Source: Nibribacter ruber
Lineage (GTDB): Bacteria > Bacteroidota > Bacteroidia > Cytophagales > Hymenobacteraceae
Direction of reading: 5' to 3'
Assembly: GCF_009913235.1 (NCBI RefSeq)
Contig: NZ_CP047897.1
Coordinates: 3,843,001 to 3,907,000, forward strand
Length of the DNA: 64,000 nucleotides
The number at the start of each line of letters is the position of its first letter. Within the stretch, counting starts at the first letter, position 1. Of the stretch, positions 1-64,000 are shown in pieces. A model generated the notes under the pieces. It was not told the DNA's origin. It saw only the letters and a program-made list of their open reading frames with translations, and made no database searches. The position numbers were made by a program, and so were the translations under genes.

Positions 1-1023
1 GTGCGCCAACTGCTGGTTCATGTTCCAATACATGTATTGGTAGTTAGAACGGCAAATCACCGCTTCTTGACTCATGTTGGGTGCCTGCAAGGTTACTTCC
101 AGGTTAATATCTAGGTTCTTCTCTCCGCTGTATTCCAAATAAGGCAACACGGCAGGGTCTTGAACTGGTCCCGGTACTCTAAACGGCTCCAATGCGTCTA
201 GGGTCACTACCCACGGCGAAATAGATGACGCGAAGTTCTTAGCCAAGAACGGTCCCAACGGCACATATTCCCAGCTTTGAATGTCTCTGGCAGACCAGTC
301 ATTGAATAGCACCATGCCAAAGATATGCTCTTCAGCCTCTAGGGTGGTGATGGTAGTTCCCAACTCCGTGGATTTGCCAGTGATGAAGGCTACCTCCAAC
401 TCAAAGTCCAACTGTTTGGTAGGCCCGAAGATGGGAGAATCAACATCAACAGGTTTGGTCTGTCCTTTAGGTCGGCGCACCGGTACGCCAGATGGTATGA
501 TGGACGAAGCGCGTCCATGATAACCCACCGGTAAGTGCTTCCAGTTGGGTAATAAGGCATTGGCTGGGTCCCGGAACATGGTGCCCACGTTGGTGGCGTG
601 CTCCATGCTGGAATAAAAATCGGTATAGTTAGGTACTCGTACTGGCATCAGCATCTGGGAATCCTTCTGCTTCACCAGGCACTCGGCCATCAATTCGCGG
701 TTGTCTCTAATCTCTGGATTGTCATTGCGCAGGAGTTCAGAAATGCGGTCCCGCACCTGGCGCCAGATAGGACGGCCCAAGGCAATGAAATCATTGAGGT
801 AAAGTCTATGAAAAACGGTAGGATCTTCCACGTCCAGCATGTCAAACAGGCCGTGCTGGGTAAGCACGTACACGTCTAGGACATAATCGCCAATGGCCAC
901 GCCTACGCGCGGGTCACGGTCCTGGGCCTGGAAAATGCCGAAGGGAAGATTCTGTATCTGAAAGTCACTCTCTGGCGCAATCTGAATCCAGGAATGAAGG
1001 GATGGGTCGTTGGCTCTAATCAT
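1..1023 (-). CDS. fahA: fumarylacetoacetase, 3' end beyond window
   Basis: This is the first 341 codons of a fumarylacetoacetate hydrolase, the last enzyme of tyrosine and homogentisate breakdown, which splits fumarylacetoacetate into fumarate and acetoacetate in the cytoplasm. Translation from the ATG at 1023 runs open to the left edge. Family motifs seen are FYSSMEHATNVG near residue 145, YHGRASSIIPSG near 178, and QLDFELEVAF with LFNDWSARDIQ around 205-250, which carry the metal and active-site residues. The family is usually about 420-430 residues, so roughly 80 C-terminal residues lie outside. No other tyrosine-degradation gene is in the window. I am sure of the family. Confidence 0.93.
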   Translation of the reverse strand, partial: MIRANDPSLHSWIQIAPESDFQIQNLPFGIFQAQDRDPRVGVAIGDYVLDVYVLTQHGLFDMLDVEDPTVFHRLYLNDFIALGRPIWRQVRDRISELLRNDNPEIRDNRELMAECLVKQKDSQMLMPVRVPNYTDFYSSMEHATNVGTMFRDPANALLPNWKHLPVGYHGRASSIIPSGVPVRRPKGQTKPVDVDSPIFGPTKQLDFELEVAFITGKSTELGTTITTLEAEEHIFGMVLFNDWSARDIQSWEYVPLGPFLAKNFASSISPWVVTLDALEPFRVPGPVQDPAVLPYLEYSGEKNLDINLEVTLQAPNMSQEAVICRSNYQYMYWNMNQQLAH

Positions 1024-1117
1024 AAAAACATGACATAGGTTGGTAAACAAAGATAGCGACCTTCCCGACAATTCTGAAGTTTAATCAGAAGCAGTAGGAG
1101 TTTTCCGGCGGCCAGCC

Positions 1118-1153
1118 GTTTTTAGCCTGTTTTCCAGAAAAGAGCCTAAAAAC
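1118..1153. repeat. 38-bp palindromic repeat, copy 1
   Basis: Arms are GTTTTTAGCCTG and GAGCCTAAAAAC around a TTTCCAGAAA centre. It lies between fahA and the nifU-like gene. Its right arm runs straight into the terminator at 1149-1204. Confidence 0.85.
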
Positions 1154-1204
1154 AGAAAGCCCGCGGGGTATTGAGAACATAAGAATCCTCAAAACCCCGC
1201 GGGC
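1149..1204 (-). terminator. intrinsic terminator of the mrp-nifU pair
   Basis: A GCCCGCGGGG/CCCCGCGGGC stem is followed on the minus strand by TTTCTGTTTTT. It sits just downstream of the nifU-like stop codon. The T-tract is supplied by the arm of palindromic repeat copy 1. Confidence 0.7.
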
Positions 1205-1234
1205 GTATTTCTAATCTTTAAATCTAAAGCATTC

Positions 1235-1513
1235 TTACACGAAAGACTCAGAGATAGGCGTCAGGTTGACGGCCACTACTCCTTTAATCTCTGGGACGGC
1301 TTTCATGATGGCTTGCTCTACACCGCCTTTAAAAGTCATGGCAGACATTGGGCAAGAACCGCAGGCACCCACCAACTCAATCTGCACTATTTTTTCTTCT
1401 GATATCTCCAGCACCTTTACATCACCTCCGTCTGTTTTCAAGTACGGACGAATGGTGTCTAAGGCCTGCTCTACCTGAAGAAGCAATATTTCATTCAATG
1501 CGCTGTCTACCAT
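1235..1513 (-). CDS. NifU-like C-terminal domain Fe-S protein
   Basis: A 92-residue protein consisting only of the NifU C-terminal (Nfu-type) domain, which carries iron-sulfur clusters to target proteins. It has the two-cysteine motif GACGSCPMSAMTF near residues 50-62, the CxxC pair that binds a bridging cluster, preceded by the typical segment with IRPYLKTDGGDV. The stop codon of mrp lies 4 bp upstream, so the two form a pair. The upstream gene is an Mrp/ApbC-type Fe-S carrier ATPase, so both probably act in cluster delivery. The family call is firm; the client proteins are unknown. Confidence 0.93.
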   Translation of the reverse strand: MVDSALNEILLLQVEQALDTIRPYLKTDGGDVKVLEISEEKIVQIELVGACGSCPMSAMTFKGGVEQAIMKAVPEIKGVVAVNLTPISESFV

Positions 1514-1517
1514 ATGC

Positions 1518-2618
1518 TTACGCTTTAATTTCTACTACCTGAGTTCTGGCCATGCTGGCGTTCCTAACAGACACCTGGCGGGCCACTTCTTCGGCTACCT
1601 GCTTGAATACCGCGGTAGCCGGTGAGCCTTCTTCCAGAATCTGCGGGGTGCCCGCGTCACCGTTCTCTCTAATGCTTTGTACCAACGGAATCTCGCCAAT
1701 AAATGGAACCCCGTAGCGCTCTGCCAAATCACGTCCTCCGCCTTGCCCGAAGATATAGTATCTGTTATCAGGCAGTTCGGCTGGGGTGAAGTAGGCCATG
1801 TTTTCTACCAATCCCAAGACCGGCACGTTGATTTGCGGTTGTCTGAACATCTGCAAACCTTTCACGGCATCGGCTATGGCTACTTTCTGCGGAGTGGTCA
1901 CTATGATGGCGCCCGTTACCGGTACTGTCTGTACCAACGTCAGGTGAATGTCACTGGTTCCCGGCGGAAGGTCAATGAGTAAATAATCCAAATCGCCCCA
2001 TTCTACCTCGGTGATAAACTGCTTCAAAGCAGAACTGGCCATAGGACCGCGCCAAACCACCGCGTGTTCTGCCGGCGTCAGGAACCCGATGGAGATAAGC
2101 TTGATACCAAATTTCTCAATCGGCTGAATGAGGTTCTGACCTTCGGGTGTGCGGTACACCACAGGACGAGCATCTTCTACGCCAAACATAGTCGGCACAG
2201 ATGGACCCGAGATATCAGCGTCTACCAAACCTACCTTCGCACCAGACTGAGCCAAGGCCACGGCCAGGTTAGCGGTTACGGTAGACTTGCCCACGCCTCC
2301 TTTGCCAGAAGCCACAGCAATAATATTCTTCACACCTTTCAATACCGTGGTATCTACGCGGGCAGTGGTCACGCGGGAGGTCATGTTCACGGTCACCTCG
2401 GCGGCAGGGTCCACCATGGTGGTGATGGCCCTGATGCAGGCGCTCCGGATGAGGTCTTTGAGGGGACAGGCCGGCGTGGTGAGAATCACGGTGAAACTCA
2501 CCTTAAGGCCGTCTATTGCTACATCCTCAATCATGTTCAAAGTCACCAAGTCTTTTCCAAGATCTGGCTCCTCTACATAACTAAGGGCTTTTAATACGTC
2601 TTCTTTGGTAATGGCCAT
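1518..2618 (-). CDS. mrp: Mrp/ApbC (NBP35-like) Fe-S carrier P-loop ATPase
   Basis: A cytoplasmic P-loop ATPase of the Mrp/NBP35 family that loads iron-sulfur clusters onto apoproteins. The N-terminal 90 residues form a DUF59/MIP18 domain (ITKEDVLKALSYVEEPDLGK). The deviant Walker A follows at about 100 (ASGKGGVGKST), then DADISGPS and the switch motif DLPPGTSD. I place the start at the ATG at 2618 (MAITKEDV) instead of the in-frame ATG at 2660, because the family begins at this DUF59 segment. About 366 residues is the usual length. It is directly followed by the nifU-like gene. The region upstream is shared with the divergent dnaG. Confidence 0.93.
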   Translation of the reverse strand: MAITKEDVLKALSYVEEPDLGKDLVTLNMIEDVAIDGLKVSFTVILTTPACPLKDLIRSACIRAITTMVDPAAEVTVNMTSRVTTARVDTTVLKGVKNIIAVASGKGGVGKSTVTANLAVALAQSGAKVGLVDADISGPSVPTMFGVEDARPVVYRTPEGQNLIQPIEKFGIKLISIGFLTPAEHAVVWRGPMASSALKQFITEVEWGDLDYLLIDLPPGTSDIHLTLVQTVPVTGAIIVTTPQKVAIADAVKGLQMFRQPQINVPVLGLVENMAYFTPAELPDNRYYIFGQGGGRDLAERYGVPFIGEIPLVQSIRENGDAGTPQILEEGSPATAVFKQVAEEVARQVSVRNASMARTQVVEIKA

Positions 2619-2733
2619 AGGAATATAGGCGCTAAATTTCGCTCCTGCAAAGATACACACTATCTCTCTAACAAGCTAAAAGGCAAGAAGTAGTTGTAGT
2701 AGCGCGCAGGATACTCTATTTCCCGCAATGATT

Positions 2734-2771
2734 CGTTTTTGGCCTGTTTTTCAGAAAAAAAGCCAAAAACG
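2734..2771. repeat. 38-bp palindromic repeat, copy 2
   Basis: Arms are CGTTTTTGGCCTG and AAAGCCAAAAACG. It lies in the divergent mrp/dnaG intergenic region, one of the few copies between two gene starts. Confidence 0.88.
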
Positions 2772-2864
2772 GATTAATCAACGATGGGACCCTAGAAGCT
2801 ATAATGGCTTTTTGAAATTAACTTCGCATATTAGAATTGGCAATGAATAGCAGAATCCTAGCCG

Positions 2865-2872
2865 TATCTTTG
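2865..2872 (+). promoter_or_regulatory. Bacteroidota -7 box upstream of dnaG
   Basis: TATCTTTG matches the TAnnTTTG consensus of Bacteroidota sigma-A promoters and lies 68 bp before the dnaG ATG. The nearest TTG upstream (2837-2839) is 25 bp away, longer than the usual spacing, so only the -7 box is claimed. Confidence 0.45.
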
Positions 2873-2940
2873 TCTTCTTTTCATAAGCATACTAGTAGAA
2901 AAGTCTAGCCTCTAGCTACTAGCATCTCCCTTTAGTACCC

Positions 2941-4929
2941 ATGGCCCTGATTAAGAAAGAAGTTGTTGACCAGATCATCCAGCAAGCCGACATAGTGGAG
3001 GTGGTGGGTGATTTTGTGAGTTTGAAAAAGAAGGGCCAGAACCTGTGGGCGCCATGTCCCTTCCACTATGAAAAATCACCGTCTTTTTCAGTAGCGCCCA
3101 ACAAGGGGATTTACAAGTGCTTCGGGTGCGGCAAGGCGGGCAACGCCGTGCAGTTCATCATGGACATTGAGGGCACCAGCTACGTAGAGGCGCTCAAGTA
3201 CCTGGCTAAGAAGTACAGCATTGACATTGAGGAAGATACTAGCCCAGCCGCCGTACAAGCTCAAAATGAGAAGGACAGCCTCTTCATCATCTCAGATTTC
3301 GCGAAAGAATACTATGTCAAGGCACTTCATAAAAACGACGAAGGACAGAGCATAGGCGCGCCCTACTTTAAGCAACGCGGCTTGTCTGCGGCTACTATTC
3401 AGAAGTTTGAGTTGGGTTACAGCTTAGATAGCTGGGATGATTTTACCAAGGCGGCGTTGGAAAAAGGCTTCCAATTAAAGTACTTGGAAGAAACCGGCCT
3501 CACCATTGTCAAGCAGGAGGAAGGCAAACAGTATGACCGCTTCAGGGGGCGGGTCATGTTCCCTATCCATAACGTTAGCGGACGTACTATTGGCTTTGGC
3601 GCGCGGACGCTCAAGAGCAATGACAAGAAATCGCCTAAATACGTCAACTCTCCAGAGTCGCCTATTTACCATAAGTCTGATGTGCTGTATGGCATGTTTC
3701 AGGCCAAGCAGGCCATTCGGCAGGAAGATGTCTGTTACCTGGTAGAAGGCTATCTGGACGTATTATCTCTGCACCAGGGCGGCATTGAGAACGTGGTGGC
3801 TTCGTCAGGGACGTCCCTCACCGAGAACCAAATCAAACTTATTGGGCGCTACACCAAGAACATTACGGTTTTGTATGACGGTGACCCGGCGGGTATCAAA
3901 GCCTCTTTGCGTGGCATCGACCTGATTTTGGAAGGTGGCCTGAATGTAGACGTGGTCTTGTTCTCGGACGGTGACGACCCCGACAGCTACATCCGCAAGG
4001 TAGGCGATACCAAATTCAAGGAATACCTCAAAGCGCACAGCCAGGATTTCATCTCGTTTAAGTCTGAACTCTACGCACAAGAGGCCAGAAATAACCCTGT
4101 CAAGAAAGCCGAGGCCATCCGTGAAATGGTGGTCTCCATTGCTAAGATCCCGGATGCCATCAAGCGGTCGGTATTCTTGAAGCAGTGCAGCATCCAGTTT
4201 GGGATTGACGAGCAGGTGCTCATTTCTGAGTACAACAAGATTCACCTGGCAGAGCAGAAGTCCTCTAAGCCCACGCCCGGTTCTGCGCCTTCTGCCTTCT
4301 CGCCAGGCTCATACTCGCCGGGCTCTTTTGAAGAAATGGCCGCCGAAGCGGAAGCCGCCGCAGCCGCTGAGGCCGAAGCCTACGAACAGGAAAACCAGAC
4401 TGAGGATACCTCCACGCTCATCAAAACCCGGGAGCGCGAAGTCATCCGACTCATCCTCAACTACGCTGATAAAGAAGTAGAAGAAGGCCTCACTACCAGC
4501 CAGTTTATGCTAGGTGAGCTGGAGGATATTGAATTCCAGACGCCCATTTACAAACGCCTTTTTGACATGTGCCGCATCAAACTAGAGCAAGGCTTCATGC
4601 CCACTGCCGCGGAGTTTATGCAGCATGAGGAGAAAGAAATCCGGAACGAGGTAATTGACCTGGTCAGTGAGAAATATGAACTCAGCGAAGGCTGGGCCAC
4701 CCATGAAATCTTTGTGCCCCGTGAGGTGGACCTGATTCAGTACGGCTCTGAGCGCGAAGTTTTACGTCTAAAATGGCGCAACGTACAAGCCATGATCCGC
4801 GAGCACATGAACAGCCTGCAAACCCTCCAAGACCCCCAAGAACTAGACAAAGTCCTCCGCACCATCAAAGCCCTCAAAGACTTTGAGAAACAGATTGGCG
4901 ACATGCTGGGGATAGTGGTGAACCGGTAG
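2941..4929 (+). CDS. dnaG: DNA primase DnaG
   Basis: Primase that lays RNA primers for chromosomal replication. An N-terminal CHC2 zinc finger spans residues 38-66 (CPFHYEKSPSF, then CFGCGKAGN). The RNA-polymerase core and TOPRIM domain follow, with VEGYLDVLSLHQ near 268 and VLYDGDPAGIKA near 312 holding the metal-binding acidic residues. A low-complexity Ala/Glu stretch around 465-480 separates the core from the C-terminal helicase-binding domain. At 662 residues it is of normal length. It is the only gene in its transcription unit; a long repeat-rich gap follows. Confidence 0.97.
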   Translation: MALIKKEVVDQIIQQADIVEVVGDFVSLKKKGQNLWAPCPFHYEKSPSFSVAPNKGIYKCFGCGKAGNAVQFIMDIEGTSYVEALKYLAKKYSIDIEEDTSPAAVQAQNEKDSLFIISDFAKEYYVKALHKNDEGQSIGAPYFKQRGLSAATIQKFELGYSLDSWDDFTKAALEKGFQLKYLEETGLTIVKQEEGKQYDRFRGRVMFPIHNVSGRTIGFGARTLKSNDKKSPKYVNSPESPIYHKSDVLYGMFQAKQAIRQEDVCYLVEGYLDVLSLHQGGIENVVASSGTSLTENQIKLIGRYTKNITVLYDGDPAGIKASLRGIDLILEGGLNVDVVLFSDGDDPDSYIRKVGDTKFKEYLKAHSQDFISFKSELYAQEARNNPVKKAEAIREMVVSIAKIPDAIKRSVFLKQCSIQFGIDEQVLISEYNKIHLAEQKSSKPTPGSAPSAFSPGSYSPGSFEEMAAEAEAAAAAEAEAYEQENQTEDTSTLIKTREREVIRLILNYADKEVEEGLTTSQFMLGELEDIEFQTPIYKRLFDMCRIKLEQGFMPTAAEFMQHEEKEIRNEVIDLVSEKYELSEGWATHEIFVPREVDLIQYGSEREVLRLKWRNVQAMIREHMNSLQTLQDPQELDKVLRTIKALKDFEKQIGDMLGIVVNR

Positions 4930-4974
4930 TGCAGTTATCAGTAAGCAGTAATTAGTAAACAGTTTTGGGAGCTT

Positions 4975-5012
4975 CGTTTTTAGCTTGGTTTCTGGAAAAG
5001 AGGTCAAAAACG
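4975..5012. repeat. 38-bp palindromic repeat, copy 3
   Basis: Arms are CGTTTTTAGCTTG and GAGGTCAAAAACG around TTTCTGGAAA. It starts 45 bp after the dnaG stop codon. Confidence 0.85.
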
Positions 5013-5331
5013 CCATTTGGTACAGACGCTCGCAGGTCCTGCCGGACGCTACGAGGTCTTTTGAGTAGAGGCAGACGGTGAGGATAGTAAGTGGCGTAGG
5101 TAACGCGCCAGATACAAGGCAACGCCGTTGTCTCTACAGTAATTTCATGAACCACCCGCCAGCAGGGCGATGAAGGCATTGCAACATCTCCAATACCAAT
5201 CTGCCAACCCTTGACCGAGGGAAAAGAGACTGGTCAATTTAAGTCTCTTTTCACGAGGGAGAAGGCAACAGCCTGTCAACTTTCAGTGGCTTATGTTTAC
5301 TATGAAACGAATCACTTCTCACAGTGCACCT

Positions 5332-5444
5332 CTCCGAGCCCCCGCCCTGTCCGAGCGTTCAGCGAGTTCGGGGGCTCTTGATTCTTTTGGTTACTTTTCT
5401 CATCAAGGAGAAAAGTGACAAACGCGAGCAGAAAGTAAGGAAAG
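5332..5444. repeat. composite double-hairpin repeat element
   Basis: Two adjacent imperfect hairpins: GAGCCCCCG with CGGGGGCTC (about 5337-5378), then TTTGGTTACTTTTCTC with GAGAAAAGTGACAAA. From memory, sequences of this type (GGGGCTC followed by TTTTGGTTACTTTT) recur as dispersed repeats in Bacteroidota genomes. Only one copy is in this window. Confidence 0.5.
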
Positions 5445-5562
5445 AGGATGGTTGGGAAGGCGATATTGGGAGGCAGAGACGGGAGTGTAAACACCCCTCT
5501 TCGCTCCCCTCAAGGGGAGAATCTGCGTTGAAAAGCAGCTGTAGTATCACTAAACAAAAAGC

Positions 5563-5599
5563 GTTTTCACCCTTCTTTCCAAAAAACACCCCAAAAACG
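5563..5599. repeat. 38-bp palindromic repeat, copy 4 (diverged)
   Basis: A diverged copy with CGTTTTCACCC and CCCCAAAAACG arms around TTTCCAAAAAA. The central C+A core and outer arms are kept, the inner stem is lost. Confidence 0.55.
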
Positions 5600-5661
5600 C
5601 TTCTATTCCCACACACTTCAAGGATACTACTCCCTAACGATGGTTAGGCATAAAAAACCGC

Positions 5662-5669
5662 TATCTTTG
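5662..5669 (+). promoter_or_regulatory. Bacteroidota -7 box upstream of ribBA
   Basis: TATCTTTG fits the TAnnTTTG consensus. It lies 65 bp before the preferred ATG start (5734) of ribBA. No clear -33 TTG was found at the expected spacing. Confidence 0.5.
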
Positions 5670-5733
5670 CGCATCCAAAGGCAGAGGTGCTTCTGTTGTG
5701 GGAAATCCGCTGCCTTCACTTTATTCTACAGAC

Positions 5734-6942
5734 ATGTTAGATAAGATAGAAGACGCCATAGAAGACATTAAAGCGGGCAAGGTGATCATTGTGGTAGATG
5801 ATGATGACCGTGAGAACGAAGGTGACTTCATTTGCGCCGCTGAGAAAATAACCCCGGAGATCGTCAACTTCATGGCCACCCATGGCCGAGGCCTCATCTG
5901 CGCCCCCCTCACCGAGGAGCGCTGCGATGAACTAGGCCTGGAACTGATGGTAGGCCGAAACACCGCGCTGCACGCCACGCCGTTCACCGTGTCAGTAGAC
6001 TTACTGGGCCATGGCTGTACCACCGGCATATCTGCCTCTGACCGCGCTAAAACCATTCTGGCGCTAGCAGACCCTAACACAGACCCCGCGTCTTTGGGCA
6101 AGCCGGGTCACATCTTCCCGCTGCGCGCGCGCAAAGAAGGTGTGATTAGGAGAGCCGGCCACACCGAGGCCGCCGTAGACATTGCCTTGCTGGCGGGTCT
6201 GGCTCCGGCTGGGGTATTGGTAGAAATCATGAACGAAGACGGCACCATGGCCCGCATGCCGGACCTGGAAAAAGTAGCCGAGCGCTTCAACCTCAAGCTC
6301 ATTTCCATCAAGGACCTCATTCAATACAGACTTCAGAAGGAAAGCCTCATTGACCGCGAGATTGCCGTAGAACTACCCACTGACTGGGGAAACTTTGACC
6401 TGTACGCCTACACCCAGCGCAGCAACAACGCCAAGCATCTGGCTCTGGTGAAAGGCACTTGGGAAGAAAACGAACCTGTACTGGTACGCGTGCACTCCTC
6501 TTGCGTAACCGGTGATATCTTCGGGTCTTGCCGTTGCGATTGCGGACCGCAGTTGCACCGCGCCATGGAAATCATTGAGCAGGAAGGCAAAGGCGTAATC
6601 GTATACATGAACCAGGAAGGCCGCGGCATTGGCTTGTTGAATAAACTGAAGGCCTACAAGTTGCAGGAGCAAGGTCTGGACACCGTAGAAGCTAATTTGC
6701 AATTGGGCTTCGGGACAGATGAGCGTGACTATGGCGTAGGGGCGCAGATTTTAAGAGACCTGGGCGTAACCAAAATGCGCCTGCTTTCTAACAATCCGCG
6801 CAAGCGTACCGGCCTCATTGGCTACGGTCTGGAGATTGTGGAGCAGCTGCCCATTGAGATTGCCCCCAATGAGCACAACCAGCGCTACCTCACCACCAAG
6901 CGCGACAAGCTGGGACACACCATCATGAAAAGCAGCAAATAG
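5734..6942 (+). CDS. ribBA: bifunctional RibBA riboflavin enzyme
   Basis: Fusion of 3,4-dihydroxy-2-butanone-4-phosphate synthase (RibB, N-terminal half) and GTP cyclohydrolase II (RibA, C-terminal half), the two entry enzymes of riboflavin synthesis. RibB signatures are [16 protein letters not shown] near residue 25 and [10 protein letters not shown] near 86. RibA shows [15 protein letters not shown] and CRCDCGPQL (the zinc cysteines) near 250-270, then [17 protein letters not shown] prefer the ATG at 5734 (MLDKIEDAI); an in-frame GTG at 5698 would add 12 unconserved-looking residues. No FMN riboswitch was recognised upstream. Confidence 0.95.
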
Positions 6943-6943
6943 G

Positions 6944-6981
6944 CGTTTTTGCCCTGTTTTCACCAAAAGAGGCGAAAAACG
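6944..6981. repeat. 38-bp palindromic repeat, copy 5
   Basis: Arms are CGTTTTTGCCCTG and GAGGCGAAAAACG. It begins 2 bp after the ribBA stop, and its right arm is reused as the left arm of the terminator at 6971-7020. Confidence 0.8.
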
Positions 6982-7020
6982 GAAACCCACCCGGGAATCC
7001 GTTTTTCGCCTTTTCTTTTT
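6971..7020 (+). terminator. intrinsic terminator of ribBA
   Basis: GGCGAAAAACGGA pairs with TCCGTTTTTCGCC, followed by TTTTCTTTTT on the plus strand. The left half is part of palindromic repeat copy 5. Confidence 0.75.
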
Positions 7021-7202
7021 GCCTCTAATTCAGGCCTGATTCTTGCATTTGATTCGTAAATAAAGGGATAGGTTTCTGGCATCTGGCCATGCGTTGGAAG
7101 ATACGGTACGTGCACCTTTCTTCGTTCTAATAGGCTGGGTTGGAATAACTTTATTGTTGTTAATTTAGTATATAGCAATATCAGAATATAACAGGGGGAA
7201 AT

Positions 7203-7886
7203 ATGAATTGGATGAAGATGGTTAGGAAAGCGCTGGGTCTTTTGGTGCTGGCGGTTTTGTTCTCAGTCCAGGCCAGGGCGCAGGCGTCTGGGCTGGTAGA
7301 TGAATGGTCAATGGGTAAAATCTATCTGGCCAACGGCGACTCTCTGAATGGGAAAATCACCTATCACAGAACCGAGGACCTCATTAAGGTAGTGAAGGAA
7401 GACGGCTCTGTAGTGGCGTATGCTCCCGTGGCCGTGCGCGGGTTTGAGGCCGTAGACAAAGACGGGCGCTTTAGGAGAGTGTTCGTGACGCATAAATGGA
7501 ACTTCGGGAATGACTACAGTGATTTTCTGGCCCCGGCGTTCTTTGAGCAGATTGCCATTGGCAAATACGGGTTGCTGCGCCGGGAGACCACCGTTAGGAA
7601 AGACATTAGCCGTGACCCTTATTATCGGAACATGGGTGGATATTATCCGGCGGGCGGTTATCCTCCAGGGGGCGTTCCCTATTACGTAGATGCGCGGCAA
7701 GACATTTTTTTTCTGTTGTTGCCCAATGGAAAGGTGAAGGAGCTCAGAAACGTGAAGAAGGACCTGGAAGCCATCTTCGGGAAGAAGAACGGCCAGATGA
7801 AATCGTACATCAAGCAAAACAAGCTCAAGTATACCAGCCTGCCAGACTTGGTGAAGATCGTCAACTACTTCGGGACAATCTCATAA
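7203..7886 (+). CDS. secreted protein of unknown function, paralogue A
   Basis: A 227-residue protein with an N-terminal signal peptide (hydrophobic LGLLVLAVLF, cleavage probably after ARA), so probably exported. I do not recognise a named domain. The segment from about residue 38, with IYLANGDSLNGKITYH and then VAVRGFEAVD, matches the next gene (VFLANGQSLTGVITFY, IAVRYIEAVD). The C-terminal part with KKDLEAIFG and LPDLVKIVNYF also has a counterpart there. A Tyr/Gly/Pro-rich insert near 143-160 (MGGYYPAGGYPPGG) is absent from the paralogue. It starts 260 bp after ribBA and probably heads its own unit. Confidence 0.8.
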   Translation: MNWMKMVRKALGLLVLAVLFSVQARAQASGLVDEWSMGKIYLANGDSLNGKITYHRTEDLIKVVKEDGSVVAYAPVAVRGFEAVDKDGRFRRVFVTHKWNFGNDYSDFLAPAFFEQIAIGKYGLLRRETTVRKDISRDPYYRNMGGYYPAGGYPPGGVPYYVDARQDIFFLLLPNGKVKELRNVKKDLEAIFGKKNGQMKSYIKQNKLKYTSLPDLVKIVNYFGTIS

Positions 7887-7970
7887 GTTGATGAAAGGGA
7901 AGTGTGGAAGGCTAGAGGTAGAATCTTATATTGAGTTCTAAAGCCAAATTCAAAATTTTATCTACTTCTT

Positions 7971-8678
7971 ATGCAATTCAACTTACTACCTGTAAAGCTG
8001 GTTTTTTCTGTGCTTCTGTTTTTCTGGGGGCCTTCTCTTTTTGCACAAGTTGTTTCAGGCAATGCGGCAAAGGACAGTGTTTCACAGCATGCAAGTATCA
8101 ATCAGAAGTTGAAAGGAAAAGTGTTTCTGGCCAATGGACAATCCCTAACAGGAGTCATCACTTTTTATCACCAGCTTGAACTAGTGCGCGTAAAATTACC
8201 AGACATTACAGAGGCTGCGCTTTCTCCTATTGCCGTCCGGTACATTGAGGCGGTAGATTTACAGGATGGGTATACCCGGCATTTTAAAGTATTGCCTTAT
8301 AACGGGCTAGGGAAGGGGTACAGAAACGTGCCTACTTATTTTGAGGAAGTAGTGCCGGGCGCATATACCTTGCTCTTGCGCAGAACGGCAAAAACCATTT
8401 ATGCCAACCCCACACGAGTACCTACCTTGAATGTTCAATTTGATCCTCCTTCAAGTACTCTTGCGCCATCTGCCGCAGACCAGATCGGATACAAATTCTT
8501 TTTACAGATGCGAGGGCAAGATCCGGTGGCCTTGGAAAACCCCAGGAAAGAGCTACCTCCTCTCTATGGCGTCCATGCCAATGCCATGCGGAAGTTTGTC
8601 AGACTACACCAGCTGGACTACGGAAACCCCAATCATTTAATCAAGATTGTGGAGCAATGGAATATGCTGGCTAAATAA
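7971..8678 (+). CDS. secreted protein of unknown function, paralogue B
   Basis: A 235-residue exported protein with a signal peptide (LVFSVLLFFWG ... FAQ). It is a tandem paralogue of the preceding gene: ANGQSLTGVITFY near residue 53, PIAVRYIEAVD near 87, YFEEVVPGAYTLLLRR near 125, and a C-terminal NPNHLIKIVEQWN. The shared core looks like a beta-rich domain followed by a short helical tail; this is inference. The start is the ATG at 7971 just before the signal peptide. The gap of 84 bp to paralogue A suggests co-transcription. No catalytic motif was found. Confidence 0.8.
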   Translation: MQFNLLPVKLVFSVLLFFWGPSLFAQVVSGNAAKDSVSQHASINQKLKGKVFLANGQSLTGVITFYHQLELVRVKLPDITEAALSPIAVRYIEAVDLQDGYTRHFKVLPYNGLGKGYRNVPTYFEEVVPGAYTLLLRRTAKTIYANPTRVPTLNVQFDPPSSTLAPSAADQIGYKFFLQMRGQDPVALENPRKELPPLYGVHANAMRKFVRLHQLDYGNPNHLIKIVEQWNMLAK

Positions 8679-8686
8679 TAAGTTTC

Positions 8687-8726
8687 AAACAGAAAGGCCT
8701 CTCCCATGGGAGAGGCCTTTCTGTTT
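8687..8726. terminator. bidirectional terminator between convergent genes
   Basis: A perfect palindrome: AAACAGAAAGGCCTCTCC and its complement around CATG. It separates paralogue B (plus) from the ABC permease (minus) and gives TTTCTGTTT on both strands. Confidence 0.85.
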
Positions 8727-8744
8727 GAATATGGTAAAACTCGT

Positions 8745-9518
8745 CTACAAATCTCGCTGGCGCAGCAACTGATAGCTAAGAAAGCAGAACAAGGCAATGT
8801 ACAATATAACCGGTATCAAAGCTTGGGCCGGGGTGAGGGACTCTGTCTCGCCTAGGACCATCTGCACCAGTGCACTGTTGGGGTTTGGCGTGAGACTGGC
8901 CATGGCTTTAATGGGCATGAACTTGTCCACGGCGTCTGGCAGCTTCCAATGGATGAGCGGTTCTGCAATGAGCGTGTAGGCCATGAAGGCCAAAATGGCC
9001 AGGCCGCTCTTTTTAATAAGAAAGCCAAAAAACATGGCTAGCGCCAGGTACCCCAGCAACTGCAAAAGGTAATAGCCCAGTGCCTGAATGCCTGAGAACA
9101 TAGTGCCGGCATCCACCGCTTTGCCATAAATTATCCCGAAGCCAAGCCCCAGCAGCAGCGCAAACAAGACGCAGACCAAGCTCAACAGCACCCCCGAAGA
9201 GAACTTGCCCTTCACCACATCTGCTCTGGAAAAACCGTCAATGATTTGCTGCCGCAGCGTCCTGAACGTGTACTCGTCTGTGACCAAAATCAAAAGCAGA
9301 ATGCAGGGAATTAAGTTGAGGTAGCTGGACACGTAGACAATGTGCGTCCAGATTTTGGGGAACTGGTACAGCTCTGCACCGGCCATCTGTCCGTTTATCT
9401 GCACGTGGCCGCGGGCGTAAAAGAACACGTACATGAGCAGCAGTTGCAAGCCCAGGATCACCCAGAAGGTGCGGTAGGGGAGAATCTTCTTTAGTTCTAT
9501 GCGCAGCAATGAGATCAT
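8745..9518 (-). CDS. ABC-2 type transporter permease
   Basis: A 257-residue integral membrane protein with about six hydrophobic segments: WVILGLQLLLMYVFF near residue 20, LIPCILLLILV near 75, a long one at 110-130, LAMFFGFLIK near 160, and one at the C-terminal end. This fits the ABC-2 permease family. Its start overlaps the stop of the upstream ATPase gene by 4 bp, so the two are translationally coupled and form an exporter. Substrate unknown; related systems move drugs, lipids or ions, or act in gliding and sporulation. The C-terminal end is QLLRQRDL. Confidence 0.85.
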   Translation of the reverse strand: MISLLRIELKKILPYRTFWVILGLQLLLMYVFFYARGHVQINGQMAGAELYQFPKIWTHIVYVSSYLNLIPCILLLILVTDEYTFRTLRQQIIDGFSRADVVKGKFSSGVLLSLVCVLFALLLGLGFGIIYGKAVDAGTMFSGIQALGYYLLQLLGYLALAMFFGFLIKKSGLAILAFMAYTLIAEPLIHWKLPDAVDKFMPIKAMASLTPNPNSALVQMVLGETESLTPAQALIPVILYIALFCFLSYQLLRQRDL

Positions 9519-10420
9519 ACGGCGGTGTCTGCTTTAATAATTTCCATGAATTGACTTTCCAGGCTCTTTTTGCGCACGTTCAGTTGCCCCAGGGCAATGC
9601 CGGCCTCAAAGAAAGCACGGTTGAGGTCTGAGCTGCTGGCTCCCTGCTGGAGGGTTAGCTGCACCTGCTGCTGCAACACACGGGCCTCTGCCACCAGCGG
9701 TAATCCCTGCGCTATCTGCACCAGTTGCTCCAAAGAAGCACCGCCGTTTATAAACACCAGGTCGTTGGTGGCCATGATGGACTGCACGGGCCCTTCTACC
9801 TTTAATTTACCGGCGCGAAGTACGGCCATATGAGTGCAGACTTTTTCTACCTCGTCCAACAAATGACTGGCCAGCAGAATAGTCTTTCCTTGTTGGGCTA
9901 CGTTGAGAATCAGCTCCCGCACTTCCGCTATGCCTTCGGGGTCCAGGCCGTTGGTGGGTTCATCCAAAACCAATACTTCTGGATCACCCAGCAGAGCCGC
10001 GCCAATGGCCAGGCGTTGTTTCATGCCCAGGGAATAGCCTTTAAAGTCATTGTGCTGCCGATGGGCCAGGCCCACTGTTTCCAGCACGTGTTGGATCTGC
10101 GCGTGCGGCACCTGCTTAATATCAGCAGTTATTCTCAGGTTCTGGAAACCGTTGAGGTAGGGATAGAAGTTGGGCGTCTCCAGCAAGGCGCCAATGCGGC
10201 GCTTGGTAGACTTGGAGGGTGCCTCGCCGAACCACCGGAACGTACCGGCTGTTGGGTTGATTACATCCAGGACAATGCCCAGCGTGGTGGTTTTTCCGCT
10301 TCCGTTGGGTCCCAGCAGTCCATAAATGCTTCCCTCAGGTACGCTGATGGATAATTGGTCCAGGGCCTGCACGGACTTGTACCGCTTGCTCAGTCCCTGT
10401 ATGTCTAATACGTTTGCCAA
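9515..10420 (-). CDS. ABC transporter ATP-binding protein
   Basis: A 301-residue ATPase that energises the ABC-2 permease encoded immediately downstream. The Walker A motif is GPNGSGKTTT near residue 38, the signature is YSLGMKQRLAIG near 133, and Walker B is VLVLDEPTNGLDPEG near 155, followed by the switch His in LLASHLLDE. The last 90 residues are an accessory domain like those of the CcmA/NatA type subfamily. It begins the two-gene minus-strand unit. Upstream lies the M56 gene terminator at 10511, so it is probably transcribed separately from the M56/BlaI pair. Confidence 0.93.
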   Translation of the reverse strand: MANVLDIQGLSKRYKSVQALDQLSISVPEGSIYGLLGPNGSGKTTTLGIVLDVINPTAGTFRWFGEAPSKSTKRRIGALLETPNFYPYLNGFQNLRITADIKQVPHAQIQHVLETVGLAHRQHNDFKGYSLGMKQRLAIGAALLGDPEVLVLDEPTNGLDPEGIAEVRELILNVAQQGKTILLASHLLDEVEKVCTHMAVLRAGKLKVEGPVQSIMATNDLVFINGGASLEQLVQIAQGLPLVAEARVLQQQVQLTLQQGASSSDLNRAFFEAGIALGQLNVRKKSLESQFMEIIKADTAV

Positions 10421-10510
10421 ATCTGTCTTTGCTTAGAGAATGGCCTGCTTTGGCCTTTCTACAAAGCTAGAAGGATTTAAGAGAATTACGAATCTTGAAT
10501 ATTTATCTCT

Positions 10511-10547
10511 AAAAACAGAAAGCCCGCTGAGCGGGCTTTCTGTTTTT
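10511..10547 (-). terminator. intrinsic terminator after the M56 peptidase gene
   Basis: AAAAACAGAAAGCCCGC pairs with GCGGGCTTTCTGTTTTT. It lies downstream of the M56 stop on the minus strand. One of its tracts coincides with the arm of palindrome copy 6. Confidence 0.8.
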
Positions 10548-10578
10548 AGCGTGTTTTGGCTAAAATGGGCAAAAAACG
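10542..10578. repeat. 38-bp palindromic repeat, copy 6
   Basis: A diverged copy: GTTTTTAGCGTG and GGGCAAAAAACG around TTTTGGCTAAAA. It ends 6 bp before the M56 stop codon and shares its left arm with the terminator. Confidence 0.65.
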
Positions 10579-10584
10579 GAGGTT

Positions 10585-12069
10585 TTAGTTTTTCTTTTTC
10601 CTCGGCGGCGGCGGCGGTGCCATTTCATCCACGATTACATTGGGTGGTGAAGGTGGCTGGTTCTTCTTTTTAACTTTTGGCGGCGCCGGCGGAGCCATCT
10701 CGTTTACCTCTACCCGAACTGGCGGCGGAGGCGGTGGCAAGGTTCCAAACTTTTTCTCAAAGGCGGCTCTGCCTTCTGCCGTAGCCTCAAATGATTCCAC
10801 CTCGCCATTATTTAGAATGACATGGAATGCATCCTCTTCGGCGCTAATGCCTCTTACATTGGGATTGCGTTTTTTAAAATCTGCCGGCAATTCCACATTC
10901 ATGGGTGGTGGGGGCGGAGGTGGGGCTAACGAAGCATCTGGCGCGTTGGGTGCAGCTGGGGCAGGTGGTGGCGGTGGAGGTGAGGGCACTGTCCCGTATT
11001 TCTTCTCAGCCGCGGCCATTCCTTTTGGTGTTCTTGGATACACTTCGGTCTTGCCAGATTTTAGGTGCACGTACAGGTTCTCTTCATTCCAGCCTAACTT
11101 GGCAATCGTAGGGTTTCTCCGCAAGAAAACATCATAGTCATCCTGTGGCGAGATGATATTCTTACCTTCTTGAGAGGTCTGTTCCAAGATGGAGACAGGA
11201 GAAGTCTGCGCCAATCCCTGCAAAGAGAAAAGCGAGAGGGCCAGGGCCGGAATAGCTACCAGAAAACGCGCTTGCTGTACCCGGGTAGAGGGAGCTTTGT
11301 TCATCATCATGATTCGGTGTTTAAGTGAATGGTAGTTAAAGGAAGATGCGAAAGTGACTGGCGACGCCCCAGCCGTTTGCAGAAGCGAGAATTGATACTG
11401 CTTTTTATCTATGCCAGCCTGCAAGGTTTGCTGGTCGGTTAAGAACTCAAGATTCTGTTTTAATGCAACGCGCAAAAGCCAGACGGCCGGGTTAAACCAA
11501 TGGAACAGGCAGGTCACTTCTACCAGCAGAATATCCAGCGTATGCCACTGGGTTACGTGCGTGTGCTCATGCTTGAGAATGGGTAACCAATCCTGCTCGG
11601 GGTGCTGGCTCGGATTAAAGTAAATGGTGTTGGCAAATGAAAAAGGCGGGAAAGCAACTGGCAACTCTCTAAAGGGGATTCCCTGAAAAGCCGCTTTCTG
11701 TGACTGTCTGTGCAGTTTGTACAGAGAAACCATCTGCACTAACAACCTTATAGCCATTACGCCTACGCCCAGCCAAAAGAGGTAAACTGGGATCTGCCAA
11801 TAATTAAAAGCAGATTCTTCACTTGCAATAGTAGCTGGAAAGGTCCACGTACCCGAAAACGTGGTAATGGTCTGGTATACTTTCTCATTTTTGCTGAACA
11901 GCTCTGTTAAATCAAAAAGTGGCAAAAGGCTGGCCACCACCAAACCAAGCGCCAGAAACCAGCGATTGAACTGGTAGAAGGTTGTGGGCCGCAGCACCAA
12001 CTGGTAGGTGAGATAGAGCAGGGTAATCCCAATATTCACCTGAAGCAGATAAAGGAGGAGCGCTGGCAT
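10585..12069 (-). CDS. M56 (BlaR1-like) membrane metallopeptidase with proline-rich periplasmic tail
   Basis: The sensor/protease partner of the BlaI repressor encoded just upstream. The N-terminal half has three or four membrane helices. The zinc site KHEHTHVTQWH lies near residue 175, an HExxH of the M56 type, with LVEVTCLFHWFNPAVW beyond. After the last helix come two copies of a domain of about 60 residues (FLRRNP...KKYGTVP and FKKRNP...KKFGTLP), each ended by a polyproline stretch. There is no BlaR1-type penicillin-binding domain, so the signal is probably not a beta-lactam. I choose the ATG at 12069 (MPALLLYLL), right after the BlaI stop; an ATG at 12093 would overlap BlaI. Confidence 0.88.
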   Translation of the reverse strand: MPALLLYLLQVNIGITLLYLTYQLVLRPTTFYQFNRWFLALGLVVASLLPLFDLTELFSKNEKVYQTITTFSGTWTFPATIASEESAFNYWQIPVYLFWLGVGVMAIRLLVQMVSLYKLHRQSQKAAFQGIPFRELPVAFPPFSFANTIYFNPSQHPEQDWLPILKHEHTHVTQWHTLDILLVEVTCLFHWFNPAVWLLRVALKQNLEFLTDQQTLQAGIDKKQYQFSLLQTAGASPVTFASSFNYHSLKHRIMMMNKAPSTRVQQARFLVAIPALALSLFSLQGLAQTSPVSILEQTSQEGKNIISPQDDYDVFLRRNPTIAKLGWNEENLYVHLKSGKTEVYPRTPKGMAAAEKKYGTVPSPPPPPPAPAAPNAPDASLAPPPPPPPMNVELPADFKKRNPNVRGISAEEDAFHVILNNGEVESFEATAEGRAAFEKKFGTLPPPPPPVRVEVNEMAPPAPPKVKKKNQPPSPPNVIVDEMAPPPPPRKKKN

Positions 12070-12070
12070 A

Positions 12071-12436
12071 TCAGTTGGGTTTTTGGTTTTCAATCATGTC
12101 CATAATCTCTTTCAGTTCCTGGGGGCTCAGCTGTTTCTCCTTCACGAAGAACGCCACCAGCTCTTTGTAGGAGTTCTGGAAGTAGTTGCCCACAAAGCCC
12201 TTCATGAACTTCTTCTTGTATTCCTCTGCTTTGATGAGCGGCAAATACCGGTAGGTGTTGCCAAGTTTCTCACCCTGCACAAAGGCCTTCTTCTCCAAGT
12301 TCTTGACGGTAGAAGCCAGCGTGGTGTAAGGCGGCTTGGGTTCGGGGAGCCTGTCCAGGAAATCCTTGATGAAGCCGCCCTGGGTTTCCCAGATGACCTG
12401 CATGGCTTCCTCTTCTTGTTGCGTCAGCTTTTCCAT
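12071..12436 (-). CDS. BlaI/MecI-family transcriptional repressor
   Basis: A 121-residue winged-helix repressor (LTQQEEEAMQVIWETQGGFIKDFLDRLPEP, then PYTTLASTVKNLEKKAFV) of the BlaI/MecI/CopY family. The family dimerises on inverted repeats and is inactivated by proteolysis, normally by the M56 partner, here encoded directly downstream with a spacing of 1 bp. The length matches the family. Two near-identical 15-bp dyads upstream (12451-12465 and 12489-12503) are the likely autoregulatory operators. No beta-lactamase or PBP2a gene is near, so the regulon is unknown. Confidence 0.93.
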   Translation of the reverse strand: MEKLTQQEEEAMQVIWETQGGFIKDFLDRLPEPKPPYTTLASTVKNLEKKAFVQGEKLGNTYRYLPLIKAEEYKKKFMKGFVGNYFQNSYKELVAFFVKEKQLSPQELKEIMDMIENQKPN

Positions 12437-12450
12437 GAGTTCTATTTTTG

Positions 12451-12465
12451 TGCGAAAGATTCGTA
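12451..12465 (-). promoter_or_regulatory. putative BlaI operator 1
   Basis: TGCGAAAGATTCGTA, an imperfect dyad of the form TACGA-N5-TCGTA, 15 bp before the BlaI ATG. It matches operator 2 at 13 of 15 positions. Confidence 0.6.
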
Positions 12466-12488
12466 GTTTTACGATTGTTTAGTAATTC

Positions 12489-12503
12489 TACGAAAAATTC
12501 GTA
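12489..12503 (-). promoter_or_regulatory. putative BlaI operator 2
   Basis: TACGAAAAATTCGTA, a TACGA-N5-TCGTA dyad. Its centre is 38 bp from that of operator 1. A further dyad-like TCGTAGTTTTACGA (12461-12474) overlaps operator 1. Confidence 0.65.
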
Positions 12504-12544
12504 ATAAGTTGTATGCTTGGTGAGAAATTATTTTTTTAAAAAAT

Positions 12545-12583
12545 GCAAAAACCCTCTTCTGCTTTGTAGAAGAGGGTTTTTGC
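12545..12583 (-). terminator. intrinsic terminator of the M14 peptidase gene
   Basis: GCAAAAACCCTCTTCT pairs with AGAAGAGGGTTTTTGC. It lies about 50 bp after the M14 stop and before the divergent-side BlaI promoter region. Confidence 0.8.
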
Positions 12584-12590
12584 AAGGAAT

Positions 12591-12628
12591 CGTTTTTAGC
12601 CTGTTTTCACTAAAACAAGCCAAAAACG
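12591..12628. repeat. 38-bp palindromic repeat, copy 7
   Basis: Arms are CGTTTTTAGCCTG and CAAGCCAAAAACG around TTTTCACTAAAA. It ends 8 bp from the M14 peptidase stop codon. Confidence 0.85.
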
Positions 12629-12636
12629 ATTAAAGA

Positions 12637-14391
12637 CTACTGCACCGGCAAAGCGCCACCTAACCAGCGGGCCACCGGGTAGCGGTTGAGGGTGTTCTCA
12701 AAATGCGGCGTGTTGCGGTACACAAAGTTTAGCTGGGCCTGCGCGCTTTTAGCTAGGTTAGGGTCTTTGGTTTTAGCCTCTTCTAATGCGGCTTTCAATT
12801 TTCCGTCATCCTTTAAATACTGTGCGGCAAGGTCTTCAAACACATAGGCAGAAAAGTGTTCCTTCTGGCCTAGAATAGAGTCAAAGAAATTCCACGCGAA
12901 GTAAGAGTCCGGCGCCTGTGGTTCCAGCACTTCTACCAAAAAGCGGTTGCTTACTTGGTTGAGGTACACTATGTAATCACCGGCGTAGTATTGGATGGGC
13001 TGTTGCACTTTGCGCAGTTGTACGTCGGTGTGCAGGTAATGGCCTTCATACGGACGTTGACCAGTCTTGTAATCGGTGATGTAATAGGTTTCTGGGGTTA
13101 GGAGGGTGTCTTTGCTCAGGCGCTTTAACGTGACTTGGTTTTGCTGAAGGCGCTCAATGACCTCGGTCCAGGCCTGCGGAATGAGGTAGGCCACAGGTTT
13201 GGTGACTGTCAGGGTAGGCGTAAAGGTGTCGAAGAACTTGACCGGACGCGTGAAGGGTGCTTTGCGGTCATAATACAGACGCTCCAAATCGCTTACCTCG
13301 CTGACTTTGTATTTGGCTTCGTAGCCTTTGAACTGGATGGTTTCTTCCTGCGTGGTGTCTGGGGTCCAGTTCAAGACATATTGTTGCTGGCTGAGCAAGG
13401 CGGCGCGGTCCTGCTGACGAGCGGCTTGAATGGTCTTTCCGTTCTTGCCGGCGTAGTCCAGGAACTCCAGCATGAGGTCATAGGTAGAAGCCACGCGCTT
13501 GTCAAAGGCCTTGAGCATGTGGGTCTCCGGGATGAAGCCTAAGGTTTGGAACAAAGTGGTATAGCCCGAGGCATAGCGCGGCAAATCACTGAAGCCGAAG
13601 ATGCCGGTTTCTGGCGTTTCGCCGCGAGAGTTCACGTAGGGCACCAGCGGCCACTTGCGCTTCTCCATGCCCTTGTACAAAGCCGGAATCATCTGCTGTT
13701 TCAGGTGCTTGCCCAAAGCGCCGCCCAGTTTGTTGTGCTGCGTGGGAATGAGCGTCATGGTGTACTGGTAGTCGGCGCCGTTGCTGGTGTGGTTGTCCAC
13801 GAAAATCTCTGGGTCCCAGGTCCTGAAGATGGTGGCGAAGGTTTTGGCGTTCTTGGAGTCTTCTTTGATGAAATCGCGGTTCAGGTCTAGGTTGCGGGCG
13901 TTGCCTCTAAAGCCGTAGCTCACCGGACCGTTCTGGTTGGTACGTGTGTGACTGTTTCTGTTCAGAGCGCCGCCTATGTTGTAAATAGGAATAATGACCA
14001 GCACCACGTTGTCCAGCTGCGCCTTCAGCTTTTTGTTCTGCATCAGGTCGCGCGCCAGCATCATGGTGGCGTCAATGCCTTCGGGCTCTCCCGGGTGAAT
14101 GCCATTCTGAATCAGAATCACCGTCTTCCCTTTCTGGTGCACGGATACCGGGTCAAAATCCTGATCCGTGGAGATAATCACCGTGTGCAGAGGCTTGCCG
14201 GCATCGGTCATGCCAATAGATGCCATCTTTATCTCTGGGTAGGCCTGGTCCAGGCGTTGATAATAGGCAATGCATTCTTCATAGGTAGCCGTCTGCGTTT
14301 TTTTGCTTTTCTCATAAGGCGTCTGCCAATCTTGAGTAGGCGAGGTTTGCAACAGGAAACTGGTGAGAAGGGAAAGAACCGTGAGAAGCAT
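12637..14391 (-). CDS. secreted M14-family zinc carboxypeptidase
   Basis: A 584-residue exported metallopeptidase. The signal peptide is MLLTVLSLLTSFLLQT. The M14 zinc site is NGIHPGEPEGIDATM near residue 95 (HxxE), and the third ligand His lies in the FVDNHTSNGADYQ segment near 195. Other M14 features are NLDLNRDFIKEDSKNAK near 168 and the C-terminal part of the fold around 270-285. The last 250 residues form an extra domain typical of the large Bacteroidota M14 proteins. It probably trims peptides in the periplasm or outside the cell. A terminator follows; it is probably monocistronic. Confidence 0.9.
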   Translation of the reverse strand: MLLTVLSLLTSFLLQTSPTQDWQTPYEKSKKTQTATYEECIAYYQRLDQAYPEIKMASIGMTDAGKPLHTVIISTDQDFDPVSVHQKGKTVILIQNGIHPGEPEGIDATMMLARDLMQNKKLKAQLDNVVLVIIPIYNIGGALNRNSHTRTNQNGPVSYGFRGNARNLDLNRDFIKEDSKNAKTFATIFRTWDPEIFVDNHTSNGADYQYTMTLIPTQHNKLGGALGKHLKQQMIPALYKGMEKRKWPLVPYVNSRGETPETGIFGFSDLPRYASGYTTLFQTLGFIPETHMLKAFDKRVASTYDLMLEFLDYAGKNGKTIQAARQQDRAALLSQQQYVLNWTPDTTQEETIQFKGYEAKYKVSEVSDLERLYYDRKAPFTRPVKFFDTFTPTLTVTKPVAYLIPQAWTEVIERLQQNQVTLKRLSKDTLLTPETYYITDYKTGQRPYEGHYLHTDVQLRKVQQPIQYYAGDYIVYLNQVSNRFLVEVLEPQAPDSYFAWNFFDSILGQKEHFSAYVFEDLAAQYLKDDGKLKAALEEAKTKDPNLAKSAQAQLNFVYRNTPHFENTLNRYPVARWLGGALPVQ

Positions 14392-14422
14392 TGCTGTGCT
14401 GTTTAAGAGAGAATAGGAAGGT

Positions 14423-14460
14423 CGTTTTTAGCCTGTTTTCCGGAAATCAGGCTAAAAACG
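14423..14460. repeat. 38-bp palindromic repeat, copy 8
   Basis: Arms CGTTTTTAGCCTG and CAGGCTAAAAACG: the G-to-A change in the left arm is matched by C-to-T in the right arm, a compensated pair. It ends 22 bp from the DoxX stop. Confidence 0.9.
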
Positions 14461-14482
14461 AAAAAGGTAAAAATGTATTGAG

Positions 14483-14920
14483 TTAGTACCGGCGGGCAGG
14501 AGTAGTCCCGAAGACGCTTTGGTCTAAGCTGTACCGGCCAGGCCCGATAAAGAACAAACTGAAGAACAGAATGGCCGCCTCTAAGGCATGGGAGTAGCCG
14601 CCAAAACCGTCACCTGACACGAAATGCATATACGCTGCTACCAACATGGTGCAGAACATCAACACCATGGCCGGCCGGAAAAATAAGCCTAGAATCATCA
14701 GCAAGCCACCGCCTGCCTCGGCAAAGGCGGCTAAAAATCCCCAGATTGTTGCGCCCTGCGTAATGCTCAGCGTACCCATGGCCCCGCCAACCTTCGCCCA
14801 CGTTTCTGGTCCGCCGGTAATCTTTGGCCAGCCGTGCACAATGAACATAATGCCAATGCCCACCCTAAGAATCAATAACCCGAGGTCTTGGTAACGGTAG
14901 TTGTTTTTCAAGAATTGCAT
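14483..14920 (-). CDS. DoxX family membrane protein
   Basis: A 145-residue protein with four membrane segments, including LGLLILRVGIGIMFIVHGWPK near residue 12, a Gly/Ala-rich one near 60-85, MVLMFCTMLVAAYMHFV near 92 and the last near 115. This is the DoxX/SURF4 fold (characteristic R...HGWPK and GGLLMILGLFFRPA). DoxX proteins are linked to respiratory or thiol-redox membrane complexes; the role here is not known. It stands alone between the M14 peptidase and the divergent pentapeptide gene. Confidence 0.88.
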   Translation of the reverse strand: MQFLKNNYRYQDLGLLILRVGIGIMFIVHGWPKITGGPETWAKVGGAMGTLSITQGATIWGFLAAFAEAGGGLLMILGLFFRPAMVLMFCTMLVAAYMHFVSGDGFGGYSHALEAAILFFSLFFIGPGRYSLDQSVFGTTPARRY

Positions 14921-15103
14921 GTTGGTTTGGGGGAGTAAAAAGTTAGTTAGGTTTGGAATATCAGGCTAAAATCTGAAAAAAATCTTTACCATGATGCATC
15001 CCTCGTCAGGAAAGCATGTCTTTCCTTTATTAGCTTAAAAATGACAGATATAGAAATCTGCTTTTCTAAGACCAAAACCACCTGAAACCAAAACCAAACG
15101 CAT

Positions 15104-15922
15104 ATGAAAAACCTGTTTCTCCTCTTGTTGGCATTCATCGCCATGCCGTTTTCTCTTTTGGCGCAAACCACCGTTCCGGCTTCTGAGGTCATTGCCCGCA
15201 TTAATCGCGGCGAGCGCGTGACCTACAAGAACGTGACCATAACCGGCGCGCTGGATTTAACGCAGTTGCAGAACAAGACCCTGGTGTCTACCAATAATAA
15301 AGGCAAAGACGCCGTTTCTCCGCAACGTGAGTACCTGAGCAAAGTAACCGCCCCGCTCACCTTTGAGAACTGCACCTTTCAAGGCGATGTGCTGGCCTAC
15401 TACAACCCAGACAACCTAGAAGACGAGAAGCCTCAACCAATGAAGCGCGATCAGAAGAACGAAATCTTCAACACCGATTTTGAAGCCGCCGTGACCTTCG
15501 CGAACTGCGTGTTTGAGGGAAAGACGGCGTTTAAATATTCTACCTTTAAAGACGCCGTTTCTTTTGCCGGCAGCACCTTCAAAAAAGAAGCGCTGTTCAA
15601 GTACATGAAAGTGCAAGAAACCGTTGATTTCAGCAAAGCCAAGTTCTTAGGAGATGCCACGTTCAAGTATGTGAAGTTCCCAGAGGCGGCCAGGTTCAGC
15701 GGTGCCTTGTTTGAAGAAACCGCCGATTTTAAATACGCTGAGTTCAAAGACGGCGCAGATTTCCAGAAGGCTCGGTTCACCGGACTGGCAGATTTCAAAT
15801 ATTCCCAACTGAAAGGTGATGTGACATTTGCCGGTGCCACCCGCACCGGCGACCTGGACGTGAAGTATGCCACTGTCAACAACTCTAAACCTGGCTCCTC
15901 TCTGATTGAAGTTGCCAAGTAA
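15104..15922 (+). CDS. secreted pentapeptide-repeat-like protein
   Basis: A 272-residue exported protein (signal peptide LFLLLLAFIAMPFSLLAQ). From residue about 120 it has back-to-back five-residue repeats with a central aromatic residue: AFKYSTF, ALFKYMK, ATFKYVKF, ADFKYAEF, ADFKYSQL, alternating with AVSFAGSTF, TVDFSKAKF, ADFQKARF and so on. These pentapeptide repeats form a right-handed quadrilateral beta-helix. FKY recurs about every 20 residues, so the unit here is four pentapeptides, one helix turn. No enzyme motif is present; a binding or scaffold role outside the cytoplasm is inferred. Confidence 0.85.
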   Translation: MKNLFLLLLAFIAMPFSLLAQTTVPASEVIARINRGERVTYKNVTITGALDLTQLQNKTLVSTNNKGKDAVSPQREYLSKVTAPLTFENCTFQGDVLAYYNPDNLEDEKPQPMKRDQKNEIFNTDFEAAVTFANCVFEGKTAFKYSTFKDAVSFAGSTFKKEALFKYMKVQETVDFSKAKFLGDATFKYVKFPEAARFSGALFEETADFKYAEFKDGADFQKARFTGLADFKYSQLKGDVTFAGATRTGDLDVKYATVNNSKPGSSLIEVAK

Positions 15923-15936
15923 GAGGTTAATTTTTA

Positions 15937-15979
15937 AACAGAACGGGCGGCTACTGTAAAGTGGCCGCCCGTTCTGTTT
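15937..15979. terminator. bidirectional terminator between convergent genes
   Basis: AAACAGAACGGGCGGC pairs with GCCGCCCGTTCTGTTT around an 11-nt loop. It lies between the pentapeptide gene (plus) and the lipoprotein gene (minus). Confidence 0.85.
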
Positions 15980-15995
15980 AAGCAGCAGAAAGAAT

Positions 15996-16718
15996 TTAGA
16001 AAAGCATAACACTAGTCACCTTGGTGTCTGCCGGCACGGTGCCCACTTTCAGCTTTGACACTTCAGCGGCTGGCATGCCGCTTACATCCAAGACAAAGCT
16101 CATCTTGTTGTCTTCTGAGATTGCTACAAAATTGCCTTCGCCCTGGGCTACGTTTTTGATGTTCATTGCGGCCTTTAAATCTTTGTAGGTAGAGCCAACG
16201 CCAATGCCGTTCTGGGTTTTAAAAGCAGGATTCAGTACCGTGATGCGCCATACTTTGCAGGCGGTTCCTTTGCATTGCTGTTCCACGCGTAGGTCGGTGC
16301 GGTTGCGCTCACCTAGCACCTCATAGGCTTTCACGGTGGTGCCCTCTTGTTGCAGTTCTACCTCTTTGAGCTTGTTGTAGCCGTACTGTTTCTGCAGTTC
16401 CTCAATGGTCATTCCAATCTTGACGGCGCCCGCCTGGCCTTTCTGGATGCTGAGGTTAAACAAGGGATTCTCAGTACCGGGCGCTCTGCTGGCGGAGGTG
16501 GAGGTGCCGGCAGAAACCTCATCGGCGATCACTTCCTCAATGGCGTTGTCATCCATGGTCTCGGTCTCAGTAGCATCTGGCTCAGGAGTTAATTCTTCCT
16601 CTTTGGCTTCCTCGGCAGCTTGCGCCAGTGAATCTTCTTTGGTGGTAGTGGTGGCGCTGTCGGTGCCGCATGAGGCCAGGAGCAGACAGGTGCTAAGGGC
16701 TAGGAATGTCTTTTTCAT
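15996..16718 (-). CDS. putative lipoprotein of unknown function
   Basis: About 240 residues, starting at the ATG at 16718 (MKKTFLALST), with a lipobox LLLASC and Cys at residue 17, so it is probably lipid-anchored in an envelope membrane. A Thr/Glu-rich linker (residues 20-75) is followed by a domain of about 150 residues beginning NPLFNLSIQKGQAGAVKIGMTIEELQKQYG; the segment GVGSTYKDLKAAMN near 165 repeats that pattern (I/VGMTxxELxxxY). This resembles small lipoprotein folds such as the SmpA/OmlA type, but I do not assign it. The in-frame ATG at 16742 would only lengthen the signal. Confidence 0.75.
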   Translation of the reverse strand: MKKTFLALSTCLLLASCGTDSATTTTKEDSLAQAAEEAKEEELTPEPDATETETMDDNAIEEVIADEVSAGTSTSASRAPGTENPLFNLSIQKGQAGAVKIGMTIEELQKQYGYNKLKEVELQQEGTTVKAYEVLGERNRTDLRVEQQCKGTACKVWRITVLNPAFKTQNGIGVGSTYKDLKAAMNIKNVAQGEGNFVAISEDNKMSFVLDVSGMPAAEVSKLKVGTVPADTKVTSVMLF

Positions 16719-16853
16719 AGTGGTCAAGGTAGCAGGTAACATAAGTACGAGTTCTAGGAAGATAACGCAAGGGCAATAGGCAAGTTACTTTGCTCTTTTT
16801 TGGCGATGGTGCGTATTCAAGGTAATTTGGCGTCGCATTTAATTCTTGATGAC

Positions 16854-17687
16854 ATGGCAAAGAAGCCTCTGATTTTAGTATCCAATGATGATGGCATTAC
16901 CGCACCGGGCATTCATACGCTGGTAAAAGTAATGCGCAAAATAGGCGATGTGGTAGTGGTAGCCCCAGACGGACCGCAATCTGGCATGGGCCACGCCATT
17001 ACCATTGGCGATACTCTGCGCTTAGACCGTTCCCTCATCTTTCCAGAACTGGAAGCCTACGAATGCTCCGGTACCCCCGCCGACTGCGTGAAGATTGCCA
17101 AGCACCATGTCTTGCGGGACAGAAAGCCCGACTTGGTGGTGAGCGGCATCAACCACGGCTCCAACTCCAGCATCAGTGTGTTGTACTCGGGTACCATGTC
17201 AGCGGCGATTGAGGCGGCCATTGAAGGCTTGCCGGCCATTGGTTTCTCTCTCTGCGACTACGGCCATGACATTGACTTCTCGCATACAGAAAAGTACGTG
17301 GAGATGATCACGCGTCAGGCCCTGGAGTTTGGTATTCCGCATGGCGTGGCCTTGAACGTGAACTTCCCTAAGAAATCTGACAAAGCCATTGCTGGCGTAC
17401 GGGTGTGTAGACAGGCGCGCGCCAAATGGGAAGAAGAGTTTGATGAACGCCAGGACCCCATGGGCCGAAGCTACTTCTGGCTCACCGGTAAATTCGTGAA
17501 TTTTGACAAAGGCGCGGATACCGATGAAGCTGCTCTGGCCCAAAACTACGTCTCTGTTGTCCCTTGCCAGTTTGACATGACTGCCTCGCACGCCATCGTT
17601 CAGCTCAACAACGAATGGAACTTAGACCCAGGTGTAAAACCTACAGAAGGCTCTAAGACCCTGGAAAGCGGCCACGAGGAAGGGTAG
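16854..17687 (+). CDS. surE: 5'-nucleotidase SurE
   Basis: A metal-dependent 5'(3')-nucleotidase/exopolyphosphatase that removes phosphate from nucleoside monophosphates. The family motif ILVSNDDGITAPGI lies at residues 7-20 (Asp pair binds the metal), followed by VVVAPDGPQSGMGHAIT near 35 and SGINHGSNSSISVLYSGTM near 98, all diagnostic of SurE. About 277 residues is slightly longer than the usual 250-260. I start it at the ATG at 16854 (MAKKPLILVSNDDG); an upstream TTG in frame adds 18 residues without family resemblance. Monocistronic by context. Confidence 0.95.
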   Translation: MAKKPLILVSNDDGITAPGIHTLVKVMRKIGDVVVVAPDGPQSGMGHAITIGDTLRLDRSLIFPELEAYECSGTPADCVKIAKHHVLRDRKPDLVVSGINHGSNSSISVLYSGTMSAAIEAAIEGLPAIGFSLCDYGHDIDFSHTEKYVEMITRQALEFGIPHGVALNVNFPKKSDKAIAGVRVCRQARAKWEEEFDERQDPMGRSYFWLTGKFVNFDKGADTDEAALAQNYVSVVPCQFDMTASHAIVQLNNEWNLDPGVKPTEGSKTLESGHEEG

Positions 17688-17704
17688 GAGTTCGTTGCTA
17701 GTTA

Positions 17705-17778
17705 CCCTTTAAATGCGAAAGTCGTTTTTGGCTTGTTTTCTGGGAAACAGGCCAAAAACGACTTTCGCATTTAAAGGG
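17705..17778. repeat. palindromic repeat copy 9 at the centre of a 74-bp palindrome
   Basis: The core CGTTTTTGGCTTG/CAGGCCAAAAACG (17723-17760) is flanked by CCCTTTAAATGCGAAAGT and its exact reverse complement, an 18-bp extra stem on each side. It lies between the convergent surE and lipoprotein genes. Confidence 0.92.
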
Positions 17779-17786
17779 CTGGTCGA

Positions 17787-18599
17787 CTATTGTACAGTAT
17801 ATTCTAGTTTACTCACATTATTGTCATACGTATCTAGATCAATAATCTCAATGGGTAGATTGTTTTTGCCATATGTATACTGGAATTTTTTAACTCTGAA
17901 TTCGGTAGTTTCACCTTGCCCTGAGTCATAATAATGGTTTTCTGTTAACTTAACTGGGTTGTTTGGGCTAAAGGAAATGATATATGGATGAGTATTCAAA
18001 TTTGTTTGTCCATAATTATGGACAAAGGGAGAGCCTAGTTTGTAGAATGGGTTAGGGTTGGTGTCATATTCGATTGTGATGTCTGAATTTAATTTTCTTG
18101 GGTTGTCCCATGTTTTTATGAATTGTTTCTGATTGATGATATTGCCTCTAGTGTCATATTTAAATTCTAGCATGAATATGACGTTGTTTATTTCAACAAG
18201 GCGCCCCTGGTCATCATATTTAAAACTATATTCAATCTTGTTTCCTTCATTATTGAAATTAGTTAACAGCCCTGCTTTATCATAATTGAAGATGGTTTTT
18301 GTTTGTGTTGTCCCATCATTATTCTTGTTAAGGTAAATGGTCTCAGTTAACTGGTTTAGAGTATTGTAAGTGTGTATGATTACACCTTCAAAATTATAAA
18401 ACCCTCCTTGGTATTTATACTCGTAAAGTTCTCCGTTTGTAGTATAAGTATAAAAATGAGTAATACCTTTAACTGTGTTAGGATGCGTCTCTATTACTTT
18501 GGAAAGACGCAAATTCTTGGGTAGCTCTTCTTCCTCTCCTTTACAGGAAAGGAGGCAAAGTGACAGGAGTAGGCAGAATATATGAAATAGCTTCTTCAT
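17787..18599 (-). CDS. lipoprotein with YD/RHS-like repeats
   Basis: A 270-residue lipoprotein (MKKLFHIFCLL..., lipobox LLSC, Cys near 19). The rest consists of irregular repeats of about 20 residues with Tyr, Asn/Asp and Gly: YTYTTNGELYEYKY, HTYNTLNQLTETIY, FNYDKAGLLTNFNN, FKYDDQGRLVEINN, FKYDTRGNIINQKQF. These resemble the YD repeats of RHS proteins. No toxin-like C-terminal domain follows, so it is not an RHS toxin; binding of carbohydrate or another surface role is inferred. Its DNA is visibly AT-richer than its neighbours, with AAT/TTT/ATA codons frequent, which hints at acquisition from elsewhere. Confidence 0.8.
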   Translation of the reverse strand: MKKLFHIFCLLLSLCLLSCKGEEEELPKNLRLSKVIETHPNTVKGITHFYTYTTNGELYEYKYQGGFYNFEGVIIHTYNTLNQLTETIYLNKNNDGTTQTKTIFNYDKAGLLTNFNNEGNKIEYSFKYDDQGRLVEINNVIFMLEFKYDTRGNIINQKQFIKTWDNPRKLNSDITIEYDTNPNPFYKLGSPFVHNYGQTNLNTHPYIISFSPNNPVKLTENHYYDSGQGETTEFRVKKFQYTYGKNNLPIEIIDLDTYDNNVSKLEYTVQ

Positions 18600-18718
18600 G
18601 TAATTGCGGATAGATTCTGTTGCTTTATAGGATTTAATGGAAAGAGGTTAGTTGTTGGTGAGAATAATAAACACTGCAGGTTAGGACATTATTAGATGCT
18701 CCTTTCCCCAAGTTACAA

Positions 18719-18771
18719 TAAGCTTACAAAAAAGGCTGCCCCATTTCTGGAGCAGCCTTTTCTGTAAGCTT
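18719..18771 (-). terminator. intrinsic terminator of the HEXXH metalloprotease gene
   Basis: Long stem AAGCTTACA(A)AAAAGGCTGC with GCAGCCTTTTCTGTAAGCTT; the T-rich tract is on both strands. It lies immediately after the protease stop codon. Confidence 0.75.
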
Positions 18772-18779
18772 AATGGCAA

Positions 18780-21335
18780 TTATCCTCTTGGGTTCAATGC
18801 TTCTGTGATTCTGTCAGAAAGGTCTTGTAAGTGGTAGTTGCTCAAAGAGTCTGTCTGGGTAGAGGCAGACTTGATCATGCTGTTGATGTTGCGCAACTCA
18901 GCTTTGGCCACAGAGATGACGTCACTTTGACCAAGCGACATGGTAGGCGCGGCGTTGCCTCTGCCACCGGCTTGGGCGGTGGTGGGGGCTGGAGCCGGCT
19001 TCACCAGGTCAATCAGTTCTTGCACGTACATCTTCTGCAGGTTACGGCGGTACACGTCAATGGCTTGCTTGTTCTTCAGTTCTTTGAAGATAGAGCCGTT
19101 CATATCGGTGAAGAAGTCGGTTACCTTGTAGGCTTTGGTGCCGTCCATGGCTTCAGCGGCAATCAGTTTGGTCAACGTGCTGTTGCTTACCAATCTGTTC
19201 AAGACCGCCTGCTGGCTTCTGGAGATGATCACCATGGGGTTGGCGCCGGTGTTGTTCAATACCGCTGGACTCAACAACCAGGTAGGCGTGGTGAACAGTT
19301 GTTTGTCTAAGAACGTCATGGCTTCTTTTTGAGTAGCCGCTGGCGTGCGCTCATAGACAAAACCTTCTTGTTCTACCGTCTTCGGGTTTTCATAGATACC
19401 ACCAATGTTCTTGGCCACGTGGCCCATGTAGCGGTTGAATTGACCTGTTAACTGACCGTAGATGTTGTCCAGGTTCTCGTAGCCTTCGTTCTCTTCTTTG
19501 GTCCACTCTGGCAATTTGGCCAAGGTGCGCTGCAGGTTCTTGATGCCGTACTCAGAGGCTTTCATGGCGTTGTCGCTCAAGTCTTCGTTCTGAGAATGCG
19601 GATCGTCTGGGTTCAACTCTGTACCAAACCAGTTGCGGCGGTTCTTCAGTTTCTCCACGGTCATCTTGTTCAGGATGGCAATCTCATCCTGTGCGTTTTT
19701 GGCGTTAGGCAACACGCGGTAGCCCCACTCAATAGCCCAGTTGTCATAGTCGCCAATGCGTGGGTAGATGCCTTTAGAAGAAATGTTGTCTTCGGGCTGC
19801 GCCACATAGTTAAAGCGGGCGTAGTCCATGATAGAAGGCGTGTGGCCGTTGGCTTCTACCCATTTCTTGTCGCGCAGGTTCTCTGTAGGCACCGTTGAGC
19901 TAGAGCCGTAGTTGTGACGAAGACCAAGCGTGTGACCTACCTCATGCGAAGACACGAAACGGATCAAATCACCCATCAGTTCTTCAGAGAATTCCATTTT
20001 ACGGGCACGTGGGTCAATGGCGGCGGCCTGGATGAAATACCAGTCGCGCACCAGTTTCATGACGTTATGGTACCAGTTGATGTGGCTTTCCATGATCTCG
20101 CCGCTGCGTGGGTCAGAGATAGACGGACCGCTGGCATTGGAAATCTCAGATGGTTTGTAGACAATGGCACTGTGACGGGCATCATCTAAGCTCCAGTTAG
20201 GGTTTTCCTTGGCCGTAGGGGCCATTTTACCAATGATGGCGTTCTTGAAACCGGCCTTCTCGAAGGCTTTCTGCCAGTCATTTACACCAGCAATCAGGTA
20301 AGGCACCCATTGTTTAGGCGTAGCGGGGTCAATGTAGAAGATGATGGGTTTGATGGGCTCTACCAATTCGCCGCGCTTGTACTTAGCCATGTCTTCAGGC
20401 TTAGGCTCCAGTCTCCAGCGTTTCACCATCTCAATCTCCTTCACGCCTTGTGGGTTGGCGTCAAAGTCTGTGTAACCAACGGCAAAGTAACCCACGCGTG
20501 GATCAAAATAGCGAGGCTGCATAGGCTTCTTAGGCAACACTACCATAGAGGTGTTGATTTCAATGGTAGAAGAACCGTTCAAGGTAGAACCGCCCGCGCC
20601 GCCGGCTGGGGCTGCCCCGAAACCAGTGGTAGGAGGCGTCAAAACATAGGTCTTCACGGTGGTCACTTCCACGTTCTGCGGGAAGCTGCGCACGTTCTGG
20701 ATGTAGCTGCGGTCAGAGATGAAGTTACCCAGTCTGAAACGCGTCTTGCCAGCAGCGTTGCTGAAGGAGAAGATTTCGTTTTCGCCTTTGATATAATCCG
20801 TGACATCAATCACGGTGCCTTTGTTGCCTGGGGCAAACGCGGCAATGTTGAAGGCTGCTACAATAGCCTGCACGTTAGAACGCTGTACGGACTGGTACAT
20901 GCTCTTGGTACTGTCTGGGCTGTAGGTGGCATAGGAGATCTTGCGCATGAAAATGCGGTCATCCGGACCTTTTTCAAACATGATCACGGCAGAACCAATC
21001 TGGTCACCGGCGTAGCCAGAGGCAGAACGCACTTCGGCACCCGCTTTAGAGATACGGTTTACCACTAAAAGCTCACGGCCCAACACAGAGTCTGCCAGCT
21101 CAAAGAAGTACTTGTCGTCTACTTTGTGGGTCTTGAAAAAACCGGCTTTGGTGACGGCTTTGTCCGTGATCACATCGGCGTAGGGCTTCGGCTTGGCCTT
21201 TTGGCCAGCGGTGCCTTGCATACCGGCAGCTCCTGCTACCCGGCGCGTAGAATCGGCGGGCTGGGTGCGGCCTTGGGCCATGGAGGCTCCGGCAACGGAA
21301 CCAATCAAGCCAAGGGTTAATAAGAATTTCTTCAT
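18780..21335 (-). CDS. secreted zinc metalloprotease (DUF5117/DUF5118 type)
   Basis: About 851 residues, exported (signal peptide from MKKFLLTLGLIGSV to MAQ). The catalytic site SSHEVGHTLGLRHNYGSSS near residue 465 is an extended HExxHxxGxxH metzincin-like motif with a third His. N-terminal DUF5118/5117-type regions (AVTKAGFFKTHKVDDKYFFE, VLGRELLVVNRIS) and YFDPRVGYFAVGYTDFD precede it, as in the large zinc-dependent metalloproteases common in Bacteroidota. I start it at the ATG at 21335, where the signal peptide begins; the ATG at 21407 adds 24 residues without function. Probably a periplasmic or cell-surface protease. Confidence 0.9.
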   Translation of the reverse strand: MKKFLLTLGLIGSVAGASMAQGRTQPADSTRRVAGAAGMQGTAGQKAKPKPYADVITDKAVTKAGFFKTHKVDDKYFFELADSVLGRELLVVNRISKAGAEVRSASGYAGDQIGSAVIMFEKGPDDRIFMRKISYATYSPDSTKSMYQSVQRSNVQAIVAAFNIAAFAPGNKGTVIDVTDYIKGENEIFSFSNAAGKTRFRLGNFISDRSYIQNVRSFPQNVEVTTVKTYVLTPPTTGFGAAPAGGAGGSTLNGSSTIEINTSMVVLPKKPMQPRYFDPRVGYFAVGYTDFDANPQGVKEIEMVKRWRLEPKPEDMAKYKRGELVEPIKPIIFYIDPATPKQWVPYLIAGVNDWQKAFEKAGFKNAIIGKMAPTAKENPNWSLDDARHSAIVYKPSEISNASGPSISDPRSGEIMESHINWYHNVMKLVRDWYFIQAAAIDPRARKMEFSEELMGDLIRFVSSHEVGHTLGLRHNYGSSSTVPTENLRDKKWVEANGHTPSIMDYARFNYVAQPEDNISSKGIYPRIGDYDNWAIEWGYRVLPNAKNAQDEIAILNKMTVEKLKNRRNWFGTELNPDDPHSQNEDLSDNAMKASEYGIKNLQRTLAKLPEWTKEENEGYENLDNIYGQLTGQFNRYMGHVAKNIGGIYENPKTVEQEGFVYERTPAATQKEAMTFLDKQLFTTPTWLLSPAVLNNTGANPMVIISRSQQAVLNRLVSNSTLTKLIAAEAMDGTKAYKVTDFFTDMNGSIFKELKNKQAIDVYRRNLQKMYVQELIDLVKPAPAPTTAQAGGRGNAAPTMSLGQSDVISVAKAELRNINSMIKSASTQTDSLSNYHLQDLSDRITEALNPRG

Positions 21336-21548
21336 ACTTGTGGTATGGGGTGTTTTGTTAGTAAAGGATTTGTTTGGTGTGATAGGTACTCTGCAACGGC
21401 GTTGCAACAGATAGACAACTACCTAAAACAAAGGTTTAATCTGGCGTCCTGCTTTTTGAAACTTTATTTTAAATTTTCAGTAGCACCGATGCGGTGAACT
21501 GGATAAACCCGGTAACGGACCGTCTGGGCGGCTTTAGAAGATTGTATC

Positions 21549-21585
21549 GTTTTTGGTCTATTTCCTGGAAAACAGGTCAAAAACG
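21549..21585. repeat. 38-bp palindromic repeat, copy 10
   Basis: Arms CGTTTTTGGTCTA and ACAGGTCAAAAACG around TTTCCTGGAAA. Located between the metalloprotease start and the 98-residue gene. Confidence 0.8.
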
Positions 21586-21604
21586 AGCTATGGGCTGGAA
21601 GAAA

Positions 21605-21639
21605 AGAGAGCCCCGCCCGGTCTTGGGGCGAGGCTCTCT
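21605..21639 (-). terminator. intrinsic terminator of the 98-residue gene
   Basis: AGAGAGCC-CCGCCC pairs with GGGGCG-GGCTCTCT (loop of about 7 nt), followed on the minus strand by TTTTC. It lies 22 bp after the stop at 21662. Confidence 0.65.
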
Positions 21640-21661
21640 TGCATATGAAAAAGGCCTGCGC

Positions 21662-21958
21662 TTAGTGGGCAGAAATATCTTTTACCTTCTTGAATTTCTC
21701 TACCGGCCCGAAGTTGGTTTTGCTTACCGTGAAGAAGCTTCTCTTCAAGTGCACTTCTACCGGGGCAAGCGCCTTGGTGAATTCTGAGCCAATTACTTTG
21801 TTGTAGAATTCTTTGGCTTCTTTAGAGGCACCTTTCTCAAACGCGTGTTTAGACAGCTTCTTAGTGATAGGCTGGCCCGGAATGATTTGGTAAGAAGTAA
21901 AGATGACCTGATACTTAGGAAGAAAGGGTTTGATGGCTTGGCGTAAGATTCTTTTCAT
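21662..21958 (-). CDS. small protein of unknown function
   Basis: A 98-residue basic protein (MKRILRQAIKPFLPKYQVIF) without signal peptide or membrane segment. I do not recognise the family. The sequence contains ALAPVEVHLKRSFFTVSKTNFG near residue 65 and ends KVKDISAH. It has its own terminator and a plausible separate promoter region, which together with normal codon usage support a real gene. The upstream neighbour is the Asp-box protein gene, about 300 bp away on the same strand. No operon partner suggests a job. Confidence 0.6.
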   Translation of the reverse strand: MKRILRQAIKPFLPKYQVIFTSYQIIPGQPITKKLSKHAFEKGASKEAKEFYNKVIGSEFTKALAPVEVHLKRSFFTVSKTNFGPVEKFKKVKDISAH

Positions 21959-22201
21959 TTTATACTTATATTCTTGTGTGCGGTAATTGTGCTGTTGGTA
22001 AAGGTAAACTATAAATCTTTATTTTAGTTCAGGCGCTTTGCCTCTAGGTTTACATTCTTGTAAAGATGAAATGAAATATGATTTAATGAATAATGGGTTT
22101 ATGGTAAGTGTTTGAGATATAGGAATTAACAATTTTGAGCGGTTACAGGTCTTCATGGCCTTTTCAATTGAATTTTGGCAGGCATAAAAGGTTATATATG
22201 C

Positions 22202-22234
22202 AAAAGACCCGGCACAGAATGTGCCGGGTCTTTT
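22202..22234 (-). terminator. intrinsic terminator of the Asp-box protein gene
   Basis: AAAAGACCCGGCACA pairs with TGTGCCGGGTCTTTT. It sits 20 bp after the stop at 22255. Confidence 0.85.
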
Positions 22235-22254
22235 GTTGCTACCTTATGAGTTGG

Positions 22255-25200
22255 CTACTGAATAGCCGGGTATTCTTTGAGCGTAGTCAGTGGCGTAGCC
22301 TGCACTTGTTGTCTGTAGGCTGCCCACTGCGTAGTGAAGAAGGCATTGATTTTGGACAGGGTCTCGTGGGTCATGGCCTCAGCTTGCTCCACTAACTGGG
22401 TTTCTGTAGACGTGAGCGGTTCTGTACGGCCATTGATATACGAGCGGGCTTCATTCAATTTGGTAATGGCCGTCAGGTAGAACGGCCGGCCGTAGCCTTG
22501 TCTTTCCAGCCCTTTCCCGAACAAGGATTCACGGTGCATCTTAATGGAATCCTGCAAGACCTGGGTGGCCTTCTGCAACGCGGCGGTTTCTTTGCCCGGC
22601 TTGCCTTTCATTTGTGCTAGAAGGGCATCGGCGGCATCAGAGGCTTCCTGCAGCCGATCGGCGGCAGTCGTGACTTGCTGGATGCTGTTGTTGAGGCGGT
22701 CCTGTAAAGCACGACGAGCCATTACGTTCTGCTGGTGGTAGGGCACGCGCGGGTCTGGCTTTACGGTGAGCAGGGTAGAATCTTTGGCACCCGCGTACTG
22801 GAACACCAGTTTGTATTGGCCCGGCATCACCTGGCCGCCGCTTGGCTCACCGCTTCCGCCGCCTGCTCCGCCGCGCTGGGGTTGGGTGCGATTCACTGGT
22901 TGCTTAATGCCACGCTCAGTCAAGTTCCAGCTGAACTTCTGTACACCCAAGGTGGAATATGGCACTTGTCTGAGCGTCCTGATCAACTGGTTTTTGTCAT
23001 TGTACACCCGCACCACCAAACTGTCTCTTCTGTTCGCTTTTTTAGAAGCCAGGGCCAAGGTGTCTTTGGCGGGTAAAACAGTAGGCAGCACAGCGCCCGT
23101 TTCCGGATTCTTGGTAGTAGCGGCTTTGGGCTTTTCCTTTAGTTTTCTGGTGTCTGCGGGTTTGGCCACCGGTGTGTTGCGCTTTGGTTGGATGTAATAG
23201 GTAATCTGTGCGCCAGACGGTCGGTTTGGTGCTTGGTACAGATTCTCAGACTCATTCATGCTGCCCGGCGCTTGGCCGTAACTAGCCAGATAAGCCTCTG
23301 AGGGCGCGAACACCGCCAAAGGTTTATCCAACGTCTTGCCTTGGGTACCAGCCAGCTGGCGCAGCGGCCGGATGTTGTCCAACACGTAAATGCCACGGCC
23401 AAAAGAACCAATCACTAAGTCTGCTTCTCTTTCTTGCAGGGCCAGGTCCATGGTGGGCACAGATGGGTAGCCGCTGGTCCATTGGGTCCAGGTTTTACCT
23501 TCGTCCAGACTCACCCACAGGCCATGCTCCGTGCCGGCAAACATCAACTTGGGCTCTACCGGGTCTTGCAAAAACGACAGCGCATAGCCACGCACCTGCT
23601 TCTCATCTACCAAACGGGTCCAGGTCTTCCCGAAGTCCGTGGTTCTAAAAATGTACGGGTTGAAGTCTTTGCCCATGCGGTAGTGGTTGGCCACTACAAA
23701 GGCCTCGCCGGCGCGGTGCTTTGAAGCCGTAATCTGCGGAATCCAGGCTTCTTTGGGCAAACCTTTGATGCGGTCGCGCACGTTGGTCCAGGTTTTGCCG
23801 CCGTCTTGGGTTAGTTGCACGTTGCCGTCATCGGTGCCTACCCAAATTACGCCTTGCTGTTTGGTGCTGGGCGCAATGGTCAAAATGGTATTGTGGTTCT
23901 CAGCAGAGGTCACGTCCAGACTCAAGCCGCCGCTCAAATTCTGTTGATGGTGCTCTGGGTTGTTCAAGGTCAAATCAGGCGAAATCAACTGCCAGGTCAT
24001 ACCTTTGTCTGTAGACTTGTGCACGAACTGGCTTCCGTAGTAGAGCGTGCCGTTTTGGAAGGGATCCAGCGCAATGGCGGCGTTCCAGTTAAAGCGCAGG
24101 CGTGTCTTGGCGTCTGTGTGCGTAGGTTTGATGCTATAGGAGTCGTTGGTGAGTTTGTCATAGCGCGTCAGACTTCCGCCTTGTGACATGGCATAGCCGT
24201 AGCGGGCATTTTCTGGGTCTGGGACTACGTCAAAACCATCGCCGCCCTGTACGTTCATCCAATGCAGGTTTCTAATGCCGCCGTTGGTGAACGTGTAGGC
24301 CGGGCCCGTCCAGGAGCCGTTGTCCTGCAAGCCGCCGTAGATGTTGTAAGGTACTTCATTGTCTACGTTCACGTGGTAGAACTGCCCGATGGGAAGCCCC
24401 TCTGGATAATACCAGGTCTTGCCACGGTCCCTGCTGATGGCCACGCCCCCGTCATTACCGTCAATGAGGTGGTTGGGGTTGTTAGGGTTGATCCAGAAGG
24501 CATGATGGTCGGCGTGGATCTGCTCCAGCGTGGCAATGACTTTGAACGACTTACCAGCGTCCTCACTCACGGCAATAGGCTGGTAGATCATGTAGACGCG
24601 GTTCTCATTCTGCGGGTCCACGAAAATCTCATTGAAGTAGAAGGCGCGGTTGGTCACAATGGAAGGATCATCTGTGACCTTGGTCCACTTCTCACCGCCG
24701 TCTTCTGAGCGGTACAAGCCGTTTTTAGTCGCTTCTACCAAGGCATAAATGCGGTTGGGCATGCTGCGGCTGATGGCCAGTCCCAGGCGCCCGAAATTGC
24801 CAGCCGGCAGACCATCAGTCACGCCTTTCTTCTTCCAGGTCTTTCCGCCGTCATACGTCATGTACAAGCCAGAACCGGGGCCCCCAGATTTGAAATCCCA
24901 GGGCGTGCGGCGGTGTTCCCACATGTTCACCACCAGTTTGTTGGGGTTGCTGGGGTCCATGACCATTTCGGCCACGCCCGACTTCTCATTGGTGAATAAA
25001 ATGCGCTCCCAGCTTTGGCCGCCGTTGGTGGTTTTGTACACGCCGCGCTCCGGGTGGTCGCCAAAGGGCAAACCAATCACGCCGGCGTACACCACGTCTG
25101 GGTTGGTGGGGTCAATGAGAATGCGGTGGATGTTGAAGGTCTTGTCCAGGCCCATGTGTTTCCAGGTACGGCCGCCGTCAATGGTTTTGTAGATGCCGTT

Positions 25201-25557
25201 GCCCATGTTCACCGAGTTTCTGGGATTTCCTTCGCCGGTGCCCGCCCATACCACGCTGGGGTTGCTCTGCTGAATGGCCAAAGACCCGATGTTGATATTG
25301 GGCTGCTCGTCAAAAACCGGGGTGAAGGAGACGCCTCCGTTCTCGCTCTTCCAGACGCCCCCAGAGGCCGCGCCCACATAGATGATTTCTGGATTGCTGA
25401 CCACGGCGTCTACGGTGGTGATGCGTCCGCTCATGGCGCCCGGCCCCAGGTTGCGGGCCTTCATCTGCTGGAAAACGGCGGTGTTCAATTTCTGGGCCTG
25501 CGCCTGCCACACGCCCAGCAAGGACAAGAGCAGAAACAGCGAAGCATGCTTCTTCAT
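22255..25557 (-). CDS. secreted VPS10/sortilin-type Asp-box beta-propeller protein
   Basis: A 1100-residue exported protein (signal peptide LFLLLSLLGVWQAQA). Residues 30 to about 700 contain at least ten Asp-box (BNR) motifs of the form S/TxDxGxTW: TIDGGRTW, TTNGGQSW, TYDGGKTW, SEDGGEKW, SRDRGKTW, STDKGMTW, TQDGGKTW, TTDFGKTW, SLDEGKTW. They build one or two beta-propellers as in sortilin/VPS10 and sialidases. Catalytic sialidase residues are not evident, so 'glycosyl hydrolase', the usual database label, may mislead. The last 350 residues include an Ala/Pro/Lys-rich linker and a helical tail. Function unknown; surface binding is likely. Confidence 0.85.
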   Translation of the reverse strand: MKKHASLFLLLSLLGVWQAQAQKLNTAVFQQMKARNLGPGAMSGRITTVDAVVSNPEIIYVGAASGGVWKSENGGVSFTPVFDEQPNINIGSLAIQQSNPSVVWAGTGEGNPRNSVNMGNGIYKTIDGGRTWKHMGLDKTFNIHRILIDPTNPDVVYAGVIGLPFGDHPERGVYKTTNGGQSWERILFTNEKSGVAEMVMDPSNPNKLVVNMWEHRRTPWDFKSGGPGSGLYMTYDGGKTWKKKGVTDGLPAGNFGRLGLAISRSMPNRIYALVEATKNGLYRSEDGGEKWTKVTDDPSIVTNRAFYFNEIFVDPQNENRVYMIYQPIAVSEDAGKSFKVIATLEQIHADHHAFWINPNNPNHLIDGNDGGVAISRDRGKTWYYPEGLPIGQFYHVNVDNEVPYNIYGGLQDNGSWTGPAYTFTNGGIRNLHWMNVQGGDGFDVVPDPENARYGYAMSQGGSLTRYDKLTNDSYSIKPTHTDAKTRLRFNWNAAIALDPFQNGTLYYGSQFVHKSTDKGMTWQLISPDLTLNNPEHHQQNLSGGLSLDVTSAENHNTILTIAPSTKQQGVIWVGTDDGNVQLTQDGGKTWTNVRDRIKGLPKEAWIPQITASKHRAGEAFVVANHYRMGKDFNPYIFRTTDFGKTWTRLVDEKQVRGYALSFLQDPVEPKLMFAGTEHGLWVSLDEGKTWTQWTSGYPSVPTMDLALQEREADLVIGSFGRGIYVLDNIRPLRQLAGTQGKTLDKPLAVFAPSEAYLASYGQAPGSMNESENLYQAPNRPSGAQITYYIQPKRNTPVAKPADTRKLKEKPKAATTKNPETGAVLPTVLPAKDTLALASKKANRRDSLVVRVYNDKNQLIRTLRQVPYSTLGVQKFSWNLTERGIKQPVNRTQPQRGGAGGGSGEPSGGQVMPGQYKLVFQYAGAKDSTLLTVKPDPRVPYHQQNVMARRALQDRLNNSIQQVTTAADRLQEASDAADALLAQMKGKPGKETAALQKATQVLQDSIKMHRESLFGKGLERQGYGRPFYLTAITKLNEARSYINGRTEPLTSTETQLVEQAEAMTHETLSKINAFFTTQWAAYRQQVQATPLTTLKEYPAIQ

Positions 25558-25641
25558 ATATGAGAAGGAATAGGTTTGTTGGTTAGGTTAGATTGGTGAT
25601 TCAATATAGGTAAAGTTGTGAAGCGCAGACAAAAAGAAAAC

Positions 25642-25679
25642 CGTTTTTGGCCTGTTTCCTAGAAAACAAGCCAAAAACG
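25642..25679. repeat. 38-bp palindromic repeat, copy 11
   Basis: Arms CGTTTTTGGCCTG and CAAGCCAAAAACG around TTTCCTAGAAAA, with AAC/GTT extending the stem outward. Ends 23 bp from the TonB-like gene stop. Confidence 0.9.
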
Positions 25680-25702
25680 GTTCCTTCAGATTTTATGTAA
25701 GC

Positions 25703-26530
25703 TTACTTCTGGGCGCCTTCCAGCACTTCCTTTACATACCCGTGTACGTCTAGTCTAATGGGTAGCACCGTCTTGAAGACCACGTTCTCTCCGTTCTGCT
25801 TGGCCGGCGAAAAGCTGGGAAGGGAATTCACCACTTCTATCATGCGCTCGTCAATGCCATAGCCCAAACCCTTAAGCACTTTGGTTTCTTCTTTTCTGAT
25901 GGAGCCGTCCTTGTTCAAGACGAGACTCAGCACAATAGAACCCTCCATCTCTTTGTCGGCGAACTGCACGGTGGGTTTGAAGTTCTTCTTGAGAAAATTA
26001 GTCAACGCTTTTTTGCCGCCCGGGAACGCAGGAGCCACCTCGGTGGCCACGTAGATTTTCTCTTCTATGGCAGTTTCCTGGGGCAGGGGCGTGCCGGCTA
26101 CCTGGTAGGGAAGAGTGAATTTGACTCTGCGCACTTTGCCGTTCTGCTCTCCCGGAATCCAGGCGGGCATGGTCTGCAGCACCCGGGTAAACGCGGCGTC
26201 TACCGTTGGGTGCACGCCTTTTACCTTGACAACGTCATGCACCTTGCCCGTGGCACCCACGGTAAAGGAGAACAGCATGGTAGTGGCAGTGTTGTCATGG
26301 GGTAAGGATGCGGGGTATTGAAAGTTGCTGTTCAGGTATTGGTACAAAGCGTCTGTGCCCCCCGGAAACTCTGGCATCTTCTCTACAGAGTTGTATACCC
26401 TGGAAGTGTCTTCGGCCATTGGGGCTGAGGTAGGAAGGGCGGCGGCGGTTTGCGCGTTGGCGGCCAGGGATAGGCATAGCACAAGTGCCAGGCTGGTCAA
26501 CACAGCCTTTACGGGAGAATGAGAAAGCAT
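25703..26530 (-). CDS. TonB C-terminal-domain protein (two domains)
   Basis: A 275-residue exported protein with a signal peptide (VLTSLALVLCLSLAANAQ). It has two TonB_C-like domains: residues 50-150 (EKMPEFPGGTDALYQYLNSNF ... VVKGVHPTVDAAFTRVLQTMPAWIPG) and 165-265 (VAPAFPGGKKALTNFLKKNF ... GLGYGIDERMIEVVNSLPSFSPAKQNG). Such domains normally contact outer-membrane receptors. Here there is no N-terminal membrane anchor of the classical TonB type but a cleavable signal, as in many Bacteroidota 'energy transducer TonB' proteins. It may act in the periplasm with receptors encoded elsewhere. Monocistronic, divergent from the DUF1028 gene. Confidence 0.85.
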   Translation of the reverse strand: MLSHSPVKAVLTSLALVLCLSLAANAQTAAALPTSAPMAEDTSRVYNSVEKMPEFPGGTDALYQYLNSNFQYPASLPHDNTATTMLFSFTVGATGKVHDVVKVKGVHPTVDAAFTRVLQTMPAWIPGEQNGKVRRVKFTLPYQVAGTPLPQETAIEEKIYVATEVAPAFPGGKKALTNFLKKNFKPTVQFADKEMEGSIVLSLVLNKDGSIRKEETKVLKGLGYGIDERMIEVVNSLPSFSPAKQNGENVVFKTVLPIRLDVHGYVKEVLEGAQK

Positions 26531-26760
26531 AGTTCGTTGTGATTTAGCCCTGAAAGATAAGAAACAGAATCTTTACTTCTCTGCCATAGCGGCTTAGCGA
26601 TCCGTAAATTCTGCCCGAAACCGCAAATGCCCGTTCCTTTTCAAGAAATGGAATCGTATTTTTTTATCTGAGCCAGGCTGGCAAACGTTGAAGGGGTGGG
26701 TGCGCCAGGGAAAGTTTCGTGATTGGTATTACGTACTCCTGAGAAGCTCTGAGATGTTCA

Positions 26761-26797
26761 GTTTTTGCCGTGTTTTCCAGGAAATAGCCCAAAAACG
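26761..26797. repeat. 38-bp palindromic repeat, copy 12
   Basis: GTTTTTGCCGTG and TAGCCCAAAAACG arms around TTTCCAGGAAA. In the divergent region between the TonB-like and DUF1028 genes, 59 bp before the latter's start. Confidence 0.75.
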
Positions 26798-26855
26798 TAA
26801 CGTCCACCGCATTGTCTATTTCTGTATCTTTCCCTTCTCAAACAGCTGCTATTTT

Positions 26856-27860
26856 ATGAAAAAGATATTCTACTTACTAGGGTTGGGTTCTCTCTTAGCT
26901 ACTGCCCCAGCCATGGCCCAAACACCTTCAGTTTTTAAACCGCAGGAGCCGTTGGCGCATACTTATTCCATTGTGGCCAGAGACCCTGCCACCGGCGAGA
27001 TGGCCGTGGCCGTGCAAAGCCACTGGTTCTCGGTGGGCACTTCGGTGAGTTGGGGCGAGGCCGGCGTGGGCGTGGTCGCTACCCAGTCGTTTACCAACAA
27101 GTCCTTTGGGCCGCGCGGACTGGCTTTGCTGAAACAAGGTAAGACCGCGCAAGAGACCTTGAAGATTTTACTGTCAACGGATGAAGGACGCGAGGTGCGG
27201 CAGGTAGCCATTCTGGACGCCAAGGGAAACGTGGCCACGCACACGGGCAACAAATGCATTAAGTACGCGGGTCACATTACAGGCAAGCAATTCTCAGTAC
27301 AGGCCAACATGATGCTCTCTGACCAAGTGTGGCCGGCCATGGCCCGCGCCTTTGAGCAGAACGCTCACTTACCTTTAGCGGAACGCGTCTTGGCTGCCAT
27401 GGATGCCGCCGAAGCCCAGGGTGGGGACATACGCGGCCGGCAGAGCGCGGCCTTACTGGTGGTGTCTGCCAAGAAATCTGACCAGCCGTGGCAGGAGCGG
27501 CTGATTGACCTGCGCGTAGATGATAACCCCGTTCCTTTAAAAGAGCTGCGTAGATTATTGACCGTGCAACGCGCCTATCAGCATATGAACAATGGTGATT
27601 TGGCCGTAGAGAAGAATGACATGGCGCTGGCCATGAAAGAGTACAGCGCCGCTGAAGCCCTGCAACCTGACAACCTGGAAATGCAGTATTGGCACGGCAT
27701 CACCTTGGCCAACACTGGTAAGGTGGAGGAAGCCGTGAAGATTCTGGCCCCCGTTTTTAAGGCAGACAAGAACTGGTTAATCTTGACGGAGCGGTTGCCG
27801 GAGGTAGGGTTGTTGACGGTGTCGGCGGGGGATTATAAGCGGATTTTGAATGCCAGGTAG
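26856..27860 (+). CDS. secreted DUF1028 family protein with TPR-like tail
   Basis: 334 residues from the ATG at 26856 (MKKIFYLLGLGSLL, signal peptide ending MAQ). Residues 30-230 are the DUF1028 domain: HTYSIVARDPATGEMAVAVQ, then VGVVATQSFTNKSFGPRGL and AILDAKGNVATHTG; the fold resembles Ntn-hydrolases such as proteasome subunits, with no proven activity. The last 100 residues (LTVQRAYQHMNNGDLAVEKND, YWHGITLANTGKVEEAVKIL) are TPR-like helices. The longer frame from 26688 has no family support and runs across palindrome copy 12. A possible -7 box TATCTTTC lies about 30 bp upstream. Confidence 0.85.
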   Translation: MKKIFYLLGLGSLLATAPAMAQTPSVFKPQEPLAHTYSIVARDPATGEMAVAVQSHWFSVGTSVSWGEAGVGVVATQSFTNKSFGPRGLALLKQGKTAQETLKILLSTDEGREVRQVAILDAKGNVATHTGNKCIKYAGHITGKQFSVQANMMLSDQVWPAMARAFEQNAHLPLAERVLAAMDAAEAQGGDIRGRQSAALLVVSAKKSDQPWQERLIDLRVDDNPVPLKELRRLLTVQRAYQHMNNGDLAVEKNDMALAMKEYSAAEALQPDNLEMQYWHGITLANTGKVEEAVKILAPVFKADKNWLILTERLPEVGLLTVSAGDYKRILNAR

Positions 27861-27880
27861 AAGGTAGGGCGTAGGAGGCT

Positions 27881-28479
27881 TGCCGTCATGACTTTGATGG
27901 TGTGACATAGGGTTAAGGATCACCTTTTATAACTTCTTTTTCTATGGCGCGGATTTGCTTCCGTGACTTGCTGACATTAGTTCTGTGCACTTCCGTTGGC
28001 CTTTCCTTCGTAGTTTCCGCCTGTTCCGGTGCGTACTCACTGTCCTGTTTCATAGTTTCCGGTAAGCGCTCACGGCCGCGAGGCCCCGTCCTGTCCCTTC
28101 GCACTGCTGTTGTTTGTGGGACTTTGTCCCTTCCGCCGCTGGCCGCGGCGCACAAACACCAGAGGCGCTCAGGACCAGGACTGGTTTAGGTCCCAATTCT
28201 GCTTTCGTTTGATGGTTGATTACCTGATTTCAGGTAATTGTGGTTACTGTCGATGCAGAGTCATGCGTGCTATCGCACGGCTGTAATCATCTTCTTTCCC
28301 GTGACCGGCCTGGCCTAATGGCCGTCAAGCGATTGTAGTGTCGTGGCACCTACACGAGGTGGTCCTACGCAGCGACCTTTTGTCCAGGTCAGAAGGCACG
28401 GTTCATTGCAACATCACTCACGTTCCTTTCTAGAAACCGAATCTTACTAAAGGGAGACTTTCCTGTTGCATGGGTACAC
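27881..28479 (-). ncRNA. candidate group II intron 5' remnant (domain I-like RNA), 3' part missing
   Basis: The 808-bp gap between the DUF1028 and M28 genes has no convincing ORF but dense RNA-like structure on the minus strand. The minus strand from 28479 begins GTGTACCC, like the GUGYG start of group II introns. The 12 bases 28481-28492 just outside it (IBS-like, read on the minus strand as GCAGCG then ACACGA) are complementary to two neighbouring hairpin loops inside: CGCTGC (28369-28374, EBS2-like) and TCGTGT (28352-28357, EBS1-like), in the expected EBS2-EBS1 order. No domain V or maturase is visible. EBS1 and EBS2 are closer together than usual, so this is a hypothesis. Confidence 0.35.
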
Positions 28480-28668
28480 GTCGTGTCGCTGCCACGACGC
28501 AACAGGGCAGCCTACCTTTTTCGACAGAATTATGAAGGGACTGCTACCTGCAAGGAACGCCTCTTAGGGCGGCAACTGAAATCTCGTTTCAGATTTTTTA
28601 CCTTTTATTTCGCATTCAGAATTCTTCCTGCTAACTCGCTACTCAGAAAATTAGACTCAAGACATCTC

Positions 28669-30054
28669 ATGAAATTTCCCTCTTTACAACATTTGGCGCT
28701 GGCAGCGGTGCTGGCGCTGCCGTTGGGCGCTTCGGCGCAGAACCAGGACTCTTTGCACATTAAAAAGATTTACGACGAGGCGCTGACTAACGGCAAAAGC
28801 TATGAGCAGTTGCGCTACCTCACTTCCCGCATTGGCGGTAGGTTGAGCGGCTCTCCGCAGGCGGCAGCGGCGGTGGAGTGGGCCCGGCAGGAAATGGAGA
28901 AGTTGGGGCTGGACCGCGTGTATCTGCAAGAAGTGATGGTGCCGCATTGGCAGCGCGGCGAGAAGGAGGAAGCCTACATTGTCAACTCCAAAATTTCGCC
29001 TACGCAACAGGTGAAGGTTATTGCCTTGGGCGGTTCGGTGCCTACGCCGGCGCAGGGCCTCACCGCCGAGGTGCTGGAAGTGAAAAGCATTGAAGAACTG
29101 CAGAAACTGGGCAAACGCAAGGTGCAGGGCAAGATTGTGTTCTTCAGTAGGCCGTTTGACCAGACGCACATTCACACGGGCTTGGCGTACCGGGGGGCGG
29201 TAGACCAGCGGTCGCAGGGACCATCGGCGGCAGCCAGATTAGGTGCCGTGGGCGTAGTGGTACGTTCCATGTCTTCGGCCCTGGATGATGAGCCGCACAC
29301 GGGCGGTTTGCGCTACGCTGAGGATGCCCCAAAAATCCCAGCAGTGGCTATTTCTACCATTGGCGCAGAACTGCTGGGCAAACTGTTGAAGGACGACCAG
29401 GACCTGAAACTACACTTGAAGGTTAATTCAAAATGGTTGCCAGACGTGCTCAGCTACAACGTGATAGGCGAGATCAAAGGCTCAGAAAAACCAGAGGAAA
29501 TCATTGTGGTAGGCGGTCACCTGGACAGCTGGGACAATGGCCAGGGTGCCCATGACGACGGAACCGGCTGCGTGCAATCCATGGAAGTCTTGCGCATGAT
29601 GCGGGCCATGAACTACAAACCCAAGCGCACCATCAGAGCAGTCATGTACATGAATGAAGAAAATGGTCTGCGTGGGGGCACCACCTATGCTCAAGAAGCC
29701 AAAGCCAAAAACGAAAAGCACATTGCCGCCTTGGAATCAGATGGGGGTGGCTTTACGCCGCGCGGCTTCAGCATGGATGCCACGCCAGCCGTGTACCAGA
29801 AAATTGTAAGCTGGAAGCCCTTGCTGGCGCCCTACGGTCTGCATGAAATCACGCAAGACGGAGGCGGGGCCGATGTAACGCCGCTTAAAGCCAACGGCGC
29901 TGCGGTCATGGAATTTGTGCCAGACTCTCAGCGCTACTTTGAGATTCACCACACCGCCGCCGACACGTTTGACAAAGTAAACCAGCGCGAACTGGAACTA
30001 GGCGGTGCCTCTATGGCCGCTTTGATTTACCTGATGGACAAGTACGGATTGTAA
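28669..30054 (+). CDS. secreted M28 family zinc aminopeptidase
   Basis: 461 residues from the ATG at 28669 (MKFPSLQHLALAAVL, signal peptide ending ASA). M28 catalytic residues are visible: GGHLDSWDNGQGAHDDGTG near 285 (His and bridging Asp), MYMNEENGLRGG near 325 (catalytic Glu-Glu), LESDGGGF near 350, and FEIHHTAADT near 425 (last His). The region 120-270 is a PA-domain insertion (VQGKIVFFSRPFDQ, GAVGVVVRSM), as in bacterial peptidase-Q-like members. It probably removes N-terminal residues from peptides outside the cytoplasm. The longer frame from 28483 would run through the structured region and is rejected. Confidence 0.92.
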   Translation: MKFPSLQHLALAAVLALPLGASAQNQDSLHIKKIYDEALTNGKSYEQLRYLTSRIGGRLSGSPQAAAAVEWARQEMEKLGLDRVYLQEVMVPHWQRGEKEEAYIVNSKISPTQQVKVIALGGSVPTPAQGLTAEVLEVKSIEELQKLGKRKVQGKIVFFSRPFDQTHIHTGLAYRGAVDQRSQGPSAAARLGAVGVVVRSMSSALDDEPHTGGLRYAEDAPKIPAVAISTIGAELLGKLLKDDQDLKLHLKVNSKWLPDVLSYNVIGEIKGSEKPEEIIVVGGHLDSWDNGQGAHDDGTGCVQSMEVLRMMRAMNYKPKRTIRAVMYMNEENGLRGGTTYAQEAKAKNEKHIAALESDGGGFTPRGFSMDATPAVYQKIVSWKPLLAPYGLHEITQDGGGADVTPLKANGAAVMEFVPDSQRYFEIHHTAADTFDKVNQRELELGGASMAALIYLMDKYGL

Positions 30055-30100
30055 GCTAGACGCAAGACGTTAGAGACAAGACATAAGAATCTTGTGAAAC

Positions 30101-30139
30101 ATAGAAAAAGCCGGTGACCCAATCACCGGCTTTTTCTAT
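30101..30139. terminator. bidirectional terminator between convergent genes
   Basis: A perfect palindrome ATAGAAAAAGCCGGTGA and its complement around CCCAA, between the M28 gene and the AraC gene, touching the AraC stop. Confidence 0.85.
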
Positions 30140-31014
30140 GCCCGCTGCCTGAATTTCTCTGGCGTGGTGCCGGTGTGTTTCTTGAAAAACCGGCTGAAGT
30201 AGGAGTTGTCTTCAAACCCTAGCACGGCTCCAATCTGGGCAATTGTCAAGTGTGGCGAATGAGTGAGCAGACGCTTGGCTTCTAGTATCAATCGTTCCTG
30301 CAAGAGGTCTGAGGTGGTTTTGCCCAGGTTCTGTTTGCAGAGTTCGTTGAGGTATTTGGGCGTAAGGTGCAGGGCACGGGCGTAGAAGGAGATGGGCTGG
30401 TGCTCCAGGTAATGCTGCTCCACCAGGTTCTCTAATTGGTACAGTTGAAAGGGCCAATTCGGTGCCTCGGGCTGTCTTTCTGCCTTGGGGTACAGACGGG
30501 CCAGTTGAATCAGGAGCAGTTCCAGGTAAGCTCGTAGCGCGTCCTGCTGAAAAGTGCGCGCCTGGCTGTATTCCTGCTGCATCTGCTGCAAAAGCTGCTG
30601 TATAGGCAGCATGTGCTCCTCACTGGAAAACAACACTGGCGGGTGCTGCCAGGACTGGAAGAACGGAAACTGCCGCAAAGTGTCGGCTTCCTGAGTGCCT
30701 CGGTAGAACTCTGCCGTGAAGAACAACAGCGTGCCTTGTGTGTCTGGGGCCAGATCCCAGGCGTGAACCTGGCCGGGCGTCAGGAAATAGAAGCTGTTGG
30801 CTTGAATGGGATGGGCCGTGAAATCAATGGTGTGTGTACCAGCGCCGGTTTTTACATACAGCAGCAGGTAAAAATCGTGTTTGTGCGGGGCCTGCACGAA
30901 GGCGTGTTTGGCTCTATGCGCCTGTAAATCCACTACATGGAAGCCGTTGGCCAGGGCGCGGGCCGCCGTGAAGTCTGGGATACGGTAAACGGGCAGTTTC
31001 TGGGGCATAGGCAC
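30136..31014 (-). CDS. AraC family transcriptional regulator
   Basis: 292 residues. The N-terminal half is a cupin-like sensing domain (KHDFYLLLYVKTGAGTHTIDF near residue 45, SFYFLTPGQVHAWDLAPDT near 75). The C-terminal 100 residues contain two helix-turn-helix motifs: ISFYARALHLTPKYLNELCKQ near 205 and LTIAQIGAVLGFEDNSYFSRFFKKHTG near 255, ending TPEKFRQRA. This is a classical AraC/XylS activator. The ligand and target are unknown; the neighbouring DUF983 gene is upstream on the same strand, separated by palindrome copy 13. Confidence 0.92.
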   Translation of the reverse strand: MPMPQKLPVYRIPDFTAARALANGFHVVDLQAHRAKHAFVQAPHKHDFYLLLYVKTGAGTHTIDFTAHPIQANSFYFLTPGQVHAWDLAPDTQGTLLFFTAEFYRGTQEADTLRQFPFFQSWQHPPVLFSSEEHMLPIQQLLQQMQQEYSQARTFQQDALRAYLELLLIQLARLYPKAERQPEAPNWPFQLYQLENLVEQHYLEHQPISFYARALHLTPKYLNELCKQNLGKTTSDLLQERLILEAKRLLTHSPHLTIAQIGAVLGFEDNSYFSRFFKKHTGTTPEKFRQRA

Positions 31015-31032
31015 AACAGCACGCGCGGCGCT

Positions 31033-31069
31033 GATTTTGGCCTAATTTCAGAAAAATAGCCTAAAAACG
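31033..31069. repeat. 38-bp palindromic repeat, copy 13
   Basis: Arms GATTTTGGCCTA and TAGCCTAAAAACG around TTTCAGAAAA. It ends 8 bp from the DUF983 stop codon. Confidence 0.75.
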
Positions 31070-31077
31070 AAGCATTA

Positions 31078-31482
31078 TTAATGCCCTCTGGCCTGCGGCC
31101 GAGAAGCAGCGGCGGGGTCATAGCCAATGAAGATGTTGATCCAGATGGCGCGGGAAAGTTTAAAGATGGCCGGCAAGAACAAGAGCAGTGACAGAAGCAA
31201 GGCCCCAATGAACATCCACAAGGTAATCTCGTCAGAGAACAGCATCATCAGCCCCACCACGGCCAACGTGGGGCCAGACGTAAGCGCGTAGCTCACAAAC
31301 ATGGCGCCGTAGTAATAACCGGGTTCGGGTTCATACACCTGCTGGCAGACCGGGCACTGGGGCAGCATCTCAGACATCTTGCGCCAGCCCAGCAGGCTGT
31401 TGTTCGCAAATAAATCTCCTTCGTGGCAACGGGGACATTTGAGCTTGGCAATGCTGTAAAGTTTAGAACCTTTTCCTAACAT
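31078..31482 (-). CDS. DUF983 family membrane protein with zinc ribbon
   Basis: 134 residues. A four-cysteine zinc-ribbon-like head (LKCPRCHEGDLF near residue 14 and PQCPVCQQVYEPEPGYYYGA near 40) is followed by two membrane helices (YALTSGPTLAVVGLMMLF and MFIGALLLSLLLFLPAIF). This matches DUF983, a family common in Bacteroidota and alpha-proteobacteria whose role is not known. The ORF is bounded by palindrome copies 13 and 14. It is the upstream neighbour of the AraC gene on the same strand, but a functional tie is unproven. Confidence 0.88.
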   Translation of the reverse strand: MLGKGSKLYSIAKLKCPRCHEGDLFANNSLLGWRKMSEMLPQCPVCQQVYEPEPGYYYGAMFVSYALTSGPTLAVVGLMMLFSDEITLWMFIGALLLSLLLFLPAIFKLSRAIWINIFIGYDPAAASRPQARGH

Positions 31483-31584
31483 GGTCTTGAGGTGTTTGTC
31501 TACTACAAAGGTACGGCCAATTCATGACCCAGGATAGGACAAAAGACGGTAGTTGCGGTAGTGGACACGGTTGCCCCACAAAAG

Positions 31585-31638
31585 CCCGCCTTCGTTTTTG
31601 GGCAGTTTCCCAGGAAACTGCCCAAAAACGAAGGCGGG
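31585..31638. repeat. palindromic repeat copy 14 with extended perfect stem
   Basis: The core CGTTTTTGGGCAGTTTCC with its exact complement (31593-31630) is a perfect palindrome in which the inner stem differs from consensus on both sides at once. Flanks CCCGCCTT and AAGGCGGG extend it. Confidence 0.92.
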
Positions 31639-31665
31639 GGTGCTTACTCCTCAAAGCAAAAGCGG

Positions 31666-34095
31666 TTAATTGCTCACCCGGTTCTCTTCTTCAGAAGTGC
31701 TGGTTCTGCGGTTGCGGGCGGTCTTGATCTTGTTGTTGCCAAACTTGTAGCTGAAACTCAGGTTCAGGCGGCGGCTTTCCCACTCGTTCTTCCAGTACAT
31801 GTTGACGTTGTTGTAATTCAGGCGGGCCCTGAAGCGGGATTTGTCAAAGATGTCATTCAACTTCAGGCTGAGGGTGGCGCGGCCATCCAGAAAAACCTTC
31901 TTCGCGCCAATGTTCATCTGCGTGTTAGCCTGCGCCTTGAACAGCCCAGACACCGACGGCGAATTGTAATACAGAGAATATTGCAGGCTGTAGTCTTTGG
32001 GCAGGGTGAAGTTGTGGTCGGTGCTCAGGTCCCAGCTGAACTGCTCCTGGTTGTATTGTTCGCCTTGCACCGGTGTGGTCACTTTGTTCAGGCTGCCTTG
32101 CGCCTGCAGGTTGGCGCTCCACCATTGGCGAACGGGCAGGGTGCCGCCGCTGCTAAAGCTCAGGGAATGGGCGCGGCTCAGGTTCTGCGAGGTACTGATG
32201 CTTTCCTTGGTCACATCGTTCTGGCTCACCACTTCCATCACAAAATCATTTTGCTGCAGGTAGCTCACGCTCAACACCTGAAAATTCTTGAACGTGTAAC
32301 TGAACATCAAGGAGTTGGAGAGCGAAGGCTGCAAAAACGGATTTCCCTGGATGCCCATGTACGGGTCTGAGTAGAACGTGAACGGGTTCAGGCTCTTGTA
32401 GTTGGGCCTGCTGATGCGGCGGCTGTACGAGGTGGAGAACTGATGGTCTTCATGGGGCGCAAAGCTGGCAAACACGCTGGGGAACAGCTCCCAGTAATTG
32501 CGGTTCACGTTGCTTTTAGTAGTGCGGGAGTCTCCCTCAGAAATGGTCTGCTCGGCGCGCAGGCCGGCTTTCAGGCTCAACGCTTTGCTTACCTGCTTGC
32601 TCAGGCTTACATAGGCGGCGTTGATGTTCTCACGGTACAAAAAGTGGTTGGTGCGGCGGGCATCGTTCTGCCAACCATCTTCCTGCTGGCGCTCAAAGTG
32701 CACGTTGGCCTCGGTGCGTACCCAGCTGCTTTTCCAACCGGCCTCGGCCTTCCATTGGTTGCCAAGCGGGTGCACGTAATCCAGTTTGAGGGCGTAAATC
32801 TGCACGGCGGCCGTGGCTTGGTTGCGCAATCCCTCTAGTTGCCGGTCCTTTACCACGGCCTGCCCGAAGTACTGGTTGGTAAAGTTCTCCTGGGTGGCAT
32901 GGCGGTAGCGCACGTAATCTGTGTCAAAGGTGAGGGCGCGGCCGGTACTGTCTATGTCAAACTTGTAGTTGAGGTTGAGGCTGTAGTTGCGAGAGGAAAT
33001 GGTGCGCGGGTTGAGCATCTGCACAGAACCAATGGCGTTGCCGGGAATGTCATAGTTGATAGAGTTGCTGGTGGTCATGGCCTCTTCGGGTGAGGTGTAG
33101 CCTTTGAGCATGAGGCCCACCGTGTGCTGCTTGTTGAGGAAAAAGTCTCCGCCGGCCACCAGGTTGGCGCTTTTGGTGATGGGGTGCCAGTAATTCACAG
33201 ACCGGTAGAGGCTGTCCCGGATGGTGCGCTCCATGGTAAGCCGATTGTAGGAATTGTAGTGGCCGGTGTTCAGGCGGGTGTAGAAACTGAATTTGCCCAG
33301 GTTGTAGTTGAGATTCACCCCACCCGACACTTTTTCATACGTGCCATAGCCCGTAGACAAAGTAGCGGTGCCGTTCATGCCTTTGGTGAGGTCTCTTTTA
33401 AGTACAATGTTGATGATGCCCGCTGTGCCTGCCGCATCATAAGAAGCAGGTGGGTTGGCCATGAATTCTACCTTGGTGATATTAGAAGCCGGCAAAGACT
33501 TCAGGTACGCGCTCAGTTCAGTGCCGCTCATGTAGGTCATCTTGCCATTGATCATCACGTTCACGCTGCTGCTGCCCCGGTACACAATGTTGTCGTCTTT
33601 GTCCAGGCGCACGCCGGGTGCGTTCTTTAGGATTTCCAGAGAGTTCTCGCCGGCGGTATTCAGCTTGTCCACGTTTAAGATCAACCTGTCTGCCTGTTGT
33701 TCCAGAACCGGGCGCTGGCCCTGCACCACTACTTCTTTGAGCGCAGTGGTTTTCTCCGTGGCCTTCAGCAAGGGCACCTGCACCGGCTGGGAACCCACTT
33801 CCAACGCCGCACTCAGCACCGGATGGAAATCTATGCGCGAGGCCTTGACTACATACCTACCCGAAGCTACTTTCTCAAACAGGTACGCGCCGGCCTCATC
33901 GGACATTTGAGCGTTGACCAGGGCAGAATCTGGTAAGCTCAGCAAAGAGACGGTGGCGTAGGCCAGAGGTTGTTGCCGGGCGTCCTGCACATAGCCTTTG
34001 ACGGTAGCGCTGTTCTGGGCCAAGGTGTTAAACGTGAATAACAAGCTTGACAAAAACAGGAGGGAAGTAGTGCGAAGGGTAGCGGTTGGGTTCAT
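31666..34095 (-). CDS. TonB-dependent outer-membrane receptor with carboxypeptidase-regulatory N-terminus
   Basis: About 809 residues from the ATG at 34095 (signal peptide LLFLSSLLFTFNTLAQ). Residues 25-105 form a CarboxypepD_reg-like domain (VKGYVQDARQQPLAYATVSL). A plug domain follows with VNVMINGKMTYMSGTELS and ANPPASYDAAGTAGIINI near 180-230, then an outer-membrane beta-barrel of about 580 residues. No TonB box was identified with confidence. This is the OMP_b-brl_3 class of Bacteroidota receptors that lacks a SusD partner. The divergent neighbour is a LytS-type sensor kinase; the substrate is unknown. Confidence 0.9.
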   Translation of the reverse strand: MNPTATLRTTSLLFLSSLLFTFNTLAQNSATVKGYVQDARQQPLAYATVSLLSLPDSALVNAQMSDEAGAYLFEKVASGRYVVKASRIDFHPVLSAALEVGSQPVQVPLLKATEKTTALKEVVVQGQRPVLEQQADRLILNVDKLNTAGENSLEILKNAPGVRLDKDDNIVYRGSSSVNVMINGKMTYMSGTELSAYLKSLPASNITKVEFMANPPASYDAAGTAGIINIVLKRDLTKGMNGTATLSTGYGTYEKVSGGVNLNYNLGKFSFYTRLNTGHYNSYNRLTMERTIRDSLYRSVNYWHPITKSANLVAGGDFFLNKQHTVGLMLKGYTSPEEAMTTSNSINYDIPGNAIGSVQMLNPRTISSRNYSLNLNYKFDIDSTGRALTFDTDYVRYRHATQENFTNQYFGQAVVKDRQLEGLRNQATAAVQIYALKLDYVHPLGNQWKAEAGWKSSWVRTEANVHFERQQEDGWQNDARRTNHFLYRENINAAYVSLSKQVSKALSLKAGLRAEQTISEGDSRTTKSNVNRNYWELFPSVFASFAPHEDHQFSTSYSRRISRPNYKSLNPFTFYSDPYMGIQGNPFLQPSLSNSLMFSYTFKNFQVLSVSYLQQNDFVMEVVSQNDVTKESISTSQNLSRAHSLSFSSGGTLPVRQWWSANLQAQGSLNKVTTPVQGEQYNQEQFSWDLSTDHNFTLPKDYSLQYSLYYNSPSVSGLFKAQANTQMNIGAKKVFLDGRATLSLKLNDIFDKSRFRARLNYNNVNMYWKNEWESRRLNLSFSYKFGNNKIKTARNRRTSTSEEENRVSN

Positions 34096-34192
34096 AGCGG
34101 CAGTGTTTGGGTTAACAGATGACCAAAGGTGCGGCAAACGGTCCTCGGCTTAAAATAAATGATCCCAACCCCGCCAATAATTATCCCAAACC

Positions 34193-34230
34193 CGTTTTTG
34201 GGCTGTTTTCCAGAAAAGAGGCCAAAAACA
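34193..34230. repeat. 38-bp palindromic repeat, copy 15
   Basis: Arms CGTTTTTGGGCTG and GAGGCCAAAAACA around TTTCCAGAAAA, with CCAAACCC/GGGTTGG continuing the stem imperfectly. Between two divergent gene starts. Confidence 0.85.
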
Positions 34231-34305
34231 AGGGTTGGCATCAGGAAAGAGGGGTTTGGTGTAAAAAATGCGGAACTTACCGTGCAGCTTTTCTAGCTTT
34301 GGCCT

Positions 34306-35325
34306 ATGAGCAAGAATAAGATTGTCCTGTGCCATGTGGTTGCCTGGCTTTTGTATACAGTGTACTGCTTTGTGGGCATTTACATAGAAAAGCCCCAGAA
34401 CCAGGAAACCATTTACTGGCTGCAGCTTTCCTTTATCCTTTGCATGGTCATAGAGTTCTACTACTGTTACCTGTTGGTGTACCCGCTGTTCCTGAACCGC
34501 GAGCGCCTGCTGTTTCTGGTGGTGGCCTGGGCGGGTGCACCGTTGCTTTTCATCCTGTTCAGGTACCTGCTGGAAGAGACACTGTACCCGGTGCTCCTGG
34601 GCTTCAGCAATTACGGCGATGACACTACCTTTGAGTACATTTTCTTTGATAACTTGTATTACGCTACGCCCATGGTGGTGCTGAGCCTGGTGGTTTGGAG
34701 CGTGCAGGAGGCCTTCCGGAAGGAAAAGGAAAACAAGCTTTTGCGCCAGGAGAAGACCCAGGCCGAGCTGGCTTTTCTGAAATCACAAGTAAACCCGCAT
34801 TTCCTGTACAACACGCTTAACTACCTGTACGCCCAGGCCTACCCGGTCTCTGAAAAACTAGCCGATGCCATTCTTAAACTCTCTGACATGATGCGGTATA
34901 TGCTCCATGAGAGTCCAGACGGCAAAGTGGCCCTGGAGAAAGAAGTTAACTACCTGCGCAGCTTTATTGACATCTTCAGACTGCGGTTTGAGGACCGGTT
35001 CTTTGTAGACTTCACCGTAGATGGTCACGTGGACGGGCAGCAAATAGGAGCCTTGGTGTTGATTCCGTTTGTAGAAAATGCCTTTAAGCACGGCGTGGCG
35101 GATGACCCGCAGGTACCCATCCACATCTCCTTGATAGTCATGCCCCATGGCCTGAAGTTTACCGTCACTAACCGCATCTCTGGCAGCCAAAAGGACCAGA
35201 CCACCGGCATTGGCTTGAACAACATCAGGAGGAGGCTGGAACTGCTGTACCCCCATCAACATGAACTGCTCATAAAAAATGACGGGCAGGTGCATGAGGC
35301 GTATCTTGAGTTGAGCAACCTTTAA
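34306..35325 (+). CDS. LytS-type sensor histidine kinase
   Basis: 339 residues, with four membrane helices in the first 140 residues and a His_kinase (PF06580-type) domain behind a coiled coil. The phosphorylated His is in LKSQVNPHFLYNTLNYLY near residue 165; the ATP-binding N-box is IPFVENAFKHGVADDP near 260 and the G-box is TTGIGLNNIRRRLELLYP near 302. It forms a two-component system with the LytTR regulator 111 bp downstream. A TAGCTTTG box ends only 4 bp before the ATG, so a leaderless transcript is possible. Confidence 0.93.
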   Translation: MSKNKIVLCHVVAWLLYTVYCFVGIYIEKPQNQETIYWLQLSFILCMVIEFYYCYLLVYPLFLNRERLLFLVVAWAGAPLLFILFRYLLEETLYPVLLGFSNYGDDTTFEYIFFDNLYYATPMVVLSLVVWSVQEAFRKEKENKLLRQEKTQAELAFLKSQVNPHFLYNTLNYLYAQAYPVSEKLADAILKLSDMMRYMLHESPDGKVALEKEVNYLRSFIDIFRLRFEDRFFVDFTVDGHVDGQQIGALVLIPFVENAFKHGVADDPQVPIHISLIVMPHGLKFTVTNRISGSQKDQTTGIGLNNIRRRLELLYPHQHELLIKNDGQVHEAYLELSNL

Positions 35326-35329
35326 GAAT

Positions 35330-35367
35330 CGTTTTTGGCTTGTTTTCCAGAAATTAGGCCAAAAACG
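35330..35367. repeat. 38-bp palindromic repeat, copy 16
   Basis: Arms CGTTTTTGGCTTG and TAGGCCAAAAACG around TTTTCCAGAAA. It starts 5 bp after the kinase stop and separates the kinase from its regulator. Confidence 0.9.
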
Positions 35368-35436
35368 ACTTACTGTAGCTAGTTCATTCCGCGCATTTTG
35401 TATCTTCTATTCCTAATTCCTAATTCGTAATTGAAA

Positions 35437-36189
35437 ATGATCAGGTGCATTTGTGTAGATGATGAGGCCTATGCGTCTAACCTGTTGAAGGCGTACATAG
35501 ACAAGATTCCGTTTCTGGAGTTTGTGGGCAGCACCACCAGTCCCATTGAGGCGCTAGGCTGGGTAAGCGACGGCCGTTGTGACCTGGTGTTTCTGGACAT
35601 TCAGATGCCAGAGCTCACCGGCCTGCAATTCCTGAAGCTGGCCGGTGCCAAGTGCAAAGTCATCCTCACCACGGCCTACCCAGAATATGCCTTGGAAGGA
35701 TATGAGCATGATGTGGTGGACTACCTGCTCAAGCCCATCGCGTTTGACCGGTTCTTGAAAGCGGTGCAGAAAGCGCAGGCCGTTTTGCAACCAGCGGGTA
35801 CCGTCCCTGCGCCGGCGGCGGTTCTTCCGGCAAATGCTTCTCCGGCTGCCACAAATCCTCCGGCAGACTACATGTTTGTGAAAGGCGAAAGCAAGAACAA
35901 ATTCCTGCGCATTAAATACGCAGACATCTTGTACATTGAAGGCCTCAAGAACTACGTGTCTTTGTACCTGCCGCAGCAGCGCATTGTCACCTACCAAACC
36001 CTGCGCGACCTGGAGGAGCAACTACCCCAGCCGCCTTTCTACCGCGTGCACAAGTCCTACATCATCTCCATTGACAAGGTGAACATGATTGACGGCCACA
36101 CGCTCTACATCCAGGAAAAGGCAATACCCATTGGCGAGACCTTCCGGGACGGGTTCTTCAAATTAATCAGAGAGAAAGACGCGTCTTAG
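35437..36189 (+). CDS. LytTR response regulator
   Basis: 250 residues from the ATG at 35437 (MIRCICVDDEAYAS). The receiver domain has the acidic pair VDDE at residue 7-10, the phospho-acceptor Asp in LVFLDIQMPELTGLQF near 53, and a conserved Lys in YLLKPI near 104. A Pro/Ala-rich linker (120-145) leads to a LytTR DNA-binding domain (NKFLRIKYADILYIEGLKNY ... PPFYRVHKSYIISIDKVN). It is the partner of the upstream LytS-like kinase. Targets are not known; such pairs often control envelope or quorum-type functions. Confidence 0.94.
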   Translation: MIRCICVDDEAYASNLLKAYIDKIPFLEFVGSTTSPIEALGWVSDGRCDLVFLDIQMPELTGLQFLKLAGAKCKVILTTAYPEYALEGYEHDVVDYLLKPIAFDRFLKAVQKAQAVLQPAGTVPAPAAVLPANASPAATNPPADYMFVKGESKNKFLRIKYADILYIEGLKNYVSLYLPQQRIVTYQTLRDLEEQLPQPPFYRVHKSYIISIDKVNMIDGHTLYIQEKAIPIGETFRDGFFKLIREKDAS

Positions 36190-36264
36190 GTTCTGGTTCT
36201 TTTGGTGTTTGTGTATGGCGTCTCTCCTGAATCCTGAGGGGACGCTTGTTGCGTTCAGGCCAAT

Positions 36265-36302
36265 CGTTTTTAGCCTCTTTTCCAGAAAATACCCCAAAAA
36301 CG
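36265..36302. repeat. 38-bp palindromic repeat, copy 17
   Basis: Arms CGTTTTTAGCCTC and ACCCCAAAAACG around TTTTCCAGAAAA. 75 bp after the regulator stop. Confidence 0.75.
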
Positions 36303-36592
36303 GCATCTTACTTGTTAAGCCTGAAAAAAAAGGAAAACAATTTAATTCCTAATCGCCTGTAATAAAGCAGGGGCCCAGGCTACTAACACTGGTACACCAG
36401 TGAACCTGTAGAAAGCGGCATTTTAGGCCAGGAAAATCATAGAAGGGAAAGGCTCTGGCAACGCTCAACATTCTCCAGAATTAGGGCAGCCAGATGGATT
36501 TTCTTATATTTATTCCTAGAATATTTTAGCGCCTCTTCAGTCACGGCTACAAAAGCACCTTTTATTTCCAATACAAACCCAAATACAACCCT
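36303..36592. other. gene-free region upstream of the M16 genes
   Basis: AT-rich stretch with no ORF of note. It should hold the M16 promoter; no clear TTG-N-TAnnTTTG pair was found. Nothing else is recognised. Confidence 0.4.
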
Positions 36593-37930
36593 ATGTTTTC
36601 AAAGAAGCATTTTTTCGTTGCGGCAGCAGCGGCCATGCTCTCTTCTACCGCAGCGCAGGCGCAGAAGGTAGAGTTCACAGAGTATGATTTACCCAATGGC
36701 TTACACGTGATTCTGCACCAGGACAAGTCTGCCCCCGTGGTGGCGGTGTCCGTGATGTACCACGTGGGCTCTAAAAACGAACAGGTAGGCCGTTCTGGCT
36801 TCGCGCACTTCTTTGAGCACTTATTGTTTGAGGGTTCTGAGAACATCAAGCGCGGCGAATTCATGAAACTGGTGTCCAGCAACGGCGGCCAGAACAACGC
36901 CAACACCTCGCATGACCGCACCTTCTATTATGAAGTGTTCCCAAGCAACCAGTTAAAACTAGGCTTGTGGCTGGAAAGCGAAAGAATGCTGCACCCGGTC
37001 ATCAATGAAGTGGGCGTGAAAACCCAAAACGAAGTGGTGAAAGAAGAGAAGCGCATGCGCATTGACAATAGCCCGTATGGCCAGTTCGCGAATGCCATCT
37101 TCAAAAATCTGTTCTCTAAGCACCCGTACCGCTGGCAGCCCATCGGGTCCATGGAAGACCTGGACGCCGCCAAGCTTTCTGAGTTTCAGGCGTTCTTCAA
37201 GAAATTCTACGTGCCTAACAACGCCGTCCTTTCCATTGCCGGAGACATTGACATAGCCCAGACCAAAGACCTGGTAGCCGCTTATTTTGGGTCAGTACCT
37301 AAAGGAGAGCCGGTGGTGTACCAAAAAGTAGAGGAAGCGCCTATCACGCAAATGAAAGTAGATACGGCGTATGACTCTAACATTCAGATTCCGGCTATCA
37401 TGTCAGCGTACCGCGTGCCGGGCATGAACACCAAAGACTCTAAAACCATGCAGATGATTTCTTCTATCCTGTCAGGCGGTGCCAGCTCTAAGCTGTACAA
37501 GAAGATGGTAGATGAGAAGAAGAACGCCTTGCAGGTTGCGGCCTTCAACTTCGCGTTAGAAGACTACGGTGCTTATATCACGCTGGCCTTGCCTAATAAC
37601 AACACGCCCTTGAACACACTTTTAGCTGATATTGACGCTGAGGTAACTAATCTGCAGAACAACCTCATCTCTGAGGAGGATTACAAGAAGATTCAGAACC
37701 AGTTTGAGAACCAGTACGTGACGGCCAATTCCAGCATGCTGGGTGTGGCAGAAAACCTGGCCAGCGGCTATACTTTCTATAACAAGGACACCAACAACAT
37801 AAACCAGGAGTTGGAGACCATCAGAAGCATTACGCGCCAGGACATTCAGAATGCGGCTAAGAAATACCTGCAGCCAAATTCACGCGTGGTGTTGTATTAC
37901 CTGCCAACACCAGCCAAAAGCGCTAACTAA
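36593..37930 (+). CDS. secreted M16 zinc peptidase, catalytically competent subunit
   Basis: 445 residues with a signal peptide (FFVAAAAAMLSSTAAQAQ). The M16 inverted zinc motif HFFEH is at about residue 76-80 (GFAHFFEHLLFEGSEN), with the third ligand Glu in NEVVKEEKRMRIDNSP about 75 residues later. The length is that of one M16A/M16B half (two 22-kDa lobes). The next gene codes for a related protein lacking the motif, so the pair probably forms an active/inactive heterodimer like the mitochondrial processing peptidase and many bacterial M16 pairs. It likely acts in the periplasm on short peptides. Confidence 0.93.
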   Translation: MFSKKHFFVAAAAAMLSSTAAQAQKVEFTEYDLPNGLHVILHQDKSAPVVAVSVMYHVGSKNEQVGRSGFAHFFEHLLFEGSENIKRGEFMKLVSSNGGQNNANTSHDRTFYYEVFPSNQLKLGLWLESERMLHPVINEVGVKTQNEVVKEEKRMRIDNSPYGQFANAIFKNLFSKHPYRWQPIGSMEDLDAAKLSEFQAFFKKFYVPNNAVLSIAGDIDIAQTKDLVAAYFGSVPKGEPVVYQKVEEAPITQMKVDTAYDSNIQIPAIMSAYRVPGMNTKDSKTMQMISSILSGGASSKLYKKMVDEKKNALQVAAFNFALEDYGAYITLALPNNNTPLNTLLADIDAEVTNLQNNLISEEDYKKIQNQFENQYVTANSSMLGVAENLASGYTFYNKDTNNINQELETIRSITRQDIQNAAKKYLQPNSRVVLYYLPTPAKSAN

Positions 37931-37997
37931 TTTCAAAAGTATTTTGCCGCCTCCAAGCTCTTAGGGCTGGGTGAGGCGGCTTAAACAAGAACATACC

Positions 37998-40085
37998 ATG
38001 AAGAAATATATTTTGATTGCCGCCAGTGCTTTGTTGCTGTTCAGTGCAGAGGCGCAGGTGAAAGTAGACAGATCCAAAAAGCCAGCCGCGGGTCCGGCGC
38101 CGGTCATCACCTTAAAAGACCCGGTTACCTTTAAATTGAAGAACGGCATTACGGTGTTGGTGGTAGAAGACCACAAGCTGCCCAAAGTGTCTGCTTCTTA
38201 TTTCATTGACGCAGGTCCCATCACCGAAGGCGCCAAAGCCGGTGTGGTAGGCTTGATGGGCCAGATGCTCAATGAAGGCACCAAGGACATGACCAAGGCG
38301 CAGTTTGATGAGGCCGTGGACAAGATGGGCGCCGATGTAGGACTTTCGGCCTCGGGCGGAAGCGCCTCTGCCTTGACCCGTTATTTTAACGAGGCGTTTG
38401 CCTTGATGGGCAAGGGCTTGAAGAACCCGGCGTTCACGCAGGAGTCGTTTGACAAGTTGAAGTCGCAGACCTTGACCGGCATGAAGAGCGACGAGAAGAA
38501 CGTGAAAGCCATCTCGGGCCGCGTGGTAAATGCCTTAACCTATGGTAAAACGCACCCAAGCGGTGAGTTTGCCACCGAGGAAAGCATCAAAAACCTGACC
38601 CTAGCCGATGTAAAAGCGGCGTACGCCAAATACATCACCCCGTCTAGAGGTTACTTGACCATCATTGGAGACATCAAACCAGATGCCGCCAAGAAACTAG
38701 CCGAATCTGTGTTAGGTGATTTGAAAGGCCCGGCCCTGACTTTGCCTAAACTGGCTGCGGTGCCCAACCCAGCCAAGACCGAGATCAATGTAGTGGACAT
38801 GTCTAACGCGGTGCAGTCTGAAATCACGGTGACCAACCTGGTAGACCTGAAGATGAACAACCCAGACTACTTCCCGGTGCTGTTGGCTAATCAGATTCTA
38901 GGTGGTGGTTCTGAAAGCCGCCTGTTCAACAACCTGCGCGAGAAGCACGGTTTTACATACGGTGCCTACTCTAGCATAGGGTCAGGAAGGTTCCAGACGG
39001 ATTTCTCTGCTTCTGCCTCTGTGCGTACCGCTAAAACGGACAGCGCCGTGGTGGAATTCATCAATGAGATCAACAAACTGCGCAATGAGAAAGTATCTGA
39101 TGAGGAACTGGCCAGCGCCAAAGCCTTGTACAATGGTTCTTTTGCCTTGGGCTTAGAGAACAAAGGCCTGACGGCTTCTTTTGCCCGCAACATCTTAATC
39201 AATGACCTACCCAAGGACTTCTACAGAACCTACCTGCAGCGCGTGAATGCGGTTACTAAGGAGGACATCCAGCGCGTGGCTCAGAAGTATTTCAACAGCA
39301 CCAACACCCGCGTGGTAGTGGTGGGCAACGCGTCTCAGATGCTGGACAACCTCAAGAAACTGAGCTACCCGGTTAAACAGTATGACACCTTCGCCAATGC
39401 TATTGCTGCGGGTGCCTCTGCGGCGGCCACGGCCAATGTAAAAGCGGTAGATGTGTTCAACAACTACATCAAAGCCTCTGGCGGCGAAGCCGAACTGAGA
39501 AAGGTGAAAACCATTCTAGCCAACATGACCATGAACATGCAGGGGGCCAGCCTGGCCGTAGAAGCCAAATACATGGCTCCTAACCTGGAAGCCATGACCA
39601 TGACCATGGGCGGCCAGCCCGTGGTGAAAACCAGGTTCAACGGTACTACCGGTTACCAGGAGCAGATGGGCCAGAAAAAGGAAATGACCGCAGAGGAGAT
39701 CAAGGAGAAAGCCGCCATCACTGGTTTGTTTGAGCAACTAGACTACGTCAAGAACCCCGCCTTCAAAGCCGAAGTAAAGGGCATGGAAAAGGTAAACGGC
39801 TCTGATGCCTACAAAGTGCAGGTAACGTACCCAACCGGCAAAACCAAAACCGAATTCTATGACGTGGCCAGCAAATTGTTAGTCAAGAGCGAAGAAGCTA
39901 CCACCGCCAACAACATGACGGTGAACAACAGCACCGAGTATGGAGACTACAAGAAAGTAGGCAACATCCTGTACCCGCATTCTATCACGTTAACAGTATC
40001 TGCCGCCGGTCAACAGCAAGTACTGGATATGAAAGCCCAGTCTGTGAAACTGAACGAAGGCGTTACCGCCGCAGATTTCAACTAA
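37998..40085 (+). CDS. M16 peptidase homologue without zinc motif, C-terminally extended
   Basis: About 695 residues from the ATG at 37998 (MKKYILIAASALLLFSAEAQ signal peptide). Residues 35-450 have the M16 fold (FKLKNGITVLVVEDHKLPKV; ILGGGSESRLFNNLREKHGF), but where HxxEH should stand it reads AGVVGLMGQMLNEGT, so it is not catalytic alone. Residues 470-695 are an extension (VKAVDVFNNYIKASGGEAELRKVKTI ... YKVQVTYPTGKTKTEFYDV) like the lipoprotein-sorting-type domain of some Bacteroidota proteins. It lies 67 bp after the active M16 gene and is probably in one unit. Confidence 0.9.
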   Translation: MKKYILIAASALLLFSAEAQVKVDRSKKPAAGPAPVITLKDPVTFKLKNGITVLVVEDHKLPKVSASYFIDAGPITEGAKAGVVGLMGQMLNEGTKDMTKAQFDEAVDKMGADVGLSASGGSASALTRYFNEAFALMGKGLKNPAFTQESFDKLKSQTLTGMKSDEKNVKAISGRVVNALTYGKTHPSGEFATEESIKNLTLADVKAAYAKYITPSRGYLTIIGDIKPDAAKKLAESVLGDLKGPALTLPKLAAVPNPAKTEINVVDMSNAVQSEITVTNLVDLKMNNPDYFPVLLANQILGGGSESRLFNNLREKHGFTYGAYSSIGSGRFQTDFSASASVRTAKTDSAVVEFINEINKLRNEKVSDEELASAKALYNGSFALGLENKGLTASFARNILINDLPKDFYRTYLQRVNAVTKEDIQRVAQKYFNSTNTRVVVVGNASQMLDNLKKLSYPVKQYDTFANAIAAGASAAATANVKAVDVFNNYIKASGGEAELRKVKTILANMTMNMQGASLAVEAKYMAPNLEAMTMTMGGQPVVKTRFNGTTGYQEQMGQKKEMTAEEIKEKAAITGLFEQLDYVKNPAFKAEVKGMEKVNGSDAYKVQVTYPTGKTKTEFYDVASKLLVKSEEATTANNMTVNNSTEYGDYKKVGNILYPHSITLTVSAAGQQQVLDMKAQSVKLNEGVTAADFN

Positions 40086-40105
40086 GCAGCGTTCTAATCT
40101 ATATC

Positions 40106-40144
40106 AAAAAGAGGGAACAGGTCATTATGTCCTGCTCCCCTTTT
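40106..40144 (+). terminator. terminator of the M16 gene pair
   Basis: Imperfect stem AAAAGAGGGAACAGG with CCTGCTCCCCTTTT, followed by TTTTGTTTTC. It begins about 20 bp after the stop codon. Confidence 0.6.
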
Positions 40145-40159
40145 GTTTTCTTCAGCTTC

Positions 40160-40197
40160 CGTTTTTGGCTTATTTTCCGGGAAACAGCCGAAAAACG
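40160..40197. repeat. 38-bp palindromic repeat, copy 18
   Basis: Arms CGTTTTTGGCTTA and CAGCCGAAAAACG around TTTTCCGGGAAA, extended by CTTC/GAAG. Located 74 bp after the M16 gene stop. Confidence 0.85.
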
Positions 40198-40353
40198 GAA
40201 GGCAATGGCTCAGTTCTTTGATCAGAGATCTCCATTCATTCCTTCTGGTTTACTTAACGGTACCAGATCTTCTTGACCCTTTCCATTTCAGGTTCGTTTC
40301 TTATAGAGGACATTGCGCCTTATGCGTTGTCTTTTACCTCAAAAGAACACCTC

Positions 40354-41352
40354 ATGGAAATCACCCAAATAGTCTTGGCCAGTCGGCCGAAAGGAAACCC
40401 CACCAAAGAAAACTTCAGGTTTGAAAAAGCTCAAGTGCCAGCCTTGCAGGAAGGACAGGTGTTGCTGGAACCGCTGTATATCTCAGTGGACCCTTATATG
40501 CGCGGCCGCATGAACGACGCCAAATCCTACACTCCGCCCTTTCAAGTAGACGCGCCACTAGAAGGAGGCGTTGTGGCCAAAGTGGTGGCGTCTAAAAGTG
40601 AGGCCTTGCAACCCGGCGATGTGGTGCTGGGCGCCTTGCCTTGGGCTACGCAGGCCATTGCAGACGCAAAGAAACTTCAGAAGATAAATACCCAGCTAGC
40701 GCCGGCTAGCTATTACCTGGGCATTCTGGGCATGCCGGGCTTGACGGCATATTTCGGGCTGCTGGACATTGGGCAGCCGAAGGAAGGGGAGACGGTGGTG
40801 GTTTCTGGAGCGGCCGGAGCCGTGGGCATGGTGGTAGGCCAGATTGCCAAGCTCAAAGGATGCCGCGTGGTAGGTTTGGCGGGCTCAGATGAGAAAGCAG
40901 ACTTGCTGAAAAAGGAGTTCGGGTATGATGACGTGATCAACTACAAAACCACCCAGAACCTGCGCAATGACCTCAAAACTGCCTGCCCGAACGGCGTGGA
41001 CGTCTACTTTGACAACGTAGGCGGCGAAATCACAGATGCCGTCATTTCGCTCATTAACTTTCATGCCCGCTTGGCTATTTGTGGCCAGATCTCCCATTAC
41101 AACGACGAAAAGCCGCAACTGGGCCCACGATTCCTGCCTCTTATCCTAACCCGTAGCGCCCTCATCAAAGGCTTTATTATGAGTAACTACCACGCCCGCT
41201 TCCCTGAGGCTATGCAAGAACTGGGCGCTTGGGTCAAAGAAGGCAAACTCCACTACCAAGAGACCATTGTAGATGGATTTGAGCAACTGCCCGAAGCCTT
41301 TCTAGGATTGTTCACCGGCCAGAACCAAGGCAAGATGCTGGTGAAGGTGTAA
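40354..41352 (+). CDS. NADP-dependent oxidoreductase (zinc-independent MDR family)
   Basis: 332 residues from the ATG at 40354 (MEITQIVLASRPKGNP). This is the curcumin/prostaglandin reductase-like branch of medium-chain dehydrogenases: ISVDPYMRGRMNDAKSY near residue 45, LGILGMPGLTAYFGLLDIGQ near 130, the Rossmann AGAAGAVGMVVGQIAK region near 155, and VDVYFDNVGGEI near 222. It lacks the Cys ligands of zinc alcohol dehydrogenases. It probably reduces C=C bonds of enones with NADPH. The longer frame from 40273 is not supported. Monocistronic, convergent with argH. Confidence 0.93.
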   Translation: MEITQIVLASRPKGNPTKENFRFEKAQVPALQEGQVLLEPLYISVDPYMRGRMNDAKSYTPPFQVDAPLEGGVVAKVVASKSEALQPGDVVLGALPWATQAIADAKKLQKINTQLAPASYYLGILGMPGLTAYFGLLDIGQPKEGETVVVSGAAGAVGMVVGQIAKLKGCRVVGLAGSDEKADLLKKEFGYDDVINYKTTQNLRNDLKTACPNGVDVYFDNVGGEITDAVISLINFHARLAICGQISHYNDEKPQLGPRFLPLILTRSALIKGFIMSNYHARFPEAMQELGAWVKEGKLHYQETIVDGFEQLPEAFLGLFTGQNQGKMLVKV

Positions 41353-41366
41353 AATTTTTGTTAGCA

Positions 41367-41419
41367 TAAAAACGGGGAAGCCTCTTGAACTCCTATGCTC
41401 AAGGGGCTTCCCCGTTTTT
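41367..41419. terminator. bidirectional terminator between oxidoreductase and argH
   Basis: AAAACGGGGAAGCC(T)CTTGA pairs with TCAAGGGGCTTCCCCGTTTT. Its T-tract on the plus strand is the left arm of palindrome copy 19. Confidence 0.8.
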
Positions 41420-41450
41420 GGCCTTTTTCCCCGAAAAAAGGCTAAAAACG
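41413..41450. repeat. 38-bp palindromic repeat, copy 19
   Basis: Arms CGTTTTTGGCCTT and AAGGCTAAAAACG around TTTCCCCGAAA. It shares its left arm with the terminator and ends 50 bp from the argH stop. Confidence 0.85.
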
Positions 41451-41500
41451 CTTAGCCAGGTTTCTGCTAATTTGCGGCAGAGGCGAAGTAGGGAGGTCCT

Positions 41501-42832
41501 CTATGCAAGCAACTCCTTTATCGCGTTGTCTACTTTCTCAAACTGAAAGCCACTCAAGACCTCATCCATTAAACCATTAATCTCGGAGGTGCACAGATTC
41601 CCGATGCTGCCTTCATGGGTGTGCTTTATTTCTTGAGGGCGTGCAAACTCGCCTTTCTCAATGGCTAGGCCAACGTTTTTGTAGGCATCTCTAAACGGCA
41701 CGCCATTGAGTACCTGGTTGTTCACCACTTCCACACTGAAGAGGTATTGGTATTTCTCATCTTTCAGAATGTCCGGGTTCAGTTTCAGGTGAGGGAGCAT
41801 GAAGGTCATCATCTCCAGGCAATTCCTGATTTCTGTGAAGGCGGGGAAGAAGCTTTCTTTGAGCAGTTGCAGTTCGCGGTGATAGCCAGAGGGCAGGTTG
41901 CCAAGAAGCATCTGAATCTCGGTGGGAAGGGCCTGCAGGCGGTTGCACTTGCCGCGCATGATTTCAAAAACGTCTGGGTTCTTTTTGTGTGGCATGATGC
42001 TGGAACCGGTGGTCAACTCGTCGGGCAGGGTCACAAACGCGAAGTTCTGGCTCATGTACAGGCACACATCCATGGCCATGCGGCCCACGGTGCTGGCAAC
42101 AGAGGCCAGGCCCATGCTCACGCTACGCTCGGTTTTGCCGCGGCCCATCTGCGCGTACACCACGTTGTAGTTCAAGGCCTCAAAACCAAGCAGGTCGGTG
42201 GTCATCTGGCGGTTCAAAGGGAAAGAACTACCATAGCCGGCCGCCGAGCCCAAGGGGTTTTTATTGCTGATTTTGTAGGCGGCCTGCAAGAGTTGAAGAT
42301 CGTCTACCAAACTCTCTGCGTACGCGCCAAACCACAACCCAAACGACGACGGCATAGCCACCTGCAGGTGCGTGTAACCGGGGAGCAGGAATTCTTTGTT
42401 CTTCTCGCTGAGGTCCTGCAACGTGGTAAACAGCGTATGCACGGCCTCTACGGTCTGCCGAATTTCATGGCGGATGAACAGTTTGAGGTCCACCAATACC
42501 TGATCATTGCGGGAGCGGCCACTGTGGATTTTCTTGCCAGCTTCGCCTAAACGGCGCGTTAAGAGGAGTTCCACCTGAGAATGTACGTCTTCCACGCCCG
42601 GTTCTATTTCAAACTCGCCGAGTTCAATGCTCTGGTAAATTGCCTTGAGTTCGCGCTGCACGGCGGCCAGGTCATCGGGATCCATAAGCCCGATGCTCTC
42701 CAGCATGCGGGTGTGCGCCAGGGAGCCCAGCACGTCAAAAGGGGCCAGTTGCAGGTCTATTTCGGCGTCTTTGCCCACGGTGAATTTCTCAACGTTCTGC
42801 GCCACGGAGGTTTCTTTTTGCCAGAGTTTCAT
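41501..42832 (-). CDS. argH: argininosuccinate lyase
   Basis: Last enzyme of arginine synthesis; splits argininosuccinate into arginine and fumarate. The fumarase-superfamily signature GSSIMPHKKNPDVFEIM lies near residue 280, with SGRSRNDQVLVDLKLF near 103 and GYTHLQVAMPSSFGLWFGAY near 150. 443 residues is normal. It is the last gene of the minus-strand arg cluster; the argE stop codon is 1 bp upstream, so coupling with argE is likely. A bidirectional terminator follows. Confidence 0.96.
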   Translation of the reverse strand: MKLWQKETSVAQNVEKFTVGKDAEIDLQLAPFDVLGSLAHTRMLESIGLMDPDDLAAVQRELKAIYQSIELGEFEIEPGVEDVHSQVELLLTRRLGEAGKKIHSGRSRNDQVLVDLKLFIRHEIRQTVEAVHTLFTTLQDLSEKNKEFLLPGYTHLQVAMPSSFGLWFGAYAESLVDDLQLLQAAYKISNKNPLGSAAGYGSSFPLNRQMTTDLLGFEALNYNVVYAQMGRGKTERSVSMGLASVASTVGRMAMDVCLYMSQNFAFVTLPDELTTGSSIMPHKKNPDVFEIMRGKCNRLQALPTEIQMLLGNLPSGYHRELQLLKESFFPAFTEIRNCLEMMTFMLPHLKLNPDILKDEKYQYLFSVEVVNNQVLNGVPFRDAYKNVGLAIEKGEFARPQEIKHTHEGSIGNLCTSEINGLMDEVLSGFQFEKVDNAIKELLA

Positions 42833-42833
42833 G

Positions 42834-43898
42834 CTACGCGGTAATTACGGGTGTCAAAAGTTGTATGTATAGGGCTATGCCCTCTTCCAGTTCTGAAAGG
42901 TAAATAAACTCATCGGCGGTATGCGACCGTGCCGAATCACCGGGGCCCACTTTCACGGACGGAATATTCAATAGCGCTTGGTCTGAGGTGGTAGGGGAGC
43001 CGTAAAGCTTTCTGCCCAACTCCACACCCGACTGCACAATAGGGTGGTTCTGGTCAATGCTGGAAGGCCGTAACCGCGTAGACCTTGGCGTCACCTCGCT
43101 TTTCACGTGTTCTCTTATAATGCTCAACACTTCCTCGGGCTGATAAGCATCCGTTAGGCGCACGTCTACGGTGAAGGTGCATTGGTCGGGTACCACGTTG
43201 TGTTGCGTACCGGCTTGAATTAGGGTTACACTCATTTTGATAGGCCCTAAGAAGCTAGACTCCTTCGGGAAACGGAACGTGCGGAACCACTCAATATCAG
43301 GCAGCGCCTGGTAAATGGCATTGATGCCTTCCTCCCGCGCGGCGTGCCCGCCTTTGCCTTGCGCTACGCAATCCAATACCATCAAACCTTTCTCGGCGAC
43401 GGCCAGGTGCATATTGGTAGGTTCTCCCACTAGCGCAAACTCCACTGCGCCCAATTCCGGGAACACCAGTTCAATGCCGTTTTTGCCAGAGACTTCTTCT
43501 TCGGCGGTAGCCGCCAGCACCAGGTTGTAGGTTAAATCTGAGTGGTCATAGAAGTGCAAAAACGCGGCTATCAAAGAGACCAAACAACCGCCTGCGTCAT
43601 TGCTGCCCAAGCCATAAAGTTTACCGTCTTGCACGTTGGGCGTGAACGGGTCAAACGTCCAACTGGGGTGCGGCTTCACCGTGTCATGGTGCGAGTTCAG
43701 CAGCACCGTGGGCAAGGCTGGGTTGTAAAGTTTGTTAAACGCCCAGACATTGTTCTCCTTGCGGTGAATTTCCACGCCTCTAGCCTGTAAGAATTGAGCA
43801 ATCGCCTCGGCCGTTCCCGCCTCCTCGCGGCTGAAGGATTGGATGGCGATGAGCTGCTGAAGCAGGGTAAGCGCGTCTTGGTATAAGGTGTTGGTCAT
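42834..43898 (-). CDS. argE: N-acylornithine deacylase, M20 family (ArgE-like)
   Basis: A 354-residue M20 metallohydrolase that removes the acyl group from N-acylcitrulline or N-acylornithine. Zinc ligands are seen in LLNSHHDTVKPHPSW near residue 68, GSNDAGGCLVSLIA near 97, and the catalytic Glu pair TAEEEVSGKNG near 132; GEPTNMHLAVAEKG follows near 157. In Bacteroidota with the ArgF' type carbamoyltransferase this enzyme works on the citrulline derivative after the carbamoylation step. Whether it prefers acetyl or succinyl substrates cannot be read from the motif. argH follows after 1 bp; a 290-bp spacer with a repeat element lies upstream. Confidence 0.9.
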   Translation of the reverse strand: MTNTLYQDALTLLQQLIAIQSFSREEAGTAEAIAQFLQARGVEIHRKENNVWAFNKLYNPALPTVLLNSHHDTVKPHPSWTFDPFTPNVQDGKLYGLGSNDAGGCLVSLIAAFLHFYDHSDLTYNLVLAATAEEEVSGKNGIELVFPELGAVEFALVGEPTNMHLAVAEKGLMVLDCVAQGKGGHAAREEGINAIYQALPDIEWFRTFRFPKESSFLGPIKMSVTLIQAGTQHNVVPDQCTFTVDVRLTDAYQPEEVLSIIREHVKSEVTPRSTRLRPSSIDQNHPIVQSGVELGRKLYGSPTTSDQALLNIPSVKVGPGDSARSHTADEFIYLSELEEGIALYIQLLTPVITA

Positions 43899-43924
43899 GT
43901 ATGTTTTTACTACTTTTCTTCAAT

Positions 43925-44090
43925 GGCGCGAGTCTCCAGACACGTGCCTACGGATGAAGAGTAGTCTTCAGACTACCCTCGTTGCAACGCAATGAAATCA
44001 GGTTGTTAGAACTGCTCGTTTCTTCTGGTTGGTTCCCTGCGAGTCTGGAGACTCGCTTCATCCTATGTCACGAGACAGTAGTCTCGCGCC
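43925..44090. repeat. 166-bp hairpin element, copy A
   Basis: Ends GGCGCGAG and CTCGCGCC are inverted. GCGAGTCTCCAGAC near the left end pairs with GTCTGGAGACTCGC near the right. The left 60 and right 65 bp match copy B (47622-47788) closely, while the middle 45 bp differ. Lies in the argE/argB spacer. Confidence 0.8.
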
Positions 44091-44100
44091 AGTTGTTGGC

Positions 44101-44137
44101 CGTTTTTGGGCTGTTTTCTGGGAATTTAACTAAAACG
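44101..44137. repeat. 38-bp palindromic repeat, copy 20
   Basis: Left arm CGTTTTTGGGCTG intact, right arm decayed (TTAACTAAAACG). It directly follows hairpin element copy A, and ends 51 bp from the argB stop. Confidence 0.7.
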
Positions 44138-44188
44138 CCATGCACTGGAATATACAACTTGGTAGTGTGCGAAGCTCCTGCGAGCATC

Positions 44189-44986
44189 TTACAGCGTAAT
44201 CCTGGTGCCTGCTTTCCTGCCTTCCACAATGTCAAGGATGTCTGCCGCATCACCTATAACCACCGCTTTAACTCCTTGCTCCAAGGCGGCAAACGAATTG
44301 TCCAGTTTGGGTAGCATGCCCGCAAAAATGACTCCCTTGTCCTTGAGTTCCTGGTAATAGCCTGGTTGTAGGTGATGAATGACGCTGGTGGCATCATGTA
44401 CATCCAACAACACGCCTTTCTTCTCGAAACAGTACATCAGGTTCACTTCAAACTGGCGGCTCAAGGCTACGGCCAAGGTAGAGGCGATGGTGTCAGCGTT
44501 GGTGTTGAGAAGGTTGCCTTCGCCGTCATGGGTAAGGGCTGCGAACACCGGGACAATCCCTTGCTGGGCTAGCGACGCCAGAAACGGTACGTTCACTTGG
44601 TCAGGGCTTTCCACGTCGCCCACGAAGCCGTAGTCAATGTCTTTGACGGGGCGCTTGTGGGCGGGAATAACATTGGCATCTGCCCCGGTAAGGCCCAGGG
44701 CATTGCAACGCCGGGCCTGCAGTTGCGCCACCAGGTTCTTGTTCAGCAATCCGCCATAGACCATGGTCACCAAATGAAGGGTGTTGGCATCAGTAACGCG
44801 GCGGCCGTTTATCATGATTGGTTCCATGCCCATCTTCTTGCCTATCTCAGACGCAATGGTGCCGCCCCCATGCACCAGTACTTTGAGGCCGGGCAGTAGG
44901 GCGAAGTCCGTCAGGAATCGCTCCAGGTTGTCGACGTTGTCCAGGACGTTGCCGCCTATTTTGATGACGTTGAGTTTGGTAGACAC
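44189..44986 (-). CDS. argB: N-acetylglutamate (N-acylglutamate) kinase
   Basis: 265 residues; phosphorylates the gamma-carboxyl of N-acylglutamate, second step of arginine synthesis. The amino-acid-kinase fold shows VIKIGGNVLDN at 8-18, KVLVHGGGTIASEIGKKMG near 36, and LNTNADTIASTLAVALSRQF near 158. Bacteroidota ArgB lacks the N-terminal extension linked to arginine feedback, and this one also starts directly at the first strand, so feedback inhibition may be absent. It lies between the argF and argE genes, with repeat-bearing spacers on both sides. Confidence 0.93.
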   Translation of the reverse strand: MSTKLNVIKIGGNVLDNVDNLERFLTDFALLPGLKVLVHGGGTIASEIGKKMGMEPIMINGRRVTDANTLHLVTMVYGGLLNKNLVAQLQARRCNALGLTGADANVIPAHKRPVKDIDYGFVGDVESPDQVNVPFLASLAQQGIVPVFAALTHDGEGNLLNTNADTIASTLAVALSRQFEVNLMYCFEKKGVLLDVHDATSVIHHLQPGYYQELKDKGVIFAGMLPKLDNSFAALEQGVKAVVIGDAADILDIVEGRKAGTRITL

Positions 44987-45329
44987 TAGGTTTTAGACGT
45001 TAGATTCAAGACTTTCTTTTCCTTGGTCTGTCCCCTGACAGGCCAATACATTGCGTGGGTCCATTAGAACGTTTCGGTCTATCAGGGGGGACAGATCGAG
45101 GAGGTTTCCTCTTCTCTTATTGTCATCCTGAAGGGACCTTGTGGGCGAGTTAGAAAAGCAGTGGCTCTATACTTCTCCTTGGCCTGTCCCCCGACAGGCC
45201 AATAAAAGAGTGGTGTTCAGGCAGAGTTTCGGTCTGTCAGGGGACAGACCGAGGGAAAGTTTTTTACTTTTAGTAGCCGCCTACCTAGTTTGCCCACAAG
45301 GTCCTTTCAGGATGACAAAAGATGGACCT
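44987..45329. other. repeat-packed spacer between argF and argB
   Basis: 343 bp with no credible gene. It contains two diverged direct copies of an ~80-bp unit (45021-45102 and 45177-45255, each with GACAGGCCAATA and GTTTCGGTCT) and the inverted-repeat element at 45120-45318. Confidence 0.7.
45120..45318. repeat. 199-bp element with 27-bp terminal inverted repeats
   Basis: The left end TTGTCATCCTGAAGGGACC... and the right end pair over 27 bp with one mismatch. The element carries nested dyads CCTGTCCCCCGACAGG and GGTCTGTCAGGGGACAGACC. GTCATCCTGA-type repeats are, from memory, widespread in Bacteroidota. No transposase is encoded, so it is MITE-like. Confidence 0.75.
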
Positions 45330-46286
45330 TTACTGTATGCCTTTCAGCAAGCGCTTCAACACCGCCTGCGCGGCGAATTCACGGTTGGCGGCTTCCTGCA
45401 CCACCAGGGAGTTGGGTCCGTCCAAAATCTCATCGCTGAGTTCTACGTTTCTTCTGACAGGAAGGCAGTGCATGACTTTGGCGTTGTTGGTGTTGGCCAG
45501 GTGCTGGTTGGTGAGCATCCAGCTGGCATCCTGGGTTAATACCTCTCCGTAGTTGGGTTGGTAGGTGGACCAGTTCTTCACGTAGATGAAGTCTGCGCCT
45601 TCTAGGGCTTCTTGCTGGTTGTAGGTGATGGTAGCACCATTGGTGAATTGCGGGTCTAGTTCGTAGCCTTCGGGGTGGGTGATGACAAAGTCCACGTCGG
45701 CGGCGCACATCCACTCGGCAAAGGAGTTGGGTACGGCCTGCGGCAAGGCTTTCACATGCGGTCCCCAGGTCAAAACCACCTTCGGCTTTCGGCCTTTTGG
45801 GGCATGTTCGGTGATGGTGACCAAATCTGCCAAGCTCTGCAAAGGGTGACGAGTGGCCGACTCCAAACTCACAAAGGGCACGTTGGCGTACTGGATGAAC
45901 TTCTTGAGAATCTCCTCAGAGTAGTCTTCCTCTACATTCTGCAGTTTAGGGAACGACCGGAGGCCCAGCACGTCACAGTACTCGCCCATTACGGCGGCGG
46001 CGTCTTTGATGTGTTCCACGGTGGTGCCGTTCATGATGGCCCCGTCCTGGGTTTCCAGGGCCCAGCCTTCCTGCCCCATGTTCATCACCATCACATTCAT
46101 GCCCAGACTCTGCGCGGCTTTCTGGGTGCTGAGGCGGGTGCGCAGGCTGGGGTTCAAAAAGATAAGGCCCAGGGTCTTGCGCTTGCCCAGATCTTCATGG
46201 GCATATGGGTTCTTCTTAAGCTCCAGTGCTTCCTGCACCAGCGCGTTTATGTCTTCTACGTCGTGTACGGAGGTGAATTGCTTCAT
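45330..46286 (-). CDS. argF': N-acyl-L-ornithine carbamoyltransferase (ArgF', likely N-succinylornithine type)
   Basis: 318 residues; carbamoylates N-acylornithine to N-acylcitrulline. The family motif NPSLRTRLSTQKAAQSLGMN at 45-64 (carbamoyl phosphate site) and MHCLPVRRN near 273 identify the transcarbamylase; it is close to the B. fragilis SOTCase. Residue 90, which by my recollection is Pro in the B. fragilis SOTCase (GDKPEH) and Glu92 in Xanthomonas AOTCase, is Val here (GTTVEH). From memory, replacing that Glu with a small or hydrophobic residue shifted AOTCase toward succinylornithine, so a succinyl route is favoured. Ornithine carbamoyltransferase of the usual type is unlikely. Confidence 0.88.
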   Translation of the reverse strand: MKQFTSVHDVEDINALVQEALELKKNPYAHEDLGKRKTLGLIFLNPSLRTRLSTQKAAQSLGMNVMVMNMGQEGWALETQDGAIMNGTTVEHIKDAAAVMGEYCDVLGLRSFPKLQNVEEDYSEEILKKFIQYANVPFVSLESATRHPLQSLADLVTITEHAPKGRKPKVVLTWGPHVKALPQAVPNSFAEWMCAADVDFVITHPEGYELDPQFTNGATITYNQQEALEGADFIYVKNWSTYQPNYGEVLTQDASWMLTNQHLANTNNAKVMHCLPVRRNVELSDEILDGPNSLVVQEAANREFAAQAVLKRLLKGIQ

Positions 46287-46301
46287 TCTTTTTTTGAATG
46301 T

Positions 46302-46368
46302 TAGACGCTAGATTTTAGATGTTAGACTAAAAATGGGGGAAAGTCTAACATCTAAAATCTAGCATCTA
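46302..46368. other. long hairpin between argD and argF
   Basis: TAGACGCTAGATTTTAGATG...ACT pairs almost perfectly with AGTCTAACATCTAAAATCTA..., a ~26-bp AT-rich stem around AAAAATGGGGGA. Possible mRNA processing or attenuation structure; not a standard terminator. Confidence 0.6.
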
Positions 46369-46379
46369 GTGTCTTCTTG

Positions 46380-47516
46380 CTACTTGCTACGCGATGCTAA
46401 TTCTGCGAATGCTTCCAGGAATCTGTACAGTTCTACCTGCGTCACATTGAGGGCGGGCAGAATACGGATGGTGTTTTTATTGGACGCCGAGCCGGTGAAG
46501 ATGCGGTACTCGTCCAGCAGGGCTTTGCGAAGCGGGGCACAGGGTACTTCCAGCTCAATGCCCACCATCAGGCCTTGGCCACGTACCTCGCGCACGCTTG
46601 GTAAGGTCTTGGCCTTTTCCATAAGATAACTGCCCATTTTTGCGGCGTTCTCTATCAGGTTTTCCTGCTCTATCACTTCCAGCACGGCCAAGGCAGCGGC
46701 ACACGCCAGGTAATTCCCCCCGAAGGTGGTGCCCAGCATGCCATGCTTCGCGTGAATTTCAGGGGATATCAACACGCCCGCCACTGGAAATCCGTTGCCC
46801 ATGCCCTTGGCAATGGTAATCAAGTCTGGCCGAATGCCCGCATGCTGGTGCGCGAAGAACTTACCCGAACGCCCATAGCCCGACTGAACCTCATCCAGAA
46901 TCAACAGGGAACCGTATTTTTTGGCTAGCTTTTCCAAATCCTGCAAAAACTGCGGCTCTGGAATCACTACACCGCCCACGCCCTGTATGCCTTCAATGAT
47001 GATGGCCGCCACGTCTTTTCCGGCGAGTACTTTTTCAACCGCGGCCTTGTCATTCATAGGCAGAAATACCACATTGTCGGTTTCATTGACTGGAGCTACA
47101 ATGCTGGGGTCATCCGTAGCGGACACGGCGGCAGACGTCCTCCCATGGAACGACTTCTTAAAGGAGATGATTTTCTTTCGGCCCGTGTGGAAAGAGGCCA
47201 ATTTGATGGCGTTCTCGTTGGCTTCGGCACCGGAATTGACCAGAAAGAACTGGTAGTCCTGGTATCCGCTTAGCTGGCCCAACTTGTCTGCCAGTTCCTG
47301 CTGTAGCGGAATCTTCACGGAGTTAGAATAGAAGCCCATGTTGTTCAACTGTTCAGACAGCCTCTGCACGTAATGGGGATGGCTGTGCCCAATGGAAATC
47401 ACGGCGTGGCCACCGTACAAGTCCAAGTACTCAATGCCGTTGGCATCCCAAAGGGTAGAGCCCAAGGCTTTTACCGGCGTTATGTCAAAGAGGGGGTAAA
47501 CGTCAAATAGATTCAT
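46380..47516 (-). CDS. argD: acetylornithine (acylornithine) aminotransferase
   Basis: 378 residues, PLP-dependent class III aminotransferase; transfers an amino group to N-acylglutamate semialdehyde. The PLP lysine is in LITIAKGMGNGFPVAGVLIS near residue 230, with LILDEVQSGYGRSGKFFAHQ before it, VNSGAEANENAIKLA near 94 and TTFGGNYLACAAALAVLE near 265. In the arg cluster it lies between argC and argF. Some members also act on N-succinyl-diaminopimelate; nothing here decides that. The start at 47516 directly begins with the conserved DVYPLFDITPV. Confidence 0.94.
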   Translation of the reverse strand: MNLFDVYPLFDITPVKALGSTLWDANGIEYLDLYGGHAVISIGHSHPHYVQRLSEQLNNMGFYSNSVKIPLQQELADKLGQLSGYQDYQFFLVNSGAEANENAIKLASFHTGRKKIISFKKSFHGRTSAAVSATDDPSIVAPVNETDNVVFLPMNDKAAVEKVLAGKDVAAIIIEGIQGVGGVVIPEPQFLQDLEKLAKKYGSLLILDEVQSGYGRSGKFFAHQHAGIRPDLITIAKGMGNGFPVAGVLISPEIHAKHGMLGTTFGGNYLACAAALAVLEVIEQENLIENAAKMGSYLMEKAKTLPSVREVRGQGLMVGIELEVPCAPLRKALLDEYRIFTGSASNKNTIRILPALNVTQVELYRFLEAFAELASRSK

Positions 47517-47553
47517 AGTATAGACGTAAGATTCAAGGCGTAAGACTAATTGC

Positions 47554-47591
47554 CGTTTTTGGCTTATTTTCTAGGAAATAGGCTAAAAACG
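47554..47591. repeat. 38-bp palindromic repeat, copy 21
   Basis: Arms CGTTTTTGGCTTA and TAGGCTAAAAACG around TTTTCTAGGAAA. Lies between argC and argD, with hairpin element copy B on its other side. Confidence 0.88.
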
Positions 47592-47621
47592 AAGTTTCTA
47601 TGGTGCTGTAATTTTATTGCT

Positions 47622-47788
47622 GGCGCGCGTCTCCAGACTCGTGCCTACGGATGCTGGGTAGTCTCTGACTACCCTCGCTGCCCAGCAGCGATATTTCGCA
47701 TTGCTAAACGGTAGGCATTTCAACTTGTAGTTCCCTGCGAGTCTGGAGACTCGCTTCATCCCAAGTCACGAGACTTAAGTCTCGCGTC
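47622..47788. repeat. 166-bp hairpin element, copy B
   Basis: Partner of copy A at 43925-44090; 167 bp, with GGCGCGCGTCTCCAGAC and GTCTGGAGACTCGC near the two ends and a different centre. Bracketed by palindrome copies 21 and 22 in the argD/argC spacer. Confidence 0.8.
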
Positions 47789-47811
47789 AGCGGGTAACCT
47801 CACAGGTTTCT

Positions 47812-47849
47812 CGTTTTTGGCCTCTTTTCCGCAAATCAGGCCGAAAACG
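47812..47849. repeat. 38-bp palindromic repeat, copy 22
   Basis: Arms CGTTTTTGGCCTC and CAGGCCGAAAACG around TTTCCGCAAAT. It ends 5 bp from the argC stop. Confidence 0.88.
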
Positions 47850-47854
47850 GATTA

Positions 47855-48844
47855 TTAAAACCCGATTGCCTTCAACTGCAAACCAGCCCTTTCCTCTAGC
47901 CCGAACAGCAGGTTCATGTTCTGTACGGCCTGACCCGAGGCACCTTTTAACAGGTTGTCAATCAGGCTGGTGATGACCAGTTGGTCTTCGTGCTTCTCCA
48001 GGTAAAGGAGGCATTTGTTCGTGTTTACCACCTGTTTCAGGTCTGGGTTCTTATCCGTGACAACGGTGAAAGGATGACCTTCATAAAACTCCCTATACAA
48101 TTGTTGTGCTTCCTCTAAATGGAAGTCTGACCTCAAGTAGGTGGTGCACAAAATGCCCCTGCTGAAATTACCGCGGTAGGGCACAAACCGGATGGCTGGT
48201 TGGGCGTTTGCCTGCAGAGACTGCAGGCTCTCATTAATCTCATGCAGGTGTTGGTGCCCAAACACTTTATAGCTGGAGATGTTGTTATTGCGCCAGCTAA
48301 AGTGCGAAGTGTTGGATAATTTCTGACCCGCGCCCGTTGAGCCGGTAATGCCGCTCACGTGTACCTCTGAAGGTAGAGAGCCATTCTGCGCCAGCGGTAG
48401 CAAGGCTAACTGAATGGCGGTGGCAAAGCAACCAGGATTGGCTACGTTAGCAGCGGTTTTAATTCGCTCGCGGTTTAGTTCAGGCAGGCCGTACATGAAC
48501 TGGCGATTGCCTAACGCAGAATTCTCCTTTAATCTAAAGTCCTGGCTCAGATCAATAATCTTCACCTCATGTGGGATTGGGTTGGCGTCCAGGAACTTCT
48601 TGCCGTCGCCATGGCCTACGCACAGGAAAAGCACGTCCACCTGGGTGGTAAGCTCTTTGGTGAACACTAAATCCGTATCACCTATCAAATCAGTGTGGGT
48701 GTCTATGACGGGTTTTCCGGCCTGGCTGTTGCTATGCACCAAGGTTATCTCTGCGTTTGGATGATGGATTAGCAGCCGAAGCAGTTCTCCGCCGGTGTAT
48801 CCTGCTCCACCTACAATGCCCACTCGTATCTTATTATTTTGCAT
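47855..48844 (-). CDS. argC: N-acetyl-gamma-glutamyl-phosphate reductase
   Basis: 329 residues; reduces N-acylglutamyl phosphate to the semialdehyde with NADPH. The Rossmann motif is VGIVGGAGYTGGELLRLL at residue 8. The catalytic Cys is in ANPGCFATAIQLALLPL near 137, with a His in GHQHLHEINE near 195. The gene overlaps argG by 11 bp, so the two are translationally coupled. argD is the next gene downstream but separated by a 338-bp repeat-containing spacer. Confidence 0.94.
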   Translation of the reverse strand: MQNNKIRVGIVGGAGYTGGELLRLLIHHPNAEITLVHSNSQAGKPVIDTHTDLIGDTDLVFTKELTTQVDVLFLCVGHGDGKKFLDANPIPHEVKIIDLSQDFRLKENSALGNRQFMYGLPELNRERIKTAANVANPGCFATAIQLALLPLAQNGSLPSEVHVSGITGSTGAGQKLSNTSHFSWRNNNISSYKVFGHQHLHEINESLQSLQANAQPAIRFVPYRGNFSRGILCTTYLRSDFHLEEAQQLYREFYEGHPFTVVTDKNPDLKQVVNTNKCLLYLEKHEDQLVITSLIDNLLKGASGQAVQNMNLLFGLEERAGLQLKAIGF

Positions 48845-50030
48845 TTTCTTCTCCGTTGATTAAGCGGTACATCATGGTCTGGTTCCCGAATATTTTGGAG
48901 AAGCCTTTCACGTCTTCGCCGGTCCAGGCATTGTTCATCTCACCGTAAGACCCAAATTTAGAGGACATCAAATCATGCTCAGACTCAATGCCTTCTATCT
49001 GGAATCGGTATGGCGCCAACAGCACGTGTACTTTTCCGGTCACGGTTTTCTGCGTGTCTGTCAGGAACGTCTCAATGTTGCGCATGGTCGGGTCTAGAAA
49101 CTGACCTTCGTGCATCCAGTTGCCATACCAAGTAGCCAGGCTGTCTTTCCAGTACAGCTGCCATTTGGTAAGGGTGTGTTTTTCCAGAGCGTGGTGCGCC
49201 TTGATAATGACCATGGGGGCCGCCGCTTCAAACCCCACTCTGCCTTTAATCCCAATGATGGTATCGCCTACGTGAATGTCACGGCCAATCGCAAAAGCAC
49301 CGGCAATTTCCTGTAACTTCTGGACCACGTGCACCGGGTTATCGAAAAGTTCCTCGTTTAAGCCCACCGGCTCGCCGTTCTTGAAGTGCAGGGTAATGCG
49401 CTCCGGCGTTTCTTTGGTCAGTTGCGTTGGGTAGGCAGATTCCGGCAGTGCCTGATCAGACGTCAATGTTTCCTTACCACCTACTGATGTTCCCCAGATA
49501 CCTTTGTTGATGGAGTACTGCGCCTTCTGGAAATCCATCTCCACGCCGCGTTCTTTCAGGTAGGTGATCTCTTCCTCCCGGGACAATTTTAGGTCACGGA
49601 TAGGGGTTATGATTTCCACGTTAGGGATGAGGATGTTGAACACCATGTCAAACCGCACCTGGTCGTTGCCCGCACCGGTACTGCCATGAGCTACGGCCTC
49701 TGCGCCCACTTCAAGTGCATATTTGGCAATGGCCATGGCCTGCGAGATCCGCTCTGCGCTCACAGATAGGGGATAGGTGTCATTCTTGAGCACATTCCCG
49801 AAGATGAGGTACTTGAGGCAAGACTGGTAGTAGTTGTCGGTTTCGTCTAAGGTTACGTGCTGGGTCACGCCCAGATTCTCAGCCCTTCGGGAAATCTCTG
49901 CCAGTTCCTCTTCAGAGAAGCCGCCAGTATTTACAATAGCCGAATAGATGTCATAACCTTGTTCCAGCAGGTACTTCACACAAAAGGATGTGTCTAAGCC
50001 GCCACTGAACGCGAGAACTACTTTTTTCAT
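48834..50030 (-). CDS. argG: argininosuccinate synthase
   Basis: 398 residues; joins citrulline and aspartate with ATP. The PP-loop motif is VVLAFSGGLDTSFCVKYL at residue 4, followed by GSTGAGNDQVRFDMVF near 115, which are ArgG signatures. It lies upstream of argC with overlapping ends. Between it and the GNAT gene is a short spacer filled with an AGTGAATGAGTGA-type hairpin. The family and role are certain. Confidence 0.96.
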   Translation of the reverse strand: MKKVVLAFSGGLDTSFCVKYLLEQGYDIYSAIVNTGGFSEEELAEISRRAENLGVTQHVTLDETDNYYQSCLKYLIFGNVLKNDTYPLSVSAERISQAMAIAKYALEVGAEAVAHGSTGAGNDQVRFDMVFNILIPNVEIITPIRDLKLSREEEITYLKERGVEMDFQKAQYSINKGIWGTSVGGKETLTSDQALPESAYPTQLTKETPERITLHFKNGEPVGLNEELFDNPVHVVQKLQEIAGAFAIGRDIHVGDTIIGIKGRVGFEAAAPMVIIKAHHALEKHTLTKWQLYWKDSLATWYGNWMHEGQFLDPTMRNIETFLTDTQKTVTGKVHVLLAPYRFQIEGIESEHDLMSSKFGSYGEMNNAWTGEDVKGFSKIFGNQTMMYRLINGEENAK

Positions 50031-50033
50031 ATT

Positions 50034-50156
50034 GGTAATGAGTGATTGAGTGAATGTAAGAATGAGTGAATGTTTTTAATGAATGATTGAGTGAAGGAGT
50101 GAATGAGTGATTTTTTAATTATTCACTCCTTCACTCAATCTCTCAATCACTCATTG
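50034..50156. repeat. simple-sequence hairpin between GNAT gene and argG
   Basis: Iterated GAGTGAATG / GATTGAGTGA units read one way and then inverted (CACTCCTTCACTCAATC), giving a long imperfect stem with a TTTTTTAATTAT loop. Probably slippage-derived; in the argG leader. Confidence 0.65.
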
Positions 50157-50701
50157 TCTTTAGGTGGAACAAAAAGCATGGCGGTGCAGAGGCAGTTGCT
50201 ACGGTCTTTTGCCGTGAGAATGTCAAAGTTGACGCAGCTGCGGCAGCCTTTCCAGAACTCCTCGTCGTTGGTGAGCTCAGAGTACGTCACCGGACGGTAG
50301 CCCAGGTCTGAGTTAATTTTCATGACCGCTAGGGCAGTAGTCAAACCGAAAATTTTTGCCTCTGGATATTTGGTGCGTGACAGCTCAAACACTTTTTCTT
50401 TGATGCGTTTGGCCAGGCCGCTCTTGCGCAGGTGAGGAGCTACAATCAACCCCGAGTTGGCTACGTACTCGCCGTGGCCCCAGGTTTCTATGTAGCAGAA
50501 TCCGGCCCACGCTCCTGCTGGGTCAAAGGCAATAACTGCTTTGCCTTCCTGCATCTTTTGCGCCACATACAAGGGAGAGCGTTTGGCAATGCCAGTGCCA
50601 CGTGCTTTGGCAGAGGCTTCCATCTCATCGCAGATCTGTTGGGCAAAGGGGGTATGCTCTTCTGTAGCTACCACCACTGTGAAATCAGGTTGTATTTCCA
50701 T
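50147..50701 (-). CDS. GNAT-family acetyltransferase at the head of the arg cluster
   Basis: About 184 residues from the ATG at 50701 (MEIQPDFTVVVATEE). A GNAT acyl-CoA binding site is seen in VAPHLRKSGLAKRIKEKVFE near residue 87, with ALAVMKINSDLGYRP near 120. The C-terminal tail has three cysteines near the end (FWKGCRSCVN and CLCTAM), possibly a metal or redox site. No canonical argA or argJ is in the cluster, so this is the natural candidate for the first step, acylation of glutamate; that is inference from position. The ATG at 50752 would add 17 residues without GNAT resemblance. Confidence 0.7.
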   Translation of the reverse strand: MEIQPDFTVVVATEEHTPFAQQICDEMEASAKARGTGIAKRSPLYVAQKMQEGKAVIAFDPAGAWAGFCYIETWGHGEYVANSGLIVAPHLRKSGLAKRIKEKVFELSRTKYPEAKIFGLTTALAVMKINSDLGYRPVTYSELTNDEEFWKGCRSCVNFDILTAKDRSNCLCTAMLFVPPKDNE

Positions 50702-50794
50702 GAAGACAGAGGTAATAGGCAACGACTGTAAAGCCGAAGCGCTCATACGCAAGGGTATAAAATGATGAATGAAAAGAGAAAATAATCCTTCTAT

Positions 50795-50871
50795 CCGCAG
50801 TGTATGCGGGCATGGAAGGGCGTCCGGTATGGTTACGCTTAGTAACCTAGGCCATCCGGTGGCCTAGCGCC
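50795..50871 (-). ncRNA. structured leader RNA of the arg cluster (candidate)
   Basis: On the minus strand four stems follow: closing GGCG/CGCC (50868-50871 with 50819-50822), TAGGCCA/TGGCCTA (50848-50866), GGTTAC/GTAACC (50831-50847, adjoining), then CCGCA/TGCGG (50795-50809). The first three form a compact multi-branch junction 100 nt before the GNAT ATG. No known riboswitch class was recognised. Confidence 0.4.
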
Positions 50872-50995
50872 TGGATCGGGTAGGGGTGAAGGCAGATGAA
50901 AAAACTGTTCTGGAGAGAACAGAAAAAAGCGCACTCCTGGTAGAGGAGCGTTTTACCGTTGTGGGCACAACTGATAAAAGAGACTTTTTATTCAT
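50864..50995 (-). CDS. possible arginine-rich leader peptide (43 codons)
   Basis: An ATG at 50995 opens a 43-codon frame, beginning MNKKSLLSVV and ending PTRSRR with its TAG at the foot of the leader hairpins. Six of 43 codons are Arg, three of them in the last four. Both terminator-like hairpins lie within it. This is the layout of an attenuator leader peptide, but no Shine-Dalgarno is seen and chance is not excluded. An overlapping 30-codon frame (51086-50994) starts after GGAGGAAAA. Confidence 0.25.
   Translation of the reverse strand: MNKKSLLSVVPTTVKRSSTRSALFSVLSRTVFSSAFTPTRSRR
50899..50922 (-). terminator. terminator-like hairpin 2 in the arg leader
   Basis: CTGTTCT/AGAACAG around CTCC, followed on the minus strand by six T residues. 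200 bp before the GNAT start. Confidence 0.65.
50923..50950 (-). terminator. terminator-like hairpin 1 in the arg leader
   Basis: CGCTCCT/AGGAGTGCG around CTACC, followed on the minus strand by CTTTTTT. It lies directly upstream of hairpin 2, giving a tandem pair. Confidence 0.65.
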
Positions 50996-51210
50996 TAGGG
51001 TATGTAAAGCTAAATAAGCGGCAGCCGCTTGTCTGCAAAGTTTTCAGATAAAAAATGAGAATTGCAAAGGCTTGGTTCATTTTTCCTCCATAAACGCCCA
51101 TTATGTGACTTGGGTTTTATTAAATATAAACGGAGTGCAATTAGTGTATGTTAGGGTGCATTATATTGGGCGATAGTTGCCAGGGTAACAGTTGGATTAG
51201 GTATAAAAGC

Positions 51211-51239
51211 AAAGAGCCAGGCAAGGTGCCTGGCTCTTT
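51211..51239 (-). terminator. intrinsic terminator of the susCD unit
   Basis: AAAGAGCCAGGCA pairs with TGCCTGGCTCTTT, followed by GCTTTTA. Located 24 bp after the SusD stop, it separates susCD from the arg leader. Confidence 0.85.
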
Positions 51240-51262
51240 GTTGTTTTAAAGGTAGTCAAAGA

Positions 51263-52723
51263 CTACTTAACATCCCACCATACTCTGGTGTAGTTGGTAT
51301 CTGGTCCTTGACGGGCAATCGCAGCGTCGAAGCCAGCTTCGTTTACAGTTCTGGCGTTAGCTGGGTAGCTCATACGCAACGGAATACCTTTGGCATCTAA
51401 GGTTCCAGGACCTGGAAGCAAGAATGAAGGGAAACCAGTTCTTCTCCAGTCTGTCCAAGCTTCAAAACCATTCAAGAATTGGTGCTTCCATTTCTGAGTG
51501 ATGATTTGCTCAAGACCAGCGGCGTTATTACCAGCGTAAGTTCCGTGAGGAATGGTGTTAGGCACGCCATAGAACGCAGCAGAAGCGGCAATTCCTTGCT
51601 CATACAAATCGCCAGCATTCTCAGAGGTAACACCACGGTTTGCCATTTCAGCTCTAGCAAACAGAACTTGTGAGTAAGTGAAGATAGGAGCAACTGCATC
51701 AGCACCCTGGAATCTTTCACTTAAACGGCTGTATGCAGCAGGAATGTTTCTAGCAACGTTGGTACCATAAGGAAGACCAATGATTTTACCGTTGATAGAC
51801 TCACCATACACTGCCAAACGTGGATCACCTTGCATGTTGTCAACAATAGTGTTGCTTAGTGCATAGTCATTACGGTTGTCATTGGTGTAGTTCTCATACC
51901 ATGGGTTCCAGTTGTTTGGATCTCCACCCAAGAACTGGTACTCAATGTTCTCAGCGTTGCTAGTAATAGCACCAGCTGTCATGGCAGCCTCAAACTCAGA
52001 CTTTGCCTTAGCTTGGTCTCTGTCAATCAGACGCAAAGCCATGAACATACGAGCTGTGTTTGCAAAACGCTTCCATGCAGCCATGTCGCCGTTTAACAAG
52101 ATATCACCTTGTACCGGGAAACCAGCCATTTCAATCTGGGCTTGGGCTTCAGTCATCTCTTTGAACAAGTCATTGTAAATGGCTTGCTGAGCATCATACT
52201 TAGGTTTAGCAACTTCTACACCTTTCAGAGCCTCAAAGTAAGGGATGTCTCCGTAGGTGTCAGTTAAATACCAGAAGTAATAAGCCTTCAAGATACGAGC
52301 AACAGCAATCTGGTTGTTCTTAGAACCGTTGGCAGGGTCAGCGGCAGCGTTACCAGCATTATTGTTGTCAATAATTGCCTGCAAGTTAGCCAAAGGACCT
52401 CTGTACCACTCAGTCCAGGACAAGTTACGGTCGCTGTAGTTCTGAGACTCTGGGTATGGACCTTCAGACAGATACTGGGCATACAATGCCATGTAGTCAT
52501 TGGCATAACCGCCCGTAGAAGAAGCTGTTCCTACCGCACCCTGTCTGGCAGGAGCGTTCCAGGTAGTCCAGGAGATCGCTTGCTCAGAAAAGGTTAACAA
52601 AGCTTTGTTAGAAACTGCTGGTAGGGCCGTTGGGGACACGTTCGTGTCTCCAAAGTCGCTGAAATCACAGGCTCCTAGAAACACTAGAAGACCTGTAGCA
52701 ATTGATAAAATTCTCTTTTTCAT
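51263..52723 (-). CDS. susD-like: SusD/RagB-type outer-membrane lipoprotein
   Basis: 486 residues, lipoprotein signal with Cys near 19 (LLVFLGACDFSDFGDTN). The protein is helical with TPR-like parts, as in the SusD-like_2 branch: ARQGAVGTASSTGGYANDYMALYAQYL near residue 60 and KAYYFWYLTDTYGDIPYFEALKG near 160, and a C-terminal ITQKWKHQFLNGFEAWTDWRRTG. It forms a lid on the SusC-like transporter encoded immediately upstream and captures its ligand. No glycoside hydrolase or peptidase lies beside the pair, so the nutrient cannot be guessed. Confidence 0.93.
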   Translation of the reverse strand: MKKRILSIATGLLVFLGACDFSDFGDTNVSPTALPAVSNKALLTFSEQAISWTTWNAPARQGAVGTASSTGGYANDYMALYAQYLSEGPYPESQNYSDRNLSWTEWYRGPLANLQAIIDNNNAGNAAADPANGSKNNQIAVARILKAYYFWYLTDTYGDIPYFEALKGVEVAKPKYDAQQAIYNDLFKEMTEAQAQIEMAGFPVQGDILLNGDMAAWKRFANTARMFMALRLIDRDQAKAKSEFEAAMTAGAITSNAENIEYQFLGGDPNNWNPWYENYTNDNRNDYALSNTIVDNMQGDPRLAVYGESINGKIIGLPYGTNVARNIPAAYSRLSERFQGADAVAPIFTYSQVLFARAEMANRGVTSENAGDLYEQGIAASAAFYGVPNTIPHGTYAGNNAAGLEQIITQKWKHQFLNGFEAWTDWRRTGFPSFLLPGPGTLDAKGIPLRMSYPANARTVNEAGFDAAIARQGPDTNYTRVWWDVK

Positions 52724-52742
52724 CTTAGTAATTTTTTACTGA

Positions 52743-55700
52743 TTAGAAAGTAAGTCTCAAGTTCAGACCCATAGAGCGAGTTGAGCTCAACTGACCACCT
52801 TCATTCCAGTAGGTTTCAAGTTCTGAAGGATCAATACCATAATCCTTAGCAGGAGCACTGATCAACCAAGCGTTGTTCACAATAAAGCTGATGTTGGCGC
52901 CAGAGATTGGCAAAGTACCTAAGATTGCTTTAGGAACTTCATAACCCAAACGAACTTCTCTTAGTTTCAAATATGAACCGTCTAATACTAACTCGTCAAT
53001 TGCTCCATTTTGTAGAGAAGTGTAGAAGTACGTACGGGCTGGCATGTAAGTAGTATTTGGCTGCCCAGAGATATCTGTTTTAACTCCGTTGATAGTACGA
53101 GTTACACCAGGACCGTAAACAGCATTAGGAATCAAGATACCACCACCGTTAGATGGGTAGTCTCTCCAGTCATTTCCTTTGTCATTTACACCAACCGTCA
53201 TCTCAGACAGACCAGTTCCTAAGTTGAACTGTTTTGTAGAAGAGTAGAACAAGCCACCTTTCTGGAAGTCAAGGGAGAAGCCTAAGTTAAAGCCTTTGTA
53301 AGAAAATGAGTTAAAAATACCCCCAGTGAAATCTGGCTGTACAGAACCTCTTTCTTGACCAATAGTGTATTGAGGAACGCCATTAGCACCTACCAATACT
53401 TGGCCTTGCTCGTTTCTATTCCATCTTCTACCTACCAACATACCCCAGTCTTTACCTACACGGTGCTCTAAACGGGTGTTGTTCCAAGTGGTCCCTACTA
53501 AGTAAGTAGAAGAACCTTCTACCAACTCTTCAACTCTTGAACGGTTTTTGGACCAGTTCACGATCACATCCCAAGTAAAGTTGTCAGTTTGTACGGCAGT
53601 ACCATTCAATGACAATTCAATACCTTTTCTTACAAATTTACCAGCGTTCACCTGAGCAGTGCTGTAACCTGTAGTTGGGTCAATCTCCAAACCAAGGATT
53701 TGGTCTTCGCTTACGTCATTGTAGTAGGTGAAGTCAAGGCCAACACGGTTAAAGAATCTGAAGTCAGCACCAACTTCCCATGAGGTAGTCAAAGCAGGCT
53801 TGATTTTACCAGTTCTGTATTGGTTACCCACAGAAGCAGAAGAGTTGTCACCGTAGGCAAGTTCATTGTTGTTAGCGATGAACACCTGGTTAAATCCAAC
53901 GTCCTGACCAGCCTGGGCCACAGAACCTCTCAATTTACCTGAAGTCATTACACGCTTCAAGCTCTCATTGTTCAACAAGTTGGTGAATACCAATGAACCA
54001 CCCAATGAACCGTACATAAAGCTGTTGTTTTCTACAGGAAGAGTAGAGAACCAGTCATTACGCAAAGTACCGTCTAAGAACAAGAAGCCTTTGTAACCCA
54101 CAGTCGCACGACCTAATAATGAACGTACTTCTCTTTTTTCAAAGTCTCTGGTTGATTGCGGACGAGCCACAGAAGCAGAGATGTCAAAGAAGTTTGGTGC
54201 GCTTAAACCACCTTGGGTAGTTTGAGCCATGATATCCTGGTCATTCAGACGAAGGGCAGTACCCACGAAACCGTCTAATGAGAAGTCACCAAACTCTCTC
54301 TTGTAGTTTACATAACCTTCATAGTTGAATTCACGGATGGTGAACTGCGTCAAAGAGTACTGAGGAGTAGCGATAGAACCATTAGCGATGCGGCCATCGT
54401 TTGTGCCGCTTCTGTAGAACATTTTGGCGTTACCTTGCAAACTTAAATGATCAGTAAGTTTGTAGTTCAAACCTAAGTTACCAGATAAACGAGTGTTCTC
54501 TTGAGTAGTGAAGTTGTTTTCAGCTACAAAGTAAGGAGACTCCCAGTATTGAGGCGTCAAGATACCATCAATGTCACCAGAAGCATTAGGGTCACCAATG
54601 TTCCAAGACTTGTAACGGCCGTCTGGCGTTCTGTAGTTTCTAAGATCATCCAGGTTTAATTGACGCTGGAACCATTGGTTGAAGTTTTGAGTAACGTTCA
54701 AACCATCGTTACGATATTCTTCTGCTGGTGCACCTTTTGTATCAGTGGCAGTGAAGGTAGCGTCTGTAGTGATGGTTAACTTAGGAGAAACAGAGAATGA
54801 GCTGTTCAATCCTAATTGGTGCTGGTTACGTTTCGCTTCTGGGATAGTAAGCGTTCTATGCTGGTTAGCATAAGTTAAACGGTAGGTGATTTGGTCTGTA
54901 GCACCAGAGAAAGCAACTGAGTTGTTCAAGAACATACCAGTTTCAAAGAAATCTCTAACATTGTCTGGCTGAGCAGTCATTGGAATGGTTTTTCCAAAGT
55001 CTTCACCTGGGTACCAAGAGTACCAAGGGCGGTATTGCTCACCGTTGATTTTTGGGCCCCAGCTTTCATCTGCACCATACTCCAAAATACGCTGACCATC
55101 AAAAGCAGCCCATTCTGCAGGGTGTCCTACTTCTGGATCGTAACGGAAGATATAGTAACCATCCTCATCAAGGTAAGCACCAGATGGACCTGCACCATAA
55201 GCACCAGGGCTAGATACAGAAGAAGTATAACCACCCGCGTAAGAGTTTTGGTATGGAGGCAATAAGTACAATCTCTCAGCAGTAGCACCTAAGTTAAGTT
55301 CAACTGTGGTTTTGCCTTTCTCACCTTTTTTGCTGGTGATGATTACCACACCATTTGCGGCACGGTTTCCATAAAGAGCAGTAGCGGCAGCACCTTTCAA
55401 TACAGAGATGTTGGCTACGTTGTCCATGATCACGTTCTGCTGCTCAGTGATAACACCGTCAACCACATAAAGTGGATTAGCGGGGAAAATACTGTTGTTA
55501 CCACGAATCACGATAGACGCGTTGTCAAAAGTAGAAGAAGGAGAACCTTGCAACTGTACACCAGAAACTTTACCGGCAAGAGAAGCACTTACGTCATTAG
55601 ACTTAGCCAATGTTAAGTTGTTGCCACTCACCACCCCTACAGAGTAAGGAAGAGTTTCTTTCTCACGAGACTCGCCCAAAGCGGTTACTACTACTTCTTG

Positions 55701-56009
55701 CAACACTTTCGTGTCTGAAGATAAAGCAACGTTGATGGTAGTGGAGTTTCCTACGGAGCGCTCTTGGGCAACATATCCAATGTAATTGAATACCAAAGTG
55801 GCGTTGCCTGCTGGAATAGATAACTGATAGTTACCATTCGCATCAGTGGAGGCGCCATTAGATGTGCCTTTCACCAAAACGGTAACACCAGGCAACCCTT
55901 CGTTGTTGCCAGCATCTGTCACCCTTCCTGTGATAGTCCTATTTTGTGCCATGGCTTCGTTCAGAAGCACAGACAACAAGAAAAGACTTAAGAGTAAGAT
56001 TTTTTTCAT
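52743..56009 (-). CDS. susC-like: SusC/RagA-type TonB-linked outer-membrane transporter
   Basis: 1088 residues. Signal peptide (ILLLSLFLLSVLLNEAMAQ), CarboxypepD_reg-like domain at 24-100 (RTITGRVTDAGNNEGLPGV), then a plug with the SusC signature VSVLKGAAATALYGNRAANG near 205, and a barrel of about 850 residues ending in aromatic MGLNLRLTF. It imports a ligand energised by TonB. SusD follows 19 bp downstream. A 580-bp AT-rich region precedes it. Confidence 0.95.
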   Translation of the reverse strand: MKKILLLSLFLLSVLLNEAMAQNRTITGRVTDAGNNEGLPGVTVLVKGTSNGASTDANGNYQLSIPAGNATLVFNYIGYVAQERSVGNSTTINVALSSDTKVLQEVVVTALGESREKETLPYSVGVVSGNNLTLAKSNDVSASLAGKVSGVQLQGSPSSTFDNASIVIRGNNSIFPANPLYVVDGVITEQQNVIMDNVANISVLKGAAATALYGNRAANGVVIITSKKGEKGKTTVELNLGATAERLYLLPPYQNSYAGGYTSSVSSPGAYGAGPSGAYLDEDGYYIFRYDPEVGHPAEWAAFDGQRILEYGADESWGPKINGEQYRPWYSWYPGEDFGKTIPMTAQPDNVRDFFETGMFLNNSVAFSGATDQITYRLTYANQHRTLTIPEAKRNQHQLGLNSSFSVSPKLTITTDATFTATDTKGAPAEEYRNDGLNVTQNFNQWFQRQLNLDDLRNYRTPDGRYKSWNIGDPNASGDIDGILTPQYWESPYFVAENNFTTQENTRLSGNLGLNYKLTDHLSLQGNAKMFYRSGTNDGRIANGSIATPQYSLTQFTIREFNYEGYVNYKREFGDFSLDGFVGTALRLNDQDIMAQTTQGGLSAPNFFDISASVARPQSTRDFEKREVRSLLGRATVGYKGFLFLDGTLRNDWFSTLPVENNSFMYGSLGGSLVFTNLLNNESLKRVMTSGKLRGSVAQAGQDVGFNQVFIANNNELAYGDNSSASVGNQYRTGKIKPALTTSWEVGADFRFFNRVGLDFTYYNDVSEDQILGLEIDPTTGYSTAQVNAGKFVRKGIELSLNGTAVQTDNFTWDVIVNWSKNRSRVEELVEGSSTYLVGTTWNNTRLEHRVGKDWGMLVGRRWNRNEQGQVLVGANGVPQYTIGQERGSVQPDFTGGIFNSFSYKGFNLGFSLDFQKGGLFYSSTKQFNLGTGLSEMTVGVNDKGNDWRDYPSNGGGILIPNAVYGPGVTRTINGVKTDISGQPNTTYMPARTYFYTSLQNGAIDELVLDGSYLKLREVRLGYEVPKAILGTLPISGANISFIVNNAWLISAPAKDYGIDPSELETYWNEGGQLSSTRSMGLNLRLTF

Positions 56010-56593
56010 GTTGGTTTGGTTTAATGGTTTGTGTAAATAAATGAATGGTTAATGATAAGAAGAATTCAGCTAAAACAAAAATTTTAACCCAAATCCTTCT
56101 CCATAACAGGACTGTTTAGAATGATTTTTTTCAAATCGGCCTGAAAAGTAGGGCGGGTCTTAATTAAACATTTAATTAATTGCAAATAAAAATTAAAAGT
56201 GTAAGCAGAGCACTAGGTAGTAGGACTTGGTGATGGAATTGGATGTGGTAGGAAACTTGGAAACCTTTTTTAGACTTTTACCAGACTTGTGTGGGTTGCG
56301 TGTAATGCAATCTTGGTTATATCTAAAACCGATTGACAGCAAAGAGGGGGAGGAGCCTGCTGCCATGGGACGCAATGCCAGATTTTAAAACATAACCTGG
56401 TCTTATTTTACATAATGTATTTATTGTTAGTTTACTAAAAACCAATAAATACATAAGGCTTGAAATTGACTTTTTGTTTATTACTTAAACGAATTAAATC
56501 CTTAATTGTTGGAAATTACACTAAATTATAAAGGCCTAATTAAACAATTAATATTATGTTTAATTAGGCCTTTATTTATAAAAGCTTTCTACC
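56010..56593. other. AT-rich promoter region upstream of susC
   Basis: 584 bp with no supported gene. It contains the susC promoter region (not resolved) and a terminator hairpin at 56530-56573. A 60-codon frame at 56193-56375 on the minus strand has no recognisable features. Confidence 0.5.
56530..56573 (-). terminator. intrinsic terminator of the ABC exporter gene
   Basis: AAAGGCCTAATTAAACA pairs with TGTTTAATTAGGCCTTT around an AT-rich loop. It lies 21 bp after the exporter stop codon, but the stem is AT-rich. Confidence 0.7.
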
Positions 56594-58414
56594 TTATCTG
56601 TACTCAAACTGCAAGCGTAGAAGGTTGGCGTACACGCCGTTAGGATCTGCGGATAGTTGCGCGTGCGGACCCTGTTCCACAATCTGGCCTTTGTCTATCA
56701 CTAATATCTTGTCTACCTTTCTAATGGTAGCTAAGCGATGGGCTATGATAATAGTAGTGCGGTCTTTCATTAATTCGTCCATGGCTTCTTGTACCAGTTT
56801 CTCAGATTCAGAGTCAAGCGAGCTGGTTGCCTCGTCCAGAATCAGGATAGCCGGATTTTTTAAGATGGCCCGGGCAATGGCTATGCGCTGCCGCTGCCCA
56901 CCAGAAAGCTTTATGCCGCGCTCTCCCACCACAGTGTCAAATGCCTCCGGGAACGACTGAATGAATTGTAGGGCGTTGGCTTTCTGAGCGGCTTCCCAAA
57001 TCTCTTCTTCCGTAGCTTCGGGCTTTCCATAGGCTATGTTCTCGCGGATGGTGCCGCCAAACAGAAGAATTTCCTGTGGCACAATGCCCAGGTTGCCACG
57101 AAGTTCGTGCAGCGGCAAGGACGAAACGTTTTTCCCATCCACCAGAATAGTGCCCTGGTCAACGGCGTAGAACTTCATGAGCAACTGCACAATGGTAGAC
57201 TTGCCCGCACCGCTAGGGCCCACAAGCGCGATCTTCTCACCGGCCTGTATCTCAAAATCAATGTTCTGCAGCACTTTGATATCTGGACGAGTAGGGTAAG
57301 AGAAGCCCACGTGCTGGTACTGCACATGCCCGTTCAGGCGCAACTGCACCGGCGTGGTCATTTCACTCTCAGGCTGCTCGGTTTCCTGCTCCAGTATTTC
57401 CAAAATGCGTTCAGAGGCGCCAATGGACACCTGCACCTTGGCGTACAGATCTCCCAAGCCGGCCACAGAGGCGCCAATAAACGTTGTGTATAAGATAAAG
57501 GAGGTCAACTGCCCAATGGTCAACTCTCCGCGCTGTACTAAGGTGGCTCCGTACCAAATCACCAGAATAATCCCGCCAAACAGGCCTACTATAATAAAGG
57601 AGATAAAAACGCCGCGGTAAAAAGATGTGGTGATGGCGGTTTTCACAGACTTGCTGAGAGCGTTGCCATACCGGCGTATTTCAAACAGCTCATTGGTAAA
57701 GGCCTTCACCACCTGGATGGCTTGCAGTGTTTCTTCCACAATCACATTGGTGGTGGCCAGCTCATCCTGGGTTTTTCTGGAAAGCTTCTTCAGCCTTTTA
57801 CCGAAGACCATGGCCAGGATAATAAGCAGAGGAAACGTGGCCAGCATGAACAAAGACAGCTTCACGGAGATGTACATGATGAATCCAACCCCAATCAAGA
57901 GCGTGGTGATCTGCCGGAACAGCTCGGCGAGGGTGATGGAGAAACCGTCCTGGATGTAGCTTACGTCTGAGGTGATGCGGCTGGTGATTTCGCCTACGCG
58001 ACGCTGCTCATAAAACGGCAAGGGCAGACCCATAAATTTAGAGTACAGGCTGCGGCGTATGTCTGCAATGGCGTTCTCCGTGACCTGCGCAAAAAAGTAG
58101 ACCCTGAAGAAAGAGAAGATGCCTTGCAAAAAGATGACGCCAAACAAAATCAAGGCAATCAGGTCAAGGTCTTGGGTGAAGAAATTGGCTTTGCCCACGG
58201 CAGCGTCCAGCAAAATGCCCGTCACCGCCGGAAACGCCATGAACGTTAGGCTGGAGAAAAGCAGGAACAACAACCCAATGATGAATTTGCGCCGGTAAGG
58301 AAGCACAAACCGAAAAATGCTTAGACCCCTTCTAAGGCTTTCCTTGTTCAGTTTTGTTTTTCCCTCTGCCTCAGGTCCGGAAACCGCACCTGGCCCAAAT
58401 CCGCGTTTTGCCAT
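56594..58414 (-). CDS. MsbA-like ABC exporter (fused permease and ATPase)
   Basis: 606 residues, a half-transporter. The first 330 residues carry six membrane helices; the ATPase shows Walker A LVGPSGAGKSTIVQLL near 395, Q-loop region VPQEILLFGG, the signature LSGGQRQRIAIARAI near 500 and Walker B AILILDEATSSLDSESE near 520. It dimerises and exports a lipid or drug; the closest classic is MsbA/LmrA. Substrate unknown. Probably monocistronic; the SSS symporter genes lie upstream. Confidence 0.92.
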   Translation of the reverse strand: MAKRGFGPGAVSGPEAEGKTKLNKESLRRGLSIFRFVLPYRRKFIIGLLFLLFSSLTFMAFPAVTGILLDAAVGKANFFTQDLDLIALILFGVIFLQGIFSFFRVYFFAQVTENAIADIRRSLYSKFMGLPLPFYEQRRVGEITSRITSDVSYIQDGFSITLAELFRQITTLLIGVGFIMYISVKLSLFMLATFPLLIILAMVFGKRLKKLSRKTQDELATTNVIVEETLQAIQVVKAFTNELFEIRRYGNALSKSVKTAITTSFYRGVFISFIIVGLFGGIILVIWYGATLVQRGELTIGQLTSFILYTTFIGASVAGLGDLYAKVQVSIGASERILEILEQETEQPESEMTTPVQLRLNGHVQYQHVGFSYPTRPDIKVLQNIDFEIQAGEKIALVGPSGAGKSTIVQLLMKFYAVDQGTILVDGKNVSSLPLHELRGNLGIVPQEILLFGGTIRENIAYGKPEATEEEIWEAAQKANALQFIQSFPEAFDTVVGERGIKLSGGQRQRIAIARAILKNPAILILDEATSSLDSESEKLVQEAMDELMKDRTTIIIAHRLATIRKVDKILVIDKGQIVEQGPHAQLSADPNGVYANLLRLQFEYR

Positions 58415-58452
58415 GTAATACTCGCTTTGTAAAATTAAGAAGGCTGCCTCAC

Positions 58453-58490
58453 CGTTTTTGGCTTGTTTCTAGGAAAACAGGCCAAAAACG
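58453..58490. repeat. 38-bp palindromic repeat, copy 23
   Basis: Arms CGTTTTTGGCTTG and CAGGCCAAAAACG around TTTCTAGGAAAA. Between the ABC exporter start and the first symporter stop (68 bp from it). Confidence 0.92.
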
Positions 58491-58558
58491 GCCCCGGTGG
58501 TGGGGAGGCAATTTGCAAAGGTAGAGATTCCTACTGATTTGCCACACTCCCGGCACGC

Positions 58559-60022
58559 TTAGCTGAAACTGCTTTTTTCTCCGGAAGGTTTTGAGACCAG
58601 CCAAAGCCCCGTAAACGCCAGCAGGCCGTTCAAAAGCAAGACCTCAAACCCAAACGTATAGCCCCAGAACCACTCCTGAGAGTTAGCTGCCAACACATAC
58701 GTGAGCACGGGCGCCAACACGCAGACCACCGGCACCCAGCGGTCCCGCACAGAACGCTGAGTAAACAACCCAAAAAGAAAGAGCCCCAGCAGCGGCCCGT
58801 ACGTGTAACCGGTCAACTTGAAGAGCAGCACAATCAGGCTCTCACTCTGCAATGCCCTGAACACCAGCATGAACGCCAACAGCAGAAGCGAGAAACCCAC
58901 ATGCACCCAGTTCTTGATTTTGATTCGCTGCTGCTCCGGCCGCTCTTTGAAATTGAGGAAGTCCACGCAGAAGGCAGTGGTGAGCGCGGTCAAGGCAGAG
59001 TCTGCCGAGGCGTACGTGATAGCCGTGATGCCCAGAATGAAAGCCAGGCCTGCCAATGCAGAGAAATGGTGCAAGGCCAGAAACGGAAACACGTCATCGC
59101 CTTTCTCCGGCAGCGTAATCCCCTTGGCGTTGGCATACAGGAACAACAACGCCCCCAAACCCAGAAACAGAAGATTCACAATTACCAGAATGACCGTAAA
59201 CCACCCCATGTTCTTCTGCGACTCGGGTAGGGTTCTGCAGCTTAGGTTTTTTTGCATCATGTCCTGGTCCAGGCCGGTCATCACAATGGTAATGAAGGCG
59301 CCAGAAACCACCTGCTTCCAGAAATAATTAGGCGCATGTACGTCCCATTCAAACACAGTGGCATAAGAACTTTCAGAAATAGTGGTGAACAAGCCAGAAA
59401 AGGAGAGATTCAATTCGCCGGCTATCAAATACATGCTCACGCCCAGGCAAAAGAGCATGGCGGCGGTCTGGAGCGTATCTGTCCAGATGATGGTTTTCAT
59501 GCCCCCTCTATACGTATACAGCCAGATCAAAGCAATAAGCAGCGTGGCAGAAAGCCCGAACGGAATCCCCAGCCCATCAAAGACCGCCAACTGCAGCACG
59601 CCCGCCACCAGGTACAGCCTTAAAGAAGCGCTCAAAGTCCGGGAAAGCAGGAAAAAACCAGAACCCGACCGGTAAGACCACTTTCCAAGCCGTTGCTCCA
59701 GATACGTGTAGATAGAAACCGATTGCAGGCGGTAGTACAAGGGCAGCAGCACGGTGGCAATAACCAGATAGCCCAGCACATACCCGAACACCATCTGCAG
59801 ATACGTGAACTGCGCCTTCTCCACCATGCCCGGAATGGAGACGAACGTGATCCCCGAGAGGGTAGTGCCAATCATGCCAAAAGCCACCACGTACCACGGC
59901 GACTGTCGGTTGGCCAGAAAGAAGCCCTGGGTAGATTCTCCTTTTCTGCTCGTTAAAAAAGAAATGCCCAGCAACAGGCAGAAGTAGGCGGCAATGATGC
60001 CCAGTATCAAAAGTGGAGACAT
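58559..60022 (-). CDS. sodium:solute symporter (SSS family), copy 1
   Basis: 487 residues with about 13 membrane helices; SSS family (PutP/SGLT fold) carries a solute with sodium. Family features include the N-terminal FFLANRQSPWYVVAFGMIGTTLSGITFVSIPG near residue 35, YLEQRLGKWSYRSGSGFFLLSR near 105, and ALIWLYTYRGGMKTIIWTDTLQ near 165. It is a tandem duplicate of the next gene, with very similar length and sequence. The substrate is unknown; related proteins carry sugars, proline or pantothenate. Confidence 0.93.
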   Translation of the reverse strand: MSPLLILGIIAAYFCLLLGISFLTSRKGESTQGFFLANRQSPWYVVAFGMIGTTLSGITFVSIPGMVEKAQFTYLQMVFGYVLGYLVIATVLLPLYYRLQSVSIYTYLEQRLGKWSYRSGSGFFLLSRTLSASLRLYLVAGVLQLAVFDGLGIPFGLSATLLIALIWLYTYRGGMKTIIWTDTLQTAAMLFCLGVSMYLIAGELNLSFSGLFTTISESSYATVFEWDVHAPNYFWKQVVSGAFITIVMTGLDQDMMQKNLSCRTLPESQKNMGWFTVILVIVNLLFLGLGALLFLYANAKGITLPEKGDDVFPFLALHHFSALAGLAFILGITAITYASADSALTALTTAFCVDFLNFKERPEQQRIKIKNWVHVGFSLLLLAFMLVFRALQSESLIVLLFKLTGYTYGPLLGLFLFGLFTQRSVRDRWVPVVCVLAPVLTYVLAANSQEWFWGYTFGFEVLLLNGLLAFTGLWLVSKPSGEKSSFS

Positions 60023-60104
60023 GCGGTCAAGAAAATCAACAGCCCAGGCAGGTAAGCAGGCGTCTTAGGCAGCAAAGGTACGCGTAGAAGGGACTTGCAT
60101 AAAA

Positions 60105-60160
60105 AACTGCCTTCGTTTTTGGCTTATTTCCTGGGAAACAGGCCAAAAACGAAGGCAGTT
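60105..60160. repeat. palindromic repeat copy 24 with extended stem
   Basis: The core CGTTTTTGGCTTA/CAGGCCAAAAACG (60114-60151) is flanked by AACTGCCTT and its exact complement AAGGCAGTT. Ends 16 bp from the second symporter stop. Confidence 0.92.
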
Positions 60161-60176
60161 ACATCTAACCACAGCC

Positions 60177-61649
60177 CTAAGACAAGGCCTGCGTGTCTAT
60201 GAATTCAGTCTTTTTATACGAGATGGAAAGCAAGCCCAGGAACGTAAGTGCCCCGTTCAGGATCAATACCTCAAACCCGAACTCATATCCCCAGAGCCAC
60301 TCCACAGAATTAGAACTGATGATAAATGTAAGGATGGGAGCCAGCACGCAAACCACCGGCGTTAAACGGTCGCGCACGGCCAAACGCGTGAACACGCCAA
60401 AGGCATAAAGACCCAGCAGAGGGCCATACGTGTACCCGGCCACTTTGAACACCGCCTGCACCACGCTCTCATTGTTCAGGTACTTGAAGGCGATGATGAT
60501 AAGGCCCATCAAAAGCGAAAAGGTAAGGTGCACCCAGTTCTTCAACCTGATGCGCTCTGTCTCTGGACGGTTTTTGAAATCCAGAAAATCTACGCAGAAA
60601 GAGGTGGTGAGTGCCGTCAAGGCAGAGTCTGCCGAAGCGTACGTGATGGCCGTGATGCCCAGAATGAACGCAATGGCTGCAAAGGAGGAGAAGTAGTTAA
60701 GCGCCAGGAACGGGAACACGTTATCACCTTTCTCAGGCAGGCCAATGCCTTTGGCACCGGCGTACAGGTACAACAACGCGCCCAGGCTCAGGAACAGAAT
60801 GTTCACAATCATGATGATGACCGTGAAGGTGAACATGTTCTTCTGGGCTTCCTTCAGGTTTTTACAGCTCAGGTTCTTCTGCATCATGTCCTGATCCAGA
60901 CCTACCATCACAATGGAGATGAAAGCCCCAGACAGGAACTGCTTAAAGAAGTAGCGCGGGTCTTTCACATCCCAGAAGAACACTTGTGAGTATTTGCTGT
61001 TGGAGATGGTGTCTACCATGCCAGAAAAGGACAGGTTCAACTCAGACGAAATCATGGAAATACTCACGCCCACGCAGATGAGCATGGCCAGCGTCTGGAA
61101 AGTGTCCGTCCAGATGATGGTTTTCATGCCGCCTCTAAACGTGTAAACCCAGATGAGCGCAATGGTAATGGCCACAGACACTTCAAACGGAACGCCCAGG
61201 TCATCAAACACCGCCAACTGCAATACGCCTGCCACCAGGTACATCCTAATAGAAGCGCCCAGCGTGCGGGACAGCAAAAAGAACGCCGCGCCGGTTTTGT
61301 AAGACCAGAACCCGAAACGCTCTTCCAGGTAGGTATAAATGGACACCAGATTGAGACGGTAATATAAGGGCATCAAGATCAAGGCCACTACAAAATAGCC
61401 CAGCATGTTGCCAAAAATGAGCTGCAGGTATGAGAACTGGGCCTTCTCCACCATGCCCGGAATGGAAATGAACGTCACCCCAGAAAGGGAAGTGCCAATC
61501 ATGCCAAAAGCCACCACATACCACGGCGACTGTCGGTTGGCCAGGAAGAAGCTGTCTGTAGACTCGCCTTTCTTGCTGGTGAGAAAGGAGATTAAGATGA
61601 GTACACAAAAATAGGCGGTGATGATGCCCAGAATTAGCGTTGAAGACAT
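60177..61649 (-). CDS. sodium:solute symporter (SSS family), copy 2
   Basis: 490 residues, the same architecture as the neighbouring symporter: FFLANRQSPWYVVAFGMIGT near 36, YLEERFGFWSYKTGAAFFLLSR near 106, ALIWVYTFRGGMKTIIWTDT near 165. The two proteins align along their whole length. It lies upstream of copy 1 on the same strand. Between them is a palindrome (copy 24) but no gene, so they could be one transcript. It probably uses a related solute, and the duplication may have widened the substrate range. Confidence 0.93.
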   Translation of the reverse strand: MSSTLILGIITAYFCVLILISFLTSKKGESTDSFFLANRQSPWYVVAFGMIGTSLSGVTFISIPGMVEKAQFSYLQLIFGNMLGYFVVALILMPLYYRLNLVSIYTYLEERFGFWSYKTGAAFFLLSRTLGASIRMYLVAGVLQLAVFDDLGVPFEVSVAITIALIWVYTFRGGMKTIIWTDTFQTLAMLICVGVSISMISSELNLSFSGMVDTISNSKYSQVFFWDVKDPRYFFKQFLSGAFISIVMVGLDQDMMQKNLSCKNLKEAQKNMFTFTVIIMIVNILFLSLGALLYLYAGAKGIGLPEKGDNVFPFLALNYFSSFAAIAFILGITAITYASADSALTALTTSFCVDFLDFKNRPETERIRLKNWVHLTFSLLMGLIIIAFKYLNNESVVQAVFKVAGYTYGPLLGLYAFGVFTRLAVRDRLTPVVCVLAPILTFIISSNSVEWLWGYEFGFEVLILNGALTFLGLLSISYKKTEFIDTQALS

Positions 61650-61769
61650 AGCTTAGTCAGGATTGGAGCGAAATCACCCCGGTTAACACCAAGGCATAAG
61701 GACAAATATAATTAAAAAACCATACCCTGTTTCTGCGGTGATAAGATGTTACGGTCCGTCGGAAAGCAA

Positions 61770-61804
61770 AAAACTCTTCCGGGGGTTTCTCCCAGAAGAG
61801 TTTT
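61770..61804 (-). terminator. intrinsic terminator of the small secreted protein gene
   Basis: AAAACTCTTC-C-GGG with CCC-A-GAAGAGTTTT, loop GGTTTCT-like. About 40 bp after the stop at 61846 on the minus strand, with T-rich flanks. Confidence 0.7.
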
Positions 61805-61845
61805 GTTTATGGAATAAAGTTGCGCCAGAAATGCAGGACTGCCCA

Positions 61846-62514
61846 TTAAAAAGGATTCCCGAAGGAAGAGCCAGGCTGATAGTAAGCACCTGGTGCACCC
61901 CAGTACCCGGTGGTACCGCTGCCGTACCGCACGCCACCCGAAATAGTCACGTTGGGCGCCAGTTGGTACTTAGCCTGGAAATCAAATCCCTGCTGCGGAT
62001 AGCCGCCATAGGTAAATGGATTAGCCATGTACATGGAAGGAGAGGCGGGGCCAATGCTCTTCCAGACGCTGCCGCTCAGCATGAGTTTCTCGGTCATGGC
62101 ATAGGAGCCGCCCACATGCAACAAGTACTGCCGCGAGGCCGGATTGCCCAGAGTCAACGGACCGGCTCCTGCTCCCTCGCCGCGTGCGGCAGAGGATACC
62201 GTAGACCCGCCCCAACTCTGAATCATCATAAGGCTGCTGAACACCTGAAAACGAGGCGTCACGTGGTACTGTACCCGTGGCTCAAGGTAGCTTGCAGAGC
62301 CAAAACTGCTGAACGCCGCCCCTGCTGACAGGCTGTAGCTTAGCCTGGACGTTTTTAAAAGAGTGGACGCTGCCTGAACAGAATCAGGTTTGGTAGCCGT
62401 TACCGTAGGTTGGGCGCTAGTCTCTGGCAGCAAGGTCATGTCCTGCGCCTGCAACGTTCCGCCCAAAAGCAAGGCTGCGCACAAGGCCGTATAGAAGGAT
62501 AATTTTTTGGTCAT
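61846..62514 (-). CDS. secreted beta-barrel-like protein of unknown function
   Basis: 222 residues from the ATG at 62514 (MTKKLSFYTALCAALLLGG, signal peptide ending LQA). Alternating hydrophobic and polar residues (VQYHVTPRFQVFSSLMMIQSWGG, LHVGGSYAMTEKLMLSGSVWKS, FDFQAKYQLAPNVTISGGVRYG) and a C-terminal Phe suggest an outer-membrane barrel of about eight strands. I do not recognise a named family. The longer ORF from 62529 adds five residues. It lies between the symporters and the M61 peptidase, both on the same strand, without a clear link. Confidence 0.65.
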   Translation of the reverse strand: MTKKLSFYTALCAALLLGGTLQAQDMTLLPETSAQPTVTATKPDSVQAASTLLKTSRLSYSLSAGAAFSSFGSASYLEPRVQYHVTPRFQVFSSLMMIQSWGGSTVSSAARGEGAGAGPLTLGNPASRQYLLHVGGSYAMTEKLMLSGSVWKSIGPASPSMYMANPFTYGGYPQQGFDFQAKYQLAPNVTISGGVRYGSGTTGYWGAPGAYYQPGSSFGNPF

Positions 62515-62583
62515 AGTCTGAATACCCAACCGGGCACTACAAATCTAACGAAAACATCAGGTAATATTGTAAGGCAGCCTCGT

Positions 62584-62621
62584 CGTTTTTAGTCTGATTT
62601 CCAGAAACTAAGCCAAAAACG
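62584..62621. repeat. 38-bp palindromic repeat, copy 25
   Basis: Arms CGTTTTTAGTCTG and TAAGCCAAAAACG around TTTCCAGAAA. It ends 6 bp from the M61 stop codon. Confidence 0.82.
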
Positions 62622-62627
62622 CCGGGG

Positions 62628-64000
62628 CTACTGCACTGTTTTACTTCCTAACCAGGCCTCGCGGCGGGCTTTCATGTCTGGCGTGAGCGTCTGACCGGTT
62701 TTCTCCAGAGGCACCATTTCAATTTTTGGGTCCTGCGCCAGCGTGACGGCCACTTGTTTCTTGGTGCCGCGCTGCTCTACTTCCACCTGAACGGTCTGGC
62801 CGGGCTTGAACTTGTTCAAAATCTCATCCAGGGTCTTCTGGTCTTTCAGCTTTTTGCCATTCACCGTCAAAAGGACGTCTTCGCGGTCCAGGCCTGCCTT
62901 GTAGAGCGGGCTGCCAATGTGCGTGCCGCTCATTAACGTGGCCTGGTCATTAGTGAACTGTAATTGTTCTGTGTTCAAAACGGCTTTTCCCGGCCGCGCA
63001 GTCCGCAAAACCACACCCATCTGCTTGGCCAGGGTTTCATACGGCATCAGCTCCTTGCCATGTACGTGTCTTAAGAAGAAATCTTTGGCGAAGGCAGGAT
63101 CTTTGGTCAAATCTGCCAAGGCTACTTCCAGGTCTGCCAGCGTATATGGCTTTTCTGGTTTGCCGTGGCGCTGCCAGAGCAGGCGCATGTAGTCGTCTAA
63201 GGTCAAGCCCTGAAATCTGGTGCGTAAGGTCAGGTCCAAACCAAAGCCCACCGCACTCCCGAAGGTGTAGTACGAGATGAACGTATTGTGCCTGTTCACC
63301 GGGTCCACTGATCTGGAGGCGTCTACAAACGGCGCCTGCATGCTCATCTCAACTGGCGAGAAGTAGTTTTTGCCCGGTGCGAAGATTACATAACCCACCT
63401 CATCGGCGGCGGCCTGCAAGTATTCTTCTGCGTTGATGACGCCCGCGCGGTGCATGAGCAAGTCTGTGTAGTAATTAGTGAAGCCTTCGGCCAGCCACAG
63501 TTCACCGCTCATGTTGGCGTCTGCAAAGTTGAACGGCTCCAGGCTCTTGGGCCTGATGCGCTCTACGTTCCAGGAATGGAAAAACTCATGCGCCAGAGTT
63601 CCCAGATTGCCAATCATGCCGGTGCGCAAAGGACGCGAACTGGTGATGCTGGTAGAGTTGCGGTGCTCCATTCCGTCTCCAGGCGTGCCCGGCATGTAAC
63701 AGGCCAAAAAGGTGTACGTGCCGAAGTCAAAGGCGGGAAGCTCCCCAAACACGGCCTGCGCCTGCGTGACAATGCGCTGGGCCTTCTGCGTGTACTCGTC
63801 CAGTTCTTTCTCAGTGCCCTGGTGGTGCATGGCAATTCTAACCTGCTGGGTGCGGCCGTTTTCTGCCACGGGCCACTGGCGCCATTGCAGGTTGGCCAGC
63901 TCAGTGGGGCTGTCCATGAGGTATTGGAAATTTGGCGCGCTGAACGTGAGGTTGTTGCCAGTCTCGGGCTTTAACTGCGTGGCTGCTGTCCATTGCGGAA
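62628..64000 (-). CDS. M61 glycyl aminopeptidase-like peptidase with PDZ domain, 5' end beyond window
   Basis: The frame stays open to the right edge (upstream residues NNLTFSAPNFQYLMDSP), so at least 457 C-terminal residues are shown. The M61 zinc site is LAHEFFHSWNVERIRPKSLEPF, with the Glu two helices on in LWLAEGFTNYYTDLLMHR. A PDZ domain follows near the C-terminus (HIGSPLYKAGLDREDVLLTVNGKKL). This is the PDZ-M61 architecture, a probable periplasmic peptidase with a preference for N-terminal Gly or Ala in characterised members. The in-frame ATG at 63917 is internal and is not the true start. Confidence 0.93.
   Translation of the reverse strand, partial: PQWTAATQLKPETGNNLTFSAPNFQYLMDSPTELANLQWRQWPVAENGRTQQVRIAMHHQGTEKELDEYTQKAQRIVTQAQAVFGELPAFDFGTYTFLACYMPGTPGDGMEHRNSTSITSSRPLRTGMIGNLGTLAHEFFHSWNVERIRPKSLEPFNFADANMSGELWLAEGFTNYYTDLLMHRAGVINAEEYLQAAADEVGYVIFAPGKNYFSPVEMSMQAPFVDASRSVDPVNRHNTFISYYTFGSAVGFGLDLTLRTRFQGLTLDDYMRLLWQRHGKPEKPYTLADLEVALADLTKDPAFAKDFFLRHVHGKELMPYETLAKQMGVVLRTARPGKAVLNTEQLQFTNDQATLMSGTHIGSPLYKAGLDREDVLLTVNGKKLKDQKTLDEILNKFKPGQTVQVEVEQRGTKKQVAVTLAQDPKIEMVPLEKTGQTLTPDMKARREAWLGSKTVQ

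Follow-up and report, generated by a model that had tools for sequence, protein, structure and literature searches.

An abundant 38-bp intergenic palindrome in Nibribacter ruber as a possible double-stranded DNA recognition site

The palindrome in the window and on the chromosome

The window, a stretch of 64,000 nucleotides of the Nibribacter ruber chromosome, carries 25 copies of a palindrome (Table 1). All copies listed by the first-pass annotation are present, each 38 bp long except for one of 37, with starts no more than one base from those first reported. On the 4.35-Mb chromosome we counted 657 exact matches to the strict pattern and 1,687 copies at three or fewer mismatches, against none in the control in either case, so the earlier projection of well over a thousand copies genome-wide was correct. 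A symmetric weight matrix built from 24 of the 25 window copies identified 187 sites scoring at least 20 bits in a 464-kb sample of this genome; the same sample reversed gave none. The motif holds about 50 bits of information (50.6 bits in this genome and 47.5 bits in the nearest relative, G007). The half-site in this species reads Y-CGTTTTTRGCYTRTTTTCY, the flanks are uninformative except for a Y at -1, and no GTAG/GGAG or CGTC tetranucleotide foot lies beside the hairpin. Solo half-sites were no more frequent than background (4 versus 4 in the control at 15 bits), and we rejected transposon ends as an explanation.

We found the strict pattern in none of 43 relatives outside the genus, and no Rfam family matched the window at gathering score. 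By eye, 14 stretches (20 kb each) drawn from 7 genomes of this family showed no recurring palindrome of a similar kind; the inverted repeats listed there were mostly terminator-like. The exact pattern was absent from IMG/VR contigs, a blastn search of plasmids with one copy gave no match, and the accessible portions of the open-licence literature on Rufibacter, Hymenobacter and Hymenobacteraceae yielded no account of the repeat.

Table 1. Copies of the 38-bp palindrome in the window (positions numbered from its first base; no strand is assigned to any copy)
Copy	Position	Context	Score or comparison
1	1117..1154	38-bp palindrome	55.5 bits
2	2734..2771	divergent gap	56.7 bits
3	4975..5012	45 nt past a stop	
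4	5562..5599	weak	36.4 bits
5	6944..6981	1 nt past ribBA stop	
6	10541..10578	6 nt past a stop	
7	12591..12628	8 nt past M14 peptidase stop	
8	14423..14460		59.3 bits
9	17705..17778 (core 17723-17760)	convergent gap; 18-bp perfectly complementary flanks	
10	21548..21585		
11	25642..25679		61.2 bits
12	26760..26797	within over-called gene start	by eye common to G007
13	31032..31069		37/38 identity with orthologous G007 site; 7.8-47 bits at same place in 7/7 aligned relatives
14	31585..31638 (core 31593-31630)	8-bp complementary flanks	extended in the G007 orthologue too, where the stem sequence differs
15	34193..34230	divergent gap	9.5-54.7 bits at same place in 7/7 aligned relatives
16	35330..35367	4 nt past histidine-kinase (LytS-like) gene stop	
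17	36265..36302		
18	40160..40197		
19	41413..41450	convergent gap	
20	44101..44137	degenerate, 37 nt	30.3 bits
21	47554..47591		
22	47812..47849	5 nt past a stop	
23	58453..58490		
24	60105..60160 (core 60114-60151)	9-bp complementary flanks	in the G007 orthologue both sides of one flank pair are changed
25	62584..62621	6 nt past a stop	

Copies occupy gene boundaries evenly

Genes were called with a purpose-made script, whose start over-calls affect some of the counts. As had been noted, most window copies (20 of 25) have a stop codon no more than 80 nt away. The accompanying statement that genes contain no copy is true of the window, where the apparent exception at 26760 is an over-called start, but fails in the 464-kb sample, where 8 of 188 copies lie within called genes; at least two of these are start over-calls and about six look real. 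Stop codons were approached closely, with 32 of 114 copies at most 10 nt away (8.6 expected).

We observed that copies were spread over the gaps between genes more evenly than expected by chance (152 of 300 gaps had one, compared with 108.7 ± 4.9 at random), with a maximum of two copies per gap and usually one. Occupancy was 137 of 230 for gaps of at least 100 bp in this genome and 18 of 51 for divergent gaps. Spacing along the chromosome was also even (variance/mean of 20-kb counts 0.39, island left out). The 20-kb stretch that is made up mostly of this integrase-bearing/defence island has 5.8 kb between genes and contained no copy.

Two genes also contain element-like DNA at matching codons across the genus, ispE in 15 of 16 genomes and a pabB-like gene in all 16 (at least 20 bits with a generic matrix, a score reached by none of 463,223 reversed positions). 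Both sites consist of native codons, the element shows no indel, and the G013 sites are written in the G013 dialect.

Sites are kept in place and spelled in species dialects

The idea of a real family, abundant, intergenic and 3'-biased, was borne out, and the family occurs in sister species. This genome and its nearest relative have most copies in common at orthologous gaps, with their sequence in the dialect of each species. In a comparison of this genome (G000) with G007, 35 orthologous gaps were occupied in both, 7 in one only (3 of them gene-call artefacts) and 49 in neither, and the few unshared gaps contained no clean empty site. Across 30 orthologous pairs, identity was 94% at conserved columns, which were picked from copies of G000, 70% at variable columns and 58% in the aligned flanks. 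Orthologous sites occupy the same places with species-specific spelling, and such dialects extend over very many sites. Outside G000, G007 and G013 each dialect is based on 7-28 low-threshold matrix hits, with up to 3 in reversed controls; G009, with 19 hits in its reversed control, has a hardly detectable element, and G002 and G010 were covered by the de novo palindrome search instead of the matrix.

Most copies do not behave as RNA hairpins

REP elements and RNA hairpins are the usual explanations for abundant intergenic palindromes of bacteria. The first-pass annotation noted both arms changing together in copies 8 and 14 and offered an mRNA 3'-end structure as one interpretation. We found that joint change is not general, as the arms vary independently in most copies. 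Paired positions were no more frequent than after shuffling in G000 (78.6% versus 79.5%) or G013 (76.1% versus 76.9%), and a small excess in G007 (77.6% versus 76.1%) vanished without long-flank copies. Early small samples had given a pairing excess in G007, G013, G011 and G009; it was gone in G013 with more sequence and traced to long-flank copies in G007, and this larger resampling covered those two species. For G011, 67% of positions were paired versus 62% shuffled (17 copies, long flanks kept in), with none of 200 shuffles as high. Cells changed in both arms numbered 33 in G000/G007 orthologous pairs, with 24 expected if independent, and 27 in G000/G013 pairs, with 25.7 expected. In short-flank copies of three species we saw no single-stranded hairpin kept by paired changes, with mixed hints coming from the small samples and orthologous pairs.

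Strand comparisons gave a similar picture. Sense-strand mismatches in 114 co-directional copies comprised 120 G·T and 122 A·C, whereas copies of this genome 15-100 nt past a stop had 63 G·T and 43 A·C (p=0.064). A T-tract accompanied short-flank copies in 12 of 230 cases on the sense strand versus 7 of 230 on the antisense strand of co-directional gaps, and in 1 of 89 in convergent gaps, so that these copies do not show the GC stem and U-tract of intrinsic terminators; the T-tract of the core itself belongs to the 5' arm, with no U-tract following the core. Canonical terminators were absent from short co-directional gaps (60-150 bp) with the element (0 of 24) and present in 8 of 47 without it (p=0.045), so the element may have some terminator-like role. 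Over all co-directional gaps, however, they were equally common with (20 of 97) and without it (21 of 89), and convergent gaps had them in 15 of 32 and 9 of 14 cases, respectively.

The interpretation as an mRNA 3'-end structure survives for a minority. About 11% of copies (roughly one in nine) sit at the top of a longer stem specific to their locus, and close to half of this group is terminator-like with a T-tract. With three species pooled, a T-tract then followed long-flank copies on the sense strand in 11 of 25 cases and on the antisense strand in 2 of 25 in co-directional gaps, and on either strand in 9 of 19 in convergent gaps; long-flank cores also paired better (15.2 versus 13.0 of 17). 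For the remaining copies, roughly 89%, the absence of covariation in three species, of an overall wobble bias and of a T-tract excess led us to reject an RNA hairpin. From these data, we conclude that most copies are not an RNA structure, as in the three best-sampled species their arms show no covariation once terminator-like copies are removed, and no strand test gave a significant preference for RNA pairing. Despite the 3' bias, and given also the occupied divergent gaps, it is very improbable that the palindrome as a whole is a terminator or stabiliser hairpin at mRNA 3' ends.

The palindrome is independent of resident RAYT genes

The alternative raised at the outset was a REP-like or RAYT-mobilised element. 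In the portions of the literature available to us, REP/REPIN elements with a RAYT are described as short, high-copy, intergenic palindromes with a 3' and convergent bias, long-lived and sometimes found in genes and within other palindromes (PMC3733652, PMC6006769, PMC8049555). The 38-mer, itself a high-copy short extragenic palindrome, shares these features, and in this respect the description as REP-like stands. The suggested search for a REP-associated tyrosine transposase was productive as well: this genome has three REP_Tyr_transpos genes above cut-off, a RAYT-like match occurs in 15 of 16 genus genomes, and one RAYT has near-consensus 38-mers on both sides.

Mobilisation by these genes did not hold up. 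Each RAYT of this genome adjoins its own palindromic doublet repeat of ~115-140 bp, different in each case, so no RAYT could be matched to the 38-mer as its cognate repeat. A 38-mer lies within 700 nt on 38 of 60 RAYT sides (30 loci), which, in a rough cross-species comparison, approximates the ordinary occupancy of gaps of at least 100 bp given above. We detected no RAYT in G007 and, in 220 kb, none of the RAYT-adjacent repeats of G000, yet its 38-mers are well kept. Nor does the RAYT lineage of 1739211, present in G000, G001, G006, G002 and G012 and not in G007, track the strict-pattern counts (657, 51, 9, 4 and 1, respectively, with 385 in G007). One apparent hint of a link, a copy in G013 dialect close to the RAYT at 1861553, found no support in a tree of 29 of the listed RAYT matches, which pairs this RAYT with one of G005. 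The 38-mer further differs from REP/REPIN elements in lacking their foot and clusters, in arms that mostly do not covary and in being kept at orthologous sites. Together, the RAYT-specific other repeats and the finding that 38-mers are no commoner beside RAYTs than in ordinary gaps led us to reject RAYT mobilisation, to which we assign a very small probability.

Interpretation

A REP-like repeat could instead have been moved by an enzyme other than the resident RAYTs and now be old and slow, with copies replaced in situ. This explanation, which we regard as unlikely, would account for the REP-like distribution and for the excess of near-identical copies (18 pairs differing by at most one base, versus 3.2 predicted from independent columns). 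It is also consistent with the one in nine copies that top other hairpins, an arrangement described for some REP families in the accessible part of one study (PMC3733652), and with one orthologous pair that has conserved flanks and only 24/38 identity. On the other hand, positions are kept across species (~4 of 42 occupied gaps are unshared between G000 and G007), conserved columns remain conserved in old copies, the island has no copy and the in-gene sites show no insertion.

A DNA self-recognition or uptake-like signal, spread by biased recombination like DUS/USS in competent bacteria and with a dialect set by a receptor, is slightly more plausible and still improbable. DNA uptake sequences likewise have very many copies and species dialects, according to the part of the source we consulted (PMC3630211). 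The information content far above need, the even spacing, the island without copies and the element-like DNA in native coding sequence fit such a signal. Its strong placement at 3' ends and almost exclusively between genes, and its form as a full 38-bp palindrome in every case, do not. Furthermore, no type IV pilus/T2SS ATPase (PF00437) was above cut-off in any of 16 Rufibacter genomes, and we know of no competence in the genus.

Since the REP and RNA-hairpin tests fail for most copies, and since sites are conserved in place and spelled in dialects, we propose that a double-stranded DNA site occupies a large share of gene boundaries. We see about an even chance that the palindrome is a two-fold symmetric recognition site of ~38-40 bp, read by a putative dimeric or tetrameric protein and marking transcription-unit boundaries. 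Position is conserved, the arms are near-independent, species have dialects, an occupied gap holds at most two copies and distribution is independent of RAYTs; we also count in its favor the copy number, the lack of half-sites, the near-equality of G·T and A·C, the gap statistics, the ispE and pabB-like sites without indel and the empty island. The protein would contact each half independently, for which a dimer or tetramer is the simplest form, and sites would be kept in place by selection. The bound site could act as a topological, insulating or nucleoid landmark, often just past stop codons and between convergent genes, while the specificity of the binder would drift between species and pull ~1,700 sites along by point substitution. 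In about one in nine copies the palindrome would also have become the tip of a longer stem, and close to half of this group would simply be intrinsic terminators.

Several observations weigh against a DNA site. Roughly 11 bits would suffice to pick 1,687 sites, so ~50 bits is odd for a plain binding site, and our searches found no binding protein for the 38-mer. The near-identical copies, the pairing in G011, the doubly changed cells in G000/G007 pairs and the G·T surplus 15-100 nt past stops point the same way. In ispE the motif-critical codons are nearly invariant, yet the element window as a whole is unexceptional (15 of 53 windows as low). A simple polymerase roadblock is hard to reconcile with copies 0-10 nt past a stop, and a 3' bias is also typical of REPs in the part of the literature seen (PMC3733652).

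More tentatively, the sites may form a boundary-marking system specific to Rufibacter, in which one DNA-binding protein acts on ~1,700 palindromes and a drifting code rewrote them in place, even in coding sequences; we hold this to be possible, though doubtful. If true, it would be a boundary system in a bacterium comparable to an insulator or chromatin system. The identity of the binder would uncover either a protein with a global role in boundaries or architecture or a novel signal of self-recognition, and the dialects would constitute a natural experiment on the joint change of one factor and some 1,700 sites.

One candidate for such a binder, a ParB/Noc paralogue, was not found, as this genome and each of 15 other Rufibacter genomes have a single ParB-domain (PF02195) gene and thus, in all 16, no dedicated ParB-family protein besides ParB. 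Noc/ParB-type landmarks are palindromic double-stranded sites bound by a dimer and distributed around the chromosome. The 38-mer is likewise palindromic, chromosome-wide and, on our proposal, double-stranded, and its inner TTTCC/GGAAA resembles a Noc site; unlike these landmarks, its sites are far more numerous, about twice as long and located at gene ends.

Abundance of the palindrome

All 25 copies of the 38-bp palindrome (38-mer) claimed for the window were found. Using a symmetric weight matrix trained on 24 of these copies, with a threshold of 20 bits, we searched a 464-kb sample consisting of the window and 20 evenly spaced 20-kb stretches of the same chromosome. We observed 187 places scoring at least 20 bits, compared with 0 in the reversed sequence, and 188 copies once the matrix was retrained; the symmetric matrix sets the palindrome fully apart from background. 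Across the genome, a strict pattern matched exactly at 657 places and at 1,687 when three or fewer mismatches were allowed, the control count being 0 in both cases, in agreement with the first-pass annotation, which predicted well over a thousand copies.

Density around the chromosome was even: of the 20 stretches of 20 kb, 19 held 6-12 copies each and one held none. The copy-free stretch L021 (42.8% G+C) carries, from ~4.5 kb onward, genes for a tyrosine integrase and an ABC-3C (ABC-three-component) defence system, along with macro-domain and HTH genes. At the sample rate of 2.3 per kb, ~13 copies were expected in its 5.8 kb of intergenic DNA and 0 were seen. We infer that this island is acquired DNA, and 38-mers seem slow to colonise new DNA.

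Placement relative to genes

Genes were called with our own script, and the gap classes rest on those calls. In the 464-kb sample, 114 of the 188 copies lie in co-directional gaps (101 of 283 such gaps occupied). Convergent gaps hold 41 (34 of 51 occupied) and divergent gaps another 20 (18 of 51), with 8 copies within called genes and 5 unclassed. The earlier statement that no copy is inside a gene concerned the window, where it holds. No 38-mer was found in the 83 co-directional gaps shorter than 45 bp in this sample. Among gaps of 40 bp or more, 152 of 300 were occupied (108.7 ± 4.9 expected for random placement by room), 22 held two copies (39 expected at random) and none held three; therefore, about half of these gaps hold the element, and rarely two. 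Among the co-directional copies, 32 of 114 begin 0-10 nt past a stop codon, where 8.6 were expected.

Arm pairing and the RNA hairpin

Arms that pair through their match to the same half-site provide no evidence of structure. Paired cells made up 86.6% in the 25 window copies (86.5% shuffled), 78.6% in 229 copies from the N. ruber genome (G000; 79.5% shuffled, with 991 of 1,000 shuffles at or above the observed value) and 76.1% in 129 copies from a more distant relative, G013 (76.9% shuffled). The earlier impression from copies 8 and 14, that both arms change together, does not hold generally in the 229 G000 copies. The nearest relative, G007, gave 77.6% in 95 copies (76.1% shuffled; 9 of 1,000 shuffles as high), an excess that was gone once copies with complementary flanks were excluded (75.6% vs 75.4%). 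In G000, mirror positions 13 and 11 were negatively correlated. Counter to an absence of covariation, 17 copies from the relative G011, a small sample in which long-flank copies were kept, were 67% paired (62% shuffled; 0 of 200 shuffles as high), and across 30 orthologous pairs from G000 and G007, 33 cells had changed in both arms, compared with 24 expected for independent arms.

If the palindrome were a functional transcript hairpin, G·U mismatches on the sense strand should exceed A·C mismatches. The observed G·U and A·C counts were 120 vs 122 in G000 and 85 vs 107 in relatives, and 47:54 (G000) and 56:65 (G013) in larger regions. Sorted by distance past the stop codon, the ratio in G000 copies was 35:42 within 15 nt, 63:43 at 15-100 nt (p = 0.064) and 22:37 farther out. 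There was no excess of T-tracts downstream of the 38-mer. Canonical terminators were, overall, roughly equally frequent in gaps with and without it, but in co-directional gaps of 60-150 bp, one of nine gap-length classes, none of the 24 gaps with the 38-mer had one, compared with 8 of the 47 that lack it (p = 0.045). We conclude that the palindrome is mostly not an RNA hairpin. The pairing, mismatch and T-tract tests argue against the proposed mRNA 3'-end structure for most copies, but it holds for part of the class with long flanks.

This class comprises 25 of 229 G000 copies, whose locus-specific flanks are perfectly complementary over 5 bp or more; 22 copies with complementary flanks were observed in the 188-copy set, where ~1 was expected. 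With three species pooled, long-flank copies in co-directional gaps were followed by a sense-strand T-tract in 11 of 25 cases (antisense, 2 of 25), and those in convergent gaps by a T-tract on either strand in 9 of 19, compared with 12 of 230 co-directional and 1 of 89 convergent short-flank copies. From these counts, we therefore take nearly half of the long-flank class to be intrinsic terminators whose apex is formed by the core. Cores with flanks of at least 4 bp paired better (15.2 vs 13.0 of 17), and the flanking stem was preserved despite altered sequence in orthologous pairs of window copies 14 and 24.

As separate observations, arm complementarity at columns 11, 13 and 19 (188-229 G000 copies) was below expectation, possibly because perfect hairpins are selected against or because the complex is asymmetric. 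The central two bases of G000 copies were complementary in 18% (35% shuffled), with CA and TG common. Co-directional G007 copies had 55 A·C and 28 G·U mismatches on the sense strand (p = 0.004), a surplus that is the reverse of the RNA-hairpin expectation and is absent from G000 and G013.

Conservation among Rufibacter genomes

Judged from those relatives of a neighbouring gene that carry names, the genus is Rufibacter. The strict pattern was present in 14 of 16 genus genomes, N. ruber included; G003 and G015 had no match, nor did any of 43 genomes from outside the genus. Stretches from 13 relatives (L029-L048), G003 and G015 among them, have a common 38-bp architecture in a species dialect, most clearly in G013 (CGTTTTCGGGCTCATTTC...) and G005 (CGTTTAGGGGCTSTTTTT...); G009 gave three weak matches only, and the similar copies in G002 and G010 come solely from the palindrome listing.

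Around the window's OMP gene, 38-mer positions are common to several species, and a nearby divergent gap held a match in all 7 relatives aligned (9.5-54.7 bits). Comparing orthologous gaps among three genomes, sampled over 173.8, 160 and 180 kb, we found 35 occupied in both, 7 in one only and 49 in neither for G000 and G007 (median protein identity 92%), and 17, 11 and 19, respectively, of 47 for G000 and G013 (79%). Three of the 7 unshared G000/G007 gaps were gene-call artefacts, and none of the 7 was a clean empty site. The 30 one-to-one orthologous pairs were identical at 31.0 of 38 positions (28.7 in random pairs), with aligned flanks 58% identical (24% random) and conserved and variable columns 94% and 70% identical. 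Our reading of these column identities and conserved sites is that purifying selection acts on old copies where they stand.

A generic genus matrix gave, at 20 bits or more, 0 matches in 463,223 reversed positions; within genes of the N. ruber sample it gave 6 over 336,114 inner coding positions. Element-like DNA (at least 20 bits) recurs at corresponding codons in two genes, ispE (15 of 16 genomes; exception, G008) and a pabB-like gene (16 of 16), and neither element contains an indel. The G013 pabB copy is written in the G013 dialect, with the encoded residues altered to match. Motif-critical ispE codons were near-fixed (Val GTT, 15/16; Ser AGC, 12/12; Thr ACG, 15/15) and others varied freely; the whole-element conservation test for ispE was, taken alone, non-significant (15 of 53 windows as low). 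These in-gene sites have shifted dialect by substitution, not by swapping inserted units.

Candidate function and rival explanations

The palindrome is a two-fold symmetric DNA sequence conserved in place, always whole, seldom present twice in a gap and written in species dialects, and inspection of its consensus places T/A tracts ~10.5 bp apart inside each half. We propose that a candidate dimeric protein binds it, and that the bound palindrome may have a boundary role. Copies that lie 1-8 nt past a stop codon are unlikely to act as a simple roadblock terminator. A DUS-like drive fits well both the excess information (~50 bits, where ~11 are needed) and the species dialects; however, no type IV pilus ATPase was above cut-off in the genus, and solo half-sites were not found.

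The first-pass annotation had also suggested mobilisation by a REP-associated tyrosine transposase (RAYT). N. ruber has three RAYT genes (NF047646 at 107, 99 and 99 bits; cut-off 80). Inspection by eye shows NHLH, WQ and Y[IL]H[QH]NP motifs in them, as in the subclass 2.6 RAYTs described in PMC6006769, where genes of this subclass adjoin atypical repeats. Each adjoins a private doublet repeat of ~115-140 bp, and the GCGAGTCTnnAGACTCG doublet is likely the REPIN of a subclass-2.6-like RAYT. Of the 60 sides of 30 RAYT loci, 38 had a 38-mer no more than 700 nt away, compared with 137 of 230 N. ruber gaps of at least 100 bp occupied by one. G007 gave no RAYT match, 220 kb of it contained none of the RAYT-adjacent doublets of N. 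ruber, and its 38-mer information content was 47.5 bits (50.6 in N. ruber). Because each RAYT has another repeat and G007 keeps its 38-mers with no RAYT match, we set this proposal aside.

Other repeats

Queries from the GGYCTGTCCCCYGACAGRCC stretch gave many short matches in G007, and the exact GGYCTGTCCCCYGACAGRCC hairpin pattern tested was absent from 220 kb of that genome. The two 41-nt tandem copies at window 50029-50110 are rich in GAATGAGTGA-type units.

Coordinates of RAYT-associated repeats, other repeats and the copy-free island (L129-L131, stretches around the N. ruber RAYT genes; C1, chromosome)
Feature	Location	Description
RAYT doublet, GCGAGTCTnnAGACTCG	window 43924-44092, 47621-47790; L131 3982-4124	hairpins in inverted doublets; repeat of the RAYT at C1:1739211, recurring in the window
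Doublet palindromes of the other two RAYT genes	L129 3334-3473; L130 3628-3754, 4366-4485	each distinct
Hairpin family, GGYCTGTCCCCYGACAGRCC	window 45016-45204, about 45105-45326	further family
Tandem repeat, GAATGAGTGA-type	window 50029-50110	two 41-nt copies, 80% identical
Sodium:solute symporter genes	window 58559-60022, 60177-61649	tandem paralogues; long DNA stretches 72-77% identical
Island L021	C1:2631201-2651200	no 38-mer
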